Shown here: in pieces, positions 1-64,000 of the stretch
Numbering within the stretch: the first letter of the stretch is position 1
Layout: the number at the start of each line of letters is the position of its first letter
Source of the DNA: Lepus europaeus
Lineage: Eukaryota > Chordata > Mammalia > Lagomorpha > Leporidae
Direction of reading: 5' to 3'
DNA: 64,000 nucleotides
Assembly: GCF_033115175.1 (NCBI RefSeq)
Contig: NC_084836.1
Span: 77,652,253-77,716,252, forward strand
Translations under genes and position numbers: made by a program
The notes under the pieces: model-generated
What the model was told of the DNA's origin: nothing
Seen by the model: the letters and a program-made list of their open reading frames with translations, nothing else
The model's database searches: none

Positions 1-816
1 GAAACAGGAGAAGTACTGTTAGTGAACTGGAAAAACTAAGACAATATCAAGAGTTCTTTCATTATAGTCAATCAACAAAGAGAAGACCTAAAAAGCAGAA
101 TTGTGTTGGGAGAAAAGAAATTCAGAATCTCACAAAACAGAATTTCTAAGAGTAAAAATTGCTGAGTGATAACATCCAAGCAATGAAAAAAAAGGTGAAA
201 TCATGACACTCAGTGCAAATCTGAAGATAATTTTGGGACATTTCAAAGTTTATGGAAAATGGAATTAAAAGAGATTTATTTTGGTGCCAAAAGTATTGAA
301 ATCCTCACATATAGGGGTTTTTTGAAAGTTCATAGAATGCGAATTATAAAAATCATGTAGTAGGTAAATTATGATTTGAGTGGAATGTGTAAACATAGTC
401 TTAGCCAATATAATGGCTTTTCGTAAATTTTCACAAATTAGACTCCCTAACCAAGGCTAATTAGTTTTACTATCACTTTAACGGAAGGAATAGTTACATG
501 CAACATTTCTGAAAGAAAAAGCAAAATGATCTCTATGTCTCCCTGGCAAAGGAGAAATCATATTTACAATTACCATGGAACTCATGTATCAGATTTAGAG
601 GAGATTCTTCAGCATACCCTCTCGAGCTATTTTTCATTGTCCTAATACAGAGTTCAGAAGAGTCCTGGTAGGTATTTCTCCTTGGAAGCCTCACCTCCCA
701 CATCATGGAAGTACAGGTTTGCACATATACATAACATGTTGATGGAAAATAAGATATGGTAAAGTAGATTTCTAAATTTTGGTTCTAAATCTCCTTGTCA
801 ATACCAGTAGATAAGT
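1..816. other. AT-rich stretch, nothing assignable
   Basis: AT-rich sequence without a convincing gene, RNA or young repeat. A segment near 240-350 carries two related ends facing each other (an AAAGTTTATGG-type end and a GTTCATAGAAT-type end), as in a small old DNA transposon. A similar but CSINE-disrupted copy lies near 21,060-21,180. The family is not identified. Confidence 0.3.
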
Positions 817-2180
817 GTGCAGGCAGCACTTCTTCTCAGAGAGATGCACACAGCAAAAACTGTATCCAGCGGTTTTGGAGTTAGTTGCAGGAAAACAAAT
901 GCGCTGATCACAGTTAAGAGAATCAATCAGGATGTTAAGCTGCCAACATCTAAATGGATGATGGATCCTTGGCGGACGTCTTCCAGAACAGAGGTCTATT
1001 GTCCAGGCCACTGGTGCCACAGGTCCTGGCAGAGAAGTTCTCCATTTGGGGCTTCCTCGCTTGTCCCAAGCTGCTCACCAGAGAGCTGGCACTGCTTCCC
1101 GAAGCCTCAGTGCACCCGCATGATGGAAGCCCCGCGGGTCCTCACTGGCAGGGTCAGGGCCGCTCCGCCCAAGCCCCACTCTCCTTCTCAGCCTGAGCAG
1201 CTGGGCTCGGTGTCCCCCAGGCACCTGCACACTGTGGAGTCTCAGCCACGCCACAGTCCATATTCTCCACCCAGGCTCAGGGCCCCCACAGGACGTGTGG
1301 TGTGGAAGGCAGTGTCTGCTGTGGGTCCCTCTCCAATCACATTATTATTAAAGGAGACTCTTACACCTACTAATGTAAGGGGGGTTACTAAGAAACAAGA
1401 AGGAATTTAATATTCTGTATACTGAAAATTTGCCTGAATGACTGGAACTATGTCCTCTGAACACTACCATCCCATAATTTAGGCAAGTAGAGCTTGCTGA
1501 AAGATTTCCACACTAAAGGCATATTCACAGGTTAAAGGGTAGTTTTCCATTAAAAATGTACCATTTCAGTTAACGTTTAACTATCTTCTACTGACCAGGA
1601 AAGAACAGAGTGATTTTATTTTACTCACTCTTATTTTAAAGCTAAAATATTTTGCGTATTTACTATACATTTTGTTTTGTGCTTTCCATTGAATTTCTCA
1701 TTTATTCAAACATGTACCAACACAATGTCAAGTATGGAGAGCCAGGGTGCCTGGTCCAGGTGGGCTGGAGAAGTCCTCTGGGTGCCCCCAGCCTCTTCTC
1801 AACTCTCAGTATGGGCCCCTCCACCAGCCCCAAACCATGCTCCCATGCCTGCTGCCTTTGCAAACACAAGGCTCCACTTCCCTCTCCAGCTGCAAGTCAC
1901 TCCCATGTCCATCACACCAGCACAGCTTAGCCTTGACCTTAGCCTCACTTGCCCTCTCGCCTCCCAGGGGCCCCTGCTGTGTGACACTCACATCCCCTGC
2001 CCACATGGGGCTCCCCCATGTCCCCTCCTTTTCCACCTGTCTAGCCACTGCTCTGTCACTCCAGGACACTATGCCATTATGCGAAGTTGGGCCAGAGAAT
2101 TTGTGTTTGTGGGAGTTGTCATGAGAATGTGGCCTCAACCCACCAGTGCCAGTCTCACCCGTAGCTGTGATGACCAAAAA
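817..2180. other. GC-richer unique block with short open frames, no gene recognised
   Basis: Two GC-richer patches (about 950-1,340 and 1,740-2,170) stand out from AT-rich surroundings. They hold overlapping open frames up to 197 codons (817-1,410 plus) on both strands, as expected of GC-rich non-coding DNA. No domain or exon pair with a consistent phase was recognised. They could be untranslated exon or gene-flank sequence. Confidence 0.25.
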
Positions 2181-2379
2181 TTCTTTAGATGATGCAGGTT
2201 TTATATGGAGTTAGGGCAACATCACTTGTGGTTAAGCACAAAGATGGCGGCTCCAGTGAAAACTCCCAACAGCGCACCCTCTGCTCACAGCACTGCTCTG
2301 CAGTCCATGTTCTCAACCATCTTCCCTGCCCCAAGAGCACTCTAGCAGAGCTTGTGGTATGTGGGAGATGCCTAATGAT

Positions 2380-2775
2380 ATTGGCTGGATGATGGACGGA
2401 TAGGTTGGTGGATGCATGGGTTGTCTGATAGTGATGGACGAATAAATTGATGGATGCTTCATGGATGGATAAATGGATGGGTGGGGCAGGAATGGATTGA
2501 TGATGGTTGCATGGATGCATGGATGATGGATGGATGGGTGGATGGGTGGAGCATGGATGGATGGATGGATGGATGAATGGATGGTGAACTCATGGATGCA
2601 TGGATGAATGTTGGATGATGGATGGATAAATAGATGTGTGGAACATGGCTGAATGGATGATGGGTACATAGATGGATGGAGGGTAGAACATGAAAGGAAG
2701 GGTGGATAATAGATGGGTGGAACATGGATGGATGGATGAATGGGATGAGTGGAGCCCAGATAGATGGATGAATTA
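2380..2775. repeat. GGAT/ATGG tetranucleotide satellite
   Basis: About 400 bp of imperfect GGAT/ATGG/GGTG units, with purer runs such as the one near 2,550-2,580. The reverse strand gives His/Pro/Ser/Ile-rich open frames (for example 2,313-2,789 minus) that are products of the repeat and not genes. Confidence 0.9.
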
Positions 2776-2940
2776 AAGAACAGTCCCATTTATGAGTGCT
2801 AGTCAGAGTCTTCCTGTCTAAGAAATTTCTCCCTAGCCACACAGTAAAGACCAGTGGCCACTCAGGCAAGGAGCATAAAATTTGTGGTGGGAAAGTCACC
2901 CTATGGCAATAGCTCCCTGCAGGGTACAATCAGGCCACTT

Positions 2941-5900
2941 GGACCTCTGAGGAAAGAAATAATAAGAATCAGAGAAGAAGCAAACAAAATTGACAAAAAA
3001 TACAAAATAACAGTGAAATGAAGAACTGACTTTTTGGAAAAATACAAAAGAAAACTGATAAATTACTGGCCCAGCTAACCAAACAAAAAGGGGAAAAGAT
3101 ACAAATTAATAAAATTAGAGATTAAAAAGGAGTTGTAACAATAATGCCATGGAAATTAAAAAAAACGTTAGGAATATTACAAACAGCTTTATGCCATCAA
3201 ATTGGAAAATCTAGAAGAAATCTAGAAGAAAGACTTCTGGACACATACAATTTACCAAAATTGAAGCAAGAAGAGATAGAAAACCTAAATAGGCCAACTA
3301 TCAAGATGGAGGCTGAATTGTAATAAGACCATCCCGACAAAGAAAAGTGAAAGACCAGATGATTTACTGCTGAAATTCACAAGACCTTTAAAGAAGAACT
3401 AATCCTAATTCTTCTTAAACTATTCAAAACAACTGAAATGAAGGGAATCCTCCCAAACTCTTTCTATGAAGCCAGCCTGATCTTAATTCCAAAGTCAGAC
3501 AACAACATAATAAAGAGACATATAAACCAACATCCCTGATGAACGTTGATGCAAGCATCCTCAACAAGATACTAGCTAACCTAGTCCAACAATGCATCAG
3601 AGAGATCATCTACCTGGACCAAGTGGGATATATTCCAGGGATGCAAGGATGCTTCAACATATGCAAACCATTAAACATGCTACAACATATTAGCAAACTT
3701 ACAAATAAAAACCAAATGATTATCTCAATAGACACAGAGAAAGCATTTGATGAAATATAACATCCTTTCATGATGAATATTTTAAGTAAAATAGGTATAG
3801 AAGGAAGTTACCTCTGCACAATCAAAGCAATATATGACAAATCCACAGCTAGCATCATATTGAATGTGGAAAAGTTGCAAGCATTGCCAGTAAGACCTGG
3901 AACCAGACAAGATGCCCACTTTCACCATTGCAGTTCATCAATATAGCTCTGTAAGTTTTAGCCAGAGCAATTACACAAGAAAAAGAAATCAAAGGGATAC
4001 AAAGTCAAATTATCCTGGGTGGTGGATGACATGATCATATATATAGGGAAACCAAAAGACTCCACTAATATTTTACAAGAACTCAGAAGAGAGTTTGGCA
4101 AAATTGCAGATTATTAAATCAACCCATAAAAACCAATAGCCTTTATACACACAAACAATACTATGGTTGAGAATGAACTTGTAAGATTAATGTCATTCAC
4201 AGTTGCTTCACAATTTTAAATACTTTGAAATAAATGTAACCAAGGGTATGAAAACTCTGTCCTATGAAAATTACAAAATATTAAGGAAAGAAATAAAAGA
4301 AAACACACACAAACATGGAAGAATGTTTGTGGTTTGGAAGAATTAATACCATCAAAATGTCCACACTATCGAAGTAATTTTTAGATTCAATGCAATCCCA
4401 ACCAAAATAACAAGGACATTCTTCTCAGATTTATAAAAAAATACTAAAATTCATATGGAAACACAAGAGATCCTGAATAGCTAAAGCAATCTTTTTTTTT
4501 TTTTTTTGACAGGCAGAGTGGACAGTGAGAGAGAGAGAGACAGAGAGAAAGGTCTTCCTTTGCCGTTGGTTCACCCTCTAATGGCCGCCGCGGTAGCGCG
4601 CTGCGGCCGGCGCACCGCGCTGATCCGATGGCAGGAGCCAGGTGCTTATCCTGGTCTCCCATGCGGGTGCAGGGCCCAAGCACTTGGGCCATCCTCCACT
4701 GCACTCCCTGGCCACAGCAGAGAGCTGGCCTGGAAGAGGGGCAACCGGGACAGGATCGGTGCCCCGACCGGGACTTGAACCCGGTGTGCCGGCGCCGCAA
4801 GGCAATCTTAAAGAACAAAAACAATGCCAGAGGCATCACAATGCCAGATTTCAAAACTTAATGCAGGGCACTTATAATCAAAACACTCTGGTACTTGCAC
4901 AAAAATAAGCATGTAAACCGGTGGAGAAGAATAGAAACCCCAAAAATTAAGTCACACATCTGCAACCAACTAATCTTTGACAAACAAGCTGAAATCATTC
5001 TCTTAAGAAAGACAGTCTCTTCAACAATTGCTGTTGGGAAAACTGGATTTCCCCACGCAGAAGTATGAAGCAAGACCTATATCTTACACCATATACAGAA
5101 AATCAACTCACAATGGATAAATAAATCTATGGCTTGATACCATCAAATTACTAGAGAGAACTCTGGAAGACATTAGTATAGGCAAAGACTTCTTGGAAAA
5201 GATACGAGAAGCACAGGTCATAAAATAAAAAACAGACAAATGGGATTACATCAAGCCAAGAAGCTTTGGTACTATAAAAAAATTTCAGCAAACTAAAGAG
5301 GCAACCAAGAGAATGGGAGAAAATACTGGCAAACTATGCAACTGATAAAGGATTACTATCTAGGATCTATAAAGAACTCACAAAACACAGCAACGACAAA
5401 GCAAACAATCCAGTTAAGAAATGAGCAAAAGAAATGAACAGGCAATGTTCAAAAGAGGAAATGCAAATGGCCAACAGACGCTTGAAAAAATGTTCAGGAT
5501 CACTAGCCATTTGGCAAATGTGAATGAAAACTACAATGAGGTTTCAGCTCACCCCAGTTAGAATGGCTGTCATCCAAAAATTTAAAAATAACAAATTCTG
5601 GCAAGGATGTAGAGAACAAGGTGCACTGATAACACTACTGGTGGCAGTGTAAACTCATATAACCATTGCTGAAAGATAGCATGGAGATACCTCAGAAATC
5701 TGAAAATAGAACTACCGTATGACTCAGCCATCCCATCCTGGGAATTTACCAAAATGAAATGAAATCAGAATATGAATACTTGTACCCTCATGTTTTTGCA
5801 GCTCAGTTCACAATCACCAACATATGGAATCAACCCAGATGTTCATCAATGGATAAAGAAAGTGGAGATTAGATAGATAGATGCAGATATAGATATAGCT

Positions 5901-6350
5901 ATACTGTGGGATCCTACTCAGCCATAATAAGAATGAAATACCATCTTTTGCAAAAAAATGGATGCTACTGGAAGCCACTATGTTTAGCTAAATAAGCCAG
6001 TCCCCAAAAGAGAAATATCATGTTTTATCTGATATGTGGTAGTTAATATAGAATAAAAAATAGTATAAGTATGAAACAGACATCTTATGATTTGGTTATT
6101 GACTTTAGCCTTTGTCTATACTACTGTGGAACAGTGGGCTTTCTGTTTTTAATGTTGAATATTATGTCCTGCATTAAGCCTGTGATCATAAAGAAAACTG
6201 AAAGTACAATTTTTAATAAAAATTTAAGAAAAAGGAAGGAAAGAGGGGGCTTGAGGGCAAGGGAATGGGAAGGAAGTAAGTATGATTGTCTTTTTAGATT
6301 TGTACCAATGAAATACATGAAATCTGTTCTCTTTCAACTAATAAAATAAA
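2941..6350 (+). mobile_element. Old LINE-1 fragment, ORF2 to 3' end, heavily mutated
   Basis: Decayed L1 ORF2 in plus orientation. It aligns by eye with the younger L1 at 43,140-45,950: endonuclease/RT linker, RT region near 3,540-4,100 (in-frame remnant 3,539-3,760), and C-terminal region near 5,290-5,750, with many stops and indels. A CSINE interrupts it at 4,492-4,801. The 3' end is an A-rich stretch near 6,340. It is dead. Confidence 0.85.
4492..4801 (-). mobile_element. CSINE inserted in the old L1, head truncated
   Basis: Minus-strand CSINE: poly-T at 4,492-4,507, GACAGGCAGAGTGGACAGTG, an AG-rich stretch, then body sequence ending at CCGGCGCCGCAA. The last ~40 bp of the tRNA-like head are missing. 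The L1 site GCAATCTT is present on both sides (about 4,486-4,493 and 4,802-4,809), which gives the target-site duplication. Confidence 0.85.
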
Positions 6351-6369
6351 AATGACCCAGGTATATCCT

Positions 6370-7700
6370 GTCCATAACAGGCTCACCTCACTTTTAAGGA
6401 TCCACACAGACTGAAAGTGGAGGGATGAATACAGATGTTCTATACAAATAGAAATTAAAAGACAGCAGACAAAATAGAATTTGAATCAAAAACTGTAAAG
6501 TGAGACAACAAAGAACATTCATTAGTCAATGCATCAGAAGATATAAGAATTGTAAATATATGAATACAACATCAGAGCATCTAAACAACTAAAAAAGAAA
6601 CTTAAGGATCTAAACAGACAGATAGATTGAAATGCAATAATAGTAGGGAACTTCCACATCCCACTTTGAACAATGGACACATCATCCAAATAGAAAATCA
6701 ATGGAATGTTGGATTGAATGTCACATAAGCCCAAATGGAACTAATTGACACTTACAGAGCCTTCCATTCAAAAACAATATTCTTCTCAAGAGCTCATGAA
6801 ACATCTTGAGGATAGCTCCCATGTCAGGGCACAAAGCAACCCTTAGCAAGTTTCACAAGACTGTAATTATATCAAGTGTCTTTATGGTATGAAGCTAGGA
6901 ATAAATAATAAGAAGGATTTCAGAAAATGCACAAATACATGGAAATTAAACAGCATATGTATAAACAACTAGAAGTTCAATAAAGAAATTAGGGAAATTG
7001 AAAAACAGTGCAAGATGCATGAAAATAGAAACACAAAATATCAAAACACCGGATATAGAATGGCAGCTCCAAAAGAAACTCTCCAATAATAAATGTCTAC
7101 ATGAGAAAAAAAAGAAGGGAAATCTCAAACAACCTAATATTAGTATTTCCTCAAGGAACTAGAAAAAGGAAAAACAAACTAAGGCCAAAGTTAGGGACAG
7201 GAAGAAAATAAACAACAGAGCAGTACTAAATGAAATAAACACTGGAACAAAGGGCTGCTTTTTGAAAAGAAATTGACAGACCTCAGCTAGATCAATTGAG
7301 ACAAAAAGAGGGAAGATTCAAATAAATAAAATCAGAAATGAAAGAGGAGACATTACTACTGATATCATATAAACACCAAAGAGCATAAGTGCCTATGATG
7401 AAGAGTGCCTGCCAACACACCAGATAACCTAGAAGAAATGGACACATATCTCCTACCAAGACTGAGACAGAGTAAACAGAAAACCTAAACCAACCAATAA
7501 TGAGCAAGGAGATTGAATCAGTAATACAAAAAATCTCCCTGGAGAGGATGGCTTCACCACTGAATTCTACCAAAGGTTTAAAAAGAACTGACACCACTCC
7601 TTCTCAAACTCTTCCTAACCACCAAAGAGGAAGGAACACTCGCAAACTCTTCCTATATGGCTAGAATTACCCTGATACCAAGGCCAGGCAAGGACAGTAC
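6370..7700 (+). mobile_element. Second old LINE-1 fragment (5' part of ORF2)
   Basis: Degenerate plus-strand L1 ORF2 sequence. The part near 7,255-7,600 matches the region between endonuclease and RT domains of the younger L1s (AAATAAAATCAGAAATGAAAG, CTGAATTCTACCAAA). Open frames are all short. Confidence 0.7.
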
Positions 7701-8469
7701 CAGGTAACAGCTTCCTTCTAGAGGCATTAGGTTTTATGTTTCAGCGGTGTGTATTTTTTTTTTATTCAGATGTGCCTTTAGCATAATAGGTGCATGTCTT
7801 GGAGTTAAGAAATAGCAGGGATTTTGTAGTTGAAAATACACTAGCAGTGGGCTTCCTTACTCCTCTGTACCCACCCTCTAAGTCAGATGAGAAAAAAAAA
7901 AAACAGATTATAGCACCAGTCCCAGGTCATGAGTTCCTTCAGTCCCTGGACTGGGACCCCCTTCTGGTCCCAAACAACATTTCCCTCTACTCCCACCCCT
8001 GAGAACCAGGCAGCTGCCATGACCCCAACTACCAAATGTGCCCTTATTTTCTCTGTATTGTCTTATGGCTTTGCCAAATTCACTTTTTCCCTTGCACTAC
8101 TGGGTTGCCTCCAAGGAGCAGTTGTTTCCCAGGATATCTTAAAAGTTTTCCTTGGCTTGCAGCTTGGCTGCAAGTTTTCCCAGCATACAAACCAGGAGAA
8201 AAGATCCCTGTTTCTGACTGCTGTTCTCTCTGTGTTGCTGGATGCATCAGCTGGGAGGTAAAGCAATTTAAATTTTGCTAAAATTCAAAAAATTTTTAGG
8301 CTTAATGAACTAGAAATTTTAATTTTTATTTATATGATTTAAAAAGTACCCTCACAATACTGACATAGCACTCTACATTTTATTTCCCTTTTGATGGACT
8401 AGGCCAACTAGAGCTAAAATCAATTGGGATTTTAACTAGGAATTCTTTTAGCCAAACCTTACATAAATG
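7700..8469. other. Unassigned sequence left of the NUMT
   Basis: No family recognised. An open frame at 7,929-8,261 (plus, 110 codons) is hydrophobic but has no signature or splice context. The block ends where mitochondrial tRNA-Phe sequence begins at 8,470. Confidence 0.3.
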
Positions 8470-8535
8470 GTTAATGTAGCTTAACAATAAAGCAAACCAC
8501 TCAAAATGCTTATATGAGCTTTTAGCTCCATAAAC
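8470..8535 (+). pseudogene. Mitochondrial tRNA-Phe copy
   Basis: Starts at GTTAATGTAGCTTAACAATA, the usual start of mammalian mitochondrial tRNA-Phe. The anticodon arm region has GAA (CTCAAAATG). It is the first base pair of the NUMT and lies directly before 12S rRNA. Inferred non-functional in the nucleus. Confidence 0.85.
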
Positions 8536-9739
8536 ATAAAGGTTTGGTCCTGGCTTTTTTACTATTTTATAGCAAATTTACACATGCAGGACTCCCCGCA
8601 CCAGGGAGAATGCCCTTTATATCAAACTAGATGAAGAGGACCAGGCATTAAGCACACCAAGCAGTAGCTCACGATGCCTTGCTTAACCACACCCCCAAGG
8701 GATACAGCAGTGATAAAAATTTAGCAATGAACGAAAGTTTGACTGATTTATGCTATGATAGGATTGGTAAATTTCATGTCAGCCACTGTGGTCATAAGAT
8801 TAACCCAAATAAATAAACACTCAGTGTAAAGCGTGAATAGGTGTAAATAAAAATAAAATCAAATACTAACTAAGCTGTAAAAAGTAATAGTTATTAACAA
8901 AAATAACCAACGACAGTGATTTTACAACCTCCAGACTCACGACAGCTAAGACCCAAACTGGGATTAGATACCCCACTATGCTTAGCCCTAAACCTTAATA
9001 ATTCCATAACAACATTATTCACCAGAGAACTACAAGCCAGAGCTTAAAACTGAATGGATTGGCGGTGCTTTATACCCACCTAGAGGAGCCTGTTCTATAG
9101 TGAATAAGCCCCGATAACCCTTACCACTCTTTGCCAACTCAGCCCATATAACACAAACTTCAGGGATCCCTAAAAAGGAACAAAGTAAACTGAATTATCC
9201 TCATAAAAACGTTAGGTCAAAGTGTAGCCTATAGAGTGGAAAACAATGGGCTACATTTTCTACTACAGAACATTTACGAAAGCCCCTGTGAAATCTTAAG
9301 GCCTAAAGGAGGATTTAAAAGTAAATTAAGAATAGAAAGCTTCTCTGCTGTGGCCCAGGAGGGCAGTGGAGGATGGCCCAAGTGCTTGGGTGCCTGCACC
9401 TGCATGGGAGACCAGGAAGAAACACCTGGCTCCTGGCTTCGGCTCGGCACAGCACTGGCCATAGCGGCCTTTTAGCGGGTGAACCAAAGGAAGGAAGACC
9501 TTTCTCTTTGTCTCTTTCTCTCTCTCTCACTATCTAAAACTCTACCTGTCAAATAAAAAAAATTTAGAATAAAAAAAAAAAAAGAATAGAGACCTTAATT
9601 GAACCTGGCCATGAAGCACACACACACTGCCCATCGCCCTCCTCAAATACTGTATAAATTCTGATACATAATTACAAAATAAACCAGCATAAGAAGACTG
9701 TAACAATGTAAACATACTAGAAAATGTGCTTGGATAATT
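8536..9739 (+). pseudogene. Mitochondrial 12S rRNA copy, split by a CSINE
   Basis: Begins ATAAAGGTTTGGTCC. The conserved small-subunit motif GGGATTAGATACCCCACTAT is at about 8,960. The rRNA is interrupted at 9,337-9,591 and resumes with the 3' domain up to tRNA-Val. Only the part from 9,641 onward is duplicated in the right arm. Confidence 0.9.
9337..9591 (+). mobile_element. 5'-truncated CSINE in the 12S copy
   Basis: Starts inside the SINE body (TTCTCTGCTGTGGCCCAG) and ends with CT-rich sequence, CTACCTGTCAAAT and a poly-A run. It is flanked by AAGAATAGA at 9,328-9,336 and 9,592-9,600. It lies just outside the palindrome arm. Confidence 0.9.
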
Positions 9740-9808
9740 CATAGTGTAGCTTAACTCAAAGCACTTGGCTTCCACCCAAGATATTTCATACTTAATTGAC
9801 CACTCTGA
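9740..9808 (+). pseudogene. Mitochondrial tRNA-Val copy
   Basis: CATAGTGTAGCTTAACTCAA start and an ACTTGGCTTCCACCCAAG anticodon arm, between the 12S and 16S copies. The anticodon loop reads TTCCACC where TTACACC is usual, so the anticodon is altered. The right-arm copy differs by at least one base in this gene. Confidence 0.8.
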
Positions 9809-10222
9809 GCCAATGCTAGCCCTACATAATTAAAATAAAACTTAAATAACTTAATAAACTAAACCATTTACCTTATATTTAAAGTACAGGAGACAGAAAT
9901 TTATCTTAGGTGCTATAGAAAAAGAACCATAAGGGAAAGATGAAAGAACTATTAACAGCATAAAAAACAGAGATTATTACTCTTACCTTTTGCATAATGA
10001 ATTAGCTAGAAAATCATTAGCAAAAAGAATTGCTGTTAAAAATCCTGAAACCAGACGAGCTATCTACGAGCAGTTATAAGAAGGAACCCGTCCATGTAGC
10101 AAAATGGTGGGAAGACTTATAGAGAGATGAAAAGCCAACTGAGCCTGTTGGTAGCTGGTTGTCCAGAACAGAATTTTAGTCCAGCTTTAAATTTTTCCAA
10201 ACCAGCATCATAAACTTAATGA
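9809..10222 (+). pseudogene. Mitochondrial 16S rRNA copy, 5' part only
   Basis: Begins GCCAATGCTAGCCC after tRNA-Val and contains TGGTAGCTGGTTGTCCAGAA near 10,150, typical of large-subunit rRNA. It stops at about 10,222 and the next mitochondrial sequence is COX1, so some 4-5 kb of the mitochondrial map is missing. Confidence 0.85.
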
Positions 10223-10560
10223 ATTTTTTTTTTTGACAGGCAGAGTGGATAGTGAGAGAGAGAGACACAGAGAAAGGTCTTCCTTTTTTTTTTTTTGCCA
10301 TTGGTTCACCCTAAAATGGCCGCTGCGGCCGGCGCATCTCGCTGATCCAAAGCCAGGAGCCAGGTGCTTCTCCTGGTCTCCCATGCGGGTGCAGGGCCCA
10401 AGCACTTGGGCCATCCTCCACTGCCTTCCCGGGCCATAGCAGAGAGCTGGCCTGGAAGAGGGGCAACCGGGATAGAATCCGGCGCCCCAACCGTGACTAG
10501 AACCCAGTGTGCCAGCGCTGCAAGTCAGAGGATTAGCCTGTTAAGTCACGGCGCCGGCCA
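10223..10560 (-). mobile_element. CSINE, first of a tandem pair at the 16S/COX1 join
   Basis: Minus-strand, full-length: poly-T, GACAGGCAGAGTGGATAGTG, and the complete head ending GTCACGGCGCCGGCC. Flanked by AATGA-type sites (about 10,218 and 10,560). Mirror copy at about 61,635-61,966. Confidence 0.85.
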
Positions 10561-10884
10561 ATGATTTTTTTTTTTTTTTTACAGGCAGAGTGGACAGGTC
10601 TTCCTTTGCTGTTGGTTTACCCTCCACTGGCCGCCACAGCCAGCGTGCTGTGGCCGGTGCACCGCGCTGATCTGAAGGCAGGAGCCAGGTGCTTCTCCTG
10701 GTCTCCCATGCGGGTGCAGGGCCCAAGGACCTGGGCCATCCTCCACTGCATTCCTGGGCCACAGCAGAGAGCTGGCCTGGAAGAGGGGCAACCGGGACAG
10801 AATCCGGCGCCCCGACAGGGACTAGAACCCAGTGTGCCGGCGCCCCTAGGCAGAGGATTAGCCTATTGAGCCACGGCGCCGGTT
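10561..10884 (-). mobile_element. CSINE, second of the tandem pair
   Basis: A second minus-strand CSINE directly after the first, with its own poly-T (10,565-10,580) and head (AGCCACGGCGCCGG). It lacks most of the AG-rich stretch. It is followed by TTTTAATGAAAA, so both SINEs used nearly the same AATGA site. Mirror copy at about 61,314-61,632. Confidence 0.85.
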
Positions 10885-10887
10885 TTA

Positions 10888-11556
<669 letters not shown>

Positions 11557-11692
11557 ATAGGAAGGAACCGAACCCCTAAGACTGGTTTCAAGCCAGTCAC
11601 ATAAGCATTATGACTTTTTCTATAAGTTATTGCTAAAATTATCACATAACTTTGTCAAAGTTAATTCATAGGTTAAACCCCTATATATCTTT
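11557..11692. pseudogene. tRNA-Ser(UCN) (minus) and tRNA-Asp (plus) copies
   Basis: The tRNA-Ser complement (GGAAGGAACCGAACCCCTAA ... CTTTTTCT) lies at about 11,557-11,625. Plus-strand tRNA-Asp, with the GTC anticodon in TTTGTCAAAG, lies at about 11,626-11,692. The pair sits between COX1 and COX2 as in mammalian mitochondria. Confidence 0.8.
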
Positions 11693-12374
11693 ATGGCATA
11701 TCCGTTTCAACTAGGTTTCCACGACACCTCATCCCCCATTATAGAGGAGCTACTTAACTTTCATGATCACAAGTTCATCATAGTTTTCCTAATTAGCTCC
11801 CTAGTCCTCTACATTATCTCACTAATACTTACTAAAAGACTTACTCACACAAGCATAATAGATGCACAAGAAGTAGAAACCATCTGAACTATTCTCCCAG
11901 ATATTATCCTAATTTTAATTGCACTTCCTTCCCTGTAAATTCTATACATAATAGACAAAATTAACAATCCATCCCTGACAGTAAAAACTATGGGTAACCA
12001 ATGATATTGAAGCTATGAATGTACTGACTATGAAGACCTAAAGTTCGACTCATACATGATCCCAACATCTGACTTAAATCCAGGAGACCTGCGATTGTTA
12101 GAGGTAATTGAGTTGTTCTTCCAATAGAGCTGCCAATTGGAAAATTAAATTCATCAGAAGATGTACTACATTCATGGACTGTACCTTCACTAGGCTTAAA
12201 AAGAGATTCCATCCCTGGACGCCTTAACCAAGCTACTTTAATCTCAACTTGCCCAGGGCTTTTCTACGGCCAATGCTCAGAAATCTGTGCTCGAAAGGCT
12301 CCAAGCACAGTTTCAATCCAACTGTTCTTGAAATAGTTCCACTACAACACTTCCAAAGCTGGTCACTATCTATA
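11693..12374 (+). pseudogene. COX2 copy
   Basis: Opens [20 protein letters not shown] at 11,693, the cytochrome oxidase II N-terminus, and continues to the copper-site region near 12,270 (GQCSEIC-type sequence). The nuclear code stops it after 64 codons at UGA; other changes are also present. Mirror copy at about 59,823-60,504. Confidence 0.9.
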
Positions 12375-12383
12375 ATCTAAATT

Positions 12384-12454
12384 CATTATGAAGCTAAACT
12401 AGCACTAGCCTTTTAAGCTAGAGAATGAGAGCTGACTAACCCTCTCCATAATGA
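12384..12454 (+). pseudogene. Mitochondrial tRNA-Lys copy
   Basis: CATTATGAAGCTAA at the start, a CCTTTTAAGCTAGAG anticodon arm with TTT, and an acceptor stem closing at TCCATAATGA. It lies between the COX2 and ATP8 copies. Confidence 0.8.
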
Positions 12455-12455
12455 A

Positions 12456-12947
12456 ATGCCACAACTTGACACATCCACATGACTAATCACCAGTGTCGCT
12501 ATAATTCTCACACTATTTGCCTTCATTCAACTTAAATTTCACAGATATGTTTATCCAATAATCCCTGTATTAAAAACATTTGAATCCATTTCTCCCCCAT
12601 CCCCATGAGAAATAAAATGAACGAAAATATATTCTCCTTTCTGTTACCCCTACAATAATAGGACTACCAATTGTAATCCTATTCATTATATTTCCAACCT
12701 TGTTATTTCCCGCCCCCACTCGCTTAATAAACAATCGATTAGTTTCAGTTCAACAACCATTAGCTCAACTAGTTCTAAAACAAATAATAACAATACACTC
12801 TGCCAAAGGGCAAACTTCATTCCTAATAGTAATTTCTTTAATTATATTATTCTTATCCTCCTCACTGTCTTAGAATTTGCTGTCACCCTAATTCAAGCCT
12901 ATGTATTTGCCCTTCTAGTCAGCCTATATTTACATGATAACACCTAA
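12456..12947 (+). pseudogene. ATP8 and ATP6 copies, ATP6 internally deleted
   Basis: ATP8 starts ATGCCACAACTTGACACATC at 12,456 and overlaps ATP6 (ATGAACGAAAATATATTC near 12,620). ATP6 runs about 330 bp instead of about 680 bp. Sequence jumps near 12,812 from CCAAAGGGCAAAC to the C-terminal region ending CATGATAACACCTAA. The right-arm copy also carries a ~22-bp templated insertion. Confidence 0.85.
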
Positions 12948-13730
12948 GGACACACCAAACCCATGTGTATCATATAGTAAATCCCAGCCCATGATCACTT
13001 ACAGGAGTGCTATCCACCCTTCTCATAACATCAGGCTTCGCCATATGATTCCATTTTAATTCATCCACACTTCCCCTTATTGGCCTACTAACAAATACAC
13101 TCACTATCTATCAATGATGAGGAGACACTCTACAAGAAGGCACATTCCAAGGCCACCATACACCTATTGCTCAAAAAGGCCTATGGTATGGAAGAAACCT
13201 GTTTATTTTATCAGAAGTATTCTTTTTCGCAGGCTTCTTTTGAGCTTTTTATCACTCTAGCCTAGCCCCGATTCCAAAACTGGGAGGTTGCTGACCTCAC
13301 ACAGGGATTAATCCCTTAAACCCACTTGAAGTACCCCTACTTACTACTTTAGTCCTACTAGCCTCGGGAGTATCAATGACTTGGGCTCACCATAGTCTAA
13401 TAGAAGGAAATTGTAAAAACAAACAGCACGCCTTAGCCATTACCATCCTCTTAGGTATCTACTTCACTCTTCTTCAACCATCTGAATACTACAAAACATC
13501 CTTTACTATTTCAGATGGGGTTTATGGATGAACATTTTTCATAGCTACAGGATTTCATGGCCCTCATGGGATTATTGCATCTACCTTCCTCACAGTTTGC
13601 CTTCTACGACAATTTAATTTCCATGTTACATCAAATCATCATTTTGGCTTTGAAGCAGTCGCATGATATTGATATTTTGTTGATGTAGTTTGATTATTCT
13701 TCTATGTATCAATTTATTGATGAGGCTCAT
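12948..13730 (+). pseudogene. COX3 copy, near full length
   Basis: Begins near ACACACCAAACCCATG (the start codon has become AGG) and reads as cytochrome oxidase III to TATTGATGAGGCTCAT. It keeps [19 protein letters not shown] and [13 protein letters not shown] sequence in the mitochondrial code. At least four bases differ from the mirror copy (for example near 13,143, 13,388 and 13,430). Confidence 0.9.
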
Positions 13731-13799
13731 ACTCTTTTAGCATTAATTAGTACAACTGGCTTCCAATCAGTTAGTTTTGGTTTACCCCAAGAAAGAGTA
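13731..13799 (+). pseudogene. Mitochondrial tRNA-Gly copy
   Basis: ACTCTTTTAGCATTAATTAG start and a CTTCCAATCAG anticodon arm with TCC, between COX3 and ND3 as in mammalian mitochondria. Confidence 0.8.
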
Positions 13800-14157
13800 A
13801 TTAATCTAATTTCAGTTTTATTAATTAATGTATCCATTGCACTAATTTTAGTGATGACTGCATTTTGACTCCCCCAACTAAATATGTACTCAGAAAAATC
13901 GAGCCCCTACGAATGCGAATGTGGATTTGACCCTATAGGATCAGCATGCCCACCATTCTCAATAAAACTTTTCCTAGCAGCCATTACATTCATATTGTTT
14001 GACCTCGAAATTGCTTTCCTTCTTCCTCTCCCATGAGCAGCACAATTCAACAACCTCAACCTAGTTCTCATCACAGCACTCATACTAATATCAATGCTAG
14101 CTTTAGGCTTAGCTTACGAATGAAAACAAAAAGGATTAGAATGAATTGAATATGATA
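13800..14157 (+). pseudogene. ND3 copy
   Basis: Reads in the mitochondrial code as NADH dehydrogenase subunit 3: SSPYECGFDP near 13,900, an FDLEIA-type motif near 14,000, and ending with a KQKGLEWIE-type C-terminus. Complete or nearly so. It is followed by the split tRNA-Arg copy. Confidence 0.9.
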
Positions 14158-14785
14158 GTTAGTTTTCTTAAAATAAATGATATACTCGGCTCCCCACCCA
14201 GGAGACAGCAGCCTGAGACATCGCCCCATGCCAGCAAAGAGTACCTCATCGCCCTATGTCAACAGGTAGTAGCTCTAAAGACAGATCATCGTCCCTCGAC
14301 CCCTCCCAGACTTTTGGGACTAATATAATCCCATACAAATCCTGCTTTATAAAAAACAAAAGGGGGGGATGTTAGGAGACTGGTGCAGTTTTAGCCAGGT
14401 GGCCCCATGGCCCAGCTACCTGAGCCAGGCTCCAATCCCATCCTAATGGGATTCTCTGCTCCTGCTTCAATGCCCACCCTCAGGTAAAGTTTTAAAAGGG
14501 ATTGTTCCTGAACACGTGCTTTCTAGGCTCTTGATCCTTCTCTCCTGCGCTCTCTTGGCCTCTCTTGGCTTCTCTCCTCCTCTCATCTCTATTGTCTCTC
14601 CTCTGTCTCTCTCCCTCTCTTATAGTCTCTTTCTCTCTTTTTCCTTCACTGCCCCTTCACTCTGGCCTGTTGGGTGTTCCCCAACAAACCTTTTCCCTTA
14701 AAAAACAAAACAAAACAAAAATAAAAATAAAAATAAAATAAATGATTCAGACTCATTAGACTGTGGTAATTCCATCATTATCAAA
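14158..14785 (+). pseudogene. tRNA-Arg copy split by a retroviral retrocopy
   Basis: The 5' part (AGTTAGTTTTCTTAAAATAA) ends at 14,181. The rest, starting at the repeated AAATAAATGAT and continuing TCAGACTCATTAGACTGTGG, lies at 14,736-14,785. The gap is filled by the insertion described next. Confidence 0.8.
14182..14735 (+). mobile_element. Retrocopy of an endogenous retrovirus 3' end (pre-LTR segment, U3-R, poly-A)
   Basis: About 190 bp of internal sequence is followed by a polypurine tract (AAAAGGGGGGGA) and an LTR-like start TGTTAGGAGA at 14,370. A CT-rich region follows, ending near 14,700 at an A-rich tail. Identical 11-bp AAATAAATGAT sites flank it (14,171-14,181 and 14,736-14,746). 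A tail plus target-site duplications of this length indicate L1-type retrotransposition of a viral transcript, not proviral integration. No viral protein is intact and the retroviral class is unknown. The mirror copy at about 57,444-57,997 appears identical. Confidence 0.75.
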
Positions 14786-15060
14786 ATGCATTCAATCCAT
14801 ATTAACATTTTCCTAGCATTTATCTTAGCACTTTCAGGAATGCGAATCTATGGATCTCAATATCTTCTCCTTTATGCCTTGAAGGAATAATACTATCACT
14901 TCTTATCTTAATTACATTAACAGCCCTAAATGCCCCTTTACACTTTCCTTTATGTTTCCAATTATCCTCTTAGTATTACAGCCTGTAAAGCTGCTGTTGG
15001 GTTAGCATGACTAGTTACAGTCTCTAATACTTATGGCATCTAGATTATGTTTAAAACCTT
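14786..15060 (+). pseudogene. ND4L copy
   Basis: ATGCATTCAATCCATATT at 14,786 begins the ND4L reading. Small indels follow (near 14,873 and 14,945). It overlaps the ND4 start as in mitochondria. Base 14,852 differs from the mirror copy (G here, C in the sense of the right arm). Confidence 0.8.
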
Positions 15061-16777
15061 AACCTCCTACAATGCTAACAATTATTATTCCTACAATTAT
15101 ACTTATCCCTACTACAAGATGGTCTAAGAATTCTATAATTTGAATTAACATGACCGCAAATAGTCTCTTAATTAGCCTGGCTGCCCTTTTTCTATTCAAT
15201 CAACCAAACGACACCAATCTAAGCTTCTCAACATTTTTTTTCAGACGCCCTATCTGCTCTTCTCCTCATAAGTACAGTTTGACTCCTTCCCTAATAATCT
15301 TAGTGAGTCAACATCATCTAGACAAAGAAACCTTAGTACAAAAGAAAACATATATTTCCCTTTTAAACTCTTTACAGGCATTTTTAGTTATAACATTTTC
15401 AGCCACAGAACTTATCTTATTTTACACTTTATTTGAAGCAACACTAATCCCCACACTAATTATCATCACACAATGAGGTAACAAAACAGAACGACTTAAT
15501 GCAGGAACTTACTTCTTATTCTGTACACTTCTAGGATCTCTGACACTTTTTGTTTTTTTGACAGATAGAGTTTTAGACAGTGAGAGAAAGAGAGACAGAG
15601 AGACAGAGAGAAAGGTCTTCCTTTCATTGGTTCACTACCAAAATGGCTTCCACAGCTGGCGCTGCACCAATCCGAAGCCAGAAGCCAGGTGTGTTTCCTC
15701 CTGGTCTCCCATGCGGGTGCAGGGCCCAAGCACTTGGGCCATCCTCCACTGCCCTCCCAGGCCACAGCAGAGAGCTGGACTGGAAGAGGAGCACTGGGAC
15801 TAGAAACCAGCACCCATATGGGATGCTGGCACCACCTGCAGAAGATTAACATAGTGAGCAAGGGCACTGGCCCCTCTCTGCCACTTTTATTTGCTTTAAT
15901 CTATAGCCAAAACTTTACCAGATCTCTTTACTTTTTACTTATACAATTCTTAAATGAAGCACTGGCACCATCAAAATCTAACTCACTAATATGAGTAGCA
16001 TGCATAATAGCATTTTTAGTCAAAATACCCCTTTATGGGCTTGATCTCCAAAACCCAGGTTTTAGCCCCTATTGCAGGCTCAATGGTCCTAGCAGCCATC
16101 TTACTAAAACTAGGCGGCTATGGCCTATAAGTTTTACCGTTGTGTTTAACCCAATCACATAATATATAGCCTACCCATTCCTTATACTCTCACTTTGAGG
16201 TATAATTATAACTAGCTCTATCTGCTTATGACAAACAGATCTAAAATCACTCACTGCTTATCCTTCAGTTAGTCATATAGCCTTAGCAATTGTCGCAATT
16301 TTAATCCAAACTCCATGAAGTCTACAGGAGCCACCGCTCTAATAATTGCCCATGGCCTAAACTCCTCTATATTATTCTGCTTAGCTAATTCTACATATGA
16401 ACCTATTCATGGTCGAACTATACTATTACCACAAGGTCTTCAAACTGTCTTGCCATTAACAGCTGCATGATGACTACTTGCTAGCCTCACTAATTTAGCT
16501 TTACCACCTACTACTATCTTACAAGGGGAACTTTTTGTTATAATAGCATCCTTTTCATGATCTAATCTATTATTTTAATAGGCACTAACACTAATTGGTA
16601 CTAATTACAGCACTTTATTCCCTTTACCTATTATCTATGACCCAAAGAGGAAAATTTACATACCATACTAATAATATTTCACCAACATTCACCTGAGAAA
16701 ATACTCTAATAATGCCTCACCTAACTCCACTCCTTCTCCTATCTATTAACCCAAAAATTATTCTAGGCCAATATTCT
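15048..16777 (+). pseudogene. ND4 copy, split by a CSINE
   Basis: ND4 reading from ATG at 15,048, with frame breaks. It is interrupted at 15,551-15,874 and resumes (IYSQNFTRSLYFLLIQF-type sequence near 15,905) to the end before tRNA-His. The 3' third also exists as a third, more diverged copy at 62,541-63,150. Confidence 0.9.
15551..15874 (-). mobile_element. CSINE in ND4
   Basis: Minus-strand CSINE: short poly-T, GACAGATAGAGTTTTAGACAG, an AG-rich stretch, and a head ending AAGGGCACTGGCCCC. TCTCTGACACTTT-like sites flank it (about 15,537 and 15,875, one mismatch). More diverged than the pair at 10.2-10.9 kb, so probably older. Confidence 0.85.
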
Positions 16778-16976
16778 GTGAATATAGTTTTAAAAAAGGA
16801 TTAGATTGTGAATCTAATAATAGAAGATTAACTCTCCTTATTTACCAAGAATGTTTGCAAGAAATGCTAACTCACGCACCCATGCTTAACTTCATGGCTC
16901 TCTCAACTTTTAAAGGACAGAAGTAATCCGTTGGCCTTAGGAGCCAAAAAATTGGTGCAACTCCAAATAAAAGGAA
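16778..16976 (+). pseudogene. tRNA-His, tRNA-Ser(AGY), tRNA-Leu(CUN) copies
   Basis: tRNA-His (about 16,778-16,846, anticodon in GATTGTGAATC), tRNA-Ser(AGY) (about 16,849-16,906) and tRNA-Leu(CUN) (about 16,907-16,976, anticodon in GGCCTTAGGAGCC) lie between ND4 and ND5 in mitochondrial order. Confidence 0.85.
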
Positions 16977-17853
16977 CAAACTTATTCTCCACTTTAGTAG
17001 CTCTCTCAATCATCATTCTAGTTCTACCTATTCTAGCCTTGTTCACTAACATTTTAATAACATTAGCTACCTCAATTTTGTAAAAACGTCAGTATCACAA
17101 TGCATTTGTTATTAGCCTCATTCCAACCCTAATTTCTATTAGAACAAACCAAGAAACAATAATTTACAACTGGCACTGAATGGCCATTCAAACTCTTAAG
17201 CTACCATCTAGTTTTAAACTAGATTATTTCTCTTTACTATTTACCCCAACTGCACGTTTCGTGACACGGTGACATGGTCAATTACAGAATTTTCCATATG
17301 ATACATATACTCAGACCCCAAAATTAAACAATTCTTCAAATACTTATTAATATTTGTTATGACTATATTAATTCTAGTTACAGCAAATAACCTTTTCCAA
17401 CTATTTATTGGATGGGAGGGCGTAGGAATTATATCATTCCTCTTAACCGGACGATTACATGGACAGACAGATGCCAACGCCAGGGCCCTACAAGCAATTT
17501 TATATAATCGCTTTAGAGATAATCAGCTTTATTATAGCTATAGCCTCATTTGCCATTAACCTCAGTACATGGGAATTCCAGCAAATATTTATTACAGAGC
17601 ACAACGTTATGATTCTCCCAGTAACTGGACTTATCTTAGCTGCCACAGGAAAATCCACACAATTGGGATTACACCCATGACTGCCCTGAGCAATAGAAAG
17701 CGCCACACCAGTTTCAGACTTACTTCTTTCAAGCACTACAGTAGTAGCAGACCATCTGTTAGAAAACAGCAGAACAGCCCAAACACTAATCTTATGCCTA
17801 GGAGCATTTACGACCCTTTTCACAGCCCCTTGTGCTCTCATCCAGAAAACAGG
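16977..17853 (+). pseudogene. ND5 copy, 5' half
   Basis: Starts at the ND5 N-terminus with the start codon changed to ACA. It contains [17 protein letters not shown] (17,398-17,450) and ends abruptly near CTCATCCAG at about 17,850. It holds in-frame stops and a shift near 17,520. This is the downstream NUMT boundary, and no CSINE lies at the junction. Confidence 0.9.
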
Positions 17854-18180
17854 TGTCACCAAAAACACACACTTTCCCATTACAGACACTCTGTACGTAT
17901 TAAAAGAAAAGCTCAGAACATACAGAAAAATGGCTGAAAGTATTCCAGGTAGGACCACACCACTCTATGACCTTTGACAATTCTTCCCTCCCAATTTCTC
18001 CAGACCACAAAACAAGCTCAGGTTGTACAAGGCTCACAGACATGGCCAACAATGCCATACCCCAGAGACGCATTTCATGAGTTTTACCAGAAAGAGATTT
18101 CGAGAGCGATTTCACTACTTCTACATTTCACCTAGGCTTGCTCAAGAACCAAGGGCATCACGCACAAGCCCTGCAGTGTT
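17854..18180. other. Unique sequence between NUMT and CpG-rich block
   Basis: No repeat recognised. On the minus strand it lies downstream of the candidate splice donor, so it would be intron 1 of the putative transcript. The NUMT would then have inserted into that intron. Confidence 0.35.
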
Positions 18181-18680
18181 TCTAACTCTCCCCTGCGGTA
18201 CTCGGCGGCCTGGCCTCTGTCCATCAGGACCCCTGGACGCAGCCACAGCCGCTGGTTTGGAAAGGCCGTGTTAAGCAGAGAGCAGCTTCTGCATCTGACA
18301 CACGCAGGCCTCCCGACAACGGCCGCCACATCCTCCCGAGGGCCACGGGCTTCTCAGCCGGCCTTCTCCCTGCCCACACCAGCGTCCAGCGGCGCCCAGC
18401 CCACCTGCCTGGCCCATGGCCCACTCACCGCTCCGCCGCCGTCGTCCCGCGGGGCTCCGCTCCCTTCCTGGCCACTCTGCTCTCTTCCCTTCGCAGAGAC
18501 CTCGGTCCGGTCCCTCTTCCGGGGCTGCTGAGGTGTCCACCAGCTGGGACACCGCACTGGTTCTGGGTCCAGCGTGGGTGAGGCCCTAAGGCCCGAGGAC
18601 CAGGCCGCGCTTGCGCAGTAGAGCCGCCTCCCCTGCTCGGCCCTAGAACTGCCAATGGACTCCCCGGCCTGCCAACACCT
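18180..18680 (-). promoter_or_regulatory. CpG-rich promoter-like block, left copy
   Basis: GC-rich with many CpG in otherwise AT-rich DNA. Read on the minus strand it has an inverted CCAAT box (CCATTGG, about 18,652-18,658) and an NRF-1-like TGCGCAAGCGCG (about 18,606-18,617). A GC-rich transcribed segment follows, ending in a GTGAGT donor. This layout is typical of a TATA-less housekeeping promoter. Transcription would run toward lower coordinates, away from the palindrome centre. Confidence 0.55.
18429..18600 (-). other. Candidate untranslated first exon, left copy
   Basis: The 3' edge is set by GGCGGAGCG|GTGAGT at 18,429/18,428 on the minus strand; the 5' edge is only approximate. No convincing start codon context or protein domain is present. 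No downstream exon was found before the NUMT, so the gene remains unknown. Confidence 0.35.
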
Positions 18681-18814
18681 GCCAGGCTCCTCGCCAGACC
18701 ACAAGCGCACACCAAGGCCCATGGTCCCTGGACAGCACCCAGGAGGACTGGAGCAGCCATTTGCAAATGCTGCCAAACGGCCAAGTGCAGCATCACCCTC
18801 TAGACTAACCACAC

Positions 18815-19165
18815 ATGCACACACAGGAATACAGCTACCCATGCACACACACAACATGCCACGTCACACACACACACAGGCACGCACAGGCACAACACAT
18901 GCAGAGACTCAGACACCACACATACACTGCCCCACAGACTCAGAGACACCACATATACACACATGCACACACACACTCACCCATGTACTGACACACAGAC
19001 ACACCAACATGAACACATGCACTGACACACACCCTCCCACACACAGACACCACACAGACACACAGGCACACACAGGCACTCATGCTCACAACCCACACAC
19101 ACTCACAGACATCACACATACCCACATGCACACATGCACAGACACATACCACAACATGCACACAC
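18815..19165. repeat. Degenerate CA-rich repeat
   Basis: About 350 bp of interrupted CACACA, ACACAGGCAC and ACACATGC units. It produces Thr/His-rich and Cys/Val-rich open frames on the two strands that are not genes. Mirror copy at about 53,015-53,365. Confidence 0.9.
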
Positions 19166-19860
19166 TTGGAAAGCCTACATGTGTTCGTTGATTGTATTGA
19201 ATCAACTTCATCAATAAACTACCATTCTGAATATGATCCGTCTTTAATTACCTGAGGGTCCCTAGATTCTCGGTCGGGCAATAGTTTTATAGCTTTTGTT
19301 TCGGTTTGGTTGTTTCTTGGGACAGGGTGAAGAGGATACACCCTTTGTTTTCCCTGATCTGGGATAACTTATAGAGCCCTGAGAAGGCCATCTATAGAAC
19401 TGAAATCCACACTGTGACAAGCATGTCTTTGAACAGCCCTTGGTTGACTGTGAAGGAACAGTTTGTTTTTTTCCCCATGCAATCTGTTGAACACTTTACT
19501 TAGTAGAGAATTAACCCTATGTACATACACTTAATTGAAATAGAACTTAGTAAAGAATAGGAATGGGAAGAGGAGAGGGAGGAGGAAGAGGGGTGGGAGT
19601 GTGGGGCAGAGTGTGGGTGGGATTGTGGGAAGATATGGTATTCCTAAAGGGGTACTTAGGAAATGCATCAAGTTTCTATTCCTTCATGACAATGTTTCTG
19701 GGGGAAAACTCGATGCTTCAGAGTAAGGACTTAGCTGTCCACTATCCACACAGCAGTACAAAACTGCACACTACTATAACAGCCATCATTTGAACAGGAG
19801 GTAATGTGTTGATTCAGCAGTGGCCGATCAAACAGGGGTTTATAGTGCTTTGTTAAGTTA
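19166..19860. other. Unassigned block grading into L1 3' UTR-like sequence
   Basis: About 19,170-19,340 is unassigned. From about 19,345 (TTTTCCCTGATCTGGGATAA ... TAGTAAAGAATAGGAATGGG) it resembles the end of ORF2 and 3' UTR of an L1 in plus orientation, with purine-rich sequence at 19,563-19,600. Mirror at about 52,320-53,014. Confidence 0.5.
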
Positions 19861-21170
19861 AGCTTTTATTTTGATGTACAATCTGGCATAAGGTTTACAT
19901 TTAAGTGACATGATTGGATTTATCATTTTGAAGGGTCACTCTAGCTATTATGTGCAGAATAGACTACAAGGTAGCAAATCTAGAAGTAAGAGTAGTTTGG
20001 AGGTTATCGATGGAAAATTAAAGTTCTATATCTTGCTTCCCAAGCAAAAGTCACAGATACATTTCAATATGCAGATAAATTTAAATCCCAAACAATCCAC
20101 AAGAAAACTCTTAAGAGTTTGTAAATTCAGTAGAGGCAGAATACAAGGTCAACACACAAAATTCAGTTGTATTTGTATATACCAGCATCCAAAACAATAA
20201 AACACCCTGGAATAACTTTAGTCAAGGAAGTGAAAGATTTGCATATTGAAAACTAAAACATATTACAGAAAGCAATTAAAATTGACTTAACTATATGGAC
20301 GGAAATCTCATGTCAGAGGTTGGAAGATATTCTACTCTTAAGATGGCAATAACATAAAAAGCAATCCACAAATTTAATATACTGCAATTAATGTCTTTCT
20401 TTTCTTTTTAACAGAAATTGAAAAATCAATTCTAAAATTAAAGGGCATTTAGGAAATTACAAAAAGTCTCAAATATTTATAATTATAAAAAGTCTCAAAT
20501 AGCAAAAAAAATGATGAAAAGCAACGAAGTTGGAGAATTAATAGTTTGCGTTTTAAAATTTATTACAAAGCTATATCAACCTAAATATGCACAGGCATAT
20601 AGATAGTCATACAGATGAATGAAATGTGACTGAGAATTCAGAAATAAACTCACCTATCTATGGTCAATCAGTTTTAAAAACTTCTGAGAAAATTCAGTGA
20701 AAAAAAAAAAACTGTCTTCAGCAAATAGAGCTGAGGCAACTGGATAACCACATGCAAAAAGTGAAGCTGGATGCTCTATCGCACATCATATAGAAAAATT
20801 AGTTCACAACTGCTCAAAAACCTCAAATACCAACTAGAAATGACAAAAGTCTTAGAAAAGCAAGCAGTAATTATTCAAGACCTTGCGTTTAGCAATGGGT
20901 CCTTAGATATGACAACAAAAATATATACAAAAAAAGAAAAATAGCTAAATTCCACTTCATCAACATTAAAACAATTTGTATATCAATGAACTATATCAAG
21001 AAAGTGAAAAGATAGTCTATGTGACGGAAGAAAATCATTGCAAATCATATGACAGTACATCAAAAGGTTCACAGAAAAATGGAATTAAAACAAAGGCTTA
21101 CTGTGGTGCCAAAAAAGTTTGAAATCCATGCATAATTTACTCACAATTCATCCTTTACATGAACTTTTTT
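19860..21170 (+). mobile_element. Old LINE-1 ORF2 remnant
   Basis: Diverged L1 ORF2 sequence in plus sense (for example 20,050-20,330 and 20,700-20,960, where the texture of the RT C-terminal region is visible) with many stops. A small old element end (near 21,060-21,180) follows. Mirror at about 51,010-52,320. Confidence 0.65.
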
Positions 21171-21492
21171 TAAAAAGATTTTTAAATTTATTTATTTGAG
21201 AGAGTTACAGAGAGAGAGAGAGGGAGAGGCAAGTAGAAAGGTCTTCCATCCACTGGTTCACTCTTCAAATGGCCGCAACAGCTGGAGCTGGGCCGATCCA
21301 AAGAAAGGAGCTTCTTCCAGGTCTCTTGTGCAGGTGCAGAGGCCCAAGCACTTGGGTCATCTTCCACTGCTTTCCCAGGCCATAGCAGAGGGCTGAATCA
21401 GAAGAGGAGCAGCCGAGATATGAACCAGTGCCAATATGGGATGTGGGTGCTGTAGGTGAAGGCTCAGCCCATCATGCCACAGGGCAAGCCCC
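21170..21492 (-). mobile_element. Older CSINE
   Basis: AAGATTTTTAAATTTATTTATTTGAGAGAG start (the complemented tail), AG-rich run, SINE body, and a head ending near CACAGGGCAAGCCCC. Mirror at about 50,688-51,010, plus. Confidence 0.8.
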
Positions 21493-21593
21493 TTTTCCAT
21501 GATCTTTTTGAAGTACCCTCATATACCTGATAAGGGCCTAGTGTCCAGAATAGGTAAAGAATTCATATGACTTAACAATAAGCAGACAACCAG

Positions 21594-22220
21594 GTGGCTG
21601 GAGTTTTGGCACAGTAGGTTAAGCTGCCATGCCGGCATCCCATGTAACCGCCCGTTCCAGTCCTAGCTGCTCCACTTCCAATCCAGCTCCCTGCTAATGC
21701 TCCAGGGAAAGCAGTGGAAGATAGTCCAAATACATGAGTCCCTGTCACCCTCTTGGGAGACCAGGATGGAATTTCTGGCTCCTGGTTTCACCTGTCTCAC
21801 ACTTGGCCATTGCAAACATTTGAGGAGTGAACCAAAAGATGAAAGACCTCTTTTTCTCCCTCTCTCTCTCATTATTCTGCCTTTCAAATAAATACAATAA
21901 ATTTAAAGAAAAAAAGACAGGGGCCAGAGCTGTGGAGCAGCGGGTTAACGCCCTGGCCTGAAGTGCCGGCATCCCAGATGGGCACTGGTTCTAGTCCTGT
22001 CTGGCCCTCTTCTGATCCAGCTCTCTGCTAAGGCCTGGGAAAGCAGTAGAAGATGGTCCAAAACCCACTTGGAAGACCCAGAGGAAACTCCTGGCTCCTG
22101 GCTTTGGATCGGCCATTGCAGTCATCTGGGGAGTGAACCAGCATATGGAAGACCTCTCGCTCTCTGATTCTACCTCTCTCTAACTCTTTCAAATAATTAA
22201 AATATATATTAAAAAAGACA
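21594..22220 (+). mobile_element. Two older CSINEs in tandem, plus orientation
   Basis: The first runs from about 21,594 (GGTGGCTGGAGTTTTGGCAC) to an A-rich tail near 21,918. The second runs from about 21,922 (GGGGCCAGAGCTGTGGAGCA) to a TTTCAAATAATTAAA tail near 22,218. Both keep the GCCGGCATCCCA block of older CSINE subfamilies. Mirror at about 49,960-50,586. Confidence 0.8.
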
Positions 22221-22224
22221 ATCT

Positions 22225-22671
22225 AATTATAAATAAGCAAAAGACTTTGATAGATATTTGCTCACAAAAAACATTCAAATGACCAACAAGTAAGTATAAA
22301 GATGATTATATGATCAGTCAATAGAGAAATGCTAATTCAAACAAGATATCAGCTCATAATCACTTGGTTGCATTAAAAAAAAAACTCAAAAAATAACAAG
22401 CCTTGAAGAGAGTATGCAGAAAATAGAACCCTCACAGATTTCTGGTAGAAATGGAAAATACTGCAGCCTCTAGCTTGTCAGTTTCCCAAGAAGTTAAATA
22501 GGTACTCAAATCCACGTCAGCAGCACCATTCATGGAAGTCAAAAAGGAGAAACAATCCAAATCTCTATCAATGAATTCACAAATACAAACATTGTGATAT
22601 GTACCTAAAATGGAATATTAGCCATAAAAGAAATGAGCACTGTCATATGCTATAATATGAATCCACTTTTT
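22225..22671 (+). mobile_element. Old LINE-1 ORF2 C-terminal remnant
   Basis: Diverged L1 sequence in plus sense (AAACATTCAAATGACCAACA and CATGGAAGTCAAAAAGGAGA regions). Interrupted by the next CSINE. Confidence 0.65.
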
Positions 22672-22886
22672 TTAAAGATTTATTTATTTGAAAGTCAGAG
22701 TTACATTGGGAGAAAGAGAGAGAAAAGAGTGTGAGAGAGAGAGAAATCATCATTCACTGGTGCACTGCCCAAAAGGCCACAGTAACTGGGCTGGGCTAGG
22801 CTGACACCAGGAGCTTCTTCCAGGTCTCCCACGTGGCTAGCAGGGACCTAGGGACTTGGGCCATCTTCCCCTGCTTTCCCAGACTA
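22672..22886 (-). mobile_element. 5'-truncated CSINE
   Basis: TTAAAGATTTATTTATTTGA tail complement, AG-rich run, and body to TTTCCCAGACTATA where L1 sequence follows directly. The head is missing. Mirror at about 49,294-49,508. Confidence 0.75.
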
Positions 22887-23760
22887 TATAAAGAGATCAC
22901 AAAACTCCACAACAACAAAACAAGAAACCCAGTTAAGAAAAGGGCCAAGGACTTAAACAGATATTTTTCAAAAGAGGAAATCCAAATGGCCAAAAGACAC
23001 ATGAAAAAATGTTTAGGATCACTAGCCGTCGGGGAGATGCAAATGAAAACCACAATGAGGTTTCACCTCACCCCAGTTACAATGGTTTTCATACAGAAAT
23101 CAACAAATAACAAACGCTGGTGAGAATGTGGGGAAAAGGTACCCTAACCCACTGTTGTTGGGAATGTTAACTGGCAAAACCACTATGGTTTGGAGATACT
23201 TTAGCAATCTATGACCCAGCCATTCCATTCCTGGGAATTTACCCAAGGGAAATGAAATCAGCATACGAAAGAGCTATCTGTGCCCCCACATTTACTGCAG
23301 CTCAATTCACAATAGCTAAGACATGGACTCAACCAAAATGCCCATCAAATAAGACTGGATACAGAAATTATGGGATATGTATTCTATGGAATATTATACA
23401 GCGCTAAAACAAATAAAATCTGGTCATTTGCAATAAAATGGATAAATCTGGCAAAATCATACTTAGTGAAATAAGCCAGTCTCAGAGGGACAAATGCCAT
23501 ATATTCTTTTTGATCTGTGGAGCTAATAGAGCACCTAAAACGTAATCTGTAGAAGTGAAACTGACACTTTGAGAAGTAATGACTTGAACAACCCTTGTCT
23601 TGACTGTCGAGGAATAGTTTGTTTTTTCCTCTTTTTCATTCTATTTGTTGAACACTTTACCTAGCATAGAGCTAATCGTTTGTGTATCAAGTCAACTGAA
23701 AACAGATCTCAGTAAAAAATAAGAGTGGAATAAGAGAGGGAGGAAGAAGTTTTTAACTGT
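22887..23760 (+). mobile_element. LINE-1 3' fragment
   Basis: From AAAGAGATCACAAAACTCCA it matches the C-terminal ORF2 region of the younger L1s (compare 45,290-45,950) and runs into the 3' UTR start. The 96-codon frame at 22,833-23,123 is a remnant. Internal deletions are visible near 23,205. Mirror at about 48,420-49,293. Confidence 0.8.
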
Positions 23761-23892
23761 AAAGCTGTATAGTTCTGCATACATTCCTCTGGACTTAGTG
23801 TTAAAGGGATCATATAAATAAGATCAAATGTCTGGTAATAACAATAGATAGAATTAAAAAGCAGAGAAAGTTCCAACATTTTCAAATGTAGC

Positions 23893-24130
23893 CTTTTTCT
23901 TTTTCACCCACTACAGCCAGGGCTGGGCTAGGCTGACGATAGGAGCCAAGAGACTCCACCTGGTCTTGTGTGTGTGTAGCAGGGAATCAAGTACTTAGGC
24001 CATCATCTGATGGTTCCCATGTGTATTAGCCGGATGCTAGAGAAGCAGAGTAGGTAGTACTTGAACCAGGCACTGTTATGGGTTGCAAGCACTCCAAGCA
24101 GCAGCTTAATCCACTGTGGCACAACACACA
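23893..24130 (-). mobile_element. CSINE fragment
   Basis: SINE body and head in minus orientation (CACCCACTACAGCCAGGGCT ... CCACTGTGGCACAACACAC) without the AG-rich and poly-T end. Mirror at about 48,050-48,287. Confidence 0.65.
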
Positions 24131-24755
24131 CCTCTAATATAAACTTTTAGGTGGTATACACCTATAGAAAGTGGATACATCATAAATATATAGTATGATG
24201 AAAATGATAAAGTGAATTAGTACACAGAACAAAAAATAGTAGCAGCATCCAAGAAACTCCCCCACGTACCCCCTTCCAGTTGTTACCCATCCCCCAGGGT
24301 ATGTGTATCGTAGCAATCCTTCCTCCTGCTTTCTGATTTCTAACTTCCACAGACTACAAAATATATAGCTAAGTCACATTAATATATAAAAATAATCCAA
24401 AATTTAAACTACTTACTGGCAAGCACAAGGGTGATATTCAGTACAATGGATAATCCACAAAATAGACCAACTCTAAAAGTAGTCCATGCTGGTGCCAGCT
24501 GTGAACAGAACAACAGCACTTTGGGTATAGGTCAAAGTGTTTTAATATAATAGTAGTATAGAGCCTCAAAGTTCTGTCATGAACATTTTATTTCATGGCC
24601 TGAATTTCTATAAATCTGAACCACAGAACCATCTATCTTACATCATCCTATAATAACTGTAATAGAGTTGCCAGTTAATTGAATTCTATAGAGAAACCTG
24701 AGTCTCAAAATAAGATTAAAATCTTAGGCATAAAATTATATGCACACTAATTTTT
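24131..24755. other. Unassigned sequence beside the L1/CSINE unit
   Basis: AT-rich with no repeat or exon recognised. It ends at the 17-bp target-site duplication of the L1/CSINE insertion (24,756-24,772). The mirror block is 47,424-48,049. Confidence 0.35.
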
Positions 24756-24772
24756 TTGTAGAGGAGAAATTT
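24756..24772. repeat. Target-site duplication, copy 1 of the L1/CSINE unit
   Basis: TTGTAGAGGAGAAATTT occurs here at the L1 3' (poly-A) side and again at 32,412-32,428 beyond the CSINE. In the right arm it occurs only once, at about 47,407-47,423. Confidence 0.85.
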
Positions 24773-24799
24773 TTTTTAAAGTTTTTTTATTAAACTTTT

Positions 24800-26220
24800 A
24801 TTTAATGAATATAAATTTCCAAAGTATAGCTTATGGGTTACAATGGCTTCCCCCTCCCATAACTTCCCTCCCGCCCGCAACCCTCCCCTTTCCCGCTCCC
24901 TTTCCCCTTCCATTCATGTAAAGATTCATTTTCAATTCTCTTTGTATACAGAAGATCAGTTTAGTATATATTAGGTAAAGATTTCAACATTTTTCCCATA
25001 TAGCAACATAAAGTGAAAAAACTACCATTGGATTACTAATTATAGCATTAAATAGCAATGTACAGCACATTAAAGACAGAGATCCTACATAATTTTTTTT
25101 CAAATTAATTAATTTTCTATGCCATTTCCATTTTAACACCAGGTTGTTTTTTTTTTTCATTTCCAATTCTCTTTATATACAGAAGATCACTTCAGTATAT
25201 AATTAGTAAAGACCTCATCAGTTTGTGCCCACACAGAAACGCAAAGTATAAAAATACTGTTTCAGTACTAGTTATAGCATCACTTGGCTTTAGACGACAC
25301 ATTAGGGACAGATCCCACATGGGGTGTAAGTACACAGTGACTCCTGTTGCTGATTTAACAATTTGACACTCCTGTTCATGGCGTCAGTAATCTCCTTAGG
25401 CTCTAGTCATGAGTTGCCAGGGCTATGGAAGCCTTTAGAGTTCGCTGACTTTGATCTTATTCCGATAGGGTCATAGTCAAAGTGGAAGTTCTCTCCTCCC
25501 TTCGGAGAAGGTTACCTCCTTCTTTGATGGCCCCGTTCTTTCCACTGGGATCTCACTCACAGAGATCATTCATTTAGGTCTTTTTTTTTCCATGATATCT
25601 TGGCTTTCCATGCCTGCTATACTCTCATGGGCTCTTCAGCCAGATCTGAATGCCTTGAGGGCTGATTCTGAGGCCAGAGTGTTGTTTAGGACATCTGCCA
25701 TCCTATGAGTCTGCTGTGTATCCCACTTCCCATGTTGGATCTTTCTCTCCCTTTTTGATTCTATCAGTTAGTATTAGCAGATACTTGTCTTGTTTGTGTG
25801 ATCTCTTTGACTCTTAGACCTATCAGAGCTATCAATTGTGAGCTGAAATTGATCACTTGGACTAGTGCGATGGCATTGGTACATGCCATCTTGATGGGAT
25901 TGTGTTGGAATCCCCTGGCACATTTCTAACTCCACCATTTGCGGCCAGTCCGATTGAGCATGTTCCAAATTGTTCATCTCCTCCCTCTCTTTTTCCACTC
26001 TTAGATTTAACAGGGATCACTTTTCAGTTAAAATTTAAACACCTAACAATAATTGTGTGTTAATTACTGAGTTCAACCAATAGTACTAGAACCACAACAA
26101 CAACAACAAATACTAAAAAGGATAAAGTATTACATTGTACATCTAAAGTCAGGACAGGAGCTGATCAGTTCATTGTTGCTTATAGTGTCCATTTCACTTA
26201 ACAGGTTTCCCCTTTGGCGC
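24800..26220 (-). other. L1 3' UTR with internal duplication and polypurine tract, left copy
   Basis: About 1.4 kb long. Two diverged copies of a ~125-bp unit, each ending in a CTTCTGTATA-type motif (minus sense), lie near 24,925-25,050 and 25,150-25,280. Near the 3' end a G-run-rich purine stretch (about 24,845-24,912, read on minus) could form a G-quadruplex, a feature known for mammalian L1 3' UTRs. Confidence 0.75.
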
Positions 26221-29200
26221 TCAGTTGTCACCGATCAGGGAAAACAAATGATATTTTTCTCTTTGGGACTGGCTTAATTCACTCAGCATGATGTTTTTCA
26301 GATTGCTCCATCTTGTTGCAAATGACTGGGTTTCGTTGTTTCTTACTGCTGTATAGTATTCTATGGAGTACATGTCCCATAATTTCTTTATCCAGTCTAC
26401 TGTTGATGGGCATTTGGGTTGGTTCCAGGTCTTAGCTATTGTGAATTGAGCTGCAATAAACATTAATGTGCAGATGGCTTTTTTATTTGCCAAATTAATT
26501 TCCTTTGGGTAAATTCCAAGGAGTGGGATGGCTGGGTTGAGTGGTAGGGTTATGTTCAGGTTTCTGAGGAATCTCCAGACAGACTTCCATAGTGGCTTAA
26601 CCAGTTTGCATTCCCACCAACAGTGGGTTAGTGTCCCTTTTTCCCCACATCCTCTCCAGCATCTGTTGTTGGTAGATTTCTGAATGTGAGCCATTCTCAC
26701 CGGAGTGAGATGGAACCTCATTGTGGTTTTGATTTGCATTTCTCTGATGGCTAGTGATCTTGAACATTTTTTCATGTGTCTGTTGGCCATTTGGATTTCC
26801 TCTTTCGAAAAATGTCTATTGAGGTCCTTGGCCCATTTCTTAAGTGGGTTGTTTGTTTTGTTGTTGTGGATTTTCTTGATTTCTTTGTAGATTCTGGTTA
26901 TCAATCCTTTATCTGTAGTATAGTTTGCGAATATTTTTTCCCATTCTGTTGGTTGCCTCTTCACTTTCCTGACTGTTTCTTTTGAAGTACAGAAACTTCT
27001 CAATTTGATGCAATCCCAAATGTTAATTTTGGTTTTGACTGCCTGTGCTGTTGGAGTATTTTCCAGGAAGTCTTTGCCTGTGCCTATATCTTGCAGGGTT
27101 TCTCCAATGCTCTCTAATAATTTGATGGTTTCGGGTCATAGATTTAAGTCTTTAATCCATGTTGAGTGAATTTTTGTGTAAGGTGATAGGTATGGGTCTT
27201 GCTTCAAGCTTCTGCACGTGGAAATCCAATTTTCCCAGCACCATTTATTGAATAGACTGTCCTTATTCCAGGGATTAGATTTGGATCTTTGGTCAAATAT
27301 AAGTTGGCTGTAGATGTTTGGATTGATTTCTGGTGTTTCTATTCTGTTCCATTGGTCTATCCATCTGTTTCTGTACCAGTACCATGCTGTTTTGATAACA
27401 ACTGCCCTGTAGTATGTCCTAAAATCAGGTATTGTGATGCCTCCGGCTTTGCTTTTGTTGTACAGGATTGCTTTGGCTATTCGAGGTCTTCTGTGTCTCC
27501 ATATGAATTTCAGCATCATTTTTTCCAGATCTGAGAAGAAGGTCTTCGGGATCTTGATGGGTATTGCATTGAATGTATAAATTGCTTTTGGGAGAATAGA
27601 CATTTTGATGATATTGATTCTTCCAATCCATGAGCATGGAAGATTTCTCCATTTTTTGGTATCCTCTTCTATTTCTTTCTGTAAGGTTTTGTAGTTTTCA
27701 TCGTAGAGATCTTTAACGTCTTTGGTTAAGTTTATTCCAAGGTATTTGATTGTTTTTGTAGCTATTGTGAATGGGATTGATTTTAGAAGTTCTTCCTCAG
27801 CCGTGGCATTGCCTGTGTATACAAAGGCTGTTGATTTTTGTGCATTGATTTTATATCCTGCTACTTTGCCAAACTCTTCGATGAGTTCCAGCAGTCTCTT
27901 AGTAGAGTTCTTTGGGTCCCCTAAATAAAGAATCATATCATCTGCAAAGAGGGATAGTTTGAGTTCGTCCTTCCCGATTTGTATCCCTTTAATTTCTTTT
28001 TCTTGCCGAATAGCTCTGGCCAAAACTTCCAGAACTATATTGAATAGCAGTGGTGAGAGAGGGCATCCCTGTCTGGTACCAGATTTCAGTGGAAATGCTT
28101 CCAACTTTTCCCCATTCAATAGGATGTTGGCCGTGGGTTTTTCATATATTGCTTTGATTGTATTAAGGAATGTTCCTTCCATACCCAGTTTGCTTAGAGT
28201 TTTCATCATGAAAGGGTGTTGTATTTTATCAAATGCTTTCTATGCATCTATTGAGAGAATCATATGGTTTTTCTTCTGCAGTCTGTTAATGTAGTGTATT
28301 ACGTTGATTGTTTTGCGAATGTTGAACCATCCCTGCATACCGGGGATGAATCCCACTTGGTCTGGGTGGATGATCTTTCTGATGTGTTGTTGCATTCTAT
28401 TGGCCAGAATTTTATTGAGGATTTTTGCATCTATGTTCATCAGGGATATTGGTCTGTAATTCTCTTTCAATGTTGCGTCTCTTTCTGGCTTAGGAATTAA
28501 GGTGATGGTGGCTTCATAGAAAGAATTTGGGAGGATTCCCTCTTTTTCGATTGCTCTGAATAGTTTGAGAAGAATTGGAGTTAGTTCTTCTCTAAATGTC
28601 TGGTAGAACTCAGCAGTGAATCCATCTGGCCCTGGGCTTTTCTTTGTTGGGAGGGCCTTTATTACTGTTTCAATTTCTGTGTCAGTTATTGGTCTGTTTA
28701 GGTCTTCTATGTCTTCCTGGCTCAATTTAGGGAGGTTGTATGTGTCCAAGAATCTGTCCATTTCTGATAGATTTCCCTGTTTGCTGGCATACAAGTCCTT
28801 GTAGTAATTTCTGATGATTCTCTTTATTTCTGCGGCGTCTGTTGTTACGTTTCCCATTTCATCTCTGATCCTATTGATTTGGGTCTTTTCTCTTCTTTTT
28901 TTAGTTAGTTGGGCCAATGGGGTGTCAATTTTGTTTATTTTTTCAAAAAACCAGCTCCTCGTTTGGCTGATTTTTTGTAATTTTTTTTGGATTCAATCCT
29001 GTTGATTTCTTCTCTGATTTTAATTATTTCTCTTCTCCTACTGGGTTTGGGTTTGGCTTGCTGCAGATTTTCTAGATCCTTGAGATGACTTGAAAGCTCA
29101 TCTATTTGGTGCCTTTCCAATTTCTTGATGTAGGCACCTATTGATATAAACTTTCCTCTTAACACTGCTTTTGTTGTATCCCATAGGTTTTGGTATGTTG

Positions 29201-30044
29201 TGCTGTTATCCTCATTTACTTCCAGAAAATTTTTTATTTCTCTTTTAATTTCTTCTATGACCCATTGTTCATTCAGGAGGATCTTGTTCAATCTCCATGT
29301 GTTTGCATGTGCTCTAGGGATTCCTGAGTTGCCAATTTCCAATTTCATTCCTTTGTGGTCTGAGAAGCTGCATGGTGTGATTCTAATTCTTTTGAATTTG
29401 CTGAGACTTGCTTTATGGCCTAGTATGTGGTCAATCCTAGAGAGGGTTCCATGTACTGCTGAGAAGAATGTAAAGTCCTTAGATGTAGGATGAAATGTTC
29501 TGTAGATATCTGTTAGATCCATTTGGGCTATAGTGTCATTTAAATCTACTGTCTCCTTGTTGATCTTCTGTCCTGTTGATCTGTCTATCTCTGAGAGTGG
29601 AGTATTGAAGTCCCCCAGTACTATTGTATTGGGGTCTAAGTCTCCCTTTAAGTCCCTTAACAAGTCTTTTAAATAAGCTGGTGCCCTGTAATTAGGTGCA
29701 TATACGTTGATAATCGTTATATCTTCCTGTTGAATGGATCCCTTAATCATTATATAGTGCCCCTCTTTGTCTCTCCTAACAGTTTTTGTGGTAAAGTTTA
29801 TGTTGTCCGATATTAAGATGGCTACGCCCGCTCTCTTTTCATTTCTGTTGGCGTGGTATATCTTTTTCCAGCCTTTCACTCTCAGCCTGTATGGATCATT
29901 GTTGGATAGATGGGTTTCTTGTAAGCAGGAAAAGGATGGGTTTTGTTCCTTAACCCAATCAGCCAATCGGTGTCTTTTAACTGGACAGTTCAAGCCATTA
30001 ACATTCAATGTGACTATTGAGAAGGAGTAACTTTGCCCTGCCAT
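26221..30044 (-). pseudogene. L1 ORF2, left copy: frameshift plus two stops
   Basis: Endonuclease and reverse-transcriptase frame of about 1,274 codons, broken three times. A one-base deletion near 28,980 (codon ~354) ends the first segment after 369 codons. A TAG at codon ~602 and a TGA at codon ~970 are shared with the right copy. The frameshift is private to this copy, so it arose after the arms separated. The visible motifs are those described for the right copy. Confidence 0.95.
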
Positions 30045-30112
30045 TAGCCAAAGATACTTTCTAATATATGGTTTGAGATTCCTGTGATCTTTTGGTGTGA
30101 GGATTCCTACCT

Positions 30113-31174
30113 TTACCTTCTTTCATATTGGTGACCGTGTTTCTGTGTTTCTGTATGTAACACATCTTTAAGCATCTTTTGCAGGGCTGGACGAGTGGCG
30201 ACAAATTCTTTCAATGTCTGTTTTCTGTGAAAGGTCTTTATTTCACCTTCATTCATAAATGAGAGCTTTGCAGGATATAATATTCTGGGCTGGCAGTTTT
30301 TCTCTCTTAGCACCTGGGCTATGTCTCGCCATTCTCTCCTAGCTTGCAGGGTTTCTGAAGAGAAGTCAGCTGTGAGTCTAATTGGAGATCCTCTGAGAGT
30401 AATCTGGCGTTTCTCTCTTGCACATTTTAGGATCTTTTCTTTGTGTTTCACTGTGGTGAGTTTGATTACGACGTGTCGTGGTGAGGATCTCTTTTGGTCA
30501 TGTTTATTAGGGGTTCTATGAGCTTCCTGTATTAGGATGTCTCTGTCTTTCTCCAAACCTGGGAAATTTTCTGCTAGTATCTCACTAAAAAGGCCTTCTA
30601 ATCCTTTCTTTCTCTCCATGCCTTCAGGTACTCCTAGAACCCGAACGTTGGGTTTTTTAAGAGTATCCTGTAGATTCCTGACAGTATTTTTTAGATTTCT
30701 GATTTCTTCTTCTTTTCTTTGATTTGATTGTTTCCTTTCCTGTTCTCTGTCTTCTAAGTCTGATAGTCTCTCTTCTGCTTCGTCCATTCTGTTTTTAAGA
30801 CTCTCTAATGTGTTTGTCATTTGATCTATTGAATTCTTCATTTCATTATGATTTCTCGTCACTATCACCATTTCTTGTTCCACTAGTTGTTTCATTTCAT
30901 TTTGATTCCTCCTTAATATTTCATTTTCATGAGAGAGATTTTCTATCTTGTCCATGAAGGATTTCTGTAGTTCAAGAATTTGTTTTTGAGAACTTCTTAA
31001 TGTTCTTATCAATTTTTTGAGATCTGCTTCTTGCATTTCTTCAATCTCCTCATCTTCATAATCTTGAATTGGGGTGTCTTTTTCATTTGGGAGCGTCATA
31101 GTGTCTTCCTTGTTCTTGTTACCTCGGTTTTTGCGTTTGTTGTTTGGCATGTTGGAGATATTTGGTTTCTTCAC
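30113..31174 (-). CDS. L1 ORF1 protein, left copy, open
   Basis: 353-codon open frame whose translation is identical to the right copy (41,005-42,066), where the domains are described. It is followed after 68 bp by ORF2. It is the only intact frame of this element. Expression is not shown. Confidence 0.9.
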   Translation of the reverse strand: MKKPNISNMPNNKRKNRGNKNKEDTMTLPNEKDTPIQDYEDEEIEEMQEADLKKLIRTLRSSQKQILELQKSFMDKIENLSHENEILRRNQNEMKQLVEQEMVIVTRNHNEMKNSIDQMTNTLESLKNRMDEAEERLSDLEDREQERKQSNQRKEEEIRNLKNTVRNLQDTLKKPNVRVLGVPEGMERKKGLEGLFSEILAENFPGLEKDRDILIQEAHRTPNKHDQKRSSPRHVVIKLTTVKHKEKILKCAREKRQITLRGSPIRLTADFSSETLQARREWRDIAQVLREKNCQPRILYPAKLSFMNEGEIKTFHRKQTLKEFVATRPALQKMLKDVLHTETQKHGHQYERR

Positions 31175-32067
31175 TGTGTTGTTTTTTCTTGTTACACTAT
31201 GGCTCTATATTAAGTGGACTGTCTGCTTTCAGTGGTGCCTTAGAGGCTTGAGATGAGTGTGGACTGAGAGCTGTGTTTGGTTCCTCAGGGCTGAGGGTGT
31301 GTCAAGGATGACACTCCCAGGTTAGGTGTGGTAAATCTCTCTTTCTTTTTTTGATTCAAAAGGGAAGTAATTCCGCACAGCTGAACGTAATTGGAGGTAG
31401 TTAGCAGGCAAATGATATACCCGCAGGAGCCAGAGATCGGAAGCTCTTTCCCACGGACCACACAGGGAATCTCTGCTGCCCTCAGTGTGGGCTCCAATTC
31501 TCCTGCAATCTCCCACTGGGTTGCCAAGTTAGATGCTAATCTCCTGTTATTTCACCCCTCCCCCCAGAGTCAGGTTTTTCTGCTAGGCTCAGGGCCGGTG
31601 CACACCTGAGGTCGCCCTGCTTATGACGTATGTCCAAAATGGCGCCTGCTCTGTCTTGCTCGCCTTTGAGAGGTGAGCGGAGAGAGAGAAACTTGTGTCT
31701 GTATCGGTCGCTTTTTTAAATTTTTTTTCCTCTCTCTCTTCTAGTTAGCCTGGTGAACTTTTCCCCACGAAGTTTCAAGCCTCGTTCCCTCTAGCCTCCT
31801 CTTTCCGCTTGCCCGCTGGTGTCTCGGGCTATTGTGGTTCGGCTCACCTCGCGTTCCAGCGCTGGTGCGTTGAGTCTGCTGCTGTGTTCCGAACTTGGGC
31901 TCCCACGCTCTCCACGCAGGTACACTGTGAATCTCTAGTTCCGGAAGAGTTTCCTATGCTGTTTCATCCCCTACTCTTCCTTGACCCTGCAGTATCTCCA
32001 CTTATATTAACCTGTCTCTCTCTCTACTAATAGTGTGCTCCCTGCCTATTCCGCCATTTTGCCCGCC
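31175..32067 (-). promoter_or_regulatory. L1 5' UTR/promoter, left copy
   Basis: About 890 bp. The extreme 5' end carries AAAATGGCGG (32,051-32,060, minus), a YY1-type site at the position known for human L1. A second YY1-like CCAAAATGGCGC at about 31,635 is oriented toward the spacer. The inner palindrome boundary lies in this region: sequence up to 31,883 is identical to the right copy, while 31,884-32,067 is not. Confidence 0.7.
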
Positions 32068-32411
32068 TTTTTTTTTTTTTTTCTTGACAGGCAGAGTGGA
32101 CAGTGAGAGAGAGAGAGAGAGAGAAAGGTCTTCCTTTTGCTGTTGGTTCATCCTGCAATGGCCGCCGCGATAGCGCGCTGCGGCCGGCGCACCGCGCTGT
32201 TCCGATGGCAGGAGCCAGGTGCTTCTCCTGGTCTCCCATGGGGTGCAGGGCCCAAGGACCTGGGCCATGCTCCACTGCACTCCCTGGCCACAGCAGAGAG
32301 CTGGCCTGGAAGAGGGGCAACCGGGACAGGATCGGTGCCCCGACCGGGACTAGAACCCGGTGTGCCGGCGCCGCAAGGCGGAGGATTAGCCTGTTGAGCC
32401 ACGGCGCAGGC
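32068..32411 (-). mobile_element. CSINE fused to the L1 5' end
   Basis: Full-length minus-strand CSINE. Its poly-A (poly-T at 32,068-32,082) abuts the first base of the L1. Its head (GAGCCACGGCGCAGGC) is followed at once by TTGTAGAGGAGAAATTT, the L1's own target-site duplication. No separate duplication flanks the SINE. This suggests that CSINE and L1 were inserted together by template switching or as one chimeric RNA. Confidence 0.85.
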
Positions 32412-32428
32412 TTGTAGAGGAGAAATTT
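32412..32428. repeat. Target-site duplication, copy 2 of the L1/CSINE unit
   Basis: TTGTAGAGGAGAAATTT, identical to 24,756-24,772. It has no counterpart near the right L1 5' end at about 40,108. Confidence 0.85.
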
Positions 32429-32574
32429 AAAAGACAATTTAATTTTTACAATGTATACATCTCTAAATTTTTGAGTTGCTGATACTCAAAGTTTGCCTTC
32501 TTTGTACTATGAATACTAGAGTTAATAGTGCAAATAAGAACACTTATTTTCTGTCAGGATTTATTTTGTAGTAT

Positions 32575-32915
32575 TTTTTAAATTACTTTATTATTTTTAT
32601 ATATTTGAAAGGCATAGAGAAAAAGAAAGACTAAGACAGACAAACAAAGATTTCTATCATCTACTGGTTCATTCTTTAAATGCTTGTAACAGCCAAGGGT
32701 GGGCCAAGTCAAATCCAGCAACCCAGAATGCAATGCAGGATCTCTCACATGGGTGGCAGGGACTGAACTATGAGCCGTGTCCTGCTGCCTCCCAGCATGT
32801 GCATCAACAAGGTACTGGAATTCCAAGTACAGCCAGGACCTGACCAAGGCACTCTGATATGAGATGTGGGCATCGCAAGCAGTAGCATAACCACTGCCTG
32901 CCTCCTGATGTAACT
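32575..32915 (-). mobile_element. Old CSINE
   Basis: Diverged minus-strand CSINE: AT-rich tail complement, TTTGAAAGGCATAGAGAAAA, body with CTACTGGTTCATTCTTTAAA, and head near CACTGCCTGCCTCC. Confidence 0.65.
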
Positions 32916-33102
32916 TAAATGAACCTTTCTAGATAAAGTACATATTCTCAAGGGACTGGAAAATCAGTCACAAAATAAGAATTTCCAGATTTCGTTAAGT
33001 TTAAAAAATATTTTTCTCTTTTATGATCTTTTTACATAAAGTGATTTTAATAACTACTGTTTTTTAAAGAAACAAAATGAAGCATCTTAGATTTTAACCA
33101 TA

Positions 33103-33359
33103 AAGGGGGTTGGGGTGTTGTGGTGCAGCAGGTTAAAGCCACTGTGTGGGGAAGTGCTAGGGATAAAGCCCCACCTCCACTTCAGGTAGTTTCCTGTTAA
33201 CCTGCAGCTGAGGAGGCAGCAGATAACATAACGGCTCAAGTCGCTGGGTCTCTGCCATTCATGTGGGAGATCCAGATGTGGTTCCAGACTCCTGATTTCT
33301 GCATGGCCAAATCCCTGCTATTTTTTCCACATGGAAAGTGAACCAACACCAACAGGTAG

Positions 33360-33398
<39 letters not shown>

Positions 33399-33432
33399 TT
33401 CAAATAAATAAATAAACTTTAAATAATTAAAA
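33103..33432 (+). mobile_element. CSINE with a CT microsatellite
   Basis: Plus-strand, head GGGGTTGGGGTGTTGTGGTG, ending in (CT)n at 33,364-33,394 and AAATAAATAAATAAACTTTA. The sequence from 33,433 to about 34,080 holds nothing I can assign. Confidence 0.75.
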
Positions 33433-34079
33433 GGGATGACACACATGAAGAAAGATAATCTTAGGGACAAATATATATAATGAATGTTATAAAAAGTTTT
33501 ATTGATATTAGAGGAGGTACAATATTTCAGGTATTTTGAATGTTTTCTAAAAATCTTTAAAAAATATTGAGACTCAATCTTTCTTACTTATTATTTATCT
33601 GTAAAAGGTATCAGACTGAAAACATCCAGAGGAAGATGGTCATGTTATTTTAAACAAATTATCTTTAGTTTCAAAAACTGCAAAATTTATCACATACACC
33701 AAAAAATGTATACCAGTGACCTCAGACTGGTAGAAATGAATATTAACAGAGTACTACACAGTACCTAGTACTCTTCTTTAGAATCAGAATATGCCCATTA
33801 GCTTTGAAGTCTCTACAGCTCCCTGACCCAAAAACCTGCCCGCCTTACCAGGTAACAATTTCCATGCTTTCTTTACCTTAATGCCTCTACATAGATTCCC
33901 AAATACCTACATCTTTTAAAATTAGTTATTAGCAGTTTCATTCAGATATAACTAATTACAATAAATACATACTTTAAGTATATAATTTATTTTTCCTTTG
34001 TTTTAAAATTTTTCTTTAATTTACGAAGTTTGACTATGATATGCCTATTTTAAAAACTGCTTTATTGATTAAACTGACA

Positions 34080-34570
34080 GAAACTACACATACTGAGTAC
34101 AATTTATCTATCACCATAATCAAGACAATGAACATACCCATGACTTCCAAGAATTTGCTCATGCCTCTTCTTAGCCTTTCCCTTCAAACCATACTACTCT
34201 ACCTCTGATGTATGTTTTCTCACAATATATTAGTTTGCATTTTCCAGACACTTGGCTAGGTGGAATCACAAGAATTATACTGCGGTTTTTTGGGTCTGCA
34301 TTGCTTCTGTCAGCATAAGGCATTTGAGAGTCATCCATGTGGCTGCATTATCAATAAGTTAATCCTTTTATTGCTGAGTACTAAATCATTGTATGGATAT
34401 ATCATAAATTGTTTATCATTCACATATTAATAGACATTTAGGTTGTTAACCAGTTTTAGCTTCTTATAAATAAAGCTGCTATGAATGTTTATGTATCAGC
34501 CTTTATATGGACATATGCTTACATTTAGGTAAATATTTAGGAGTATAACAGATCACGTTAAAAGCATAGT
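34080..34570 (-). mobile_element. Old LINE-1 3' remnant
   Basis: Resembles the complemented ORF2 C-terminus/3' UTR of an old L1 (GTATGGATATATCATAAATT, TTCTTATAAATAAAGCTGCT). Highly diverged. Confidence 0.5.
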
Positions 34571-34574
34571 GGTG

Positions 34575-34905
34575 GGGGACCAATGCTGTGGTGTAGTAGG
34601 CTAAGCCTCCACCCGAGGAGCCAGCATCCCATATGGGTGCTGGTTCATGTCTTGGCTATTCATCTTGAGATCCAGCTCTCTGCTATGGCCTGGGAAAGCA
34701 GTGGAGGACGGCCCAAATGCTTGGGCCCCTGCACCTGTGGGAGACCCAGAGGAAGCTCCTGGCTTTAAATCAGCCCAGCTCCAGCAGTTGAGGCCATTTG
34801 GGGAGTGAACCAGTGGATGGAAGAACATTTTCTCTGTCTCCCCCCTCTCTGTCTGTAAATCTGCCTCTCAAATAAATAAATAAAATTTAAAAAAATAAAA
34901 ATGTT
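34575..34905 (+). mobile_element. CSINE
   Basis: Plus-strand, head GACCAATGCTGTGGTGTAGT, body, and tail CTCAAATAAATAAATAAAAT. The following 34,906-35,125 is unassigned AT-rich sequence. Confidence 0.8.
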
Positions 34906-35129
34906 AGTGGTTATACCATTTTACATTGCATCACAGCATACGAAAATGAGAACTCTTGTTCCTTCAATATTTATTATGATTACTATTTAAATTTTAGCTG
35001 TTCTAATAGGTATTATAGCATTACTGGTTTACTACATGATGATATTGAGCATCTTGTCACATGCTAATATTTTTACCTATATGTACTTGATAAAGTTCCT
35101 ATTTACATTTTATTTTCCCCTCTTGCTTT

Positions 35130-35203
35130 TTTTTTTTGTGACAGGCAGAGTGGACAGTGAGAGAGAAAGAAAGGTCTTCCTTTTCCGTTGGTTCTTTAAT
35201 GTT
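35130..35203 (-). mobile_element. CSINE 3' fragment
   Basis: Only the 3' end is present: poly-T, GTGACAGGCAGAGTGGACAG, AG run, GTCTTCCTTTTCCGTTGG. It is joined directly to L1 sequence. Confidence 0.8.
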
Positions 35204-36070
35204 TTGTAATTTTCATTGTACAGATCCTTGACATTCTTAGAAAAATTTATTCCAAGGTACTTGTTTTGTAGCTATTGTGAATGGGATTGATCTTAGAAAT
35301 TCTTTCTCAGCCATGGCATTGTCTGTATATACAAAGGCTATTGATTTTTGTGTGATAATGTTATATCCTGCCATTTTATCAAATTCTTGTATGAGTTTCA
35401 ATAGTCACTTAGTGGAGTGTTTTGGATCCCCTACATAGAGAATCATGTCATAATTAAGCTCCAAGTTGTTTTCAATTCAACAATATTTCATAGTTTTTAC
35501 TATGAATGTCTTGAACATCTTTTGTCAGAATTATCCCTACATATTTCATTTTTTGATGGTATTATAAATAGCACTGTTTCTATTTCCTACTGTTCTTGCT
35601 ATTGTATAAACACACAATTGATTTTAGAATGCTTATCGTGTATTCTACAAAGAGCTCTTTTATTGGTTCTTATTAGTTCTTACAAACCCATAGACCCACT
35701 GTATTTTCTACAGAGATCATCACCGTCAACAGCAAAAAAATCTCAGAAGTTTTACATCATCATTTCTAATCTAAATGCCATTTATTTCTTTTTCTTATTT
35801 TACAATGATGTCTACACTCAGCAGTACAATGTTGAACAGAAGCAGTAAGAGAAAATATCCTTTTTGGTTCATAGCCTTAGGGAGAAAGTATTCAGTGTTT
35901 TACCATTAACTATGGTATTAATTATAGATTTTTCATAGATGCCTCTTATTAGGTTATGGAAGGTCTTTCTGTTATTGATTTCAGTTCCACCGTAGTCAAA
36001 GAATATATCGTGTACAATTTAAGTCCTTGTAAATTCATTGAAATTTATTTATGATACAGAGGATATCACC
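35204..36070 (-). mobile_element. Older LINE-1 ORF2 fragments
   Basis: 35,204-35,455 matches the RT 3' region of the young L1s in minus sense (TAGCTATTGTGAATGGGATT, compare 27,756-27,776). 35,460-36,060 is more diverged L1-like sequence with an open stretch on the plus strand (35,417-35,848) that is antisense. Confidence 0.7.
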
Positions 36071-36080
36071 TAATAGAGTC

Positions 36081-36413
36081 TTTTTTTTTTTTTGGACAGG
36101 CAGAGTGGATAGTGAGAGAGAGAGAGACAGAGAAAAAAGGTCTTCCTTTTTGCCATTGGTTCACCCTCCAATGGCCGCTACGGCCGGCACATTGCACCGA
36201 TCTGAAGCCAGAAGCCAGGTGCTTCTCCTGGTCTCCCATGCAGGTGCAGGGCCCAAGGACCTGGGCCATCCTTGACTGCCTTCCCGGGCCGTAGCAGAGA
36301 GCTGGCCTGGATTAGGGGCAACCGGGATAGAATCCGGCACCCCAACTGGAACTAGAACACGGTGTGCCGGCGTCGCAGGCGGAGGATTAGCCTGTTAAGC
36401 CACGTTGCCGGCC
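36081..36413 (-). mobile_element. Full-length young CSINE
   Basis: Poly-T, GGACAGGCAGAGTGGATAGT, and the complete head ending CACGTTGCCGGCC. Flanked by CTAATAGAGTCTT (36,070-36,082 and 36,414-36,426), the second copy partly repeated once more. From 36,427 to 36,793 no further repeat is assigned. Confidence 0.9.
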
Positions 36414-36793
36414 CTAATAGAGTCTTAATAGAGTCTTTTTTTTTTGTATAACTGATATATTTTAGACAATGTTATATAGCAGTCCAACACATATGAACAC
36501 ACTGTATCATTTAAAAAGTAAAGTAATCATTTCGAGAAACCAAAGCTACTATGTCATTAAAAGTAAACAAGAGAGGGAATACAGGCAGGTTAAAAAGAGA
36601 AAGTTGGGGTGACATTATAATTCATTATGAACAGAAATCTGGCATCTTATTTTTTAAAACTACAACAATAACAGTAACAACTACTTATAAACTGTGTCTG
36701 AAATTCTTGCTTTAATGTTATGAAACCAGCTAACCAGATTGTGCTGATTATTACCTAGGCAAAAGCAAACAAACCACTAGACATAATACTAAC

Positions 36794-36870
36794 CTGAGCA
36801 GCTCGCAAAGGGGGAACACGTAAATGCTTCATAGCTTTTTGTCTGCCACCACCTTCAAGTTCATTGGTCA
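36794..36870 (-). CDS. Candidate coding exon B of an unidentified gene
   Basis: Read on the minus strand: acceptor ...GGCTGTAG|TGACC and donor GCTCAG|GTTAGT, 77 bp. Joined to exon A it is open without a stop and begins mid-codon, giving a 25-residue stretch after the shared Val codon ([18 protein letters not shown] then PPLRAAQ). A competing acceptor 7 bp upstream would break the frame with exon A. Only this one of the three frames stays open. I do not recognise the protein. No retrotransposon sequence is seen in it. Confidence 0.5.
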
Positions 36871-37029
36871 CTACAGCCTAGAAAGATGTAGTTAAATTAT
36901 GAAATGAATTATACTAAATTTAAATCTTACATTAGTAGTTATGCAACATTTGTATACATTGTTTTGTGATAATCTCTTGATGAGTTTATACTGATAAAAC
37001 AAAAGAAAAAAATCATAAGACTATTGTAT

Positions 37030-37268
37030 TGAAGGCTAGCATAGTGGTGTAACAGGTTCAGCTGCCATGTGCAGTGCTAACATCTCATAGGGGGCATCGG
37101 TTCGAGTGCTGACTGCTCCACTTCTGCACCCATGTGGGAGACCCAGAGGAAACTCCTGGCCCAACCCCAGCTGTGGTGATCATTTGGAATGTGAAACAGT
37201 AGATGGAAGATCTTTGTCTCACTGTAATTCCGCCTTTCAAGTAAATAAAAATTAAATTAAAAAAGACT
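37030..37268 (+). mobile_element. Old CSINE in the intron between candidate exons
   Basis: Plus-strand, head GGCTAGCATAGTGGTGTAAC, shortened body, tail TTTCAAGTAAATAAAAATTA. Lies in the 584-bp interval between candidate exons B and A. Confidence 0.7.
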
Positions 37269-37454
37269 ATCTGTATTGAAAGCTACCAACTATTTGGAGA
37301 ACAGGAATGAGGAAGTATTTCTTTAAAAATAAGACATGAATGTGATTGCAGACACATGGTTGATAAGTGGGATTATCATAACTCAGTTTCAGAGATGAGC
37401 TGGTTAATTTTCTTGCATGTATAAAATGGGGCTACTTCTACATGAGCCACTCAC

Positions 37455-37515
37455 CAATCTGCTCCACGAGATGTTTCCAGGATCTTGTCATGCCTTTTAA
37501 GGATTTTTCAAAATC
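37455..37515 (-). CDS. Candidate coding exon A of an unidentified gene
   Basis: Minus strand: acceptor GAATTTTACAG|GATTTT and a strong donor CAGATTG|GTGAGTGG, 61 bp. Only one frame is free of stops, giving DFEKSLKGMTRSWKHLVEQI and ending on the first base of a codon. That base joins TG of exon B to make Val, so the pair totals 138 bp (46 codons) and preserves frame. Good splice signals plus frame agreement across an intron are unlikely by chance in AT-rich DNA. Function is unknown; the peptide looks helical. Confidence 0.55.
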
Positions 37516-37961
37516 CTGTAAAATTCAGATTCTACAGGAAGAAATGAAAAACACAACCATAAAATCTACCATCACCAAAGATGAAAACCAATAAGCACTA
37601 AGCTGACTAGACAAAAACTGAGCACACTGGGAGACGCAATGCTTCTTTGTAAAGAATACTTCCAGAAAAGGTCTTGCATGTATCACACACTAAACATATT
37701 TCTTTATTTCTCTGCTTCTTGAGGGACTAGTAGGGATGTGCATTTTCTCCCCTACCACGCAAGCATACATGTATCAGCAAGTAAAACGGAAGATCAGCTA
37801 ATTCTCTTAAAGTACATTCTCCTTCCATTCCTTTTCACTTTGTGGATAGTGGTGTGCGATCAATCAGTAGAAAGGAGTAAGCAACTACATTTTGGTTCAG
37901 CTGATGATGGCTAGGAACCCCCATTTTCCCTCAGTTTCTTTTTCTTTTCCTTCTTTTTTTT
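37516..37961. other. Non-repetitive stretch, nothing assigned
   Basis: No CSINE, L1 or exon signature. It would be intron upstream of exon A. Confidence 0.3.
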
Positions 37962-37973
37962 GACATGAAGAGT

Positions 37974-38015
<42 letters not shown>

Positions 38016-38294
38016 TCTTCCTTCGGTTGGTTCACCCTCCAAATGGCTGCTATGGCAGGTGCACTGCGCTTATCTGAAGCCAGGAGCCAGGTGCTTCCTC
38101 CTGGTTTCCCATGCGGGTGCAGGGCCCAAGTACTTGGCCCCTGGGCCATCCTCCACTGCCTTTCTGGGTGACAGCAGAGAGCTAGACTGGAAAAGGAGCC
38201 ACCGGGACAGAATCCAGCACCCAAACCAAGACTAGAACCCAGGATGCCGGCTCCTCAGGCAGAGGATTAGCCAAGTGAGCCATGGCTCTGGCCC
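37962..38294 (-). mobile_element. CSINE with an expanded AG run
   Basis: Poly-T region, GACATGAAGAGTTAGAGAGA, an (AG)n run at about 37,975-38,010, body, and head ending GAGCCATGGCTCTGGCCCC. Confidence 0.85.
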
Positions 38295-38317
38295 CTCAGT
38301 TTCGACAATGACAAAAT

Positions 38318-38592
38318 ACCATACTTCTGGGGCACTGGTTCGAGTCCTGGATACTCCATTTCTGATCCAGCTCCCTGCTAATGCACCTGGGAAAGCAGTG
38401 GAAGATAGCCCAAGTGTTTGGACCCCTTCACCTGGGAGACCCGGAAGAAGATCCTAACTCTTGGTTTTGGATCAGCCCAGATGTTGCTGTTGTGGTCATC
38501 TGGGGAGTAAACCAGCGAATGGAAGATCTCTCTCTCCCTCAATCTGTTACTCTGCCTTTCAAATAAATAAATAAATCTTTAAAAAATATGCC
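38318..38592 (+). mobile_element. 5'-truncated CSINE
   Basis: Starts in the body (GGGGCACTGGTTCGAGTCC) and ends TTTCAAATAAATAAATAAAT with an A-rich tail. Confidence 0.8.
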
Positions 38593-38783
38593 ATACTTCT
38601 TTACAGTATCAAATTCTATCATGCTTTATGAAAAAGTAGGAAGCCATGCACTTGCAAAGTTAAATTACAAACCAGAGGGATCCCAAGATGACTGATCAAC
38701 TATCCCTATCAGCAAATAATTTAGCACTCACTGCAAACAGGCCTTGCTTGCTTCTTTATAATTTTCCCTCATACTTCACTTAC

Positions 38784-38837
38784 TTGGAGTGCATGTGTCA
38801 TAACTTGGAGGCAGTTTTTAGTCAATCTTCTCTCATT
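38784..38837 (-). CDS. Possible coding exon C (weak)
   Basis: Minus strand: donor ACTCCAA|GTAAGTG is strong. The acceptor TTTCTTTTGAG|AATGAG is pyrimidine-rich but uses the unfavoured GAG. The resulting 54 bp (18 codons, NERRLTKNCLQVMTHALQ) end in phase 0, which matches the start of exon A. The evidence is weaker than for A and B. Confidence 0.3.
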
Positions 38838-39035
38838 CTCAAAAGAAACACATTCTTACAGAATAACACATTCTTACAGAATCAACCCAAAAACACGGAA
38901 CAGAACACAATTTGTATAGTTAAAAACTATTCTTGCTTTCCCAAGGAGTATTTTATAATGATACAGAATAAAATGCTAGTGAATTTAACAGGGAATTTCT
39001 CTGTAACACACAAGCACAGAGATGATGAACTAAGA

Positions 39036-40107
39036 AATATTAATGTTTTTATTTCCAATTATCTTTATATACAGAAGATCGATTCAGTATATAATTAGTA
39101 AAGATCTCATCAGTTTGTACCCACGCAGAAACACAAAGTGTAAAAATACTGTTTCAGTACTAGTTATAGCATCACTGCACATTAGACAACACATTAAGTA
39201 CAGATCCCACATGGGATGTAAGTACACAGTGACTTCTGTTGCTGACTTAACAATTTGACACTCCTGTTCTTGGTGTCAGTAATCTCCCTAGGCTCTAGTC
39301 ATGAGTTGCCAGGGCTATGGAAGCCTTTGAGTTTGCTGACTTTGATCTTATTCTGATAGGGTCATAGTCAAAGTGGAAGTTCTCTCCTCCCTTCAGAGAA
39401 AGGTACCTCCTTCTTTGATGGCCCCATTCTTTCCACTGGGATCTCACTCACAGAGATCTTTCATTTAGGTCTTCTTCTTTTTTTTTCTTTTCCATGGTAT
39501 CTTGGCTTTTCATGCCTACAATACTCTCATGTGCTCTTCAGTCAGATCCGAATGCCTTAAGGGCTGATTCTGAGGCCAGAGTGTTGTTTAGGACGTCTGC
39601 CATTCTATGAGACTGCTGTGTATCCCACTTTGTGTTTCTGCATGGGTACAAACTGATGAGATCTTTACTAATTATATACTGAATCGATCTTCTGTATATA
39701 AAGTTAATTGGAAATGAAAAAAAAAACCTGGTGTTAAATTGGAAATGGCATAGAAAATTAATTAATTTTTAAAAAAAATTATTATGTAGGATCTTTGTCT
39801 TTAATGTGCTGTACATTCTTATTTAATGCTATAACTAGTACACCAACAGTATTTTTTTTTCACTTTGTGTTGCTATATGGGGGCAAACTGTTGAAATCGT
39901 TACCTAATGAATACTAAACTGATCTTCTGTATATAAAGAGAATTGAAAATGAATCATGGTGAGATTGGAAGGGGAGAGGGAGCGGGAAAGGGGAGGGTTG
40001 TGGGTGGGAGGGAAATTTTGGGAGGAGGAAGCCATTGTAACCTAGAAGCTGTACCTTGGAAATTTATATTCATTAAATAAAAGTTTAATAAAAAATAATA
40101 ACGTTTT
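39036..40107 (+). mobile_element. L1 3' fragment with inverted 5' part (twin-priming product)
   Basis: 39,050-39,640 is L1 3' UTR in minus sense and 39,640-40,093 is L1 3' UTR in plus sense ending in AATAAAAGTTTAATAAAAAA. Opposed halves of one 3' UTR followed by a tail are the signature of twin priming. Similar 14-bp ends (AATATTAATGTTTT at 39,036-39,049 and AATAATAACGTTTT at 40,094-40,107) are a likely target-site duplication with two mismatches. Confidence 0.8.
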
Positions 40108-41004
40108 GAAGCAGCAAGATGGCGGAATAGGCAGGGAGCACACTATTAATCCGGAGAGAGAGACAGGTTAATATAAGTGGAGATACTGCAGGGTCAAGGA
40201 AAAGTAGGGGATGAAACAGCATAGGAAACTCTTCCGGAACTAGAGATTCACAGTGTACCTGCGTGGAGAGCGTGGGAGCCCAAGTTCTGGACACCAGCAG
40301 CAGACTCAACGCACCAGCGCTGGAACGCGAGGTGAGCCGAACCACAATAGCCCGAGACACCAGCGGGCAAGCGGAAAGAGGAGGCTAGAGGGAACGAGGC
40401 TTGAAACTTCGTGGGGAAAAGTTCACCAGGCTAACTAGAAGAGAGAGAGGAAAAAAAATTAAAAAAAGCGACTGATACAGACACAAGTTTCTCTCTCTCC
40501 GCTCACCTCTCAAAGGCGAGCAAGACAGAGCAGGCGCCATTTTGGACATACGTCATAAGCAGGGCGACCTCAGGTGTGCACCGGCCCTGAGCCTAGCAGA
40601 AAAACCTGACTCTGGGAGGAGGGGTGAAATAACAGGAGATTAGCATCTAACTTGGCAACCCAGTGGGAGATTGCAGGAGAATTGGAGCCCACACTGAGGG
40701 CAGCAGAGATTCCCTGTGTGGTCCGTGGGAAAGAGCTTCCGATCTCTGGCTCCTGCGGGTATATCATTTGCCTGCTAACTACCTCCAATTACGTTCAGCT
40801 GTGCGGAATTACTTCCCTTTTGAATCAAAAAAAGAAAGAGAGATTTACCACACCTAACCTGGGAGTGTCATCCTTGACACACCCTCAGCCCTGAGGAACC
40901 AAACACAGCTCTCAGTCCACACTCATCTCAAGCCTCTAAGGCACCACTGAAAGCAGACAGTCCACTTAATATAGAGCCATAGTGTAACAAGAAAAAACAA
41001 CACA
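40108..41004 (+). promoter_or_regulatory. L1 5' UTR/promoter, right copy
   Basis: CAAGATGGCGG (40,115-40,125) is a YY1-type site at the 5' end. A second, inverted YY1-like site (CGCCATTTTGG, about 40,535-40,545) is followed by a CRE-like TACGTCAT. Short open frames (for example 40,652-40,894) are not conserved proteins. The inner palindrome boundary is at about 40,296. Confidence 0.7.
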
Positions 41005-42066
41005 GTGAAGAAACCAAATATCTCCAACATGCCAAACAACAAACGCAAAAACCGAGGTAACAAGAACAAGGAAGACACTATGACGCTCCCAAATGAAAAA
41101 GACACCCCAATTCAAGATTATGAAGATGAGGAGATTGAAGAAATGCAAGAAGCAGATCTCAAAAAATTGATAAGAACATTAAGAAGTTCTCAAAAACAAA
41201 TTCTTGAACTACAGAAATCCTTCATGGACAAGATAGAAAATCTCTCTCATGAAAATGAAATATTAAGGAGGAATCAAAATGAAATGAAACAACTAGTGGA
41301 ACAAGAAATGGTGATAGTGACGAGAAATCATAATGAAATGAAGAATTCAATAGATCAAATGACAAACACATTAGAGAGTCTTAAAAACAGAATGGACGAA
41401 GCAGAAGAGAGACTATCAGACTTAGAAGACAGAGAACAGGAAAGGAAACAATCAAATCAAAGAAAAGAAGAAGAAATCAGAAATCTAAAAAATACTGTCA
41501 GGAATCTACAGGATACTCTTAAAAAACCCAACGTTCGGGTTCTAGGAGTACCTGAAGGCATGGAGAGAAAGAAAGGATTAGAAGGCCTTTTTAGTGAGAT
41601 ACTAGCAGAAAATTTCCCAGGTTTGGAGAAAGACAGAGACATCCTAATACAGGAAGCTCATAGAACCCCTAATAAACATGACCAAAAGAGATCCTCACCA
41701 CGACACGTCGTAATCAAACTCACCACAGTGAAACACAAAGAAAAGATCCTAAAATGTGCAAGAGAGAAACGCCAGATTACTCTCAGAGGATCTCCAATTA
41801 GACTCACAGCTGACTTCTCTTCAGAAACCCTGCAAGCTAGGAGAGAATGGCGAGACATAGCCCAGGTGCTAAGAGAGAAAAACTGCCAGCCCAGAATATT
41901 ATATCCTGCAAAGCTCTCATTTATGAATGAAGGTGAAATAAAGACCTTTCACAGAAAACAGACATTGAAAGAATTTGTCGCCACTCGTCCAGCCCTGCAA
42001 AAGATGCTTAAAGATGTGTTACATACAGAAACACAGAAACACGGTCACCAATATGAAAGAAGGTAA
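41005..42066 (+). CDS. L1 ORF1 protein, right copy, open
   Basis: 353 codons; a second Met at codon 9 is also a plausible start. The order fits L1 ORF1p: basic N-terminus (1-40), coiled coil (about 45-172, heptads such as [19 protein letters not shown]), RRM-like domain (about 176-270, beginning [10 protein letters not shown]), and C-terminal domain (about 271-340, with ARREW at 278-282 and YPAKLSF at 300-306). The family forms trimers that bind L1 RNA in the cytoplasm. The frame is intact and identical to the left copy. Confidence 0.92.
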
Positions 42067-42134
42067 AGGTAGGAATCCTCACACCAAAAGATCACAGGAA
42101 TCTCAAACCATATATTAGAAAGTATCTTTGGCTA

Positions 42135-45100
42135 ATGGCAGGGCAAAGTTACTCCTTCTCAATAGTCACATTGAATGTTAATGGCTTGAACTGTCCAGTT
42201 AAAAGACACCGATTGGCTGATTGGGTTAAGGAACAAAACCCATCCTTTTCCTGCTTACAAGAAACCCATCTATCCAACAATGATCCATACAGGCTGAGAG
42301 TGAAAGGCTGGAAAAAGATATACCACGCCAACAGAAATGAAAAGAGAGCGGGCGTAGCCATCTTAATATCGGACAACATAAACTTTACCACAAAAACTGT
42401 TAGGAGAGACAAAGAGGGGCACTATATAATGATTAAGGGATCCATTCAACAGGAAGATATAACGATTATCAACGTATATGCACCTAATTACAGGGCACCA
42501 GCTTATTTAAAAGACTTGTTAAGGGACTTAAAGGGAGACTTAGACCCCAATACAATAGTACTGGGGGACTTCAATACTCCACTCTCAGAGATAGACAGAT
42601 CAACAGGACAGAAGATCAACAAGGAGACAGTAGATTTAAATGACACTATAGCCCAAATGGATCTAACAGATATCTACAGAACATTTCATCCTACATCTAA
42701 GGACTTTACATTCTTCTCAGCAGTACATGGAACCCTCTCTAGGATTGACCACATACTAGGCCATAAAGCAAGTCTCAGCAAATTCAAAAGAATTAGAATC
42801 ACACCATGCAGCTTCTCAGACCACAAAGGAATGAAATTGGAAATTGGCAACTCAGGAATCCCTAGAGCACATGCAAACACATGGAGATTGAACAAGATCC
42901 TCCTGAATGAACAATGGGTCATAGAAGAAATTAAAAGAGAAATAAAAAATTTTCTGGAAGTAAATGAGGATAACAGCACAACATACCAAAACCTATGGGA
43001 TACAACAAAAGCAGTGTTAAGAGGAAAGTTTATATCAATAGGTGCCTACATCAAGAAATTGGAAAGGCACCAAATAGATGAGCTTTCAAGTCATCTCAAG
43101 GATCTAGAAAATCTGCAGCAAGCCAAACCCAAACCCAGTAGGAGAAGAGAAATAATTAAAATCAGAGAAGAAATCAACAGGATTGAATCCAAAAAAACAT
43201 TACAAAAAATCAGCCAAACGAGGAGCTGGTTTTTTGAAAAAATAAACAAAATTGACACCCCATTGGCCCAACTAACTAAAAAAAGAAGAGAAAAGACCCA
43301 AATCAATAGGATCAGAGATGAAATGGGAAACGTAACAACAGACGCCGCAGAAATAAAGAGAATCATCAGAAATTACTACAAGGACTTGTATGCCAGCAAA
43401 CAGGGAAATCTATCAGAAATGGACAGATTCTTGGACACATACAACCTCCCTAAATTGAGCCAGGAAGACATAGAAGACCTAAACAGACCAATAACTGACA
43501 CAGAAATTGAAACAGTAATAAAGGCCCTCCCAACAAAGAAAAGCCCAGGGCCAGATGGATTCACTGCTGAGTTCTACCAGACATTTAGAGAAGAACTAAC
43601 TCCAATTCTTCTCAAACTATTCAGAGCAATCGAAAAAGAGGGAATCCTCCCAAATTCTTTCTATGAAGCCACCATCACCTTAATTCCTAAGCCAGAAAGA
43701 GACGCAACATTGAAAGAGAATTACAGACCAATATCCCTGATGAACATAGATGCAAAAATCCTCAATAAAATTCTGGCCAATAGAATGCAACAACACATCA
43801 GAAAGATCATCCACCCAGACCAAGTGGGATTCATCCCCGGTATGCAGGGATGGTTCAACATTCGCAAAACAATCAACGTAATACACTACATTAACAGACT
43901 GCAGAAGAAAAACCATATGATTCTCTCAATAGATGCATAGAAAGCATTTGATAAAATACAACACCCTTTCATGATGAAAACTCTAAGCAAACTGGGTATG
44001 GAAGGAACATTCCTTAATACAATCAAAGCAATATATGAAAAACCCACGGCCAACATCCTATTGAATGGGGAAAAGTTGGAAGCATTTCCACTGAAATCTG
44101 GTACCAGACAGGGATGCCCTCTCTCACCACTGCTATTCAATATAGTTCTGGAAGTTTTGGCCAGAGCTATTCGGCAAGAAAAAGAAATTAAAGGGATACA
44201 AATCGGGAAGGACGAACTCAAACTATCCCTCTTTGCAGATGATATGATTCTTTATTTAGGGGACCCAAAGAACTCTACTAAGAGACTGCTGGAACTCATC
44301 GAAGAGTTTGGCAAAGTAGCAGGATATAAAATCAATGCACAAAAATCAACAGCCTTTGTATACACAGGCAATGCCACGGCTGAGGAAGAACTTCTAAAAT
44401 CAATCCCATTCACAATAGCTACAAAAACAATCAAATACCTTGGAATAAACTTAACCAAAGACGTTAAAGATCTCTACGATGAAAACTACAAAACCTTACA
44501 GAAAGAAATAGAAGAGGATACCAAAAAATGGAGAAATCTTCCATGCTCATGGATTGGAAGAATCAATATCATCAAAATGTCTATTCTCCCAAAAGCAATT
44601 TATACATTCAATGCAATACCCATCAAGATCCCGAAGACCTTCTTCTCAGATCTGGAAAAAATGATGCTGAAATTCATATGGAGACACAGAAGACCTCGAA
44701 TAGCCAAAGCAATCCTGTACAACAAAAGCAAAGCCGGAGGCATCACAATACCTGATTTTAGGACATACTACAGGGCAGTTGTTATCAAAACAGCATGGTA
44801 CTGGTACAGAAACAGATGGATAGACCAATGGAACAGAATAGAAACACCAGAAATCAATCCAAACATCTACAGCCAACTTATATTTGACCAAAGATCCAAA
44901 TCTAATCCCTGGAATAAGGACAGTCTATTCAATAAATGGTGCTGGGAAAATTGGATTTCCACGTGCAGAAGCTTGAAGCAAGACCCATACCTATCACCTT
45001 ACACAAAAATTCACTCAACATGGATTAAAGACTTAAATCTATGACCCGAAACCATCAAATTATTAGAGAGCATTGGAGAAACCCTGCAAGATATAGGCAC

Positions 45101-45959
45101 AGGCAAAGACTTCCTGGAAAATACTCCAACAGCACAGGCAGTCAAAACCAAAATTAACATTTGGGATTGCATCAAATTGAGAAGTTTCTGTACTTCAAAA
45201 GAAACAGTCAGGAAAGTGAAGAGGCAACCAACAGAATGGGAAAAAATATTCGCAAACTATACTACAGATAAAGGATTGATAACCAGAATCTACAAAGAAA
45301 TCAAGAAAATCCACAACAACAAAACAAACAACCCACTTAAGAAATGGGCCAAGGACCTCAATAGACATTTTTCGAAAGAGGAAATCCAAATGGCCAACAG
45401 ACACATGAAAAAATGTTCAAGATCACTAGCCATCAGAGAAATGCAAATCAAAACCACAATGAGGTTCCATCTCACTCCGGTGAGAATGGCTCACATTCAG
45501 AAATCTACCAACAACAGATGCTGGAGAGGATGTGGGGAAAAAGGGACACTAACCCACTGTTGGTGGGAATGCAAACTGGTTAAGCCACTATGGAAGTCTG
45601 TCTGGAGATTCCTCAGAAACCTGAACATAACCCTACCACTCAACCCAGCCATCCCACTCCTTGGAATTTACCCAAAGGAAATTAATTTGGCAAATAAAAA
45701 AGCCATCTGCACATTAATGTTTATTGCAGCTCAATTCACAATAGCTAAGACCTGGAACCAACCCAAATGCCCATCAACAGTAGACTGGATAAAGAAATTA
45801 TGGGACATGTACTCCATAGAATACTATACAGCAGTAAGAAACAACGAAACCCAGTCATTTGCAACAAGATGGAGCAATCTGAAAAACATCATGCTGAGTG
45901 AATTAAGCCAGTCCCAAAGAGAAAAATATCATTTGTTTTCCCTGATCGGTGACAACTGA
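42135..45959 (+). pseudogene. L1 ORF2, right copy: two in-frame stops
   Basis: 1,274-codon frame starting 68 bp after ORF1. Endonuclease residues by the human L1 scheme are present: N14, E43, D145, N147, D205, H230. RT catalytic FADD is at 700-703. The C-terminal zinc knuckle is C1129, C1133, H1141, C1146. A TAG at codon 602 (43,938-43,940) removes the RT domain, and a TGA replaces codon 970 (45,042-45,044). No frameshift is seen, unlike the left copy. An intact endonuclease domain could still be translated. Confidence 0.95.
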
Positions 45960-47398
45960 GCGCCAAAGGGGAAACCTGTTAAGTGAAATGGACACTATAA
46001 GCAACAATGAACTGATCAGCTCCTGTCCTGACTTTAGATGTACAATGTAATACTTTATCCTTTTTAGTATTTGTTGTTGTTGTTGTGGTTCTAGTACTAT
46101 TGGTTGAACTCAGTAATTAACACACAATTATTGTTAGGTGTTTAAATTTTAACTGAAAAGTGATCCCTGTTAAATCTAAGAGTGGAAAAAGAGAGGGAGG
46201 AGATGAACAATTTGGAACATGCTCAATCGGACTGGCCGCAAATGGTGGAGTTAGAAATGTGCCAGGGGATTCCAACACAATCCCATCAAGATGGCATGTA
46301 CCAATGCCATCGCACTAGTCCAAGTGATCAATTTCAGCTCACAATTGATAGCTCTGATAGGTCTAAGAGTCAAAGAGATCACACAAACAAGACAAGTATC
46401 TGCTAATACTAACTGATAGAATCAAAAAGGGAGAGAAAGATCCAACATGGGAAGTGGGATACACAGCAGACTCATAGGATGGCAGATGTCCTAAACAACA
46501 CTCTGGCCTCAGAATCAGCCCTCAAGGCATTCAGATCTGGCTGAAGAGCCCATGAGAGTATAGCAGGCATGGAAAGCCAAGATATCATGGAAAAAAAAAG
46601 ACCTAAATGAATGATCTCTGTGAGTGAGATCCCAGTGGAAAGAACGGGGCCATCAAAGAAGGAGGTAACCTTCTCCGAAGGGAGGAGAGAACTTCCACTT
46701 TGACTATGACCCTATCGGAATAAGATCAAAGTCAGCGAACTCTAAAGGCTTCCATAGCCCTGGCAACTCATGACTAGAGCCTAAGGAGATTACTGACGCC
46801 ATGAACAGGAGTGTCAAATTGTTAAATCAGCAACAGGAGTCACTGTGTACTTACACCCCATGTGGGATCTGTCCCTAATGTGTCGTCTAAAGCCAAGTGA
46901 TGCTATAACTAGTACTGAAACAGTATTTTTATACTTTGCGTTTCTGTGTGGGCACAAACTGATGAGGTCTTTACTAATTATATACTGAAGTGATCTTCTG
47001 TATATAAAGAGAATTGGAAATGAAAAAAAAAAACAACCTGGTGTTAAAATGGAAATGGCATAGAAAATTAATTAATTTGAAAAAAAATTATGTAGGATCT
47101 CTGTCTTTAATGTGCTGTACATTGCTATTTAATGCTATAATTAGTAATCCAATGGTAGTTTTTTCACTTTATGTTGCTATATGGGAAAAATGTTGAAATC
47201 TTTACCTAATATATACTAAACTGATCTTCTGTATACAAAGAGAATTGAAAATGAATCTTTACATGAATGGAAGGGGAAAGGGAGCGGGAAAGGGGAGGGT
47301 TGCGGGCGGGAGGGAAGTTATGGGAGGGGGAAGCCATTGTAACCCATAAGCTATACTTTGGAAATTTATATTCATTAAATAAAAGTTTAATAAAAAAA
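45960..47398 (+). other. L1 3' UTR with internal duplication and polypurine tract, right copy
   Basis: About 1.4 kb. Diverged units lie at about 46,900-47,030 and 47,130-47,255; each carries an ATGCTATAA motif and ends ATCTTCTGTATA(T/C)AAAGAG. A G-run-rich stretch is at 47,268-47,335, and the tail is AATAAAAGTTTAATAAAAAA. Confidence 0.75.
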
Positions 47399-47406
47399 CT
47401 TTAAAA

Positions 47407-47423
47407 AAAATTTCTCCTCTACA
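47407..47423. repeat. Single (orphan) copy of the L1 target-site duplication
   Basis: AAATTTCTCCTCTACAA is the reverse complement of the left duplication. Its expected partner near 40,108 is absent; the sequence there is ATAACGTTTT from the neighbouring L1 fragment. Confidence 0.8.
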
Positions 47424-48049
47424 AAAAAATTAGTGTGCATATAATTTTATGCCTAAGATTTTAATCTTATTTTGAGACTCAGGTTTCTCTATAGAATTCA
47501 ATTAACTGGCAACTCTATTACAGTTATTATAGGATGATGTAAGATAGATGGTTCTGTGGTTCAGATTTATAGAAATTCAGGCCATGAAATAAAATGTTCA
47601 TGACAGAACTTTGAGGCTCTATACTACTATTATATTAAAACACTTTGACCTATACCCAAAGTGCTGTTGTTCTGTTCACAGCTGGCACCAGCATGGACTA
47701 CTTTTAGAGTTGGTCTATTTTGTGGATTATCCATTGTACTGAATATCACCCTTGTGCTTGCCAGTAAGTAGTTTAAATTTTGGATTATTTTTATATATTA
47801 ATGTGACTTAGCTATATATTTTGTAGTCTGTGGAAGTTAGAAATCAGAAAGCAGGAGGAAGGATTGCTACGATACACATACCCTGGGGGATGGGTAACAA
47901 CTGGAAGGGGGTACGTGGGGGAGTTTCTTGGATGCTGCTACTATTTTTTGTTCTGTGTACTAATTCACTTTATCATTTTCATCATACTATATATTTATGA
48001 TGTATCCACTTTCTATAGGTGTATACCACCTAAAAGTTTATATTAGAGG
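47424..48049. other. Mirror of the unassigned block at 24,131-24,755
   Basis: No repeat or gene recognised. Sequence appears identical to the left arm in complement. Confidence 0.35.
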
Positions 48050-51010
48050 TGTGTGTTGTGCCACAGTGGATTAAGCTGCTGCTTGGAGTGCTTGCAACCC
48101 ATAACAGTGCCTGGTTCAAGTACTACCTACTCTGCTTCTCTAGCATCCGGCTAATACACATGGGAACCATCAGATGATGGCCTAAGTACTTGATTCCCTG
48201 CTACACACACACAAGACCAGGTGGAGTCTCTTGGCTCCTATCGTCAGCCTAGCCCAGCCCTGGCTGTAGTGGGTGAAAAAGAAAAAGGCTACATTTGAAA
48301 ATGTTGGAACTTTCTCTGCTTTTTAATTCTATCTATTGTTATTACCAGACATTTGATCTTATTTATATGATCCCTTTAACACTAAGTCCAGAGGAATGTA
48401 TGCAGAACTATACAGCTTTACAGTTAAAAACTTCTTCCTCCCTCTCTTATTCCACTCTTATTTTTTACTGAGATCTGTTTTCAGTTGACTTGATACACAA
48501 ACGATTAGCTCTATGCTAGGTAAAGTGTTCAACAAATAGAATGAAAAAGAGGAAAAAACAAACTATTCCTCGACAGTCAAGACAAGGGTTGTTCAAGTCA
48601 TTACTTCTCAAAGTGTCAGTTTCACTTCTACAGATTACGTTTTAGGTGCTCTATTAGCTCCACAGATCAAAAAGAATATATGGCATTTGTCCCTCTGAGA
48701 CTGGCTTATTTCACTAAGTATGATTTTGCCAGATTTATCCATTTTATTGCAAATGACCAGATTTTATTTGTTTTAGCGCTGTATAATATTCCATAGAATA
48801 CATATCCCATAATTTCTGTATCCAGTCTTATTTGATGGGCATTTTGGTTGAGTCCATGTCTTAGCTATTGTGAATTGAGCTGCAGTAAATGTGGGGGCAC
48901 AGATAGCTCTTTCGTATGCTGATTTCATTTCCCTTGGGTAAATTCCCAGGAATGGAATGGCTGGGTCATAGATTGCTAAAGTATCTCCAAACCATAGTGG
49001 TTTTGCCAGTTAACATTCCCAACAACAGTGGGTTAGGGTACCTTTTCCCCACATTCTCACCAGCGTTTGTTATTTGTTGATTTCTGTATGAAAACCATTG
49101 TAACTGGGGTGAGGTGAAACCTCATTGTGGTTTTCATTTGCATCTCCCCGACGGCTAGTGATCCTAAACATTTTTTCATGTGTCTTTTGGCCATTTGGAT
49201 TTCCTCTTTTGAAAAATATCTGTTTAAGTCCTTGGCCCTTTTCTTAACTGGGTTTCTTGTTTTGTTGTTGTGGAGTTTTGTGATCTCTTTATATAGTCTG
49301 GGAAAGCAGGGGAAGATGGCCCAAGTCCCTAGGTCCCTGCTAGCCACGTGGGAGACCTGGAAGAAGCTCCTGGTGTCAGCCTAGCCCAGCCCAGTTACTG
49401 TGGCCTTTTGGGCAGTGCACCAGTGAATGATGATTTCTCTCTCTCTCACACTCTTTTCTCTCTCTTTCTCCCAATGTAACTCTGACTTTCAAATAAATAA
49501 ATCTTTAAAAAAAGTGGATTCATATTATAGCATATGACAGTGCTCATTTCTTTTATGGCTAATATTCCATTTTAGGTACATATCACAATGTTTGTATTTG
49601 TGAATTCATTGATAGAGATTTGGATTGTTTCTCCTTTTTGACTTCCATGAATGGTGCTGCTGACGTGGATTTGAGTACCTATTTAACTTCTTGGGAAACT
49701 GACAAGCTAGAGGCTGCAGTATTTTCCATTTCTACCAGAAATCTGTGAGGGTTCTATTTTCTGCATACTCTCTTCAAGGCTTGTTATTTTTTGAGTTTTT
49801 TTTTTAATGCAACCAAGTGATTATGAGCTGATATCTTGTTTGAATTAGCATTTCTCTATTGACTGATCATATAATCATCTTTATACTTACTTGTTGGTCA
49901 TTTGAATGTTTTTTGTGAGCAAATATCTATCAAAGTCTTTTGCTTATTTATAATTAGATTGTCTTTTTTAATATATATTTTAATTATTTGAAAGAGTTAG
50001 AGAGAGGTAGAATCAGAGAGCGAGAGGTCTTCCATATGCTGGTTCACTCCCCAGATGACTGCAATGGCCGATCCAAAGCCAGGAGCCAGGAGTTTCCTCT
50101 GGGTCTTCCAAGTGGGTTTTGGACCATCTTCTACTGCTTTCCCAGGCCTTAGCAGAGAGCTGGATCAGAAGAGGGCCAGACAGGACTAGAACCAGTGCCC
50201 ATCTGGGATGCCGGCACTTCAGGCCAGGGCGTTAACCCGCTGCTCCACAGCTCTGGCCCCTGTCTTTTTTTCTTTAAATTTATTGTATTTATTTGAAAGG
50301 CAGAATAATGAGAGAGAGAGGGAGAAAAAGAGGTCTTTCATCTTTTGGTTCACTCCTCAAATGTTTGCAATGGCCAAGTGTGAGACAGGTGAAACCAGGA
50401 GCCAGAAATTCCATCCTGGTCTCCCAAGAGGGTGACAGGGACTCATGTATTTGGACTATCTTCCACTGCTTTCCCTGGAGCATTAGCAGGGAGCTGGATT
50501 GGAAGTGGAGCAGCTAGGACTGGAACGGGCGGTTACATGGGATGCCGGCATGGCAGCTTAACCTACTGTGCCAAAACTCCAGCCACCTGGTTGTCTGCTT
50601 ATTGTTAAGTCATATGAATTCTTTACCTATTCTGGACACTAGGCCCTTATCAGGTATATGAGGGTACTTCAAAAAGATCATGGAAAAGGGGCTTGCCCTG
50701 TGGCATGATGGGCTGAGCCTTCACCTACAGCACCCACATCCCATATTGGCACTGGTTCATATCTCGGCTGCTCCTCTTCTGATTCAGCCCTCTGCTATGG
50801 CCTGGGAAAGCAGTGGAAGATGACCCAAGTGCTTGGGCCTCTGCACCTGCACAAGAGACCTGGAAGAAGCTCCTTTCTTTGGATCGGCCCAGCTCCAGCT
50901 GTTGCGGCCATTTGAAGAGTGAACCAGTGGATGGAAGACCTTTCTACTTGCCTCTCCCTCTCTCTCTCTCTGTAACTCTCTCAAATAAATAAATTTAAAA
51001 ATCTTTTTAA
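48050..51010. mobile_element. Mirror cluster of old CSINEs and L1 fragments
   Basis: In order: CSINE fragment (48,050-48,287, plus), L1 3' fragment (48,420-49,293, minus), truncated CSINE (49,294-49,508, plus), L1 remnant (49,509-49,955, minus), two CSINEs (49,960-50,586, minus) and one CSINE (50,688-51,010, plus). Each matches the left-arm element of opposite strand. Confidence 0.75.
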
Positions 51011-52320
51011 AAAAAGTTCATGTAAAGGATGAATTGTGAGTAAATTATGCATGGATTTCAAACTTTTTTGGCACCACAGTAAGCCTTTGTTTTAATTCCA
51101 TTTTTCTGTGAACCTTTTGATGTACTGTCATATGATTTGCAATGATTTTCTTCCGTCACATAGACTATCTTTTCACTTTCTTGATATAGTTCATTGATAT
51201 ACAAATTGTTTTAATGTTGATGAAGTGGAATTTAGCTATTTTTCTTTTTTTGTATATATTTTTGTTGTCATATCTAAGGACCCATTGCTAAACGCAAGGT
51301 CTTGAATAATTACTGCTTGCTTTTCTAAGACTTTTGTCATTTCTAGTTGGTATTTGAGGTTTTTGAGCAGTTGTGAACTAATTTTTCTATATGATGTGCG
51401 ATAGAGCATCCAGCTTCACTTTTTGCATGTGGTTATCCAGTTGCCTCAGCTCTATTTGCTGAAGACAGTTTTTTTTTTTTCACTGAATTTTCTCAGAAGT
51501 TTTTAAAACTGATTGACCATAGATAGGTGAGTTTATTTCTGAATTCTCAGTCACATTTCATTCATCTGTATGACTATCTATATGCCTGTGCATATTTAGG
51601 TTGATATAGCTTTGTAATAAATTTTAAAACGCAAACTATTAATTCTCCAACTTCGTTGCTTTTCATCATTTTTTTTGCTATTTGAGACTTTTTATAATTA
51701 TAAATATTTGAGACTTTTTGTAATTTCCTAAATGCCCTTTAATTTTAGAATTGATTTTTCAATTTCTGTTAAAAAGAAAAGAAAGACATTAATTGCAGTA
51801 TATTAAATTTGTGGATTGCTTTTTATGTTATTGCCATCTTAAGAGTAGAATATCTTCCAACCTCTGACATGAGATTTCCGTCCATATAGTTAAGTCAATT
51901 TTAATTGCTTTCTGTAATATGTTTTAGTTTTCAATATGCAAATCTTTCACTTCCTTGACTAAAGTTATTCCAGGGTGTTTTATTGTTTTGGATGCTGGTA
52001 TATACAAATACAACTGAATTTTGTGTGTTGACCTTGTATTCTGCCTCTACTGAATTTACAAACTCTTAAGAGTTTTCTTGTGGATTGTTTGGGATTTAAA
52101 TTTATCTGCATATTGAAATGTATCTGTGACTTTTGCTTGGGAAGCAAGATATAGAACTTTAATTTTCCATCGATAACCTCCAAACTACTCTTACTTCTAG
52201 ATTTGCTACCTTGTAGTCTATTCTGCACATAATAGCTAGAGTGACCCTTCAAAATGATAAATCCAATCATGTCACTTAAATGTAAACCTTATGCCAGATT
52301 GTACATCAAAATAAAAGCTT
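51011..52320 (-). mobile_element. Mirror of the old LINE-1 remnant
   Basis: Complement of 19,860-21,170 with the same decayed frames. Confidence 0.65.
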
Positions 52321-53014
52321 AACTTAACAAAGCACTATAAACCCCTGTTTGATCGGCCACTGCTGAATCAACACATTACCTCCTGTTCAAATGATGGCTG
52401 TTATAGTAGTGTGCAGTTTTGTACTGCTGTGTGGATAGTGGACAGCTAAGTCCTTACTCTGAAGCATCGAGTTTTCCCCCAGAAACATTGTCATGAAGGA
52501 ATAGAAACTTGATGCATTTCCTAAGTACCCCTTTAGGAATACCATATCTTCCCACAATCCCACCCACACTCTGCCCCACACTCCCACCCCTCTTCCTCCT
52601 CCCTCTCCTCTTCCCATTCCTATTCTTTACTAAGTTCTATTTCAATTAAGTGTATGTACATAGGGTTAATTCTCTACTAAGTAAAGTGTTCAACAGATTG
52701 CATGGGGAAAAAAACAAACTGTTCCTTCACAGTCAACCAAGGGCTGTTCAAAGACATGCTTGTCACAGTGTGGATTTCAGTTCTATAGATGGCCTTCTCA
52801 GGGCTCTATAAGTTATCCCAGATCAGGGAAAACAAAGGGTGTATCCTCTTCACCCTGTCCCAAGAAACAACCAAACCGAAACAAAAGCTATAAAACTATT
52901 GCCCGACCGAGAATCTAGGGACCCTCAGGTAATTAAAGACGGATCATATTCAGAATGGTAGTTTATTGATGAAGTTGATTCAATACAATCAACGAACACA
53001 TGTAGGCTTTCCAA
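52321..53014. other. Mirror of the unassigned/L1 3' UTR-like block
   Basis: Complement of about 19,166-19,860. Nothing further is recognised in it. Confidence 0.45.
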
Positions 53015-53365
53015 GTGTGTGCATGTTGTGGTATGTGTCTGTGCATGTGTGCATGTGGGTATGTGTGATGTCTGTGAGTGTGTGTGGGTTGTGAGCATGA
53101 GTGCCTGTGTGTGCCTGTGTGTCTGTGTGGTGTCTGTGTGTGGGAGGGTGTGTGTCAGTGCATGTGTTCATGTTGGTGTGTCTGTGTGTCAGTACATGGG
53201 TGAGTGTGTGTGTGCATGTGTGTATATGTGGTGTCTCTGAGTCTGTGGGGCAGTGTATGTGTGGTGTCTGAGTCTCTGCATGTGTTGTGCCTGTGCGTGC
53301 CTGTGTGTGTGTGTGACGTGGCATGTTGTGTGTGTGCATGGGTAGCTGTATTCCTGTGTGTGCAT
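53015..53365. repeat. Degenerate TG-rich repeat, right copy
   Basis: Complement of the CA-rich repeat at 18,815-19,165. It directly precedes the promoter-like block, within about 160 bp of the CCAAT box. Confidence 0.9.
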
Positions 53366-53499
53366 GTGTGGTTAGTCTAGAGGGTGATGCTGCACTTGGC
53401 CGTTTGGCAGCATTTGCAAATGGCTGCTCCAGTCCTCCTGGGTGCTGTCCAGGGACCATGGGCCTTGGTGTGCGCTTGTGGTCTGGCGAGGAGCCTGGC

Positions 53500-54000
53500 A
53501 GGTGTTGGCAGGCCGGGGAGTCCATTGGCAGTTCTAGGGCCGAGCAGGGGAGGCGGCTCTACTGCGCAAGCGCGGCCTGGTCCTCGGGCCTTAGGGCCTC
53601 ACCCACGCTGGACCCAGAACCAGTGCGGTGTCCCAGCTGGTGGACACCTCAGCAGCCCCGGAAGAGGGACCGGACCGAGGTCTCTGCGAAGGGAAGAGAG
53701 CAGAGTGGCCAGGAAGGGAGCGGAGCCCCGCGGGACGACGGCGGCGGAGCGGTGAGTGGGCCATGGGCCAGGCAGGTGGGCTGGGCGCCGCTGGACGCTG
53801 GTGTGGGCAGGGAGAAGGCCGGCTGAGAAGCCCGTGGCCCTCGGGAGGATGTGGCGGCCGTTGTCGGGAGGCCTGCGTGTGTCAGATGCAGAAGCTGCTC
53901 TCTGCTTAACACGGCCTTTCCAAACCAGCGGCTGTGGCTGCGTCCAGGGGTCCTGATGGACAGAGGCCAGGCCGCCGAGTACCGCAGGGGAGAGTTAGAA
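53500..54000 (+). promoter_or_regulatory. CpG-rich promoter-like block, right copy
   Basis: CCATTGG (inverted CCAAT box) at 53,522-53,528 and NRF-1-like TGCGCAAGCGCG at 53,563-53,574, followed by CpG-dense sequence and the donor GTGAGT at 53,752-53,757. It would direct transcription toward higher coordinates, outward from the palindrome, as the left copy does in the opposite direction. Confidence 0.55.
53580..53751 (+). other. Candidate untranslated first exon, right copy
   Basis: Ends at GGCGGAGCG|GTGAGT. The start is approximate, placed just downstream of the NRF-1-like site. Overlapping open frames on both strands are GC-rich artefacts. If the right arm is a copied fragment, this promoter may no longer be linked to its downstream exons. 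Confidence 0.35.
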
Positions 54001-54326
54001 ACACTGCAGGGCTTGTGCGTGATGCCCTTGGTTCTTGAGCAAGCCTAGGTGAAATGTAGAAGTAGTGAAATCGCTCTCGAAATCTCTTTCTGGTAAAACT
54101 CATGAAATGCGTCTCTGGGGTATGGCATTGTTGGCCATGTCTGTGAGCCTTGTACAACCTGAGCTTGTTTTGTGGTCTGGAGAAATTGGGAGGGAAGAAT
54201 TGTCAAAGGTCATAGAGTGGTGTGGTCCTACCTGGAATACTTTCAGCCATTTTTCTGTATGTTCTGAGCTTTTCTTTTAATACGTACAGAGTGTCTGTAA
54301 TGGGAAAGTGTGTGTTTTTGGTGACA
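54001..54326. other. Mirror of the unique stretch next to ND5
   Basis: Complement of 17,854-18,180. Putative intron 1 sequence of the promoter-like block; nothing else recognised. Confidence 0.35.
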
Positions 54327-55203
54327 CCTGTTTTCTGGATGAGAGCACAAGGGGCTGTGAAAAGGGTCGTAAATGCTCCTAGGCATAAGATTAGTGTTTG
54401 GGCTGTTCTGCTGTTTTCTAACAGATGGTCTGCTACTACTGTAGTGCTTGAAAGAAGTAAGTCTGAAACTGGTGTGGCGCTTTCTATTGCTCAGGGCAGT
54501 CATGGGTGTAATCCCAATTGTGTGGATTTTCCTGTGGCAGCTAAGATAAGTCCAGTTACTGGGAGAATCATAACGTTGTGCTCTGTAATAAATATTTGCT
54601 GGAATTCCCATGTACTGAGGTTAATGGCAAATGAGGCTATAGCTATAATAAAGCTGATTATCTCTAAAGCGATTATATAAAATTGCTTGTAGGGCCCTGG
54701 CGTTGGCATCTGTCTGTCCATGTAATCGTCCGGTTAAGAGGAATGATATAATTCCTACGCCCTCCCATCCAATAAATAGTTGGAAAAGGTTATTTGCTGT
54801 AACTAGAATTAATATAGTCATAACAAATATTAATAAGTATTTGAAGAATTGTTTAATTTTGGGGTCTGAGTATATGTATCATATGGAAAATTCTGTAATT
54901 GACCATGTCACCGTGTCACGAAACGTGCAGTTGGGGTAAATAGTAAAGAGAAATAATCTAGTTTAAAACTAGATGGTAGCTTAAGAGTTTGAATGGCCAT
55001 TCAGTGCCAGTTGTAAATTATTGTTTCTTGGTTTGTTCTAATAGAAATTAGGGTTGGAATGAGGCTAATAACAAATGCATTGTGATACTGACGTTTTTAC
55101 AAAATTGAGGTAGCTAATGTTATTAAAATGTTAGTGAACAAGGCTAGAATAGGTAGAACTAGAATGATGATTGAGAGAGCTACTAAAGTGGAGAATAAGT
55201 TTG
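54327..55203 (-). pseudogene. ND5 copy, right arm
   Basis: Complement of 16,977-17,853; no difference noticed. Confidence 0.9.
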
Positions 55204-55402
55204 TTCCTTTTATTTGGAGTTGCACCAATTTTTTGGCTCCTAAGGCCAACGGATTACTTCTGTCCTTTAAAAGTTGAGAGAGCCATGAAGTTAAGCATGG
55301 GTGCGTGAGTTAGCATTTCTTGCAAACATTCTTGGTAAATAAGGAGAGTTAATCTTCTATTATTAGATTCACAATCTAATCCTTTTTTAAAACTATATTC
55401 AC
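55204..55402 (-). pseudogene. tRNA-Leu(CUN), tRNA-Ser(AGY), tRNA-His copies, right arm
   Basis: Complement of 16,778-16,976, in the same order. Confidence 0.85.
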
Positions 55403-57132
55403 AGAATATTGGCCTAGAATAATTTTTGGGTTAATAGATAGGAGAAGGAGTGGAGTTAGGTGAGGCATTATTAGAGTATTTTCTCAGGTGAATGTTGGTG
55501 AAATATTATTAGTATGGTATGTAAATTTTCCTCTTTGGGTCATAGATAATAGGTAAAGGGAATAAAGTGCTGTAATTAGTACCAATTAGTGTTAGTGCCT
55601 ATTAAAATAATAGATTAGATCATGAAAAGGATGCTATTATAACAAAAAGTTCCCCTTGTAAGATAGTAGTAGGTGGTAAAGCTAAATTAGTGAGGCTAGC
55701 AAGTAGTCATCATGCAGCTGTTAATGGCAAGACAGTTTGAAGACCTTGTGGTAATAGTATAGTTCGACCATGAATAGGTTCATATGTAGAATTAGCTAAG
55801 CAGAATAATATAGAGGAGTTTAGGCCATGGGCAATTATTAGAGCGGTGGCTCCTGTAGACTTCATGGAGTTTGGATTAAAATTGCGACAATTGCTAAGGC
55901 TATATGACTAACTGAAGGATAAGCAGTGAGTGATTTTAGATCTGTTTGTCATAAGCAGATAGAGCTAGTTATAATTATACCTCAAAGTGAGAGTATAAGG
56001 AATGGGTAGGCTATATATTATGTGATTGGGTTAAACACAACGGTAAAACTTATAGGCCATAGCCGCCTAGTTTTAGTAAGATGGCTGCTAGGACCATTGA
56101 GCCTGCAATAGGGGCTAAAACCTGGGTTTTGGAGATCAAGCCCATAAAGGGGTATTTTGACTAAAAATGCTATTATGCATGCTACTCATATTAGTGAGTT
56201 AGATTTTGATGGTGCCAGTGCTTCATTTAAGAATTGTATAAGTAAAAAGTAAAGAGATCTGGTAAAGTTTTGGCTATAGATTAAAGCAAATAAAAGTGGC
56301 AGAGAGGGGCCAGTGCCCTTGCTCACTATGTTAATCTTCTGCAGGTGGTGCCAGCATCCCATATGGGTGCTGGTTTCTAGTCCCAGTGCTCCTCTTCCAG
56401 TCCAGCTCTCTGCTGTGGCCTGGGAGGGCAGTGGAGGATGGCCCAAGTGCTTGGGCCCTGCACCCGCATGGGAGACCAGGAGGAAACACACCTGGCTTCT
56501 GGCTTCGGATTGGTGCAGCGCCAGCTGTGGAAGCCATTTTGGTAGTGAACCAATGAAAGGAAGACCTTTCTCTCTGTCTCTCTGTCTCTCTTTCTCTCAC
56601 TGTCTAAAACTCTATCTGTCAAAAAAACAAAAAGTGTCAGAGATCCTAGAAGTGTACAGAATAAGAAGTAAGTTCCTGCATTAAGTCGTTCTGTTTTGTT
56701 ACCTCATTGTGTGATGATAATTAGTGTGGGGATTAGTGTTGCTTCAAATAAAGTGTAAAATAAGATAAGTTCTGTGGCTGAAAATGTTATAACTAAAAAT
56801 GCCTGTAAAGAGTTTAAAAGGGAAATATATGTTTTCTTTTGTACTAAGGTTTCTTTGTCTAGATGATGTTGACTCACTAAGATTATTAGGGAAGGAGTCA
56901 AACTGTACTTATGAGGAGAAGAGCAGATAGGGCGTCTGAAAAAAAATGTTGAGAAGCTTAGATTGGTGTCGTTTGGTTGATTGAATAGAAAAAGGGCAGC
57001 CAGGCTAATTAAGAGACTATTTGCGGTCATGTTAATTCAAATTATAGAATTCTTAGACCATCTTGTAGTAGGGATAAGTATAATTGTAGGAATAATAATT
57101 GTTAGCATTGTAGGAGGTTAAGGTTTTGAACA
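55403..57132 (-). pseudogene. ND4 copy, right arm, split by a CSINE
   Basis: Complement of 15,048-16,777. The CSINE lies at about 56,306-56,629 (plus). One base differs near 57,128 (mirror of 15,052). Confidence 0.9.
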
Positions 57133-57394
57133 TAATCTAGATGCCATAAGTATTAGAGACTGTAACTAGTCATGCTAACCCAACAGCAGCTTTACAGGCT
57201 GTAATACTAAGAGGATAATTGGAAACATAAAGGAAAGTGTAAAGGGGCATTTAGGGCTGTTAATGTAATTAAGATAAGAAGTGATAGTATTATTCCTTCA
57301 AGGCATAAAGGAGAAGATATTGAGATCGATAGATTCGCATTCCTGAAAGTGCTAAGATAAATGCTAGGAAAATGTTAATATGGATTGAATGCAT
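57120..57394 (-). pseudogene. ND4L copy, right arm
   Basis: Complement of 14,786-15,060. It carries TCGATC where the left arm has TGGATC (sense orientation). Confidence 0.8.
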
Positions 57395-57443
57395 TTTGAT
57401 AATGATGGAATTACCACAGTCTAATGAGTCTGAATCATTTATT

Positions 57444-57997
57444 TTATTTTTATTTTTATTTTTGTTTTGTTTTGTTTTTTAAGGGAAAAGGTTTGTTGGG
57501 GAACACCCAACAGGCCAGAGTGAAGGGGCAGTGAAGGAAAAAGAGAGAAAGAGACTATAAGAGAGGGAGAGAGACAGAGGAGAGACAATAGAGATGAGAG
57601 GAGGAGAGAAGCCAAGAGAGGCCAAGAGAGCGCAGGAGAGAAGGATCAAGAGCCTAGAAAGCACGTGTTCAGGAACAATCCCTTTTAAAACTTTACCTGA
57701 GGGTGGGCATTGAAGCAGGAGCAGAGAATCCCATTAGGATGGGATTGGAGCCTGGCTCAGGTAGCTGGGCCATGGGCCACCTGGCTAAAACTGCACCAGT
57801 CTCCTAACATCCCCCCCTTTTGTTTTTTATAAAGCAGGATTTGTATGGGATTATATTAGTCCCAAAAGTCTGGGAGGGGTCGAGGGACGATGATCTGTCT
57901 TTAGAGCTACTACCTGTTGACATAGGGCGATGAGGTACTCTTTGCTGGCATGGGGCGATGTCTCAGGCTGCTGTCTCCTGGGTGGGGAGCCGAGTAT
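57444..57997 (-). mobile_element. Retroviral 3'-end retrocopy, right arm
   Basis: Complement of 14,182-14,735, with the same flanking AAATAAATGAT sites and poly-A tail inside tRNA-Arg. It was present before the arm duplication. Non-coding. Confidence 0.75.
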
Positions 57998-58021
57998 ATC
58001 ATTTATTTTAAGAAAACTAAC

Positions 58022-59231
58022 TATCATATTCAATTCATTCTAATCCTTTTTGTTTTCATTCGTAAGCTAAGCCTAAAGCTAGCATTGATATTAGTATGAG
58101 TGCTGTGATGAGAACTAGGTTGAGGTTGTTGAATTGTGCTGCTCATGGGAGAGGAAGAAGGAAAGCAATTTCGAGGTCAAACAATATGAATGTAATGGCT
58201 GCTAGGAAAAGTTTTATTGAGAATGGTGGGCATGCTGATCCTATAGGGTCAAATCCACATTCGCATTCGTAGGGGCTCGATTTTTCTGAGTACATATTTA
58301 GTTGGGGGAGTCAAAATGCAGTCATCACTAAAATTAGTGCAATGGATACATTAATTAATAAAACTGAAATTAGATTAATTACTCTTTCTTGGGGTAAACC
58401 AAAACTAACTGATTGGAAGCCAGTTGTACTAATTAATGCTAAAAGAGTATGAGCCTCATCAATAAATTGATACATAGAAGAATAATCAAACTACATCAAC
58501 AAAATATCAATATCATGCGACTGCTTCAAAGCCAAAATGATGATTTGATGTAACATGGAAATTAAATTGTCGTAGAAGGCAAACTGTGAGGAAGGTAGAT
58601 GCAATAATCCCATGAGGGCCATGAAATCCTGTAGCTATGAAAAATGTTCATCCATAAACCCCATCTGAAATAGTAAAGGATGTTTTGTAGTATTCAGATG
58701 GTTGAAGAAGAGTGAAGTAGATACCTAAGAGGATGGTAATGGCTAAGGCTTGCTGTTTGTTTTTACAATTTCCTTCTATTAGACTATGGTAAGCCCAAGT
58801 CATTGATACTCCCGAGGCTAGTAGGACTAAAGTAGTAAGTAGGGGTACTTCAAGTGGGTTTAAGGGATTAATCCCTGTGTGAGGTCAGCAACCTCCCAGT
58901 TTTGGAATCGGGGCTAGGCTAGAGTGATAAAAAGCTCAAAAGAAGCCTGCGAAAAAGAATACTTCTGATAAAATAAACAGGTTTCTTCCATACCATAGGC
59001 CTTTTTGAGCAATAGGTGTATGGTGGCCTTGGAATATGCCTTCTTGTAGAGTGTCTCCTCATCATTGATAGATAGTGAGTGTATTTGTTAGTAGGCCAAT
59101 AAGGGGAAGTGTGGATGAATTAAAATGGAATCATATGGCGAAGCCTGATGTTATGAGAAGGGTGGATAGCACTCCTGTAAGTGATCATGGGCTGGGATTT
59201 ACTATATGATACACATGGGTGGTGTGTCCTT
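58022..59231 (-). pseudogene. ND3, tRNA-Gly and COX3 copies, right arm
   Basis: ND3 at about 58,022-58,379, tRNA-Gly at about 58,380-58,448, COX3 at about 58,449-59,231. COX3 differs from the left arm at several bases (for example near 58,749, 58,791 and 59,037). Confidence 0.88.
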
Positions 59232-59741
59232 AGGTGTTATCATGTAAATATAGGCTGACTAGAAGGGCAAATACATAGGCTTGAATTAGGGTGACAGCAA
59301 ATTCTAAGACAGTGAGGAGGATAAGAATAATATAATTAAAGAAATTACTATTAGGAATGAAGTTTGCCCTTTGGCAGAGTGTATTGTTATTATTTGTTTT
59401 AGAACTAGTTGAGCTAATGGTTGTTGAACTGAAACTAATCGATTGTTTATTAAGCGAGTGGGGGCGGGAAATAAATAGGATTACAATTGGTAGTCCTAAG
59501 GTTGGAAATATAATGAATAGGATTACAATTGGTAGTCCTATTATTGTAGGGGTAACAGAAAGGAGAATATATTTTCGTTCATTTATATCTCAAGGGGATG
59601 GGGAGAAATGGATTCAAATGTTTTTAATACAGGGATTATTGGATAAACATATCTGTGAAATTTAAGTTGAATGAAGGCAAATAGTGTGAGAATTATAGCG
59701 ATACTGGTGATTAGTCATGTGGATGTGTCAAGTTGTGGCAT
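59232..59741 (-). pseudogene. ATP6/ATP8 copies, right arm, with a templated insertion
   Basis: Complement of 12,456-12,947, with the same internal ATP6 deletion. A 25-bp segment (starting AATAGGATTACAATTGG) occurs twice, at about 59,473-59,498 and 59,516-59,540; the left arm has it once. Confidence 0.85.
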
Positions 59742-59742
59742 T

Positions 59743-60504
59743 TCATTGTGGAGAGGGTTAGTCAGCTCTCATTCTCTAGCTTAAAAGGCTAGTGCTAGTT
59801 TAGCTTCATAATGAATTTAGATTATAGATAGTGACCAGCTTTGGAAGTGTTGTAGTGGAACTATTTCAAGAACAGTTGGATTGAAACTGTGGTTGGAGCC
59901 TTTCGAGCACAGATTTCTGAGCATTGGCCGTAGAAAAGCCCTGGGCGAGTTGAGATTAAAGTAGCTTGGTTAAGGCGTCCAGGGATGGAATCTGTTTTTA
60001 GGCCTAGTGAAGGTACAGTCCATGAATGTAGTACATCTTCTGATGAATTTAATTTTCCAATTGGCAGCTCTATTGGAAGAACAACTCGATTACCTCTAAC
60101 AATCGCAGGTCTCCTGGATTTAAGTCAGATGTTGGGATCATGTATGAGTCGAACTTTAGGTCTTCATAGTCAGTACATTCATAGCTTCAATATCATTGGT
60201 TACCCATAGTTTTTACTGTCAGGGATGGATTGTTAATTTTGTCTATTATGTATAGAATTTACAGGGAAGGAAGTGCAATTAAAATTAGGATAATATCTGG
60301 GAGAATAGTTCAGATGGTTTCTACTTCTTGTGCATCTATTATGCTTGTGTGAGTAAGTCTTTTAGTAAGTATTAGTGAGATAATGTAGAGGACTAGGGAG
60401 CTAATTAGGAAAACAATGATGAACTTGTGATCATGAAAGTTAAGTAGCTCCTCTATAATAGGGGATGAGGTGTCGTGGAAACCTAGTTGAAACGGATATG
60501 CCAT
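59743..60504 (-). pseudogene. tRNA-Lys and COX2 copies, right arm
   Basis: tRNA-Lys at about 59,743-59,813 and COX2 at 59,823-60,504 (opening [14 protein letters not shown] on minus). Several substitutions relative to the left copy lie near 59,988-60,090. Confidence 0.88.
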
Positions 60505-61309
<805 letters not shown>

Positions 61310-61313
61310 TAAA

Positions 61314-61966
61314 GCTGGCGCCGTGGCTCAATAGGCTAATCCTCTGCCTAGGGGCGCCGGCACACCGGGTTCTAGTCCCTGTTGGGGCGCCGGATTCTGT
61401 CCCGGTTGCCCCTCTTCCAGGCCAGCTCTCTGCTGTGGCCCAGGAATGCGGTGGAGGATGGCCCAGGTCCTTGGGCCCTGCACCCGCATGGGAGACCAGG
61501 AGAAGCACCTGGCTCCTGCCTTCAGATCAGCGCGGTGCACCGGCCACAGCACGCTGGCTGTGGCGGCCAGTGGAGGGTAAACCAACAGCAAAGGAAGACC
61601 TGTCCACTCTGCTTGTAAAAAAAAAAAATTCATTGGCCGGCGCCGTGACTTAACAGGCTAATCCTCTGACTTGCAGCGCTGGCACACTGGGTTCTAGTCA
61701 CGGTTGGGGCGCCGGATTCTATCCCGGTTGCCCCTCTTCCAGGCCAGCTCTCTGCTATGGCCCGGGAAGGCAGTGGAGGATGGCCCAAGTGCTTGGGCCC
61801 TGCACCCGCATGGGAGACCAGGAGAAGCACCTGGCTCCTGGCTTTGGATCAGCGAGATGCGCCGGCCACAGCGGCCATTTTAGGGTGAACCAACGGCAAA
61901 AAAAAAGGAAGACCTTTCTCTCTGTCTCTCTCTCTCACTATCCACTCTGCCTGTCAAAAAAAAAAT
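61314..61966 (+). mobile_element. Tandem CSINE pair, right arm
   Basis: CSINE one at about 61,314-61,632 (head GCTGGCGCCGTGGCTCAATA), CSINE two at about 61,635-61,966 (head GGCCGGCGCCGTGACTTAAC). They are the mirror of 10,223-10,884. Poly-A lengths and a few bases differ between arms. Confidence 0.85.
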
Positions 61967-62540
61967 TCATTAAGTTTATGATGCTGGTTTGGAAAAATTT
62001 AAAGCTGAACTAAAATTCTGTTCTGGACAACCAGCTACCAACAGGCTCAGTTGGCTTTTCATCTCTAAGTCTTCCCACCATTTTGCTACATGGACGGGTT
62101 CCTTCTTATAACTGCTCGTAGATAGCTCGTCTGGTTTCAGGATTTTTAACAGCAATTCTTTTTGCTAATGATTTTCGAGCTAATTCATTATGCAAAAGGT
62201 AAGAGTAATATTCTCTGCTTTTTTATGTTGTTAATAGTTCTTTCATCTTTCCCTTATGGTTCTTTTTCTATAGCACCTAAGATAAATTTCTGTCTCCTGT
62301 ACTTTAAATATAAGGTAAATGGTTTAGTTTATTAAGTTATTTAAGTTTTATTTTAATTATGTAGGGCTAGCATTGGCTCAGAGTGGTCAATTAAGTATGA
62401 AATCTCTTGGGTGGAAGCCAAGTGCTTTGAGTTAAGCTACACTATGAATTATCCAAGCACATTTTCTAGTATGTTTACATTGTTACAGTCTTCTTATGCT
62501 GGTTTATTTTGTAATTATGTATCAGAATTTATACAGTATT

Positions 62541-63150
62541 TGAGGCATTATTAGAGTATTTTCTTGGGTGAATGTTGGTGAAATATTATTAGTATGATAT
62601 GTAAATTTTCCTCTTTGGGTCGAAGATAATAGGTAAAGAGAACAAAGTGCTGTAATTAGTACCAATTAGTGTTAGTGCCTATTAAAATAATAATAAGATT
62701 GGATCATGAAAAGGATGCTATTATAACAAAAAGTTCCCCTTGTGAGATAGTAGTAGGTGGTAAAGCTAAATTAGTGAGGCTAGCAAGTAGTCATCATGCA
62801 GCTGTTAATGGCAAGACAGTTTGAAGACCTTGTGGTAATAGTATAGTTCGGCCATGAATAGGTTCATAAGTAGAATTAGCTAAGCAGAATAATATAGAGG
62901 AGCTTAGGCCATGGGCAATTATTAGAGCGGTGGCTCCTATAAACTTCCTGGAGTTTGGATTAAAATTGCGACAATTACTAAGGCTATATGACTAACTGAA
63001 GGATAAGCAGTGAGTGATTTTAGATCTGTTTGTCGCAAGCAGATATTGCTAGTTATAAATATGCCTCAAAGTGAGAGTATAAGGAATGGGTAGGCTATAT
63101 ATTCTGTGATTGGGTTAAGCACGATGGTAACACTTATAGGCCTTAGCTGC
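62541..63150 (-). pseudogene. Separate ND4 NUMT fragment in the right flank
   Basis: Matches the ND4 3' part at about 55,466-56,075 in the same orientation, with visible substitutions and a small indel (AATAATAATAAG versus AATAATAG). It begins at the TGAGG shared with 12S and ends near 63,150, where L1 3' UTR follows. It is outside the palindrome and has no counterpart on the left side. Confidence 0.9.
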
Positions 63151-63364
63151 ATAGTCTTAGGTCATAGTCAAAGTGGAAGTTCTCTCCTCCTTTCAGAGAA
63201 AGGTACCTCCTCTTTGATGACCCGTTTTTTTCCACTGGGATCTCTTTAATGTAGATCATTTTTCTGCAGAGTGTCTTAGCTTTCCATGCCTGAAATACAC
63301 TCATAGGCTATTTAGCCAGATCCAAATGAAAGCTTGTTTTCTAGAACATTCTATCGTTGATATA
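63151..63364 (-). mobile_element. L1 3' UTR fragment
   Basis: Resembles 25,480-25,690 (AGTCAAAGTGGAAGTTCTCT and following) in minus sense, with substitutions. Split from its continuation by the next CSINE. Confidence 0.8.
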
Positions 63365-63704
63365 TTTTTTTCTTTTTTTTTTGACAGGCAGAGTGGATAG
63401 TGAGAGAGAGAGAGAGAGACAGAGAGAAAGGTCCTCCTTTCTGCCGCTGGTTCACCCTCCAGTGGCCACTGCGGCCGGCGCATCTTGCGGATCCGAAGCC
63501 AGGAGCCAGGTGCTTCTCCTGGTCTCCCATGCAGGTGCAGGGCCCAAGCAATTGGGCCATCCTCCACTGCCTTCCCAGGCCATAGCAGAGAGCTGGCCTG
63601 GAAGAGGGTCAACCGGGATAGAATCCGGCACCCCAACGGGACTAGAACCCGGTGTGCCGGCGCCGCAAGGCAGAGGATTAGCCTGTTAAGCCATGGCGCT
63701 GGCC
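63365..63704 (-). mobile_element. Full-length young CSINE
   Basis: Poly-T, GACAGGCAGAGTGGATAGTG, body, and head ending AAGCCATGGCGCTGGCC. GATATA-type sites flank it (about 63,358 and 63,706). Confidence 0.88.
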
Positions 63705-64000
63705 TGATATACTTTTTTTAACTTTTATATAGTAAATATAAATTTCCAAAGTACAGTTTATGGAATACAATGGCTTCCCCCCCCCATAACCTCCCTCCCA
63801 CTCGCACCCCTCCCATCTCCCGCTCCCTCTCCCATTCCATTCACATCAAGATTCATTTTCAATTCTCTTTATATACAGAAGATAGATTTAGTATATATTA
63901 AGTAAAGATTTCATCAGTTTGCACCCACACAGAAACACAAAGTGTAAAATACTAGTTTCAGTACTAGTTATTTCATTACTTCACATTGGAAAACACATTA
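63705..64000 (-). mobile_element. L1 3' UTR fragment, 3'-terminal part
   Basis: Complement of the L1 3' end with the polypurine tract (CCCCCCATAACCTCC...), matching about 24,790-25,060 with substitutions. It runs off the window edge. Confidence 0.85.

Follow-up and report, generated by a model that had tools for sequence, protein, structure and literature searches.

The inverted repeat that fills most of this 64-kb stretch of apparently leporid DNA (the window, taken as a whole) raises the question of whether it is a genuine nuclear palindrome and, if so, how its arms arose and why they are so alike. Self-BLAST of the window returned a single large match in inverted orientation (9641-32062 against 62545-40114; 22,449 columns, 99.604% identity, 45 mismatches and 44 gap columns), in agreement with the claim of an earlier note that two large near-identical inverted arms lie here; at 22.4 kb and 99.6% identity, they exceed the 8 kb and 99% taken as the lower bounds of a large palindrome. 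An inverted match of such size and identity is not expected by chance. The spacer, previously put at 8.4 kb, measures 8,051 bp (32063-40113), and the left arm extends to 32,062 instead of 31.9 kb. When compared inverted, the two halves of the spacer share only SINE-sized matches (best 72.8% over 228 bp) or matches below 50 bp, and the outer flanks only SINE-sized or shorter ones; nothing therefore indicates that the palindrome was once larger, and trimming of such a structure by L1c, a truncated L1 piece in the spacer, was rejected on these grounds.

Table 1. Features of the palindrome and its surroundings (positions in the window)
Feature	Positions	Strand	Description
Left arm	9641..32062	+	22,422 bp; self-BLAST, 99.6% to reversed right arm
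Right arm, inverted copy	40114..62545	-	22,432 bp; self-BLAST
Spacer	32063..40113		8,051 bp; SINEs and L1 piece inside
Outer zone, left arm	9641..15052	+	36 substitutions in 5,412 bp
Core	15053..31561	+	0 substitutions in 16,509 bp; one 1-base indel at 28982
Inner zone, left arm	31562..32062	+	9 substitutions in 501 bp; L1 5' end
NUMT (mitochondrial pseudogene)	8470..17915	+	Frame-shifted, mitochondrial gene order; Rfam rRNA and tRNAs, Pfam, PDB
CpG-island-like block	18151..18650		GC 0.64-0.73, CpG o/e 0.56-0.82 (200-bp windows)
Target-site duplication, L1a 3' side	24756..24772	+	17 bp
L1a, left L1	24773..32062	-	7,290 bp, taken as full length
SINE fused to L1a 5' end	32069..32411	-	Within same target-site duplication as L1a
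Target-site duplication, 5' side, past SINE	32412..32428	+	Perfect 17-bp match to 3' copy
L1c	39046..40095	+	Truncated L1 3' piece, first half inverted; ends ~20 bp before right-arm L1
Right-arm L1	40114..47407	+	First 501 bp with 9 substitutions; rest as L1a except one indel
Outer right junction, ND4' to 12S	62541..62545		5-bp microhomology, read directly
ND4', older ND4 pseudogene copy	62541..63160	-	94.4% to arm ND4 16104-16719

Realignment of the arms over 22,405 gap-free columns gave 45 substitutions (30 transitions and 15 transversions) and 13 indel events, whose distribution is strongly non-uniform; the largest gap free of substitutions spans 16,510 bp, a length reached in 0 of 100,000 uniform redistributions, the maximum of which was 6,317 bp. 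The outer zone is itself divided, with 31 substitutions in 9641-12702 (3,062 bp) against 5 in 12703-15052 (2,350 bp; Fisher P = 0.0003), and the lengths of its SINE T runs differ between the arms. Divergence in the inner zone exceeds that of the entire outer zone (Fisher P = 0.012) and is not different from that of the outermost 1,243 bp (15 substitutions; Fisher P = 0.37). A 22-bp duplication is seen in one arm only, and a CA-rich block of 301 bp inside the core is identical between the arms. The sole difference in the core, one base adjoining a T run, could reflect an error of sequencing. Such zoning (0/16,509 against 36/5,412 and 9/501) is what the suggested upkeep of the arms by arm-to-arm conversion would be expected to leave, but a single, very recent copying event or merging of the cores by the assembler yields the same pattern.

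An assembly artefact, in which the assembler duplicated one arm's core or merged the consensus of both arms, with the misjoining of two haplotypes as the extreme form, is an unlikely explanation, even if the near-identical stretch of 16.5 kb, differing at one base, is longer than many reads and heterozygosity in leporids may be about as high as the 0.67% by which the outer zone diverges. Against it, the window contains no N, the left flank, right flank and spacer are mutually different apart from repeats, the differences in the inner and outer zones are rich in transitions, the 22-bp duplication is confined to one arm, and the overlap at the right outer junction is 5 bp, which is probably below what an overlap assembler needs. 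To judge from the sequence, an artefact of the whole palindrome seems unlikely because of the transition-rich differences in the outer zone and this very short overlap; the assembler may have merged the identical core. A fold-back read with a missed adapter was rejected, as it would give no 8-kb spacer, and both such a spacer and two different outer flanks are present.

The inner 7.3 kb of each arm consists of an L1, and the inner arm boundary is the L1 5' end. In L1a, the 5' end of which was placed from the abutting SINE, ORF1 is open (353 aa) and ORF2 is broken; together with this SINE, we infer, it forms a template-jump chimera. The 17-bp duplication that encloses both has its sole further occurrence in the window at the 3' side of the right-arm L1, and no target-site duplication was found at the 5' side of the latter. 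The longest match of the 3' flank of the right L1 (from 47408) is 7 bp to the immediate 5' flank of this element and 6 bp to the DNA preceding L1c; when the last bases of the element are included, an 18-bp match to 40078 appears, which is read as the L1 tail common to the right L1 and L1c. A target-site duplication belonging to L1c itself was not established, the longest exact shared word being 5 bp. The junction thus lies at L1 homology with non-matching flanks, as in inverted L1-L1 recombination, and the right L1 itself is most readily taken for a recombinant. Its first 501 bp would represent a separate element, L1b; the nine differences there fit a second L1 or an unconverted edge alike, and, since the inner zone does not differ from the outermost 1,243 bp, such an edge may account for them with no need of a distinct L1b.

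NUMT sequence and SINEs make up the outer 8.3 kb of each arm. The NUMT, in which colinear rRNA, tRNA and protein genes carry disabling changes, begins with a tRNA, 12S, a tRNA and part of 16S, presumed from its position since no Rfam LSU match was obtained within 8200-11000 at E up to 1; after two SINEs, which interrupt it at about 10224-10882, COX1 from mid-gene, COX2, ATP8, ATP6, COX3 and ND3 follow, and it ends with ND4L, ND4, tRNAs and the 5' part of ND5. COX3 and ND4 have PDB matches, the Pfam match of ND5 is below the curated cut-off, and ATP6, ND4L, the upstream control region, the ends and the tRNA names were assigned from position and reading. The piece is regarded as nuclear because it is flanked by L1, SINEs and a TMEM243-type retrocopy. 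Two tRNA-Val calls by ARAGORN, at 21921 and 50171, had no Rfam counterpart and were taken as false; in viral contigs searched for relatives of COX3, one stretch fitted a pattern and none encoded a relative.

Adjoining the right arm is ND4', which is 5-6% diverged from the arm ND4, so that part of ND4 is present in three copies in the window, two in the arms and one outside. ND4' and the arm ND4 share a frameshift at the same Pfam position (195-199), and their 31 mismatches are spread over codon positions as 6, 15 and 10 in the frame of 16273, a rough count since that frame is broken by indels. The common frameshift speaks against an independent mitochondrial insertion as the source of ND4'; the mismatches show no concentration at one codon position.

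Taken together, these data point, with a probability of roughly 0.5, to a real nuclear inverted segmental duplication that arose by recombination between facing L1s, outward copying and microhomology end-joining, followed by conversion. The starting point would have been two full-length L1s, L1a on the left and L1b on the right, whose 5' ends faced each other across about 8 kb. A break in L1b would have left an end that invaded the first 0.5-3 kb of L1a, and copying resembling break-induced replication would have proceeded outward across unique DNA and NUMT sequence up to mid-12S (9641), where the new end may have been joined to ND4' through the 5-bp microhomology. Arm-to-arm gene conversion would later have overwritten about 16.5 kb, so that the arms still differ in their outer 5.4 kb and innermost 0.5 kb, with 12.7-15 kb perhaps partly converted earlier. 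An L1-seeded origin is favoured by the inner limit of the right arm, which coincides with the L1 5' end marked by the SINE on the left; that neither the 3' end of L1b nor its duplication is visible counts against it, and usual meiotic conversion tracts are short compared with 16.5 kb, which counts against the conversion step.

A scenario independent of L1 recombination, in which both ends arose by microhomology-mediated template switching and conversion then homogenized the core, is less probable than an artefact; it would account for the microhomology at the outer junction and for an inner-zone divergence similar to that of the outermost 1.2 kb, but the inner breakpoint lies about 10 bp or less from the L1 5' end, either by chance, which we estimate at about 1 in 1,000 for a random position over 22 kb, or through easily breaking A-rich retroelement ends. 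Equally improbable is one recent event with no later conversion, in which the right arm was copied whole from L1a outward with a switch near 13-15 kb to a template of about 1% divergence, either a further copy carrying the NUMT or the homologous chromosome. The core, with no substitution in 16,509 bp and one indel, and the further NUMT copy nearby are consistent with such an event, but the rate in 12703-15052 is intermediate (5/2,350 against 31/3,062), graded rather than a single switch, and ND4', being itself 5-6% diverged, is not the 1% template.

Regarding gene content, the spacer had been thought to carry candidate exons, but no Pfam domain was found in six frames of 32414-39046, a scan that would miss short or non-coding exons. 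The same holds for 17900-24780 in the arm, where short exons, non-coding transcripts and genes with no Pfam domain could escape detection; the other arm pieces scanned with Pfam yielded L1 and mitochondrial domains only, and the scan of the left flank (1-8300) covered five of the six frames. As for the promoter-like block attributed to the arms, a short CpG-island-like stretch does exist at about 18.15-18.65 kb, followed by a CA-rich repeat, but no gene was recognised there, and the frames of this GC-rich block (18354-18857 and 18655-19191) had no Pfam or PDB match.

The palindromes of mammalian sex chromosomes, the arms of which are kept alike by arm-to-arm gene conversion, resemble this locus in arms above 8 kb with identity above 99%, an unduplicated spacer, and an arm interior that is most identical while the edges differ more. 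They are usually gene-bearing, whereas no gene was recognised in the scanned parts here, and this locus has a single identical core with sharp limits, beyond which the diverged zone is much longer outwards than inwards. Inverted duplications formed through fold-back or break-induced replication and LINE-LINE non-allelic recombination are known mainly from human disease rearrangements; they share with it the spacer, the inner junction at homologous L1s and the outer-junction microhomology, but here the product would be a standing genomic structure, subsequently converted. NUMTs within segmental duplications likewise show colinear frame-shifted genes, SINE insertions and duplication after insertion (the shared frameshift), but at this locus both partners of the outer junction are NUMT sequence, and ND4 occurs three times.

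If the palindrome is real, the locus records how one starts, with both the inner junction (an L1 with no matched duplications) and the outer junction visible; in that case the direction of the changes can be read from the mitochondrial genes of the diverged zone, for which the ancestral state is known. Should the arms turn out to hold no genes, the effects of arm conversion could be told apart here from those of selection on such genes. More tentatively, and with somewhat less than even odds, this may be a gene-poor palindrome, born of two facing full-length L1s and end-joined within a NUMT, in which conversion maintains the likeness of some 16.5 kb; the locus would have duplicated the same NUMT once before, as recorded in ND4'. 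If true, this would mean recurrent duplication and concerted evolution in the absence of selection on arm genes, and would provide a NUMT-calibrated clock for conversion.

The earlier note had described a large palindrome, and self-alignment of the window bears this out, with 9641-32062 matching 62545-40114 in inverted orientation at 99.6% identity over 22,449 columns; the spacer between the arms is likewise present, but it measures 8,051 bp instead of the 8.4 kb first given. The window contains 0 N, and its SINEs and L1s resemble those of lagomorphs, on which ground the DNA is judged to be lagomorph. On realignment (22,405 gap-free columns), the arms differ by 45 substitutions (30 transitions and 15 transversions) and 13 indel events, and the substitutions are zoned along the arm: 36 in the outer zone (9641-15052), 0 in the following core of 16,509 bp, and 9 in the innermost 501 bp. 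The outer zone is itself uneven: its first 3,062 bp carry 31 substitutions and the remaining 2,350 bp carry 5 (Fisher P = 0.0003). The longest exact arm-to-arm runs, 13,929 and 2,580 bp, meet at a single 1-base indel next to a T run, and the substitution-free gap of 16,510 bp compares with a maximum of 6,317 bp when the 45 substitutions were scattered uniformly 100,000 times. The arms agree base for base over a 301-bp CA-rich block of the core, and the T runs of outer-zone SINEs vary in length between them. At an assumed 2-3e-9 substitutions per site per year, the core copies were one sequence less than about 30-45 thousand years ago (95% bound for 0 substitutions), and outer-zone divergence dates to 1.1-1.7 million years. 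Judged from the sequence, this zoned divergence looks like recent arm-to-arm conversion; the same picture would result if the arm had been copied once, recently, or if an assembler had written a single sequence into both cores. In the ATP6 region, 22 bp present once in the left arm (12703) occur twice in the right (second copy at 59475-59496).

From 8470, the plus strand carries mitochondrial DNA in mitochondrial gene order, and since its reading frames shift repeatedly, it is regarded as a nuclear mitochondrial pseudogene (NUMT); its COX3 and ND4 pieces match PDB chains, which we take to be mammalian. Two SINEs (10224-10893) lie between presumed early 16S and mid-COX1, so several kilobases of mitochondrial order are missing there. 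A match to the mitochondrial micropeptide family SHMOOSE (16880-16954, E 1.7e-7, above cut-off), beside the tRNA cluster, is expected in a stretch of mitochondrial origin.

Features of the left arm and its outer boundary
Feature	Position	Strand	Basis or remark
tRNA	from 8470	+	Rfam
12S small rRNA	8532-9745	+	Rfam; SINE within it
tRNA	after 12S	+	Rfam
Part of 16S	after second tRNA	+	presumed; no Rfam match
Two SINEs, then COX1 from mid-gene (profile position 266)		+	COX1 by Pfam
COX2, ATP8, COX3, ND3, ND4	in that order after COX1	+	Pfam
tRNAs	after ND4	+	Rfam
ND5	after tRNAs	+	Pfam E 0.0005, below ND5 cut-off; also from reading the sequence
CpG-island-like block	about 18.15-18.65 kb		left arm, 3' of NUMT
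CA repeat	after CpG-island-like block
Old L1 fragment	between CA repeat and L1a
L1a (left-arm L1)	24773-32062	-	7,290 bp

No Pfam domain was found in six frames in the arm (17900-24780) or the spacer (32414-39046), the scan being insensitive to short exons. In the left flank, a DUF2678 match (PF10856, 696-977, minus strand, E 1.2e-36), with frame-shifted surroundings containing stops, looks like a processed pseudogene of a TMEM243-type gene.

The left arm starts inside the NUMT 12S. On the right, the 12S is preceded on the minus strand by another ND4 pseudogene piece, ND4' (62541-63160), which shares 94.4% identity with the ND4 of the arms. The frame changes of ND4' and of the arm ND4 coincide (Pfam profile positions 195-199), so the two come from one nuclear ancestor; 4 bp further on are absent from the arm copy alone. 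The ND4'/12S join has 5 bp common to both sides, and because the left side runs continuously through 12S at the matching point, we regard the left arm as the template from which the right was copied. Within the window, ND4' was the only NUMT piece found outside both arms, the remaining matches being SINE-sized.

At the inner junction, a perfect 17-bp direct repeat stands on either side of L1a (24756 and 32412); random pairs of ~40-base stretches shared a word of at least 17 in 1/3,000 cases (mean shared word 5.1). A SINE (32069-32428 region) fills the interval from the L1a 5' end to the second repeat copy, its A-tail adjoining the L1a start and its 5' end the repeat at 32412, and no target-site duplication of its own was seen; SINE and L1a read as a single chimeric insertion through a reverse transcriptase template jump. 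The 17-mer occurs only once more in the window, at 47424, 3' of the right-arm L1. It is absent from this element's 5' side, which is joined to spacer DNA carrying a truncated, partly inverted L1 piece, and the flanks therefore seem to derive from two places, a mark of L1-L1 recombination. That piece (39046-40095) is an L1 3' end with its first half inverted, stopping ~20 bp before the right-arm L1 5' end; the last bases of the right-arm L1 match 40078 over 18 bp, read as an L1 tail common to both. As arm homology stops at the L1 start, it is simplest to suppose that a separate L1 facing L1a (L1b) was present on the right beforehand and supplied the first ~0.5 kb. With 9 differences, the innermost 501 bp are more diverged than the outer zone taken whole (P = 0.012), though not more than its outermost 1,243 bp (P = 0.37), so an unconverted arm edge instead of L1b is just as possible.

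The best-supported account, to which we give a probability of about one half, is that the NUMT inserted, an older partial duplication gave ND4', SINEs and L1s were then inserted, and the facing L1s would have recombined, with copying outward to 12S and a microhomology join to ND4'. The other half is spread over three rivals: recent copying in one step, breakpoints unrelated to L1 recombination, and a faulty assembly. What the sequence itself shows is a right-arm L1 whose flanks do not match, the microhomology and the zoning of the divergence; under the best-supported account, a replication mechanism would have produced the right arm, L1b would have been a separate element, and conversion would have homogenised the core later.
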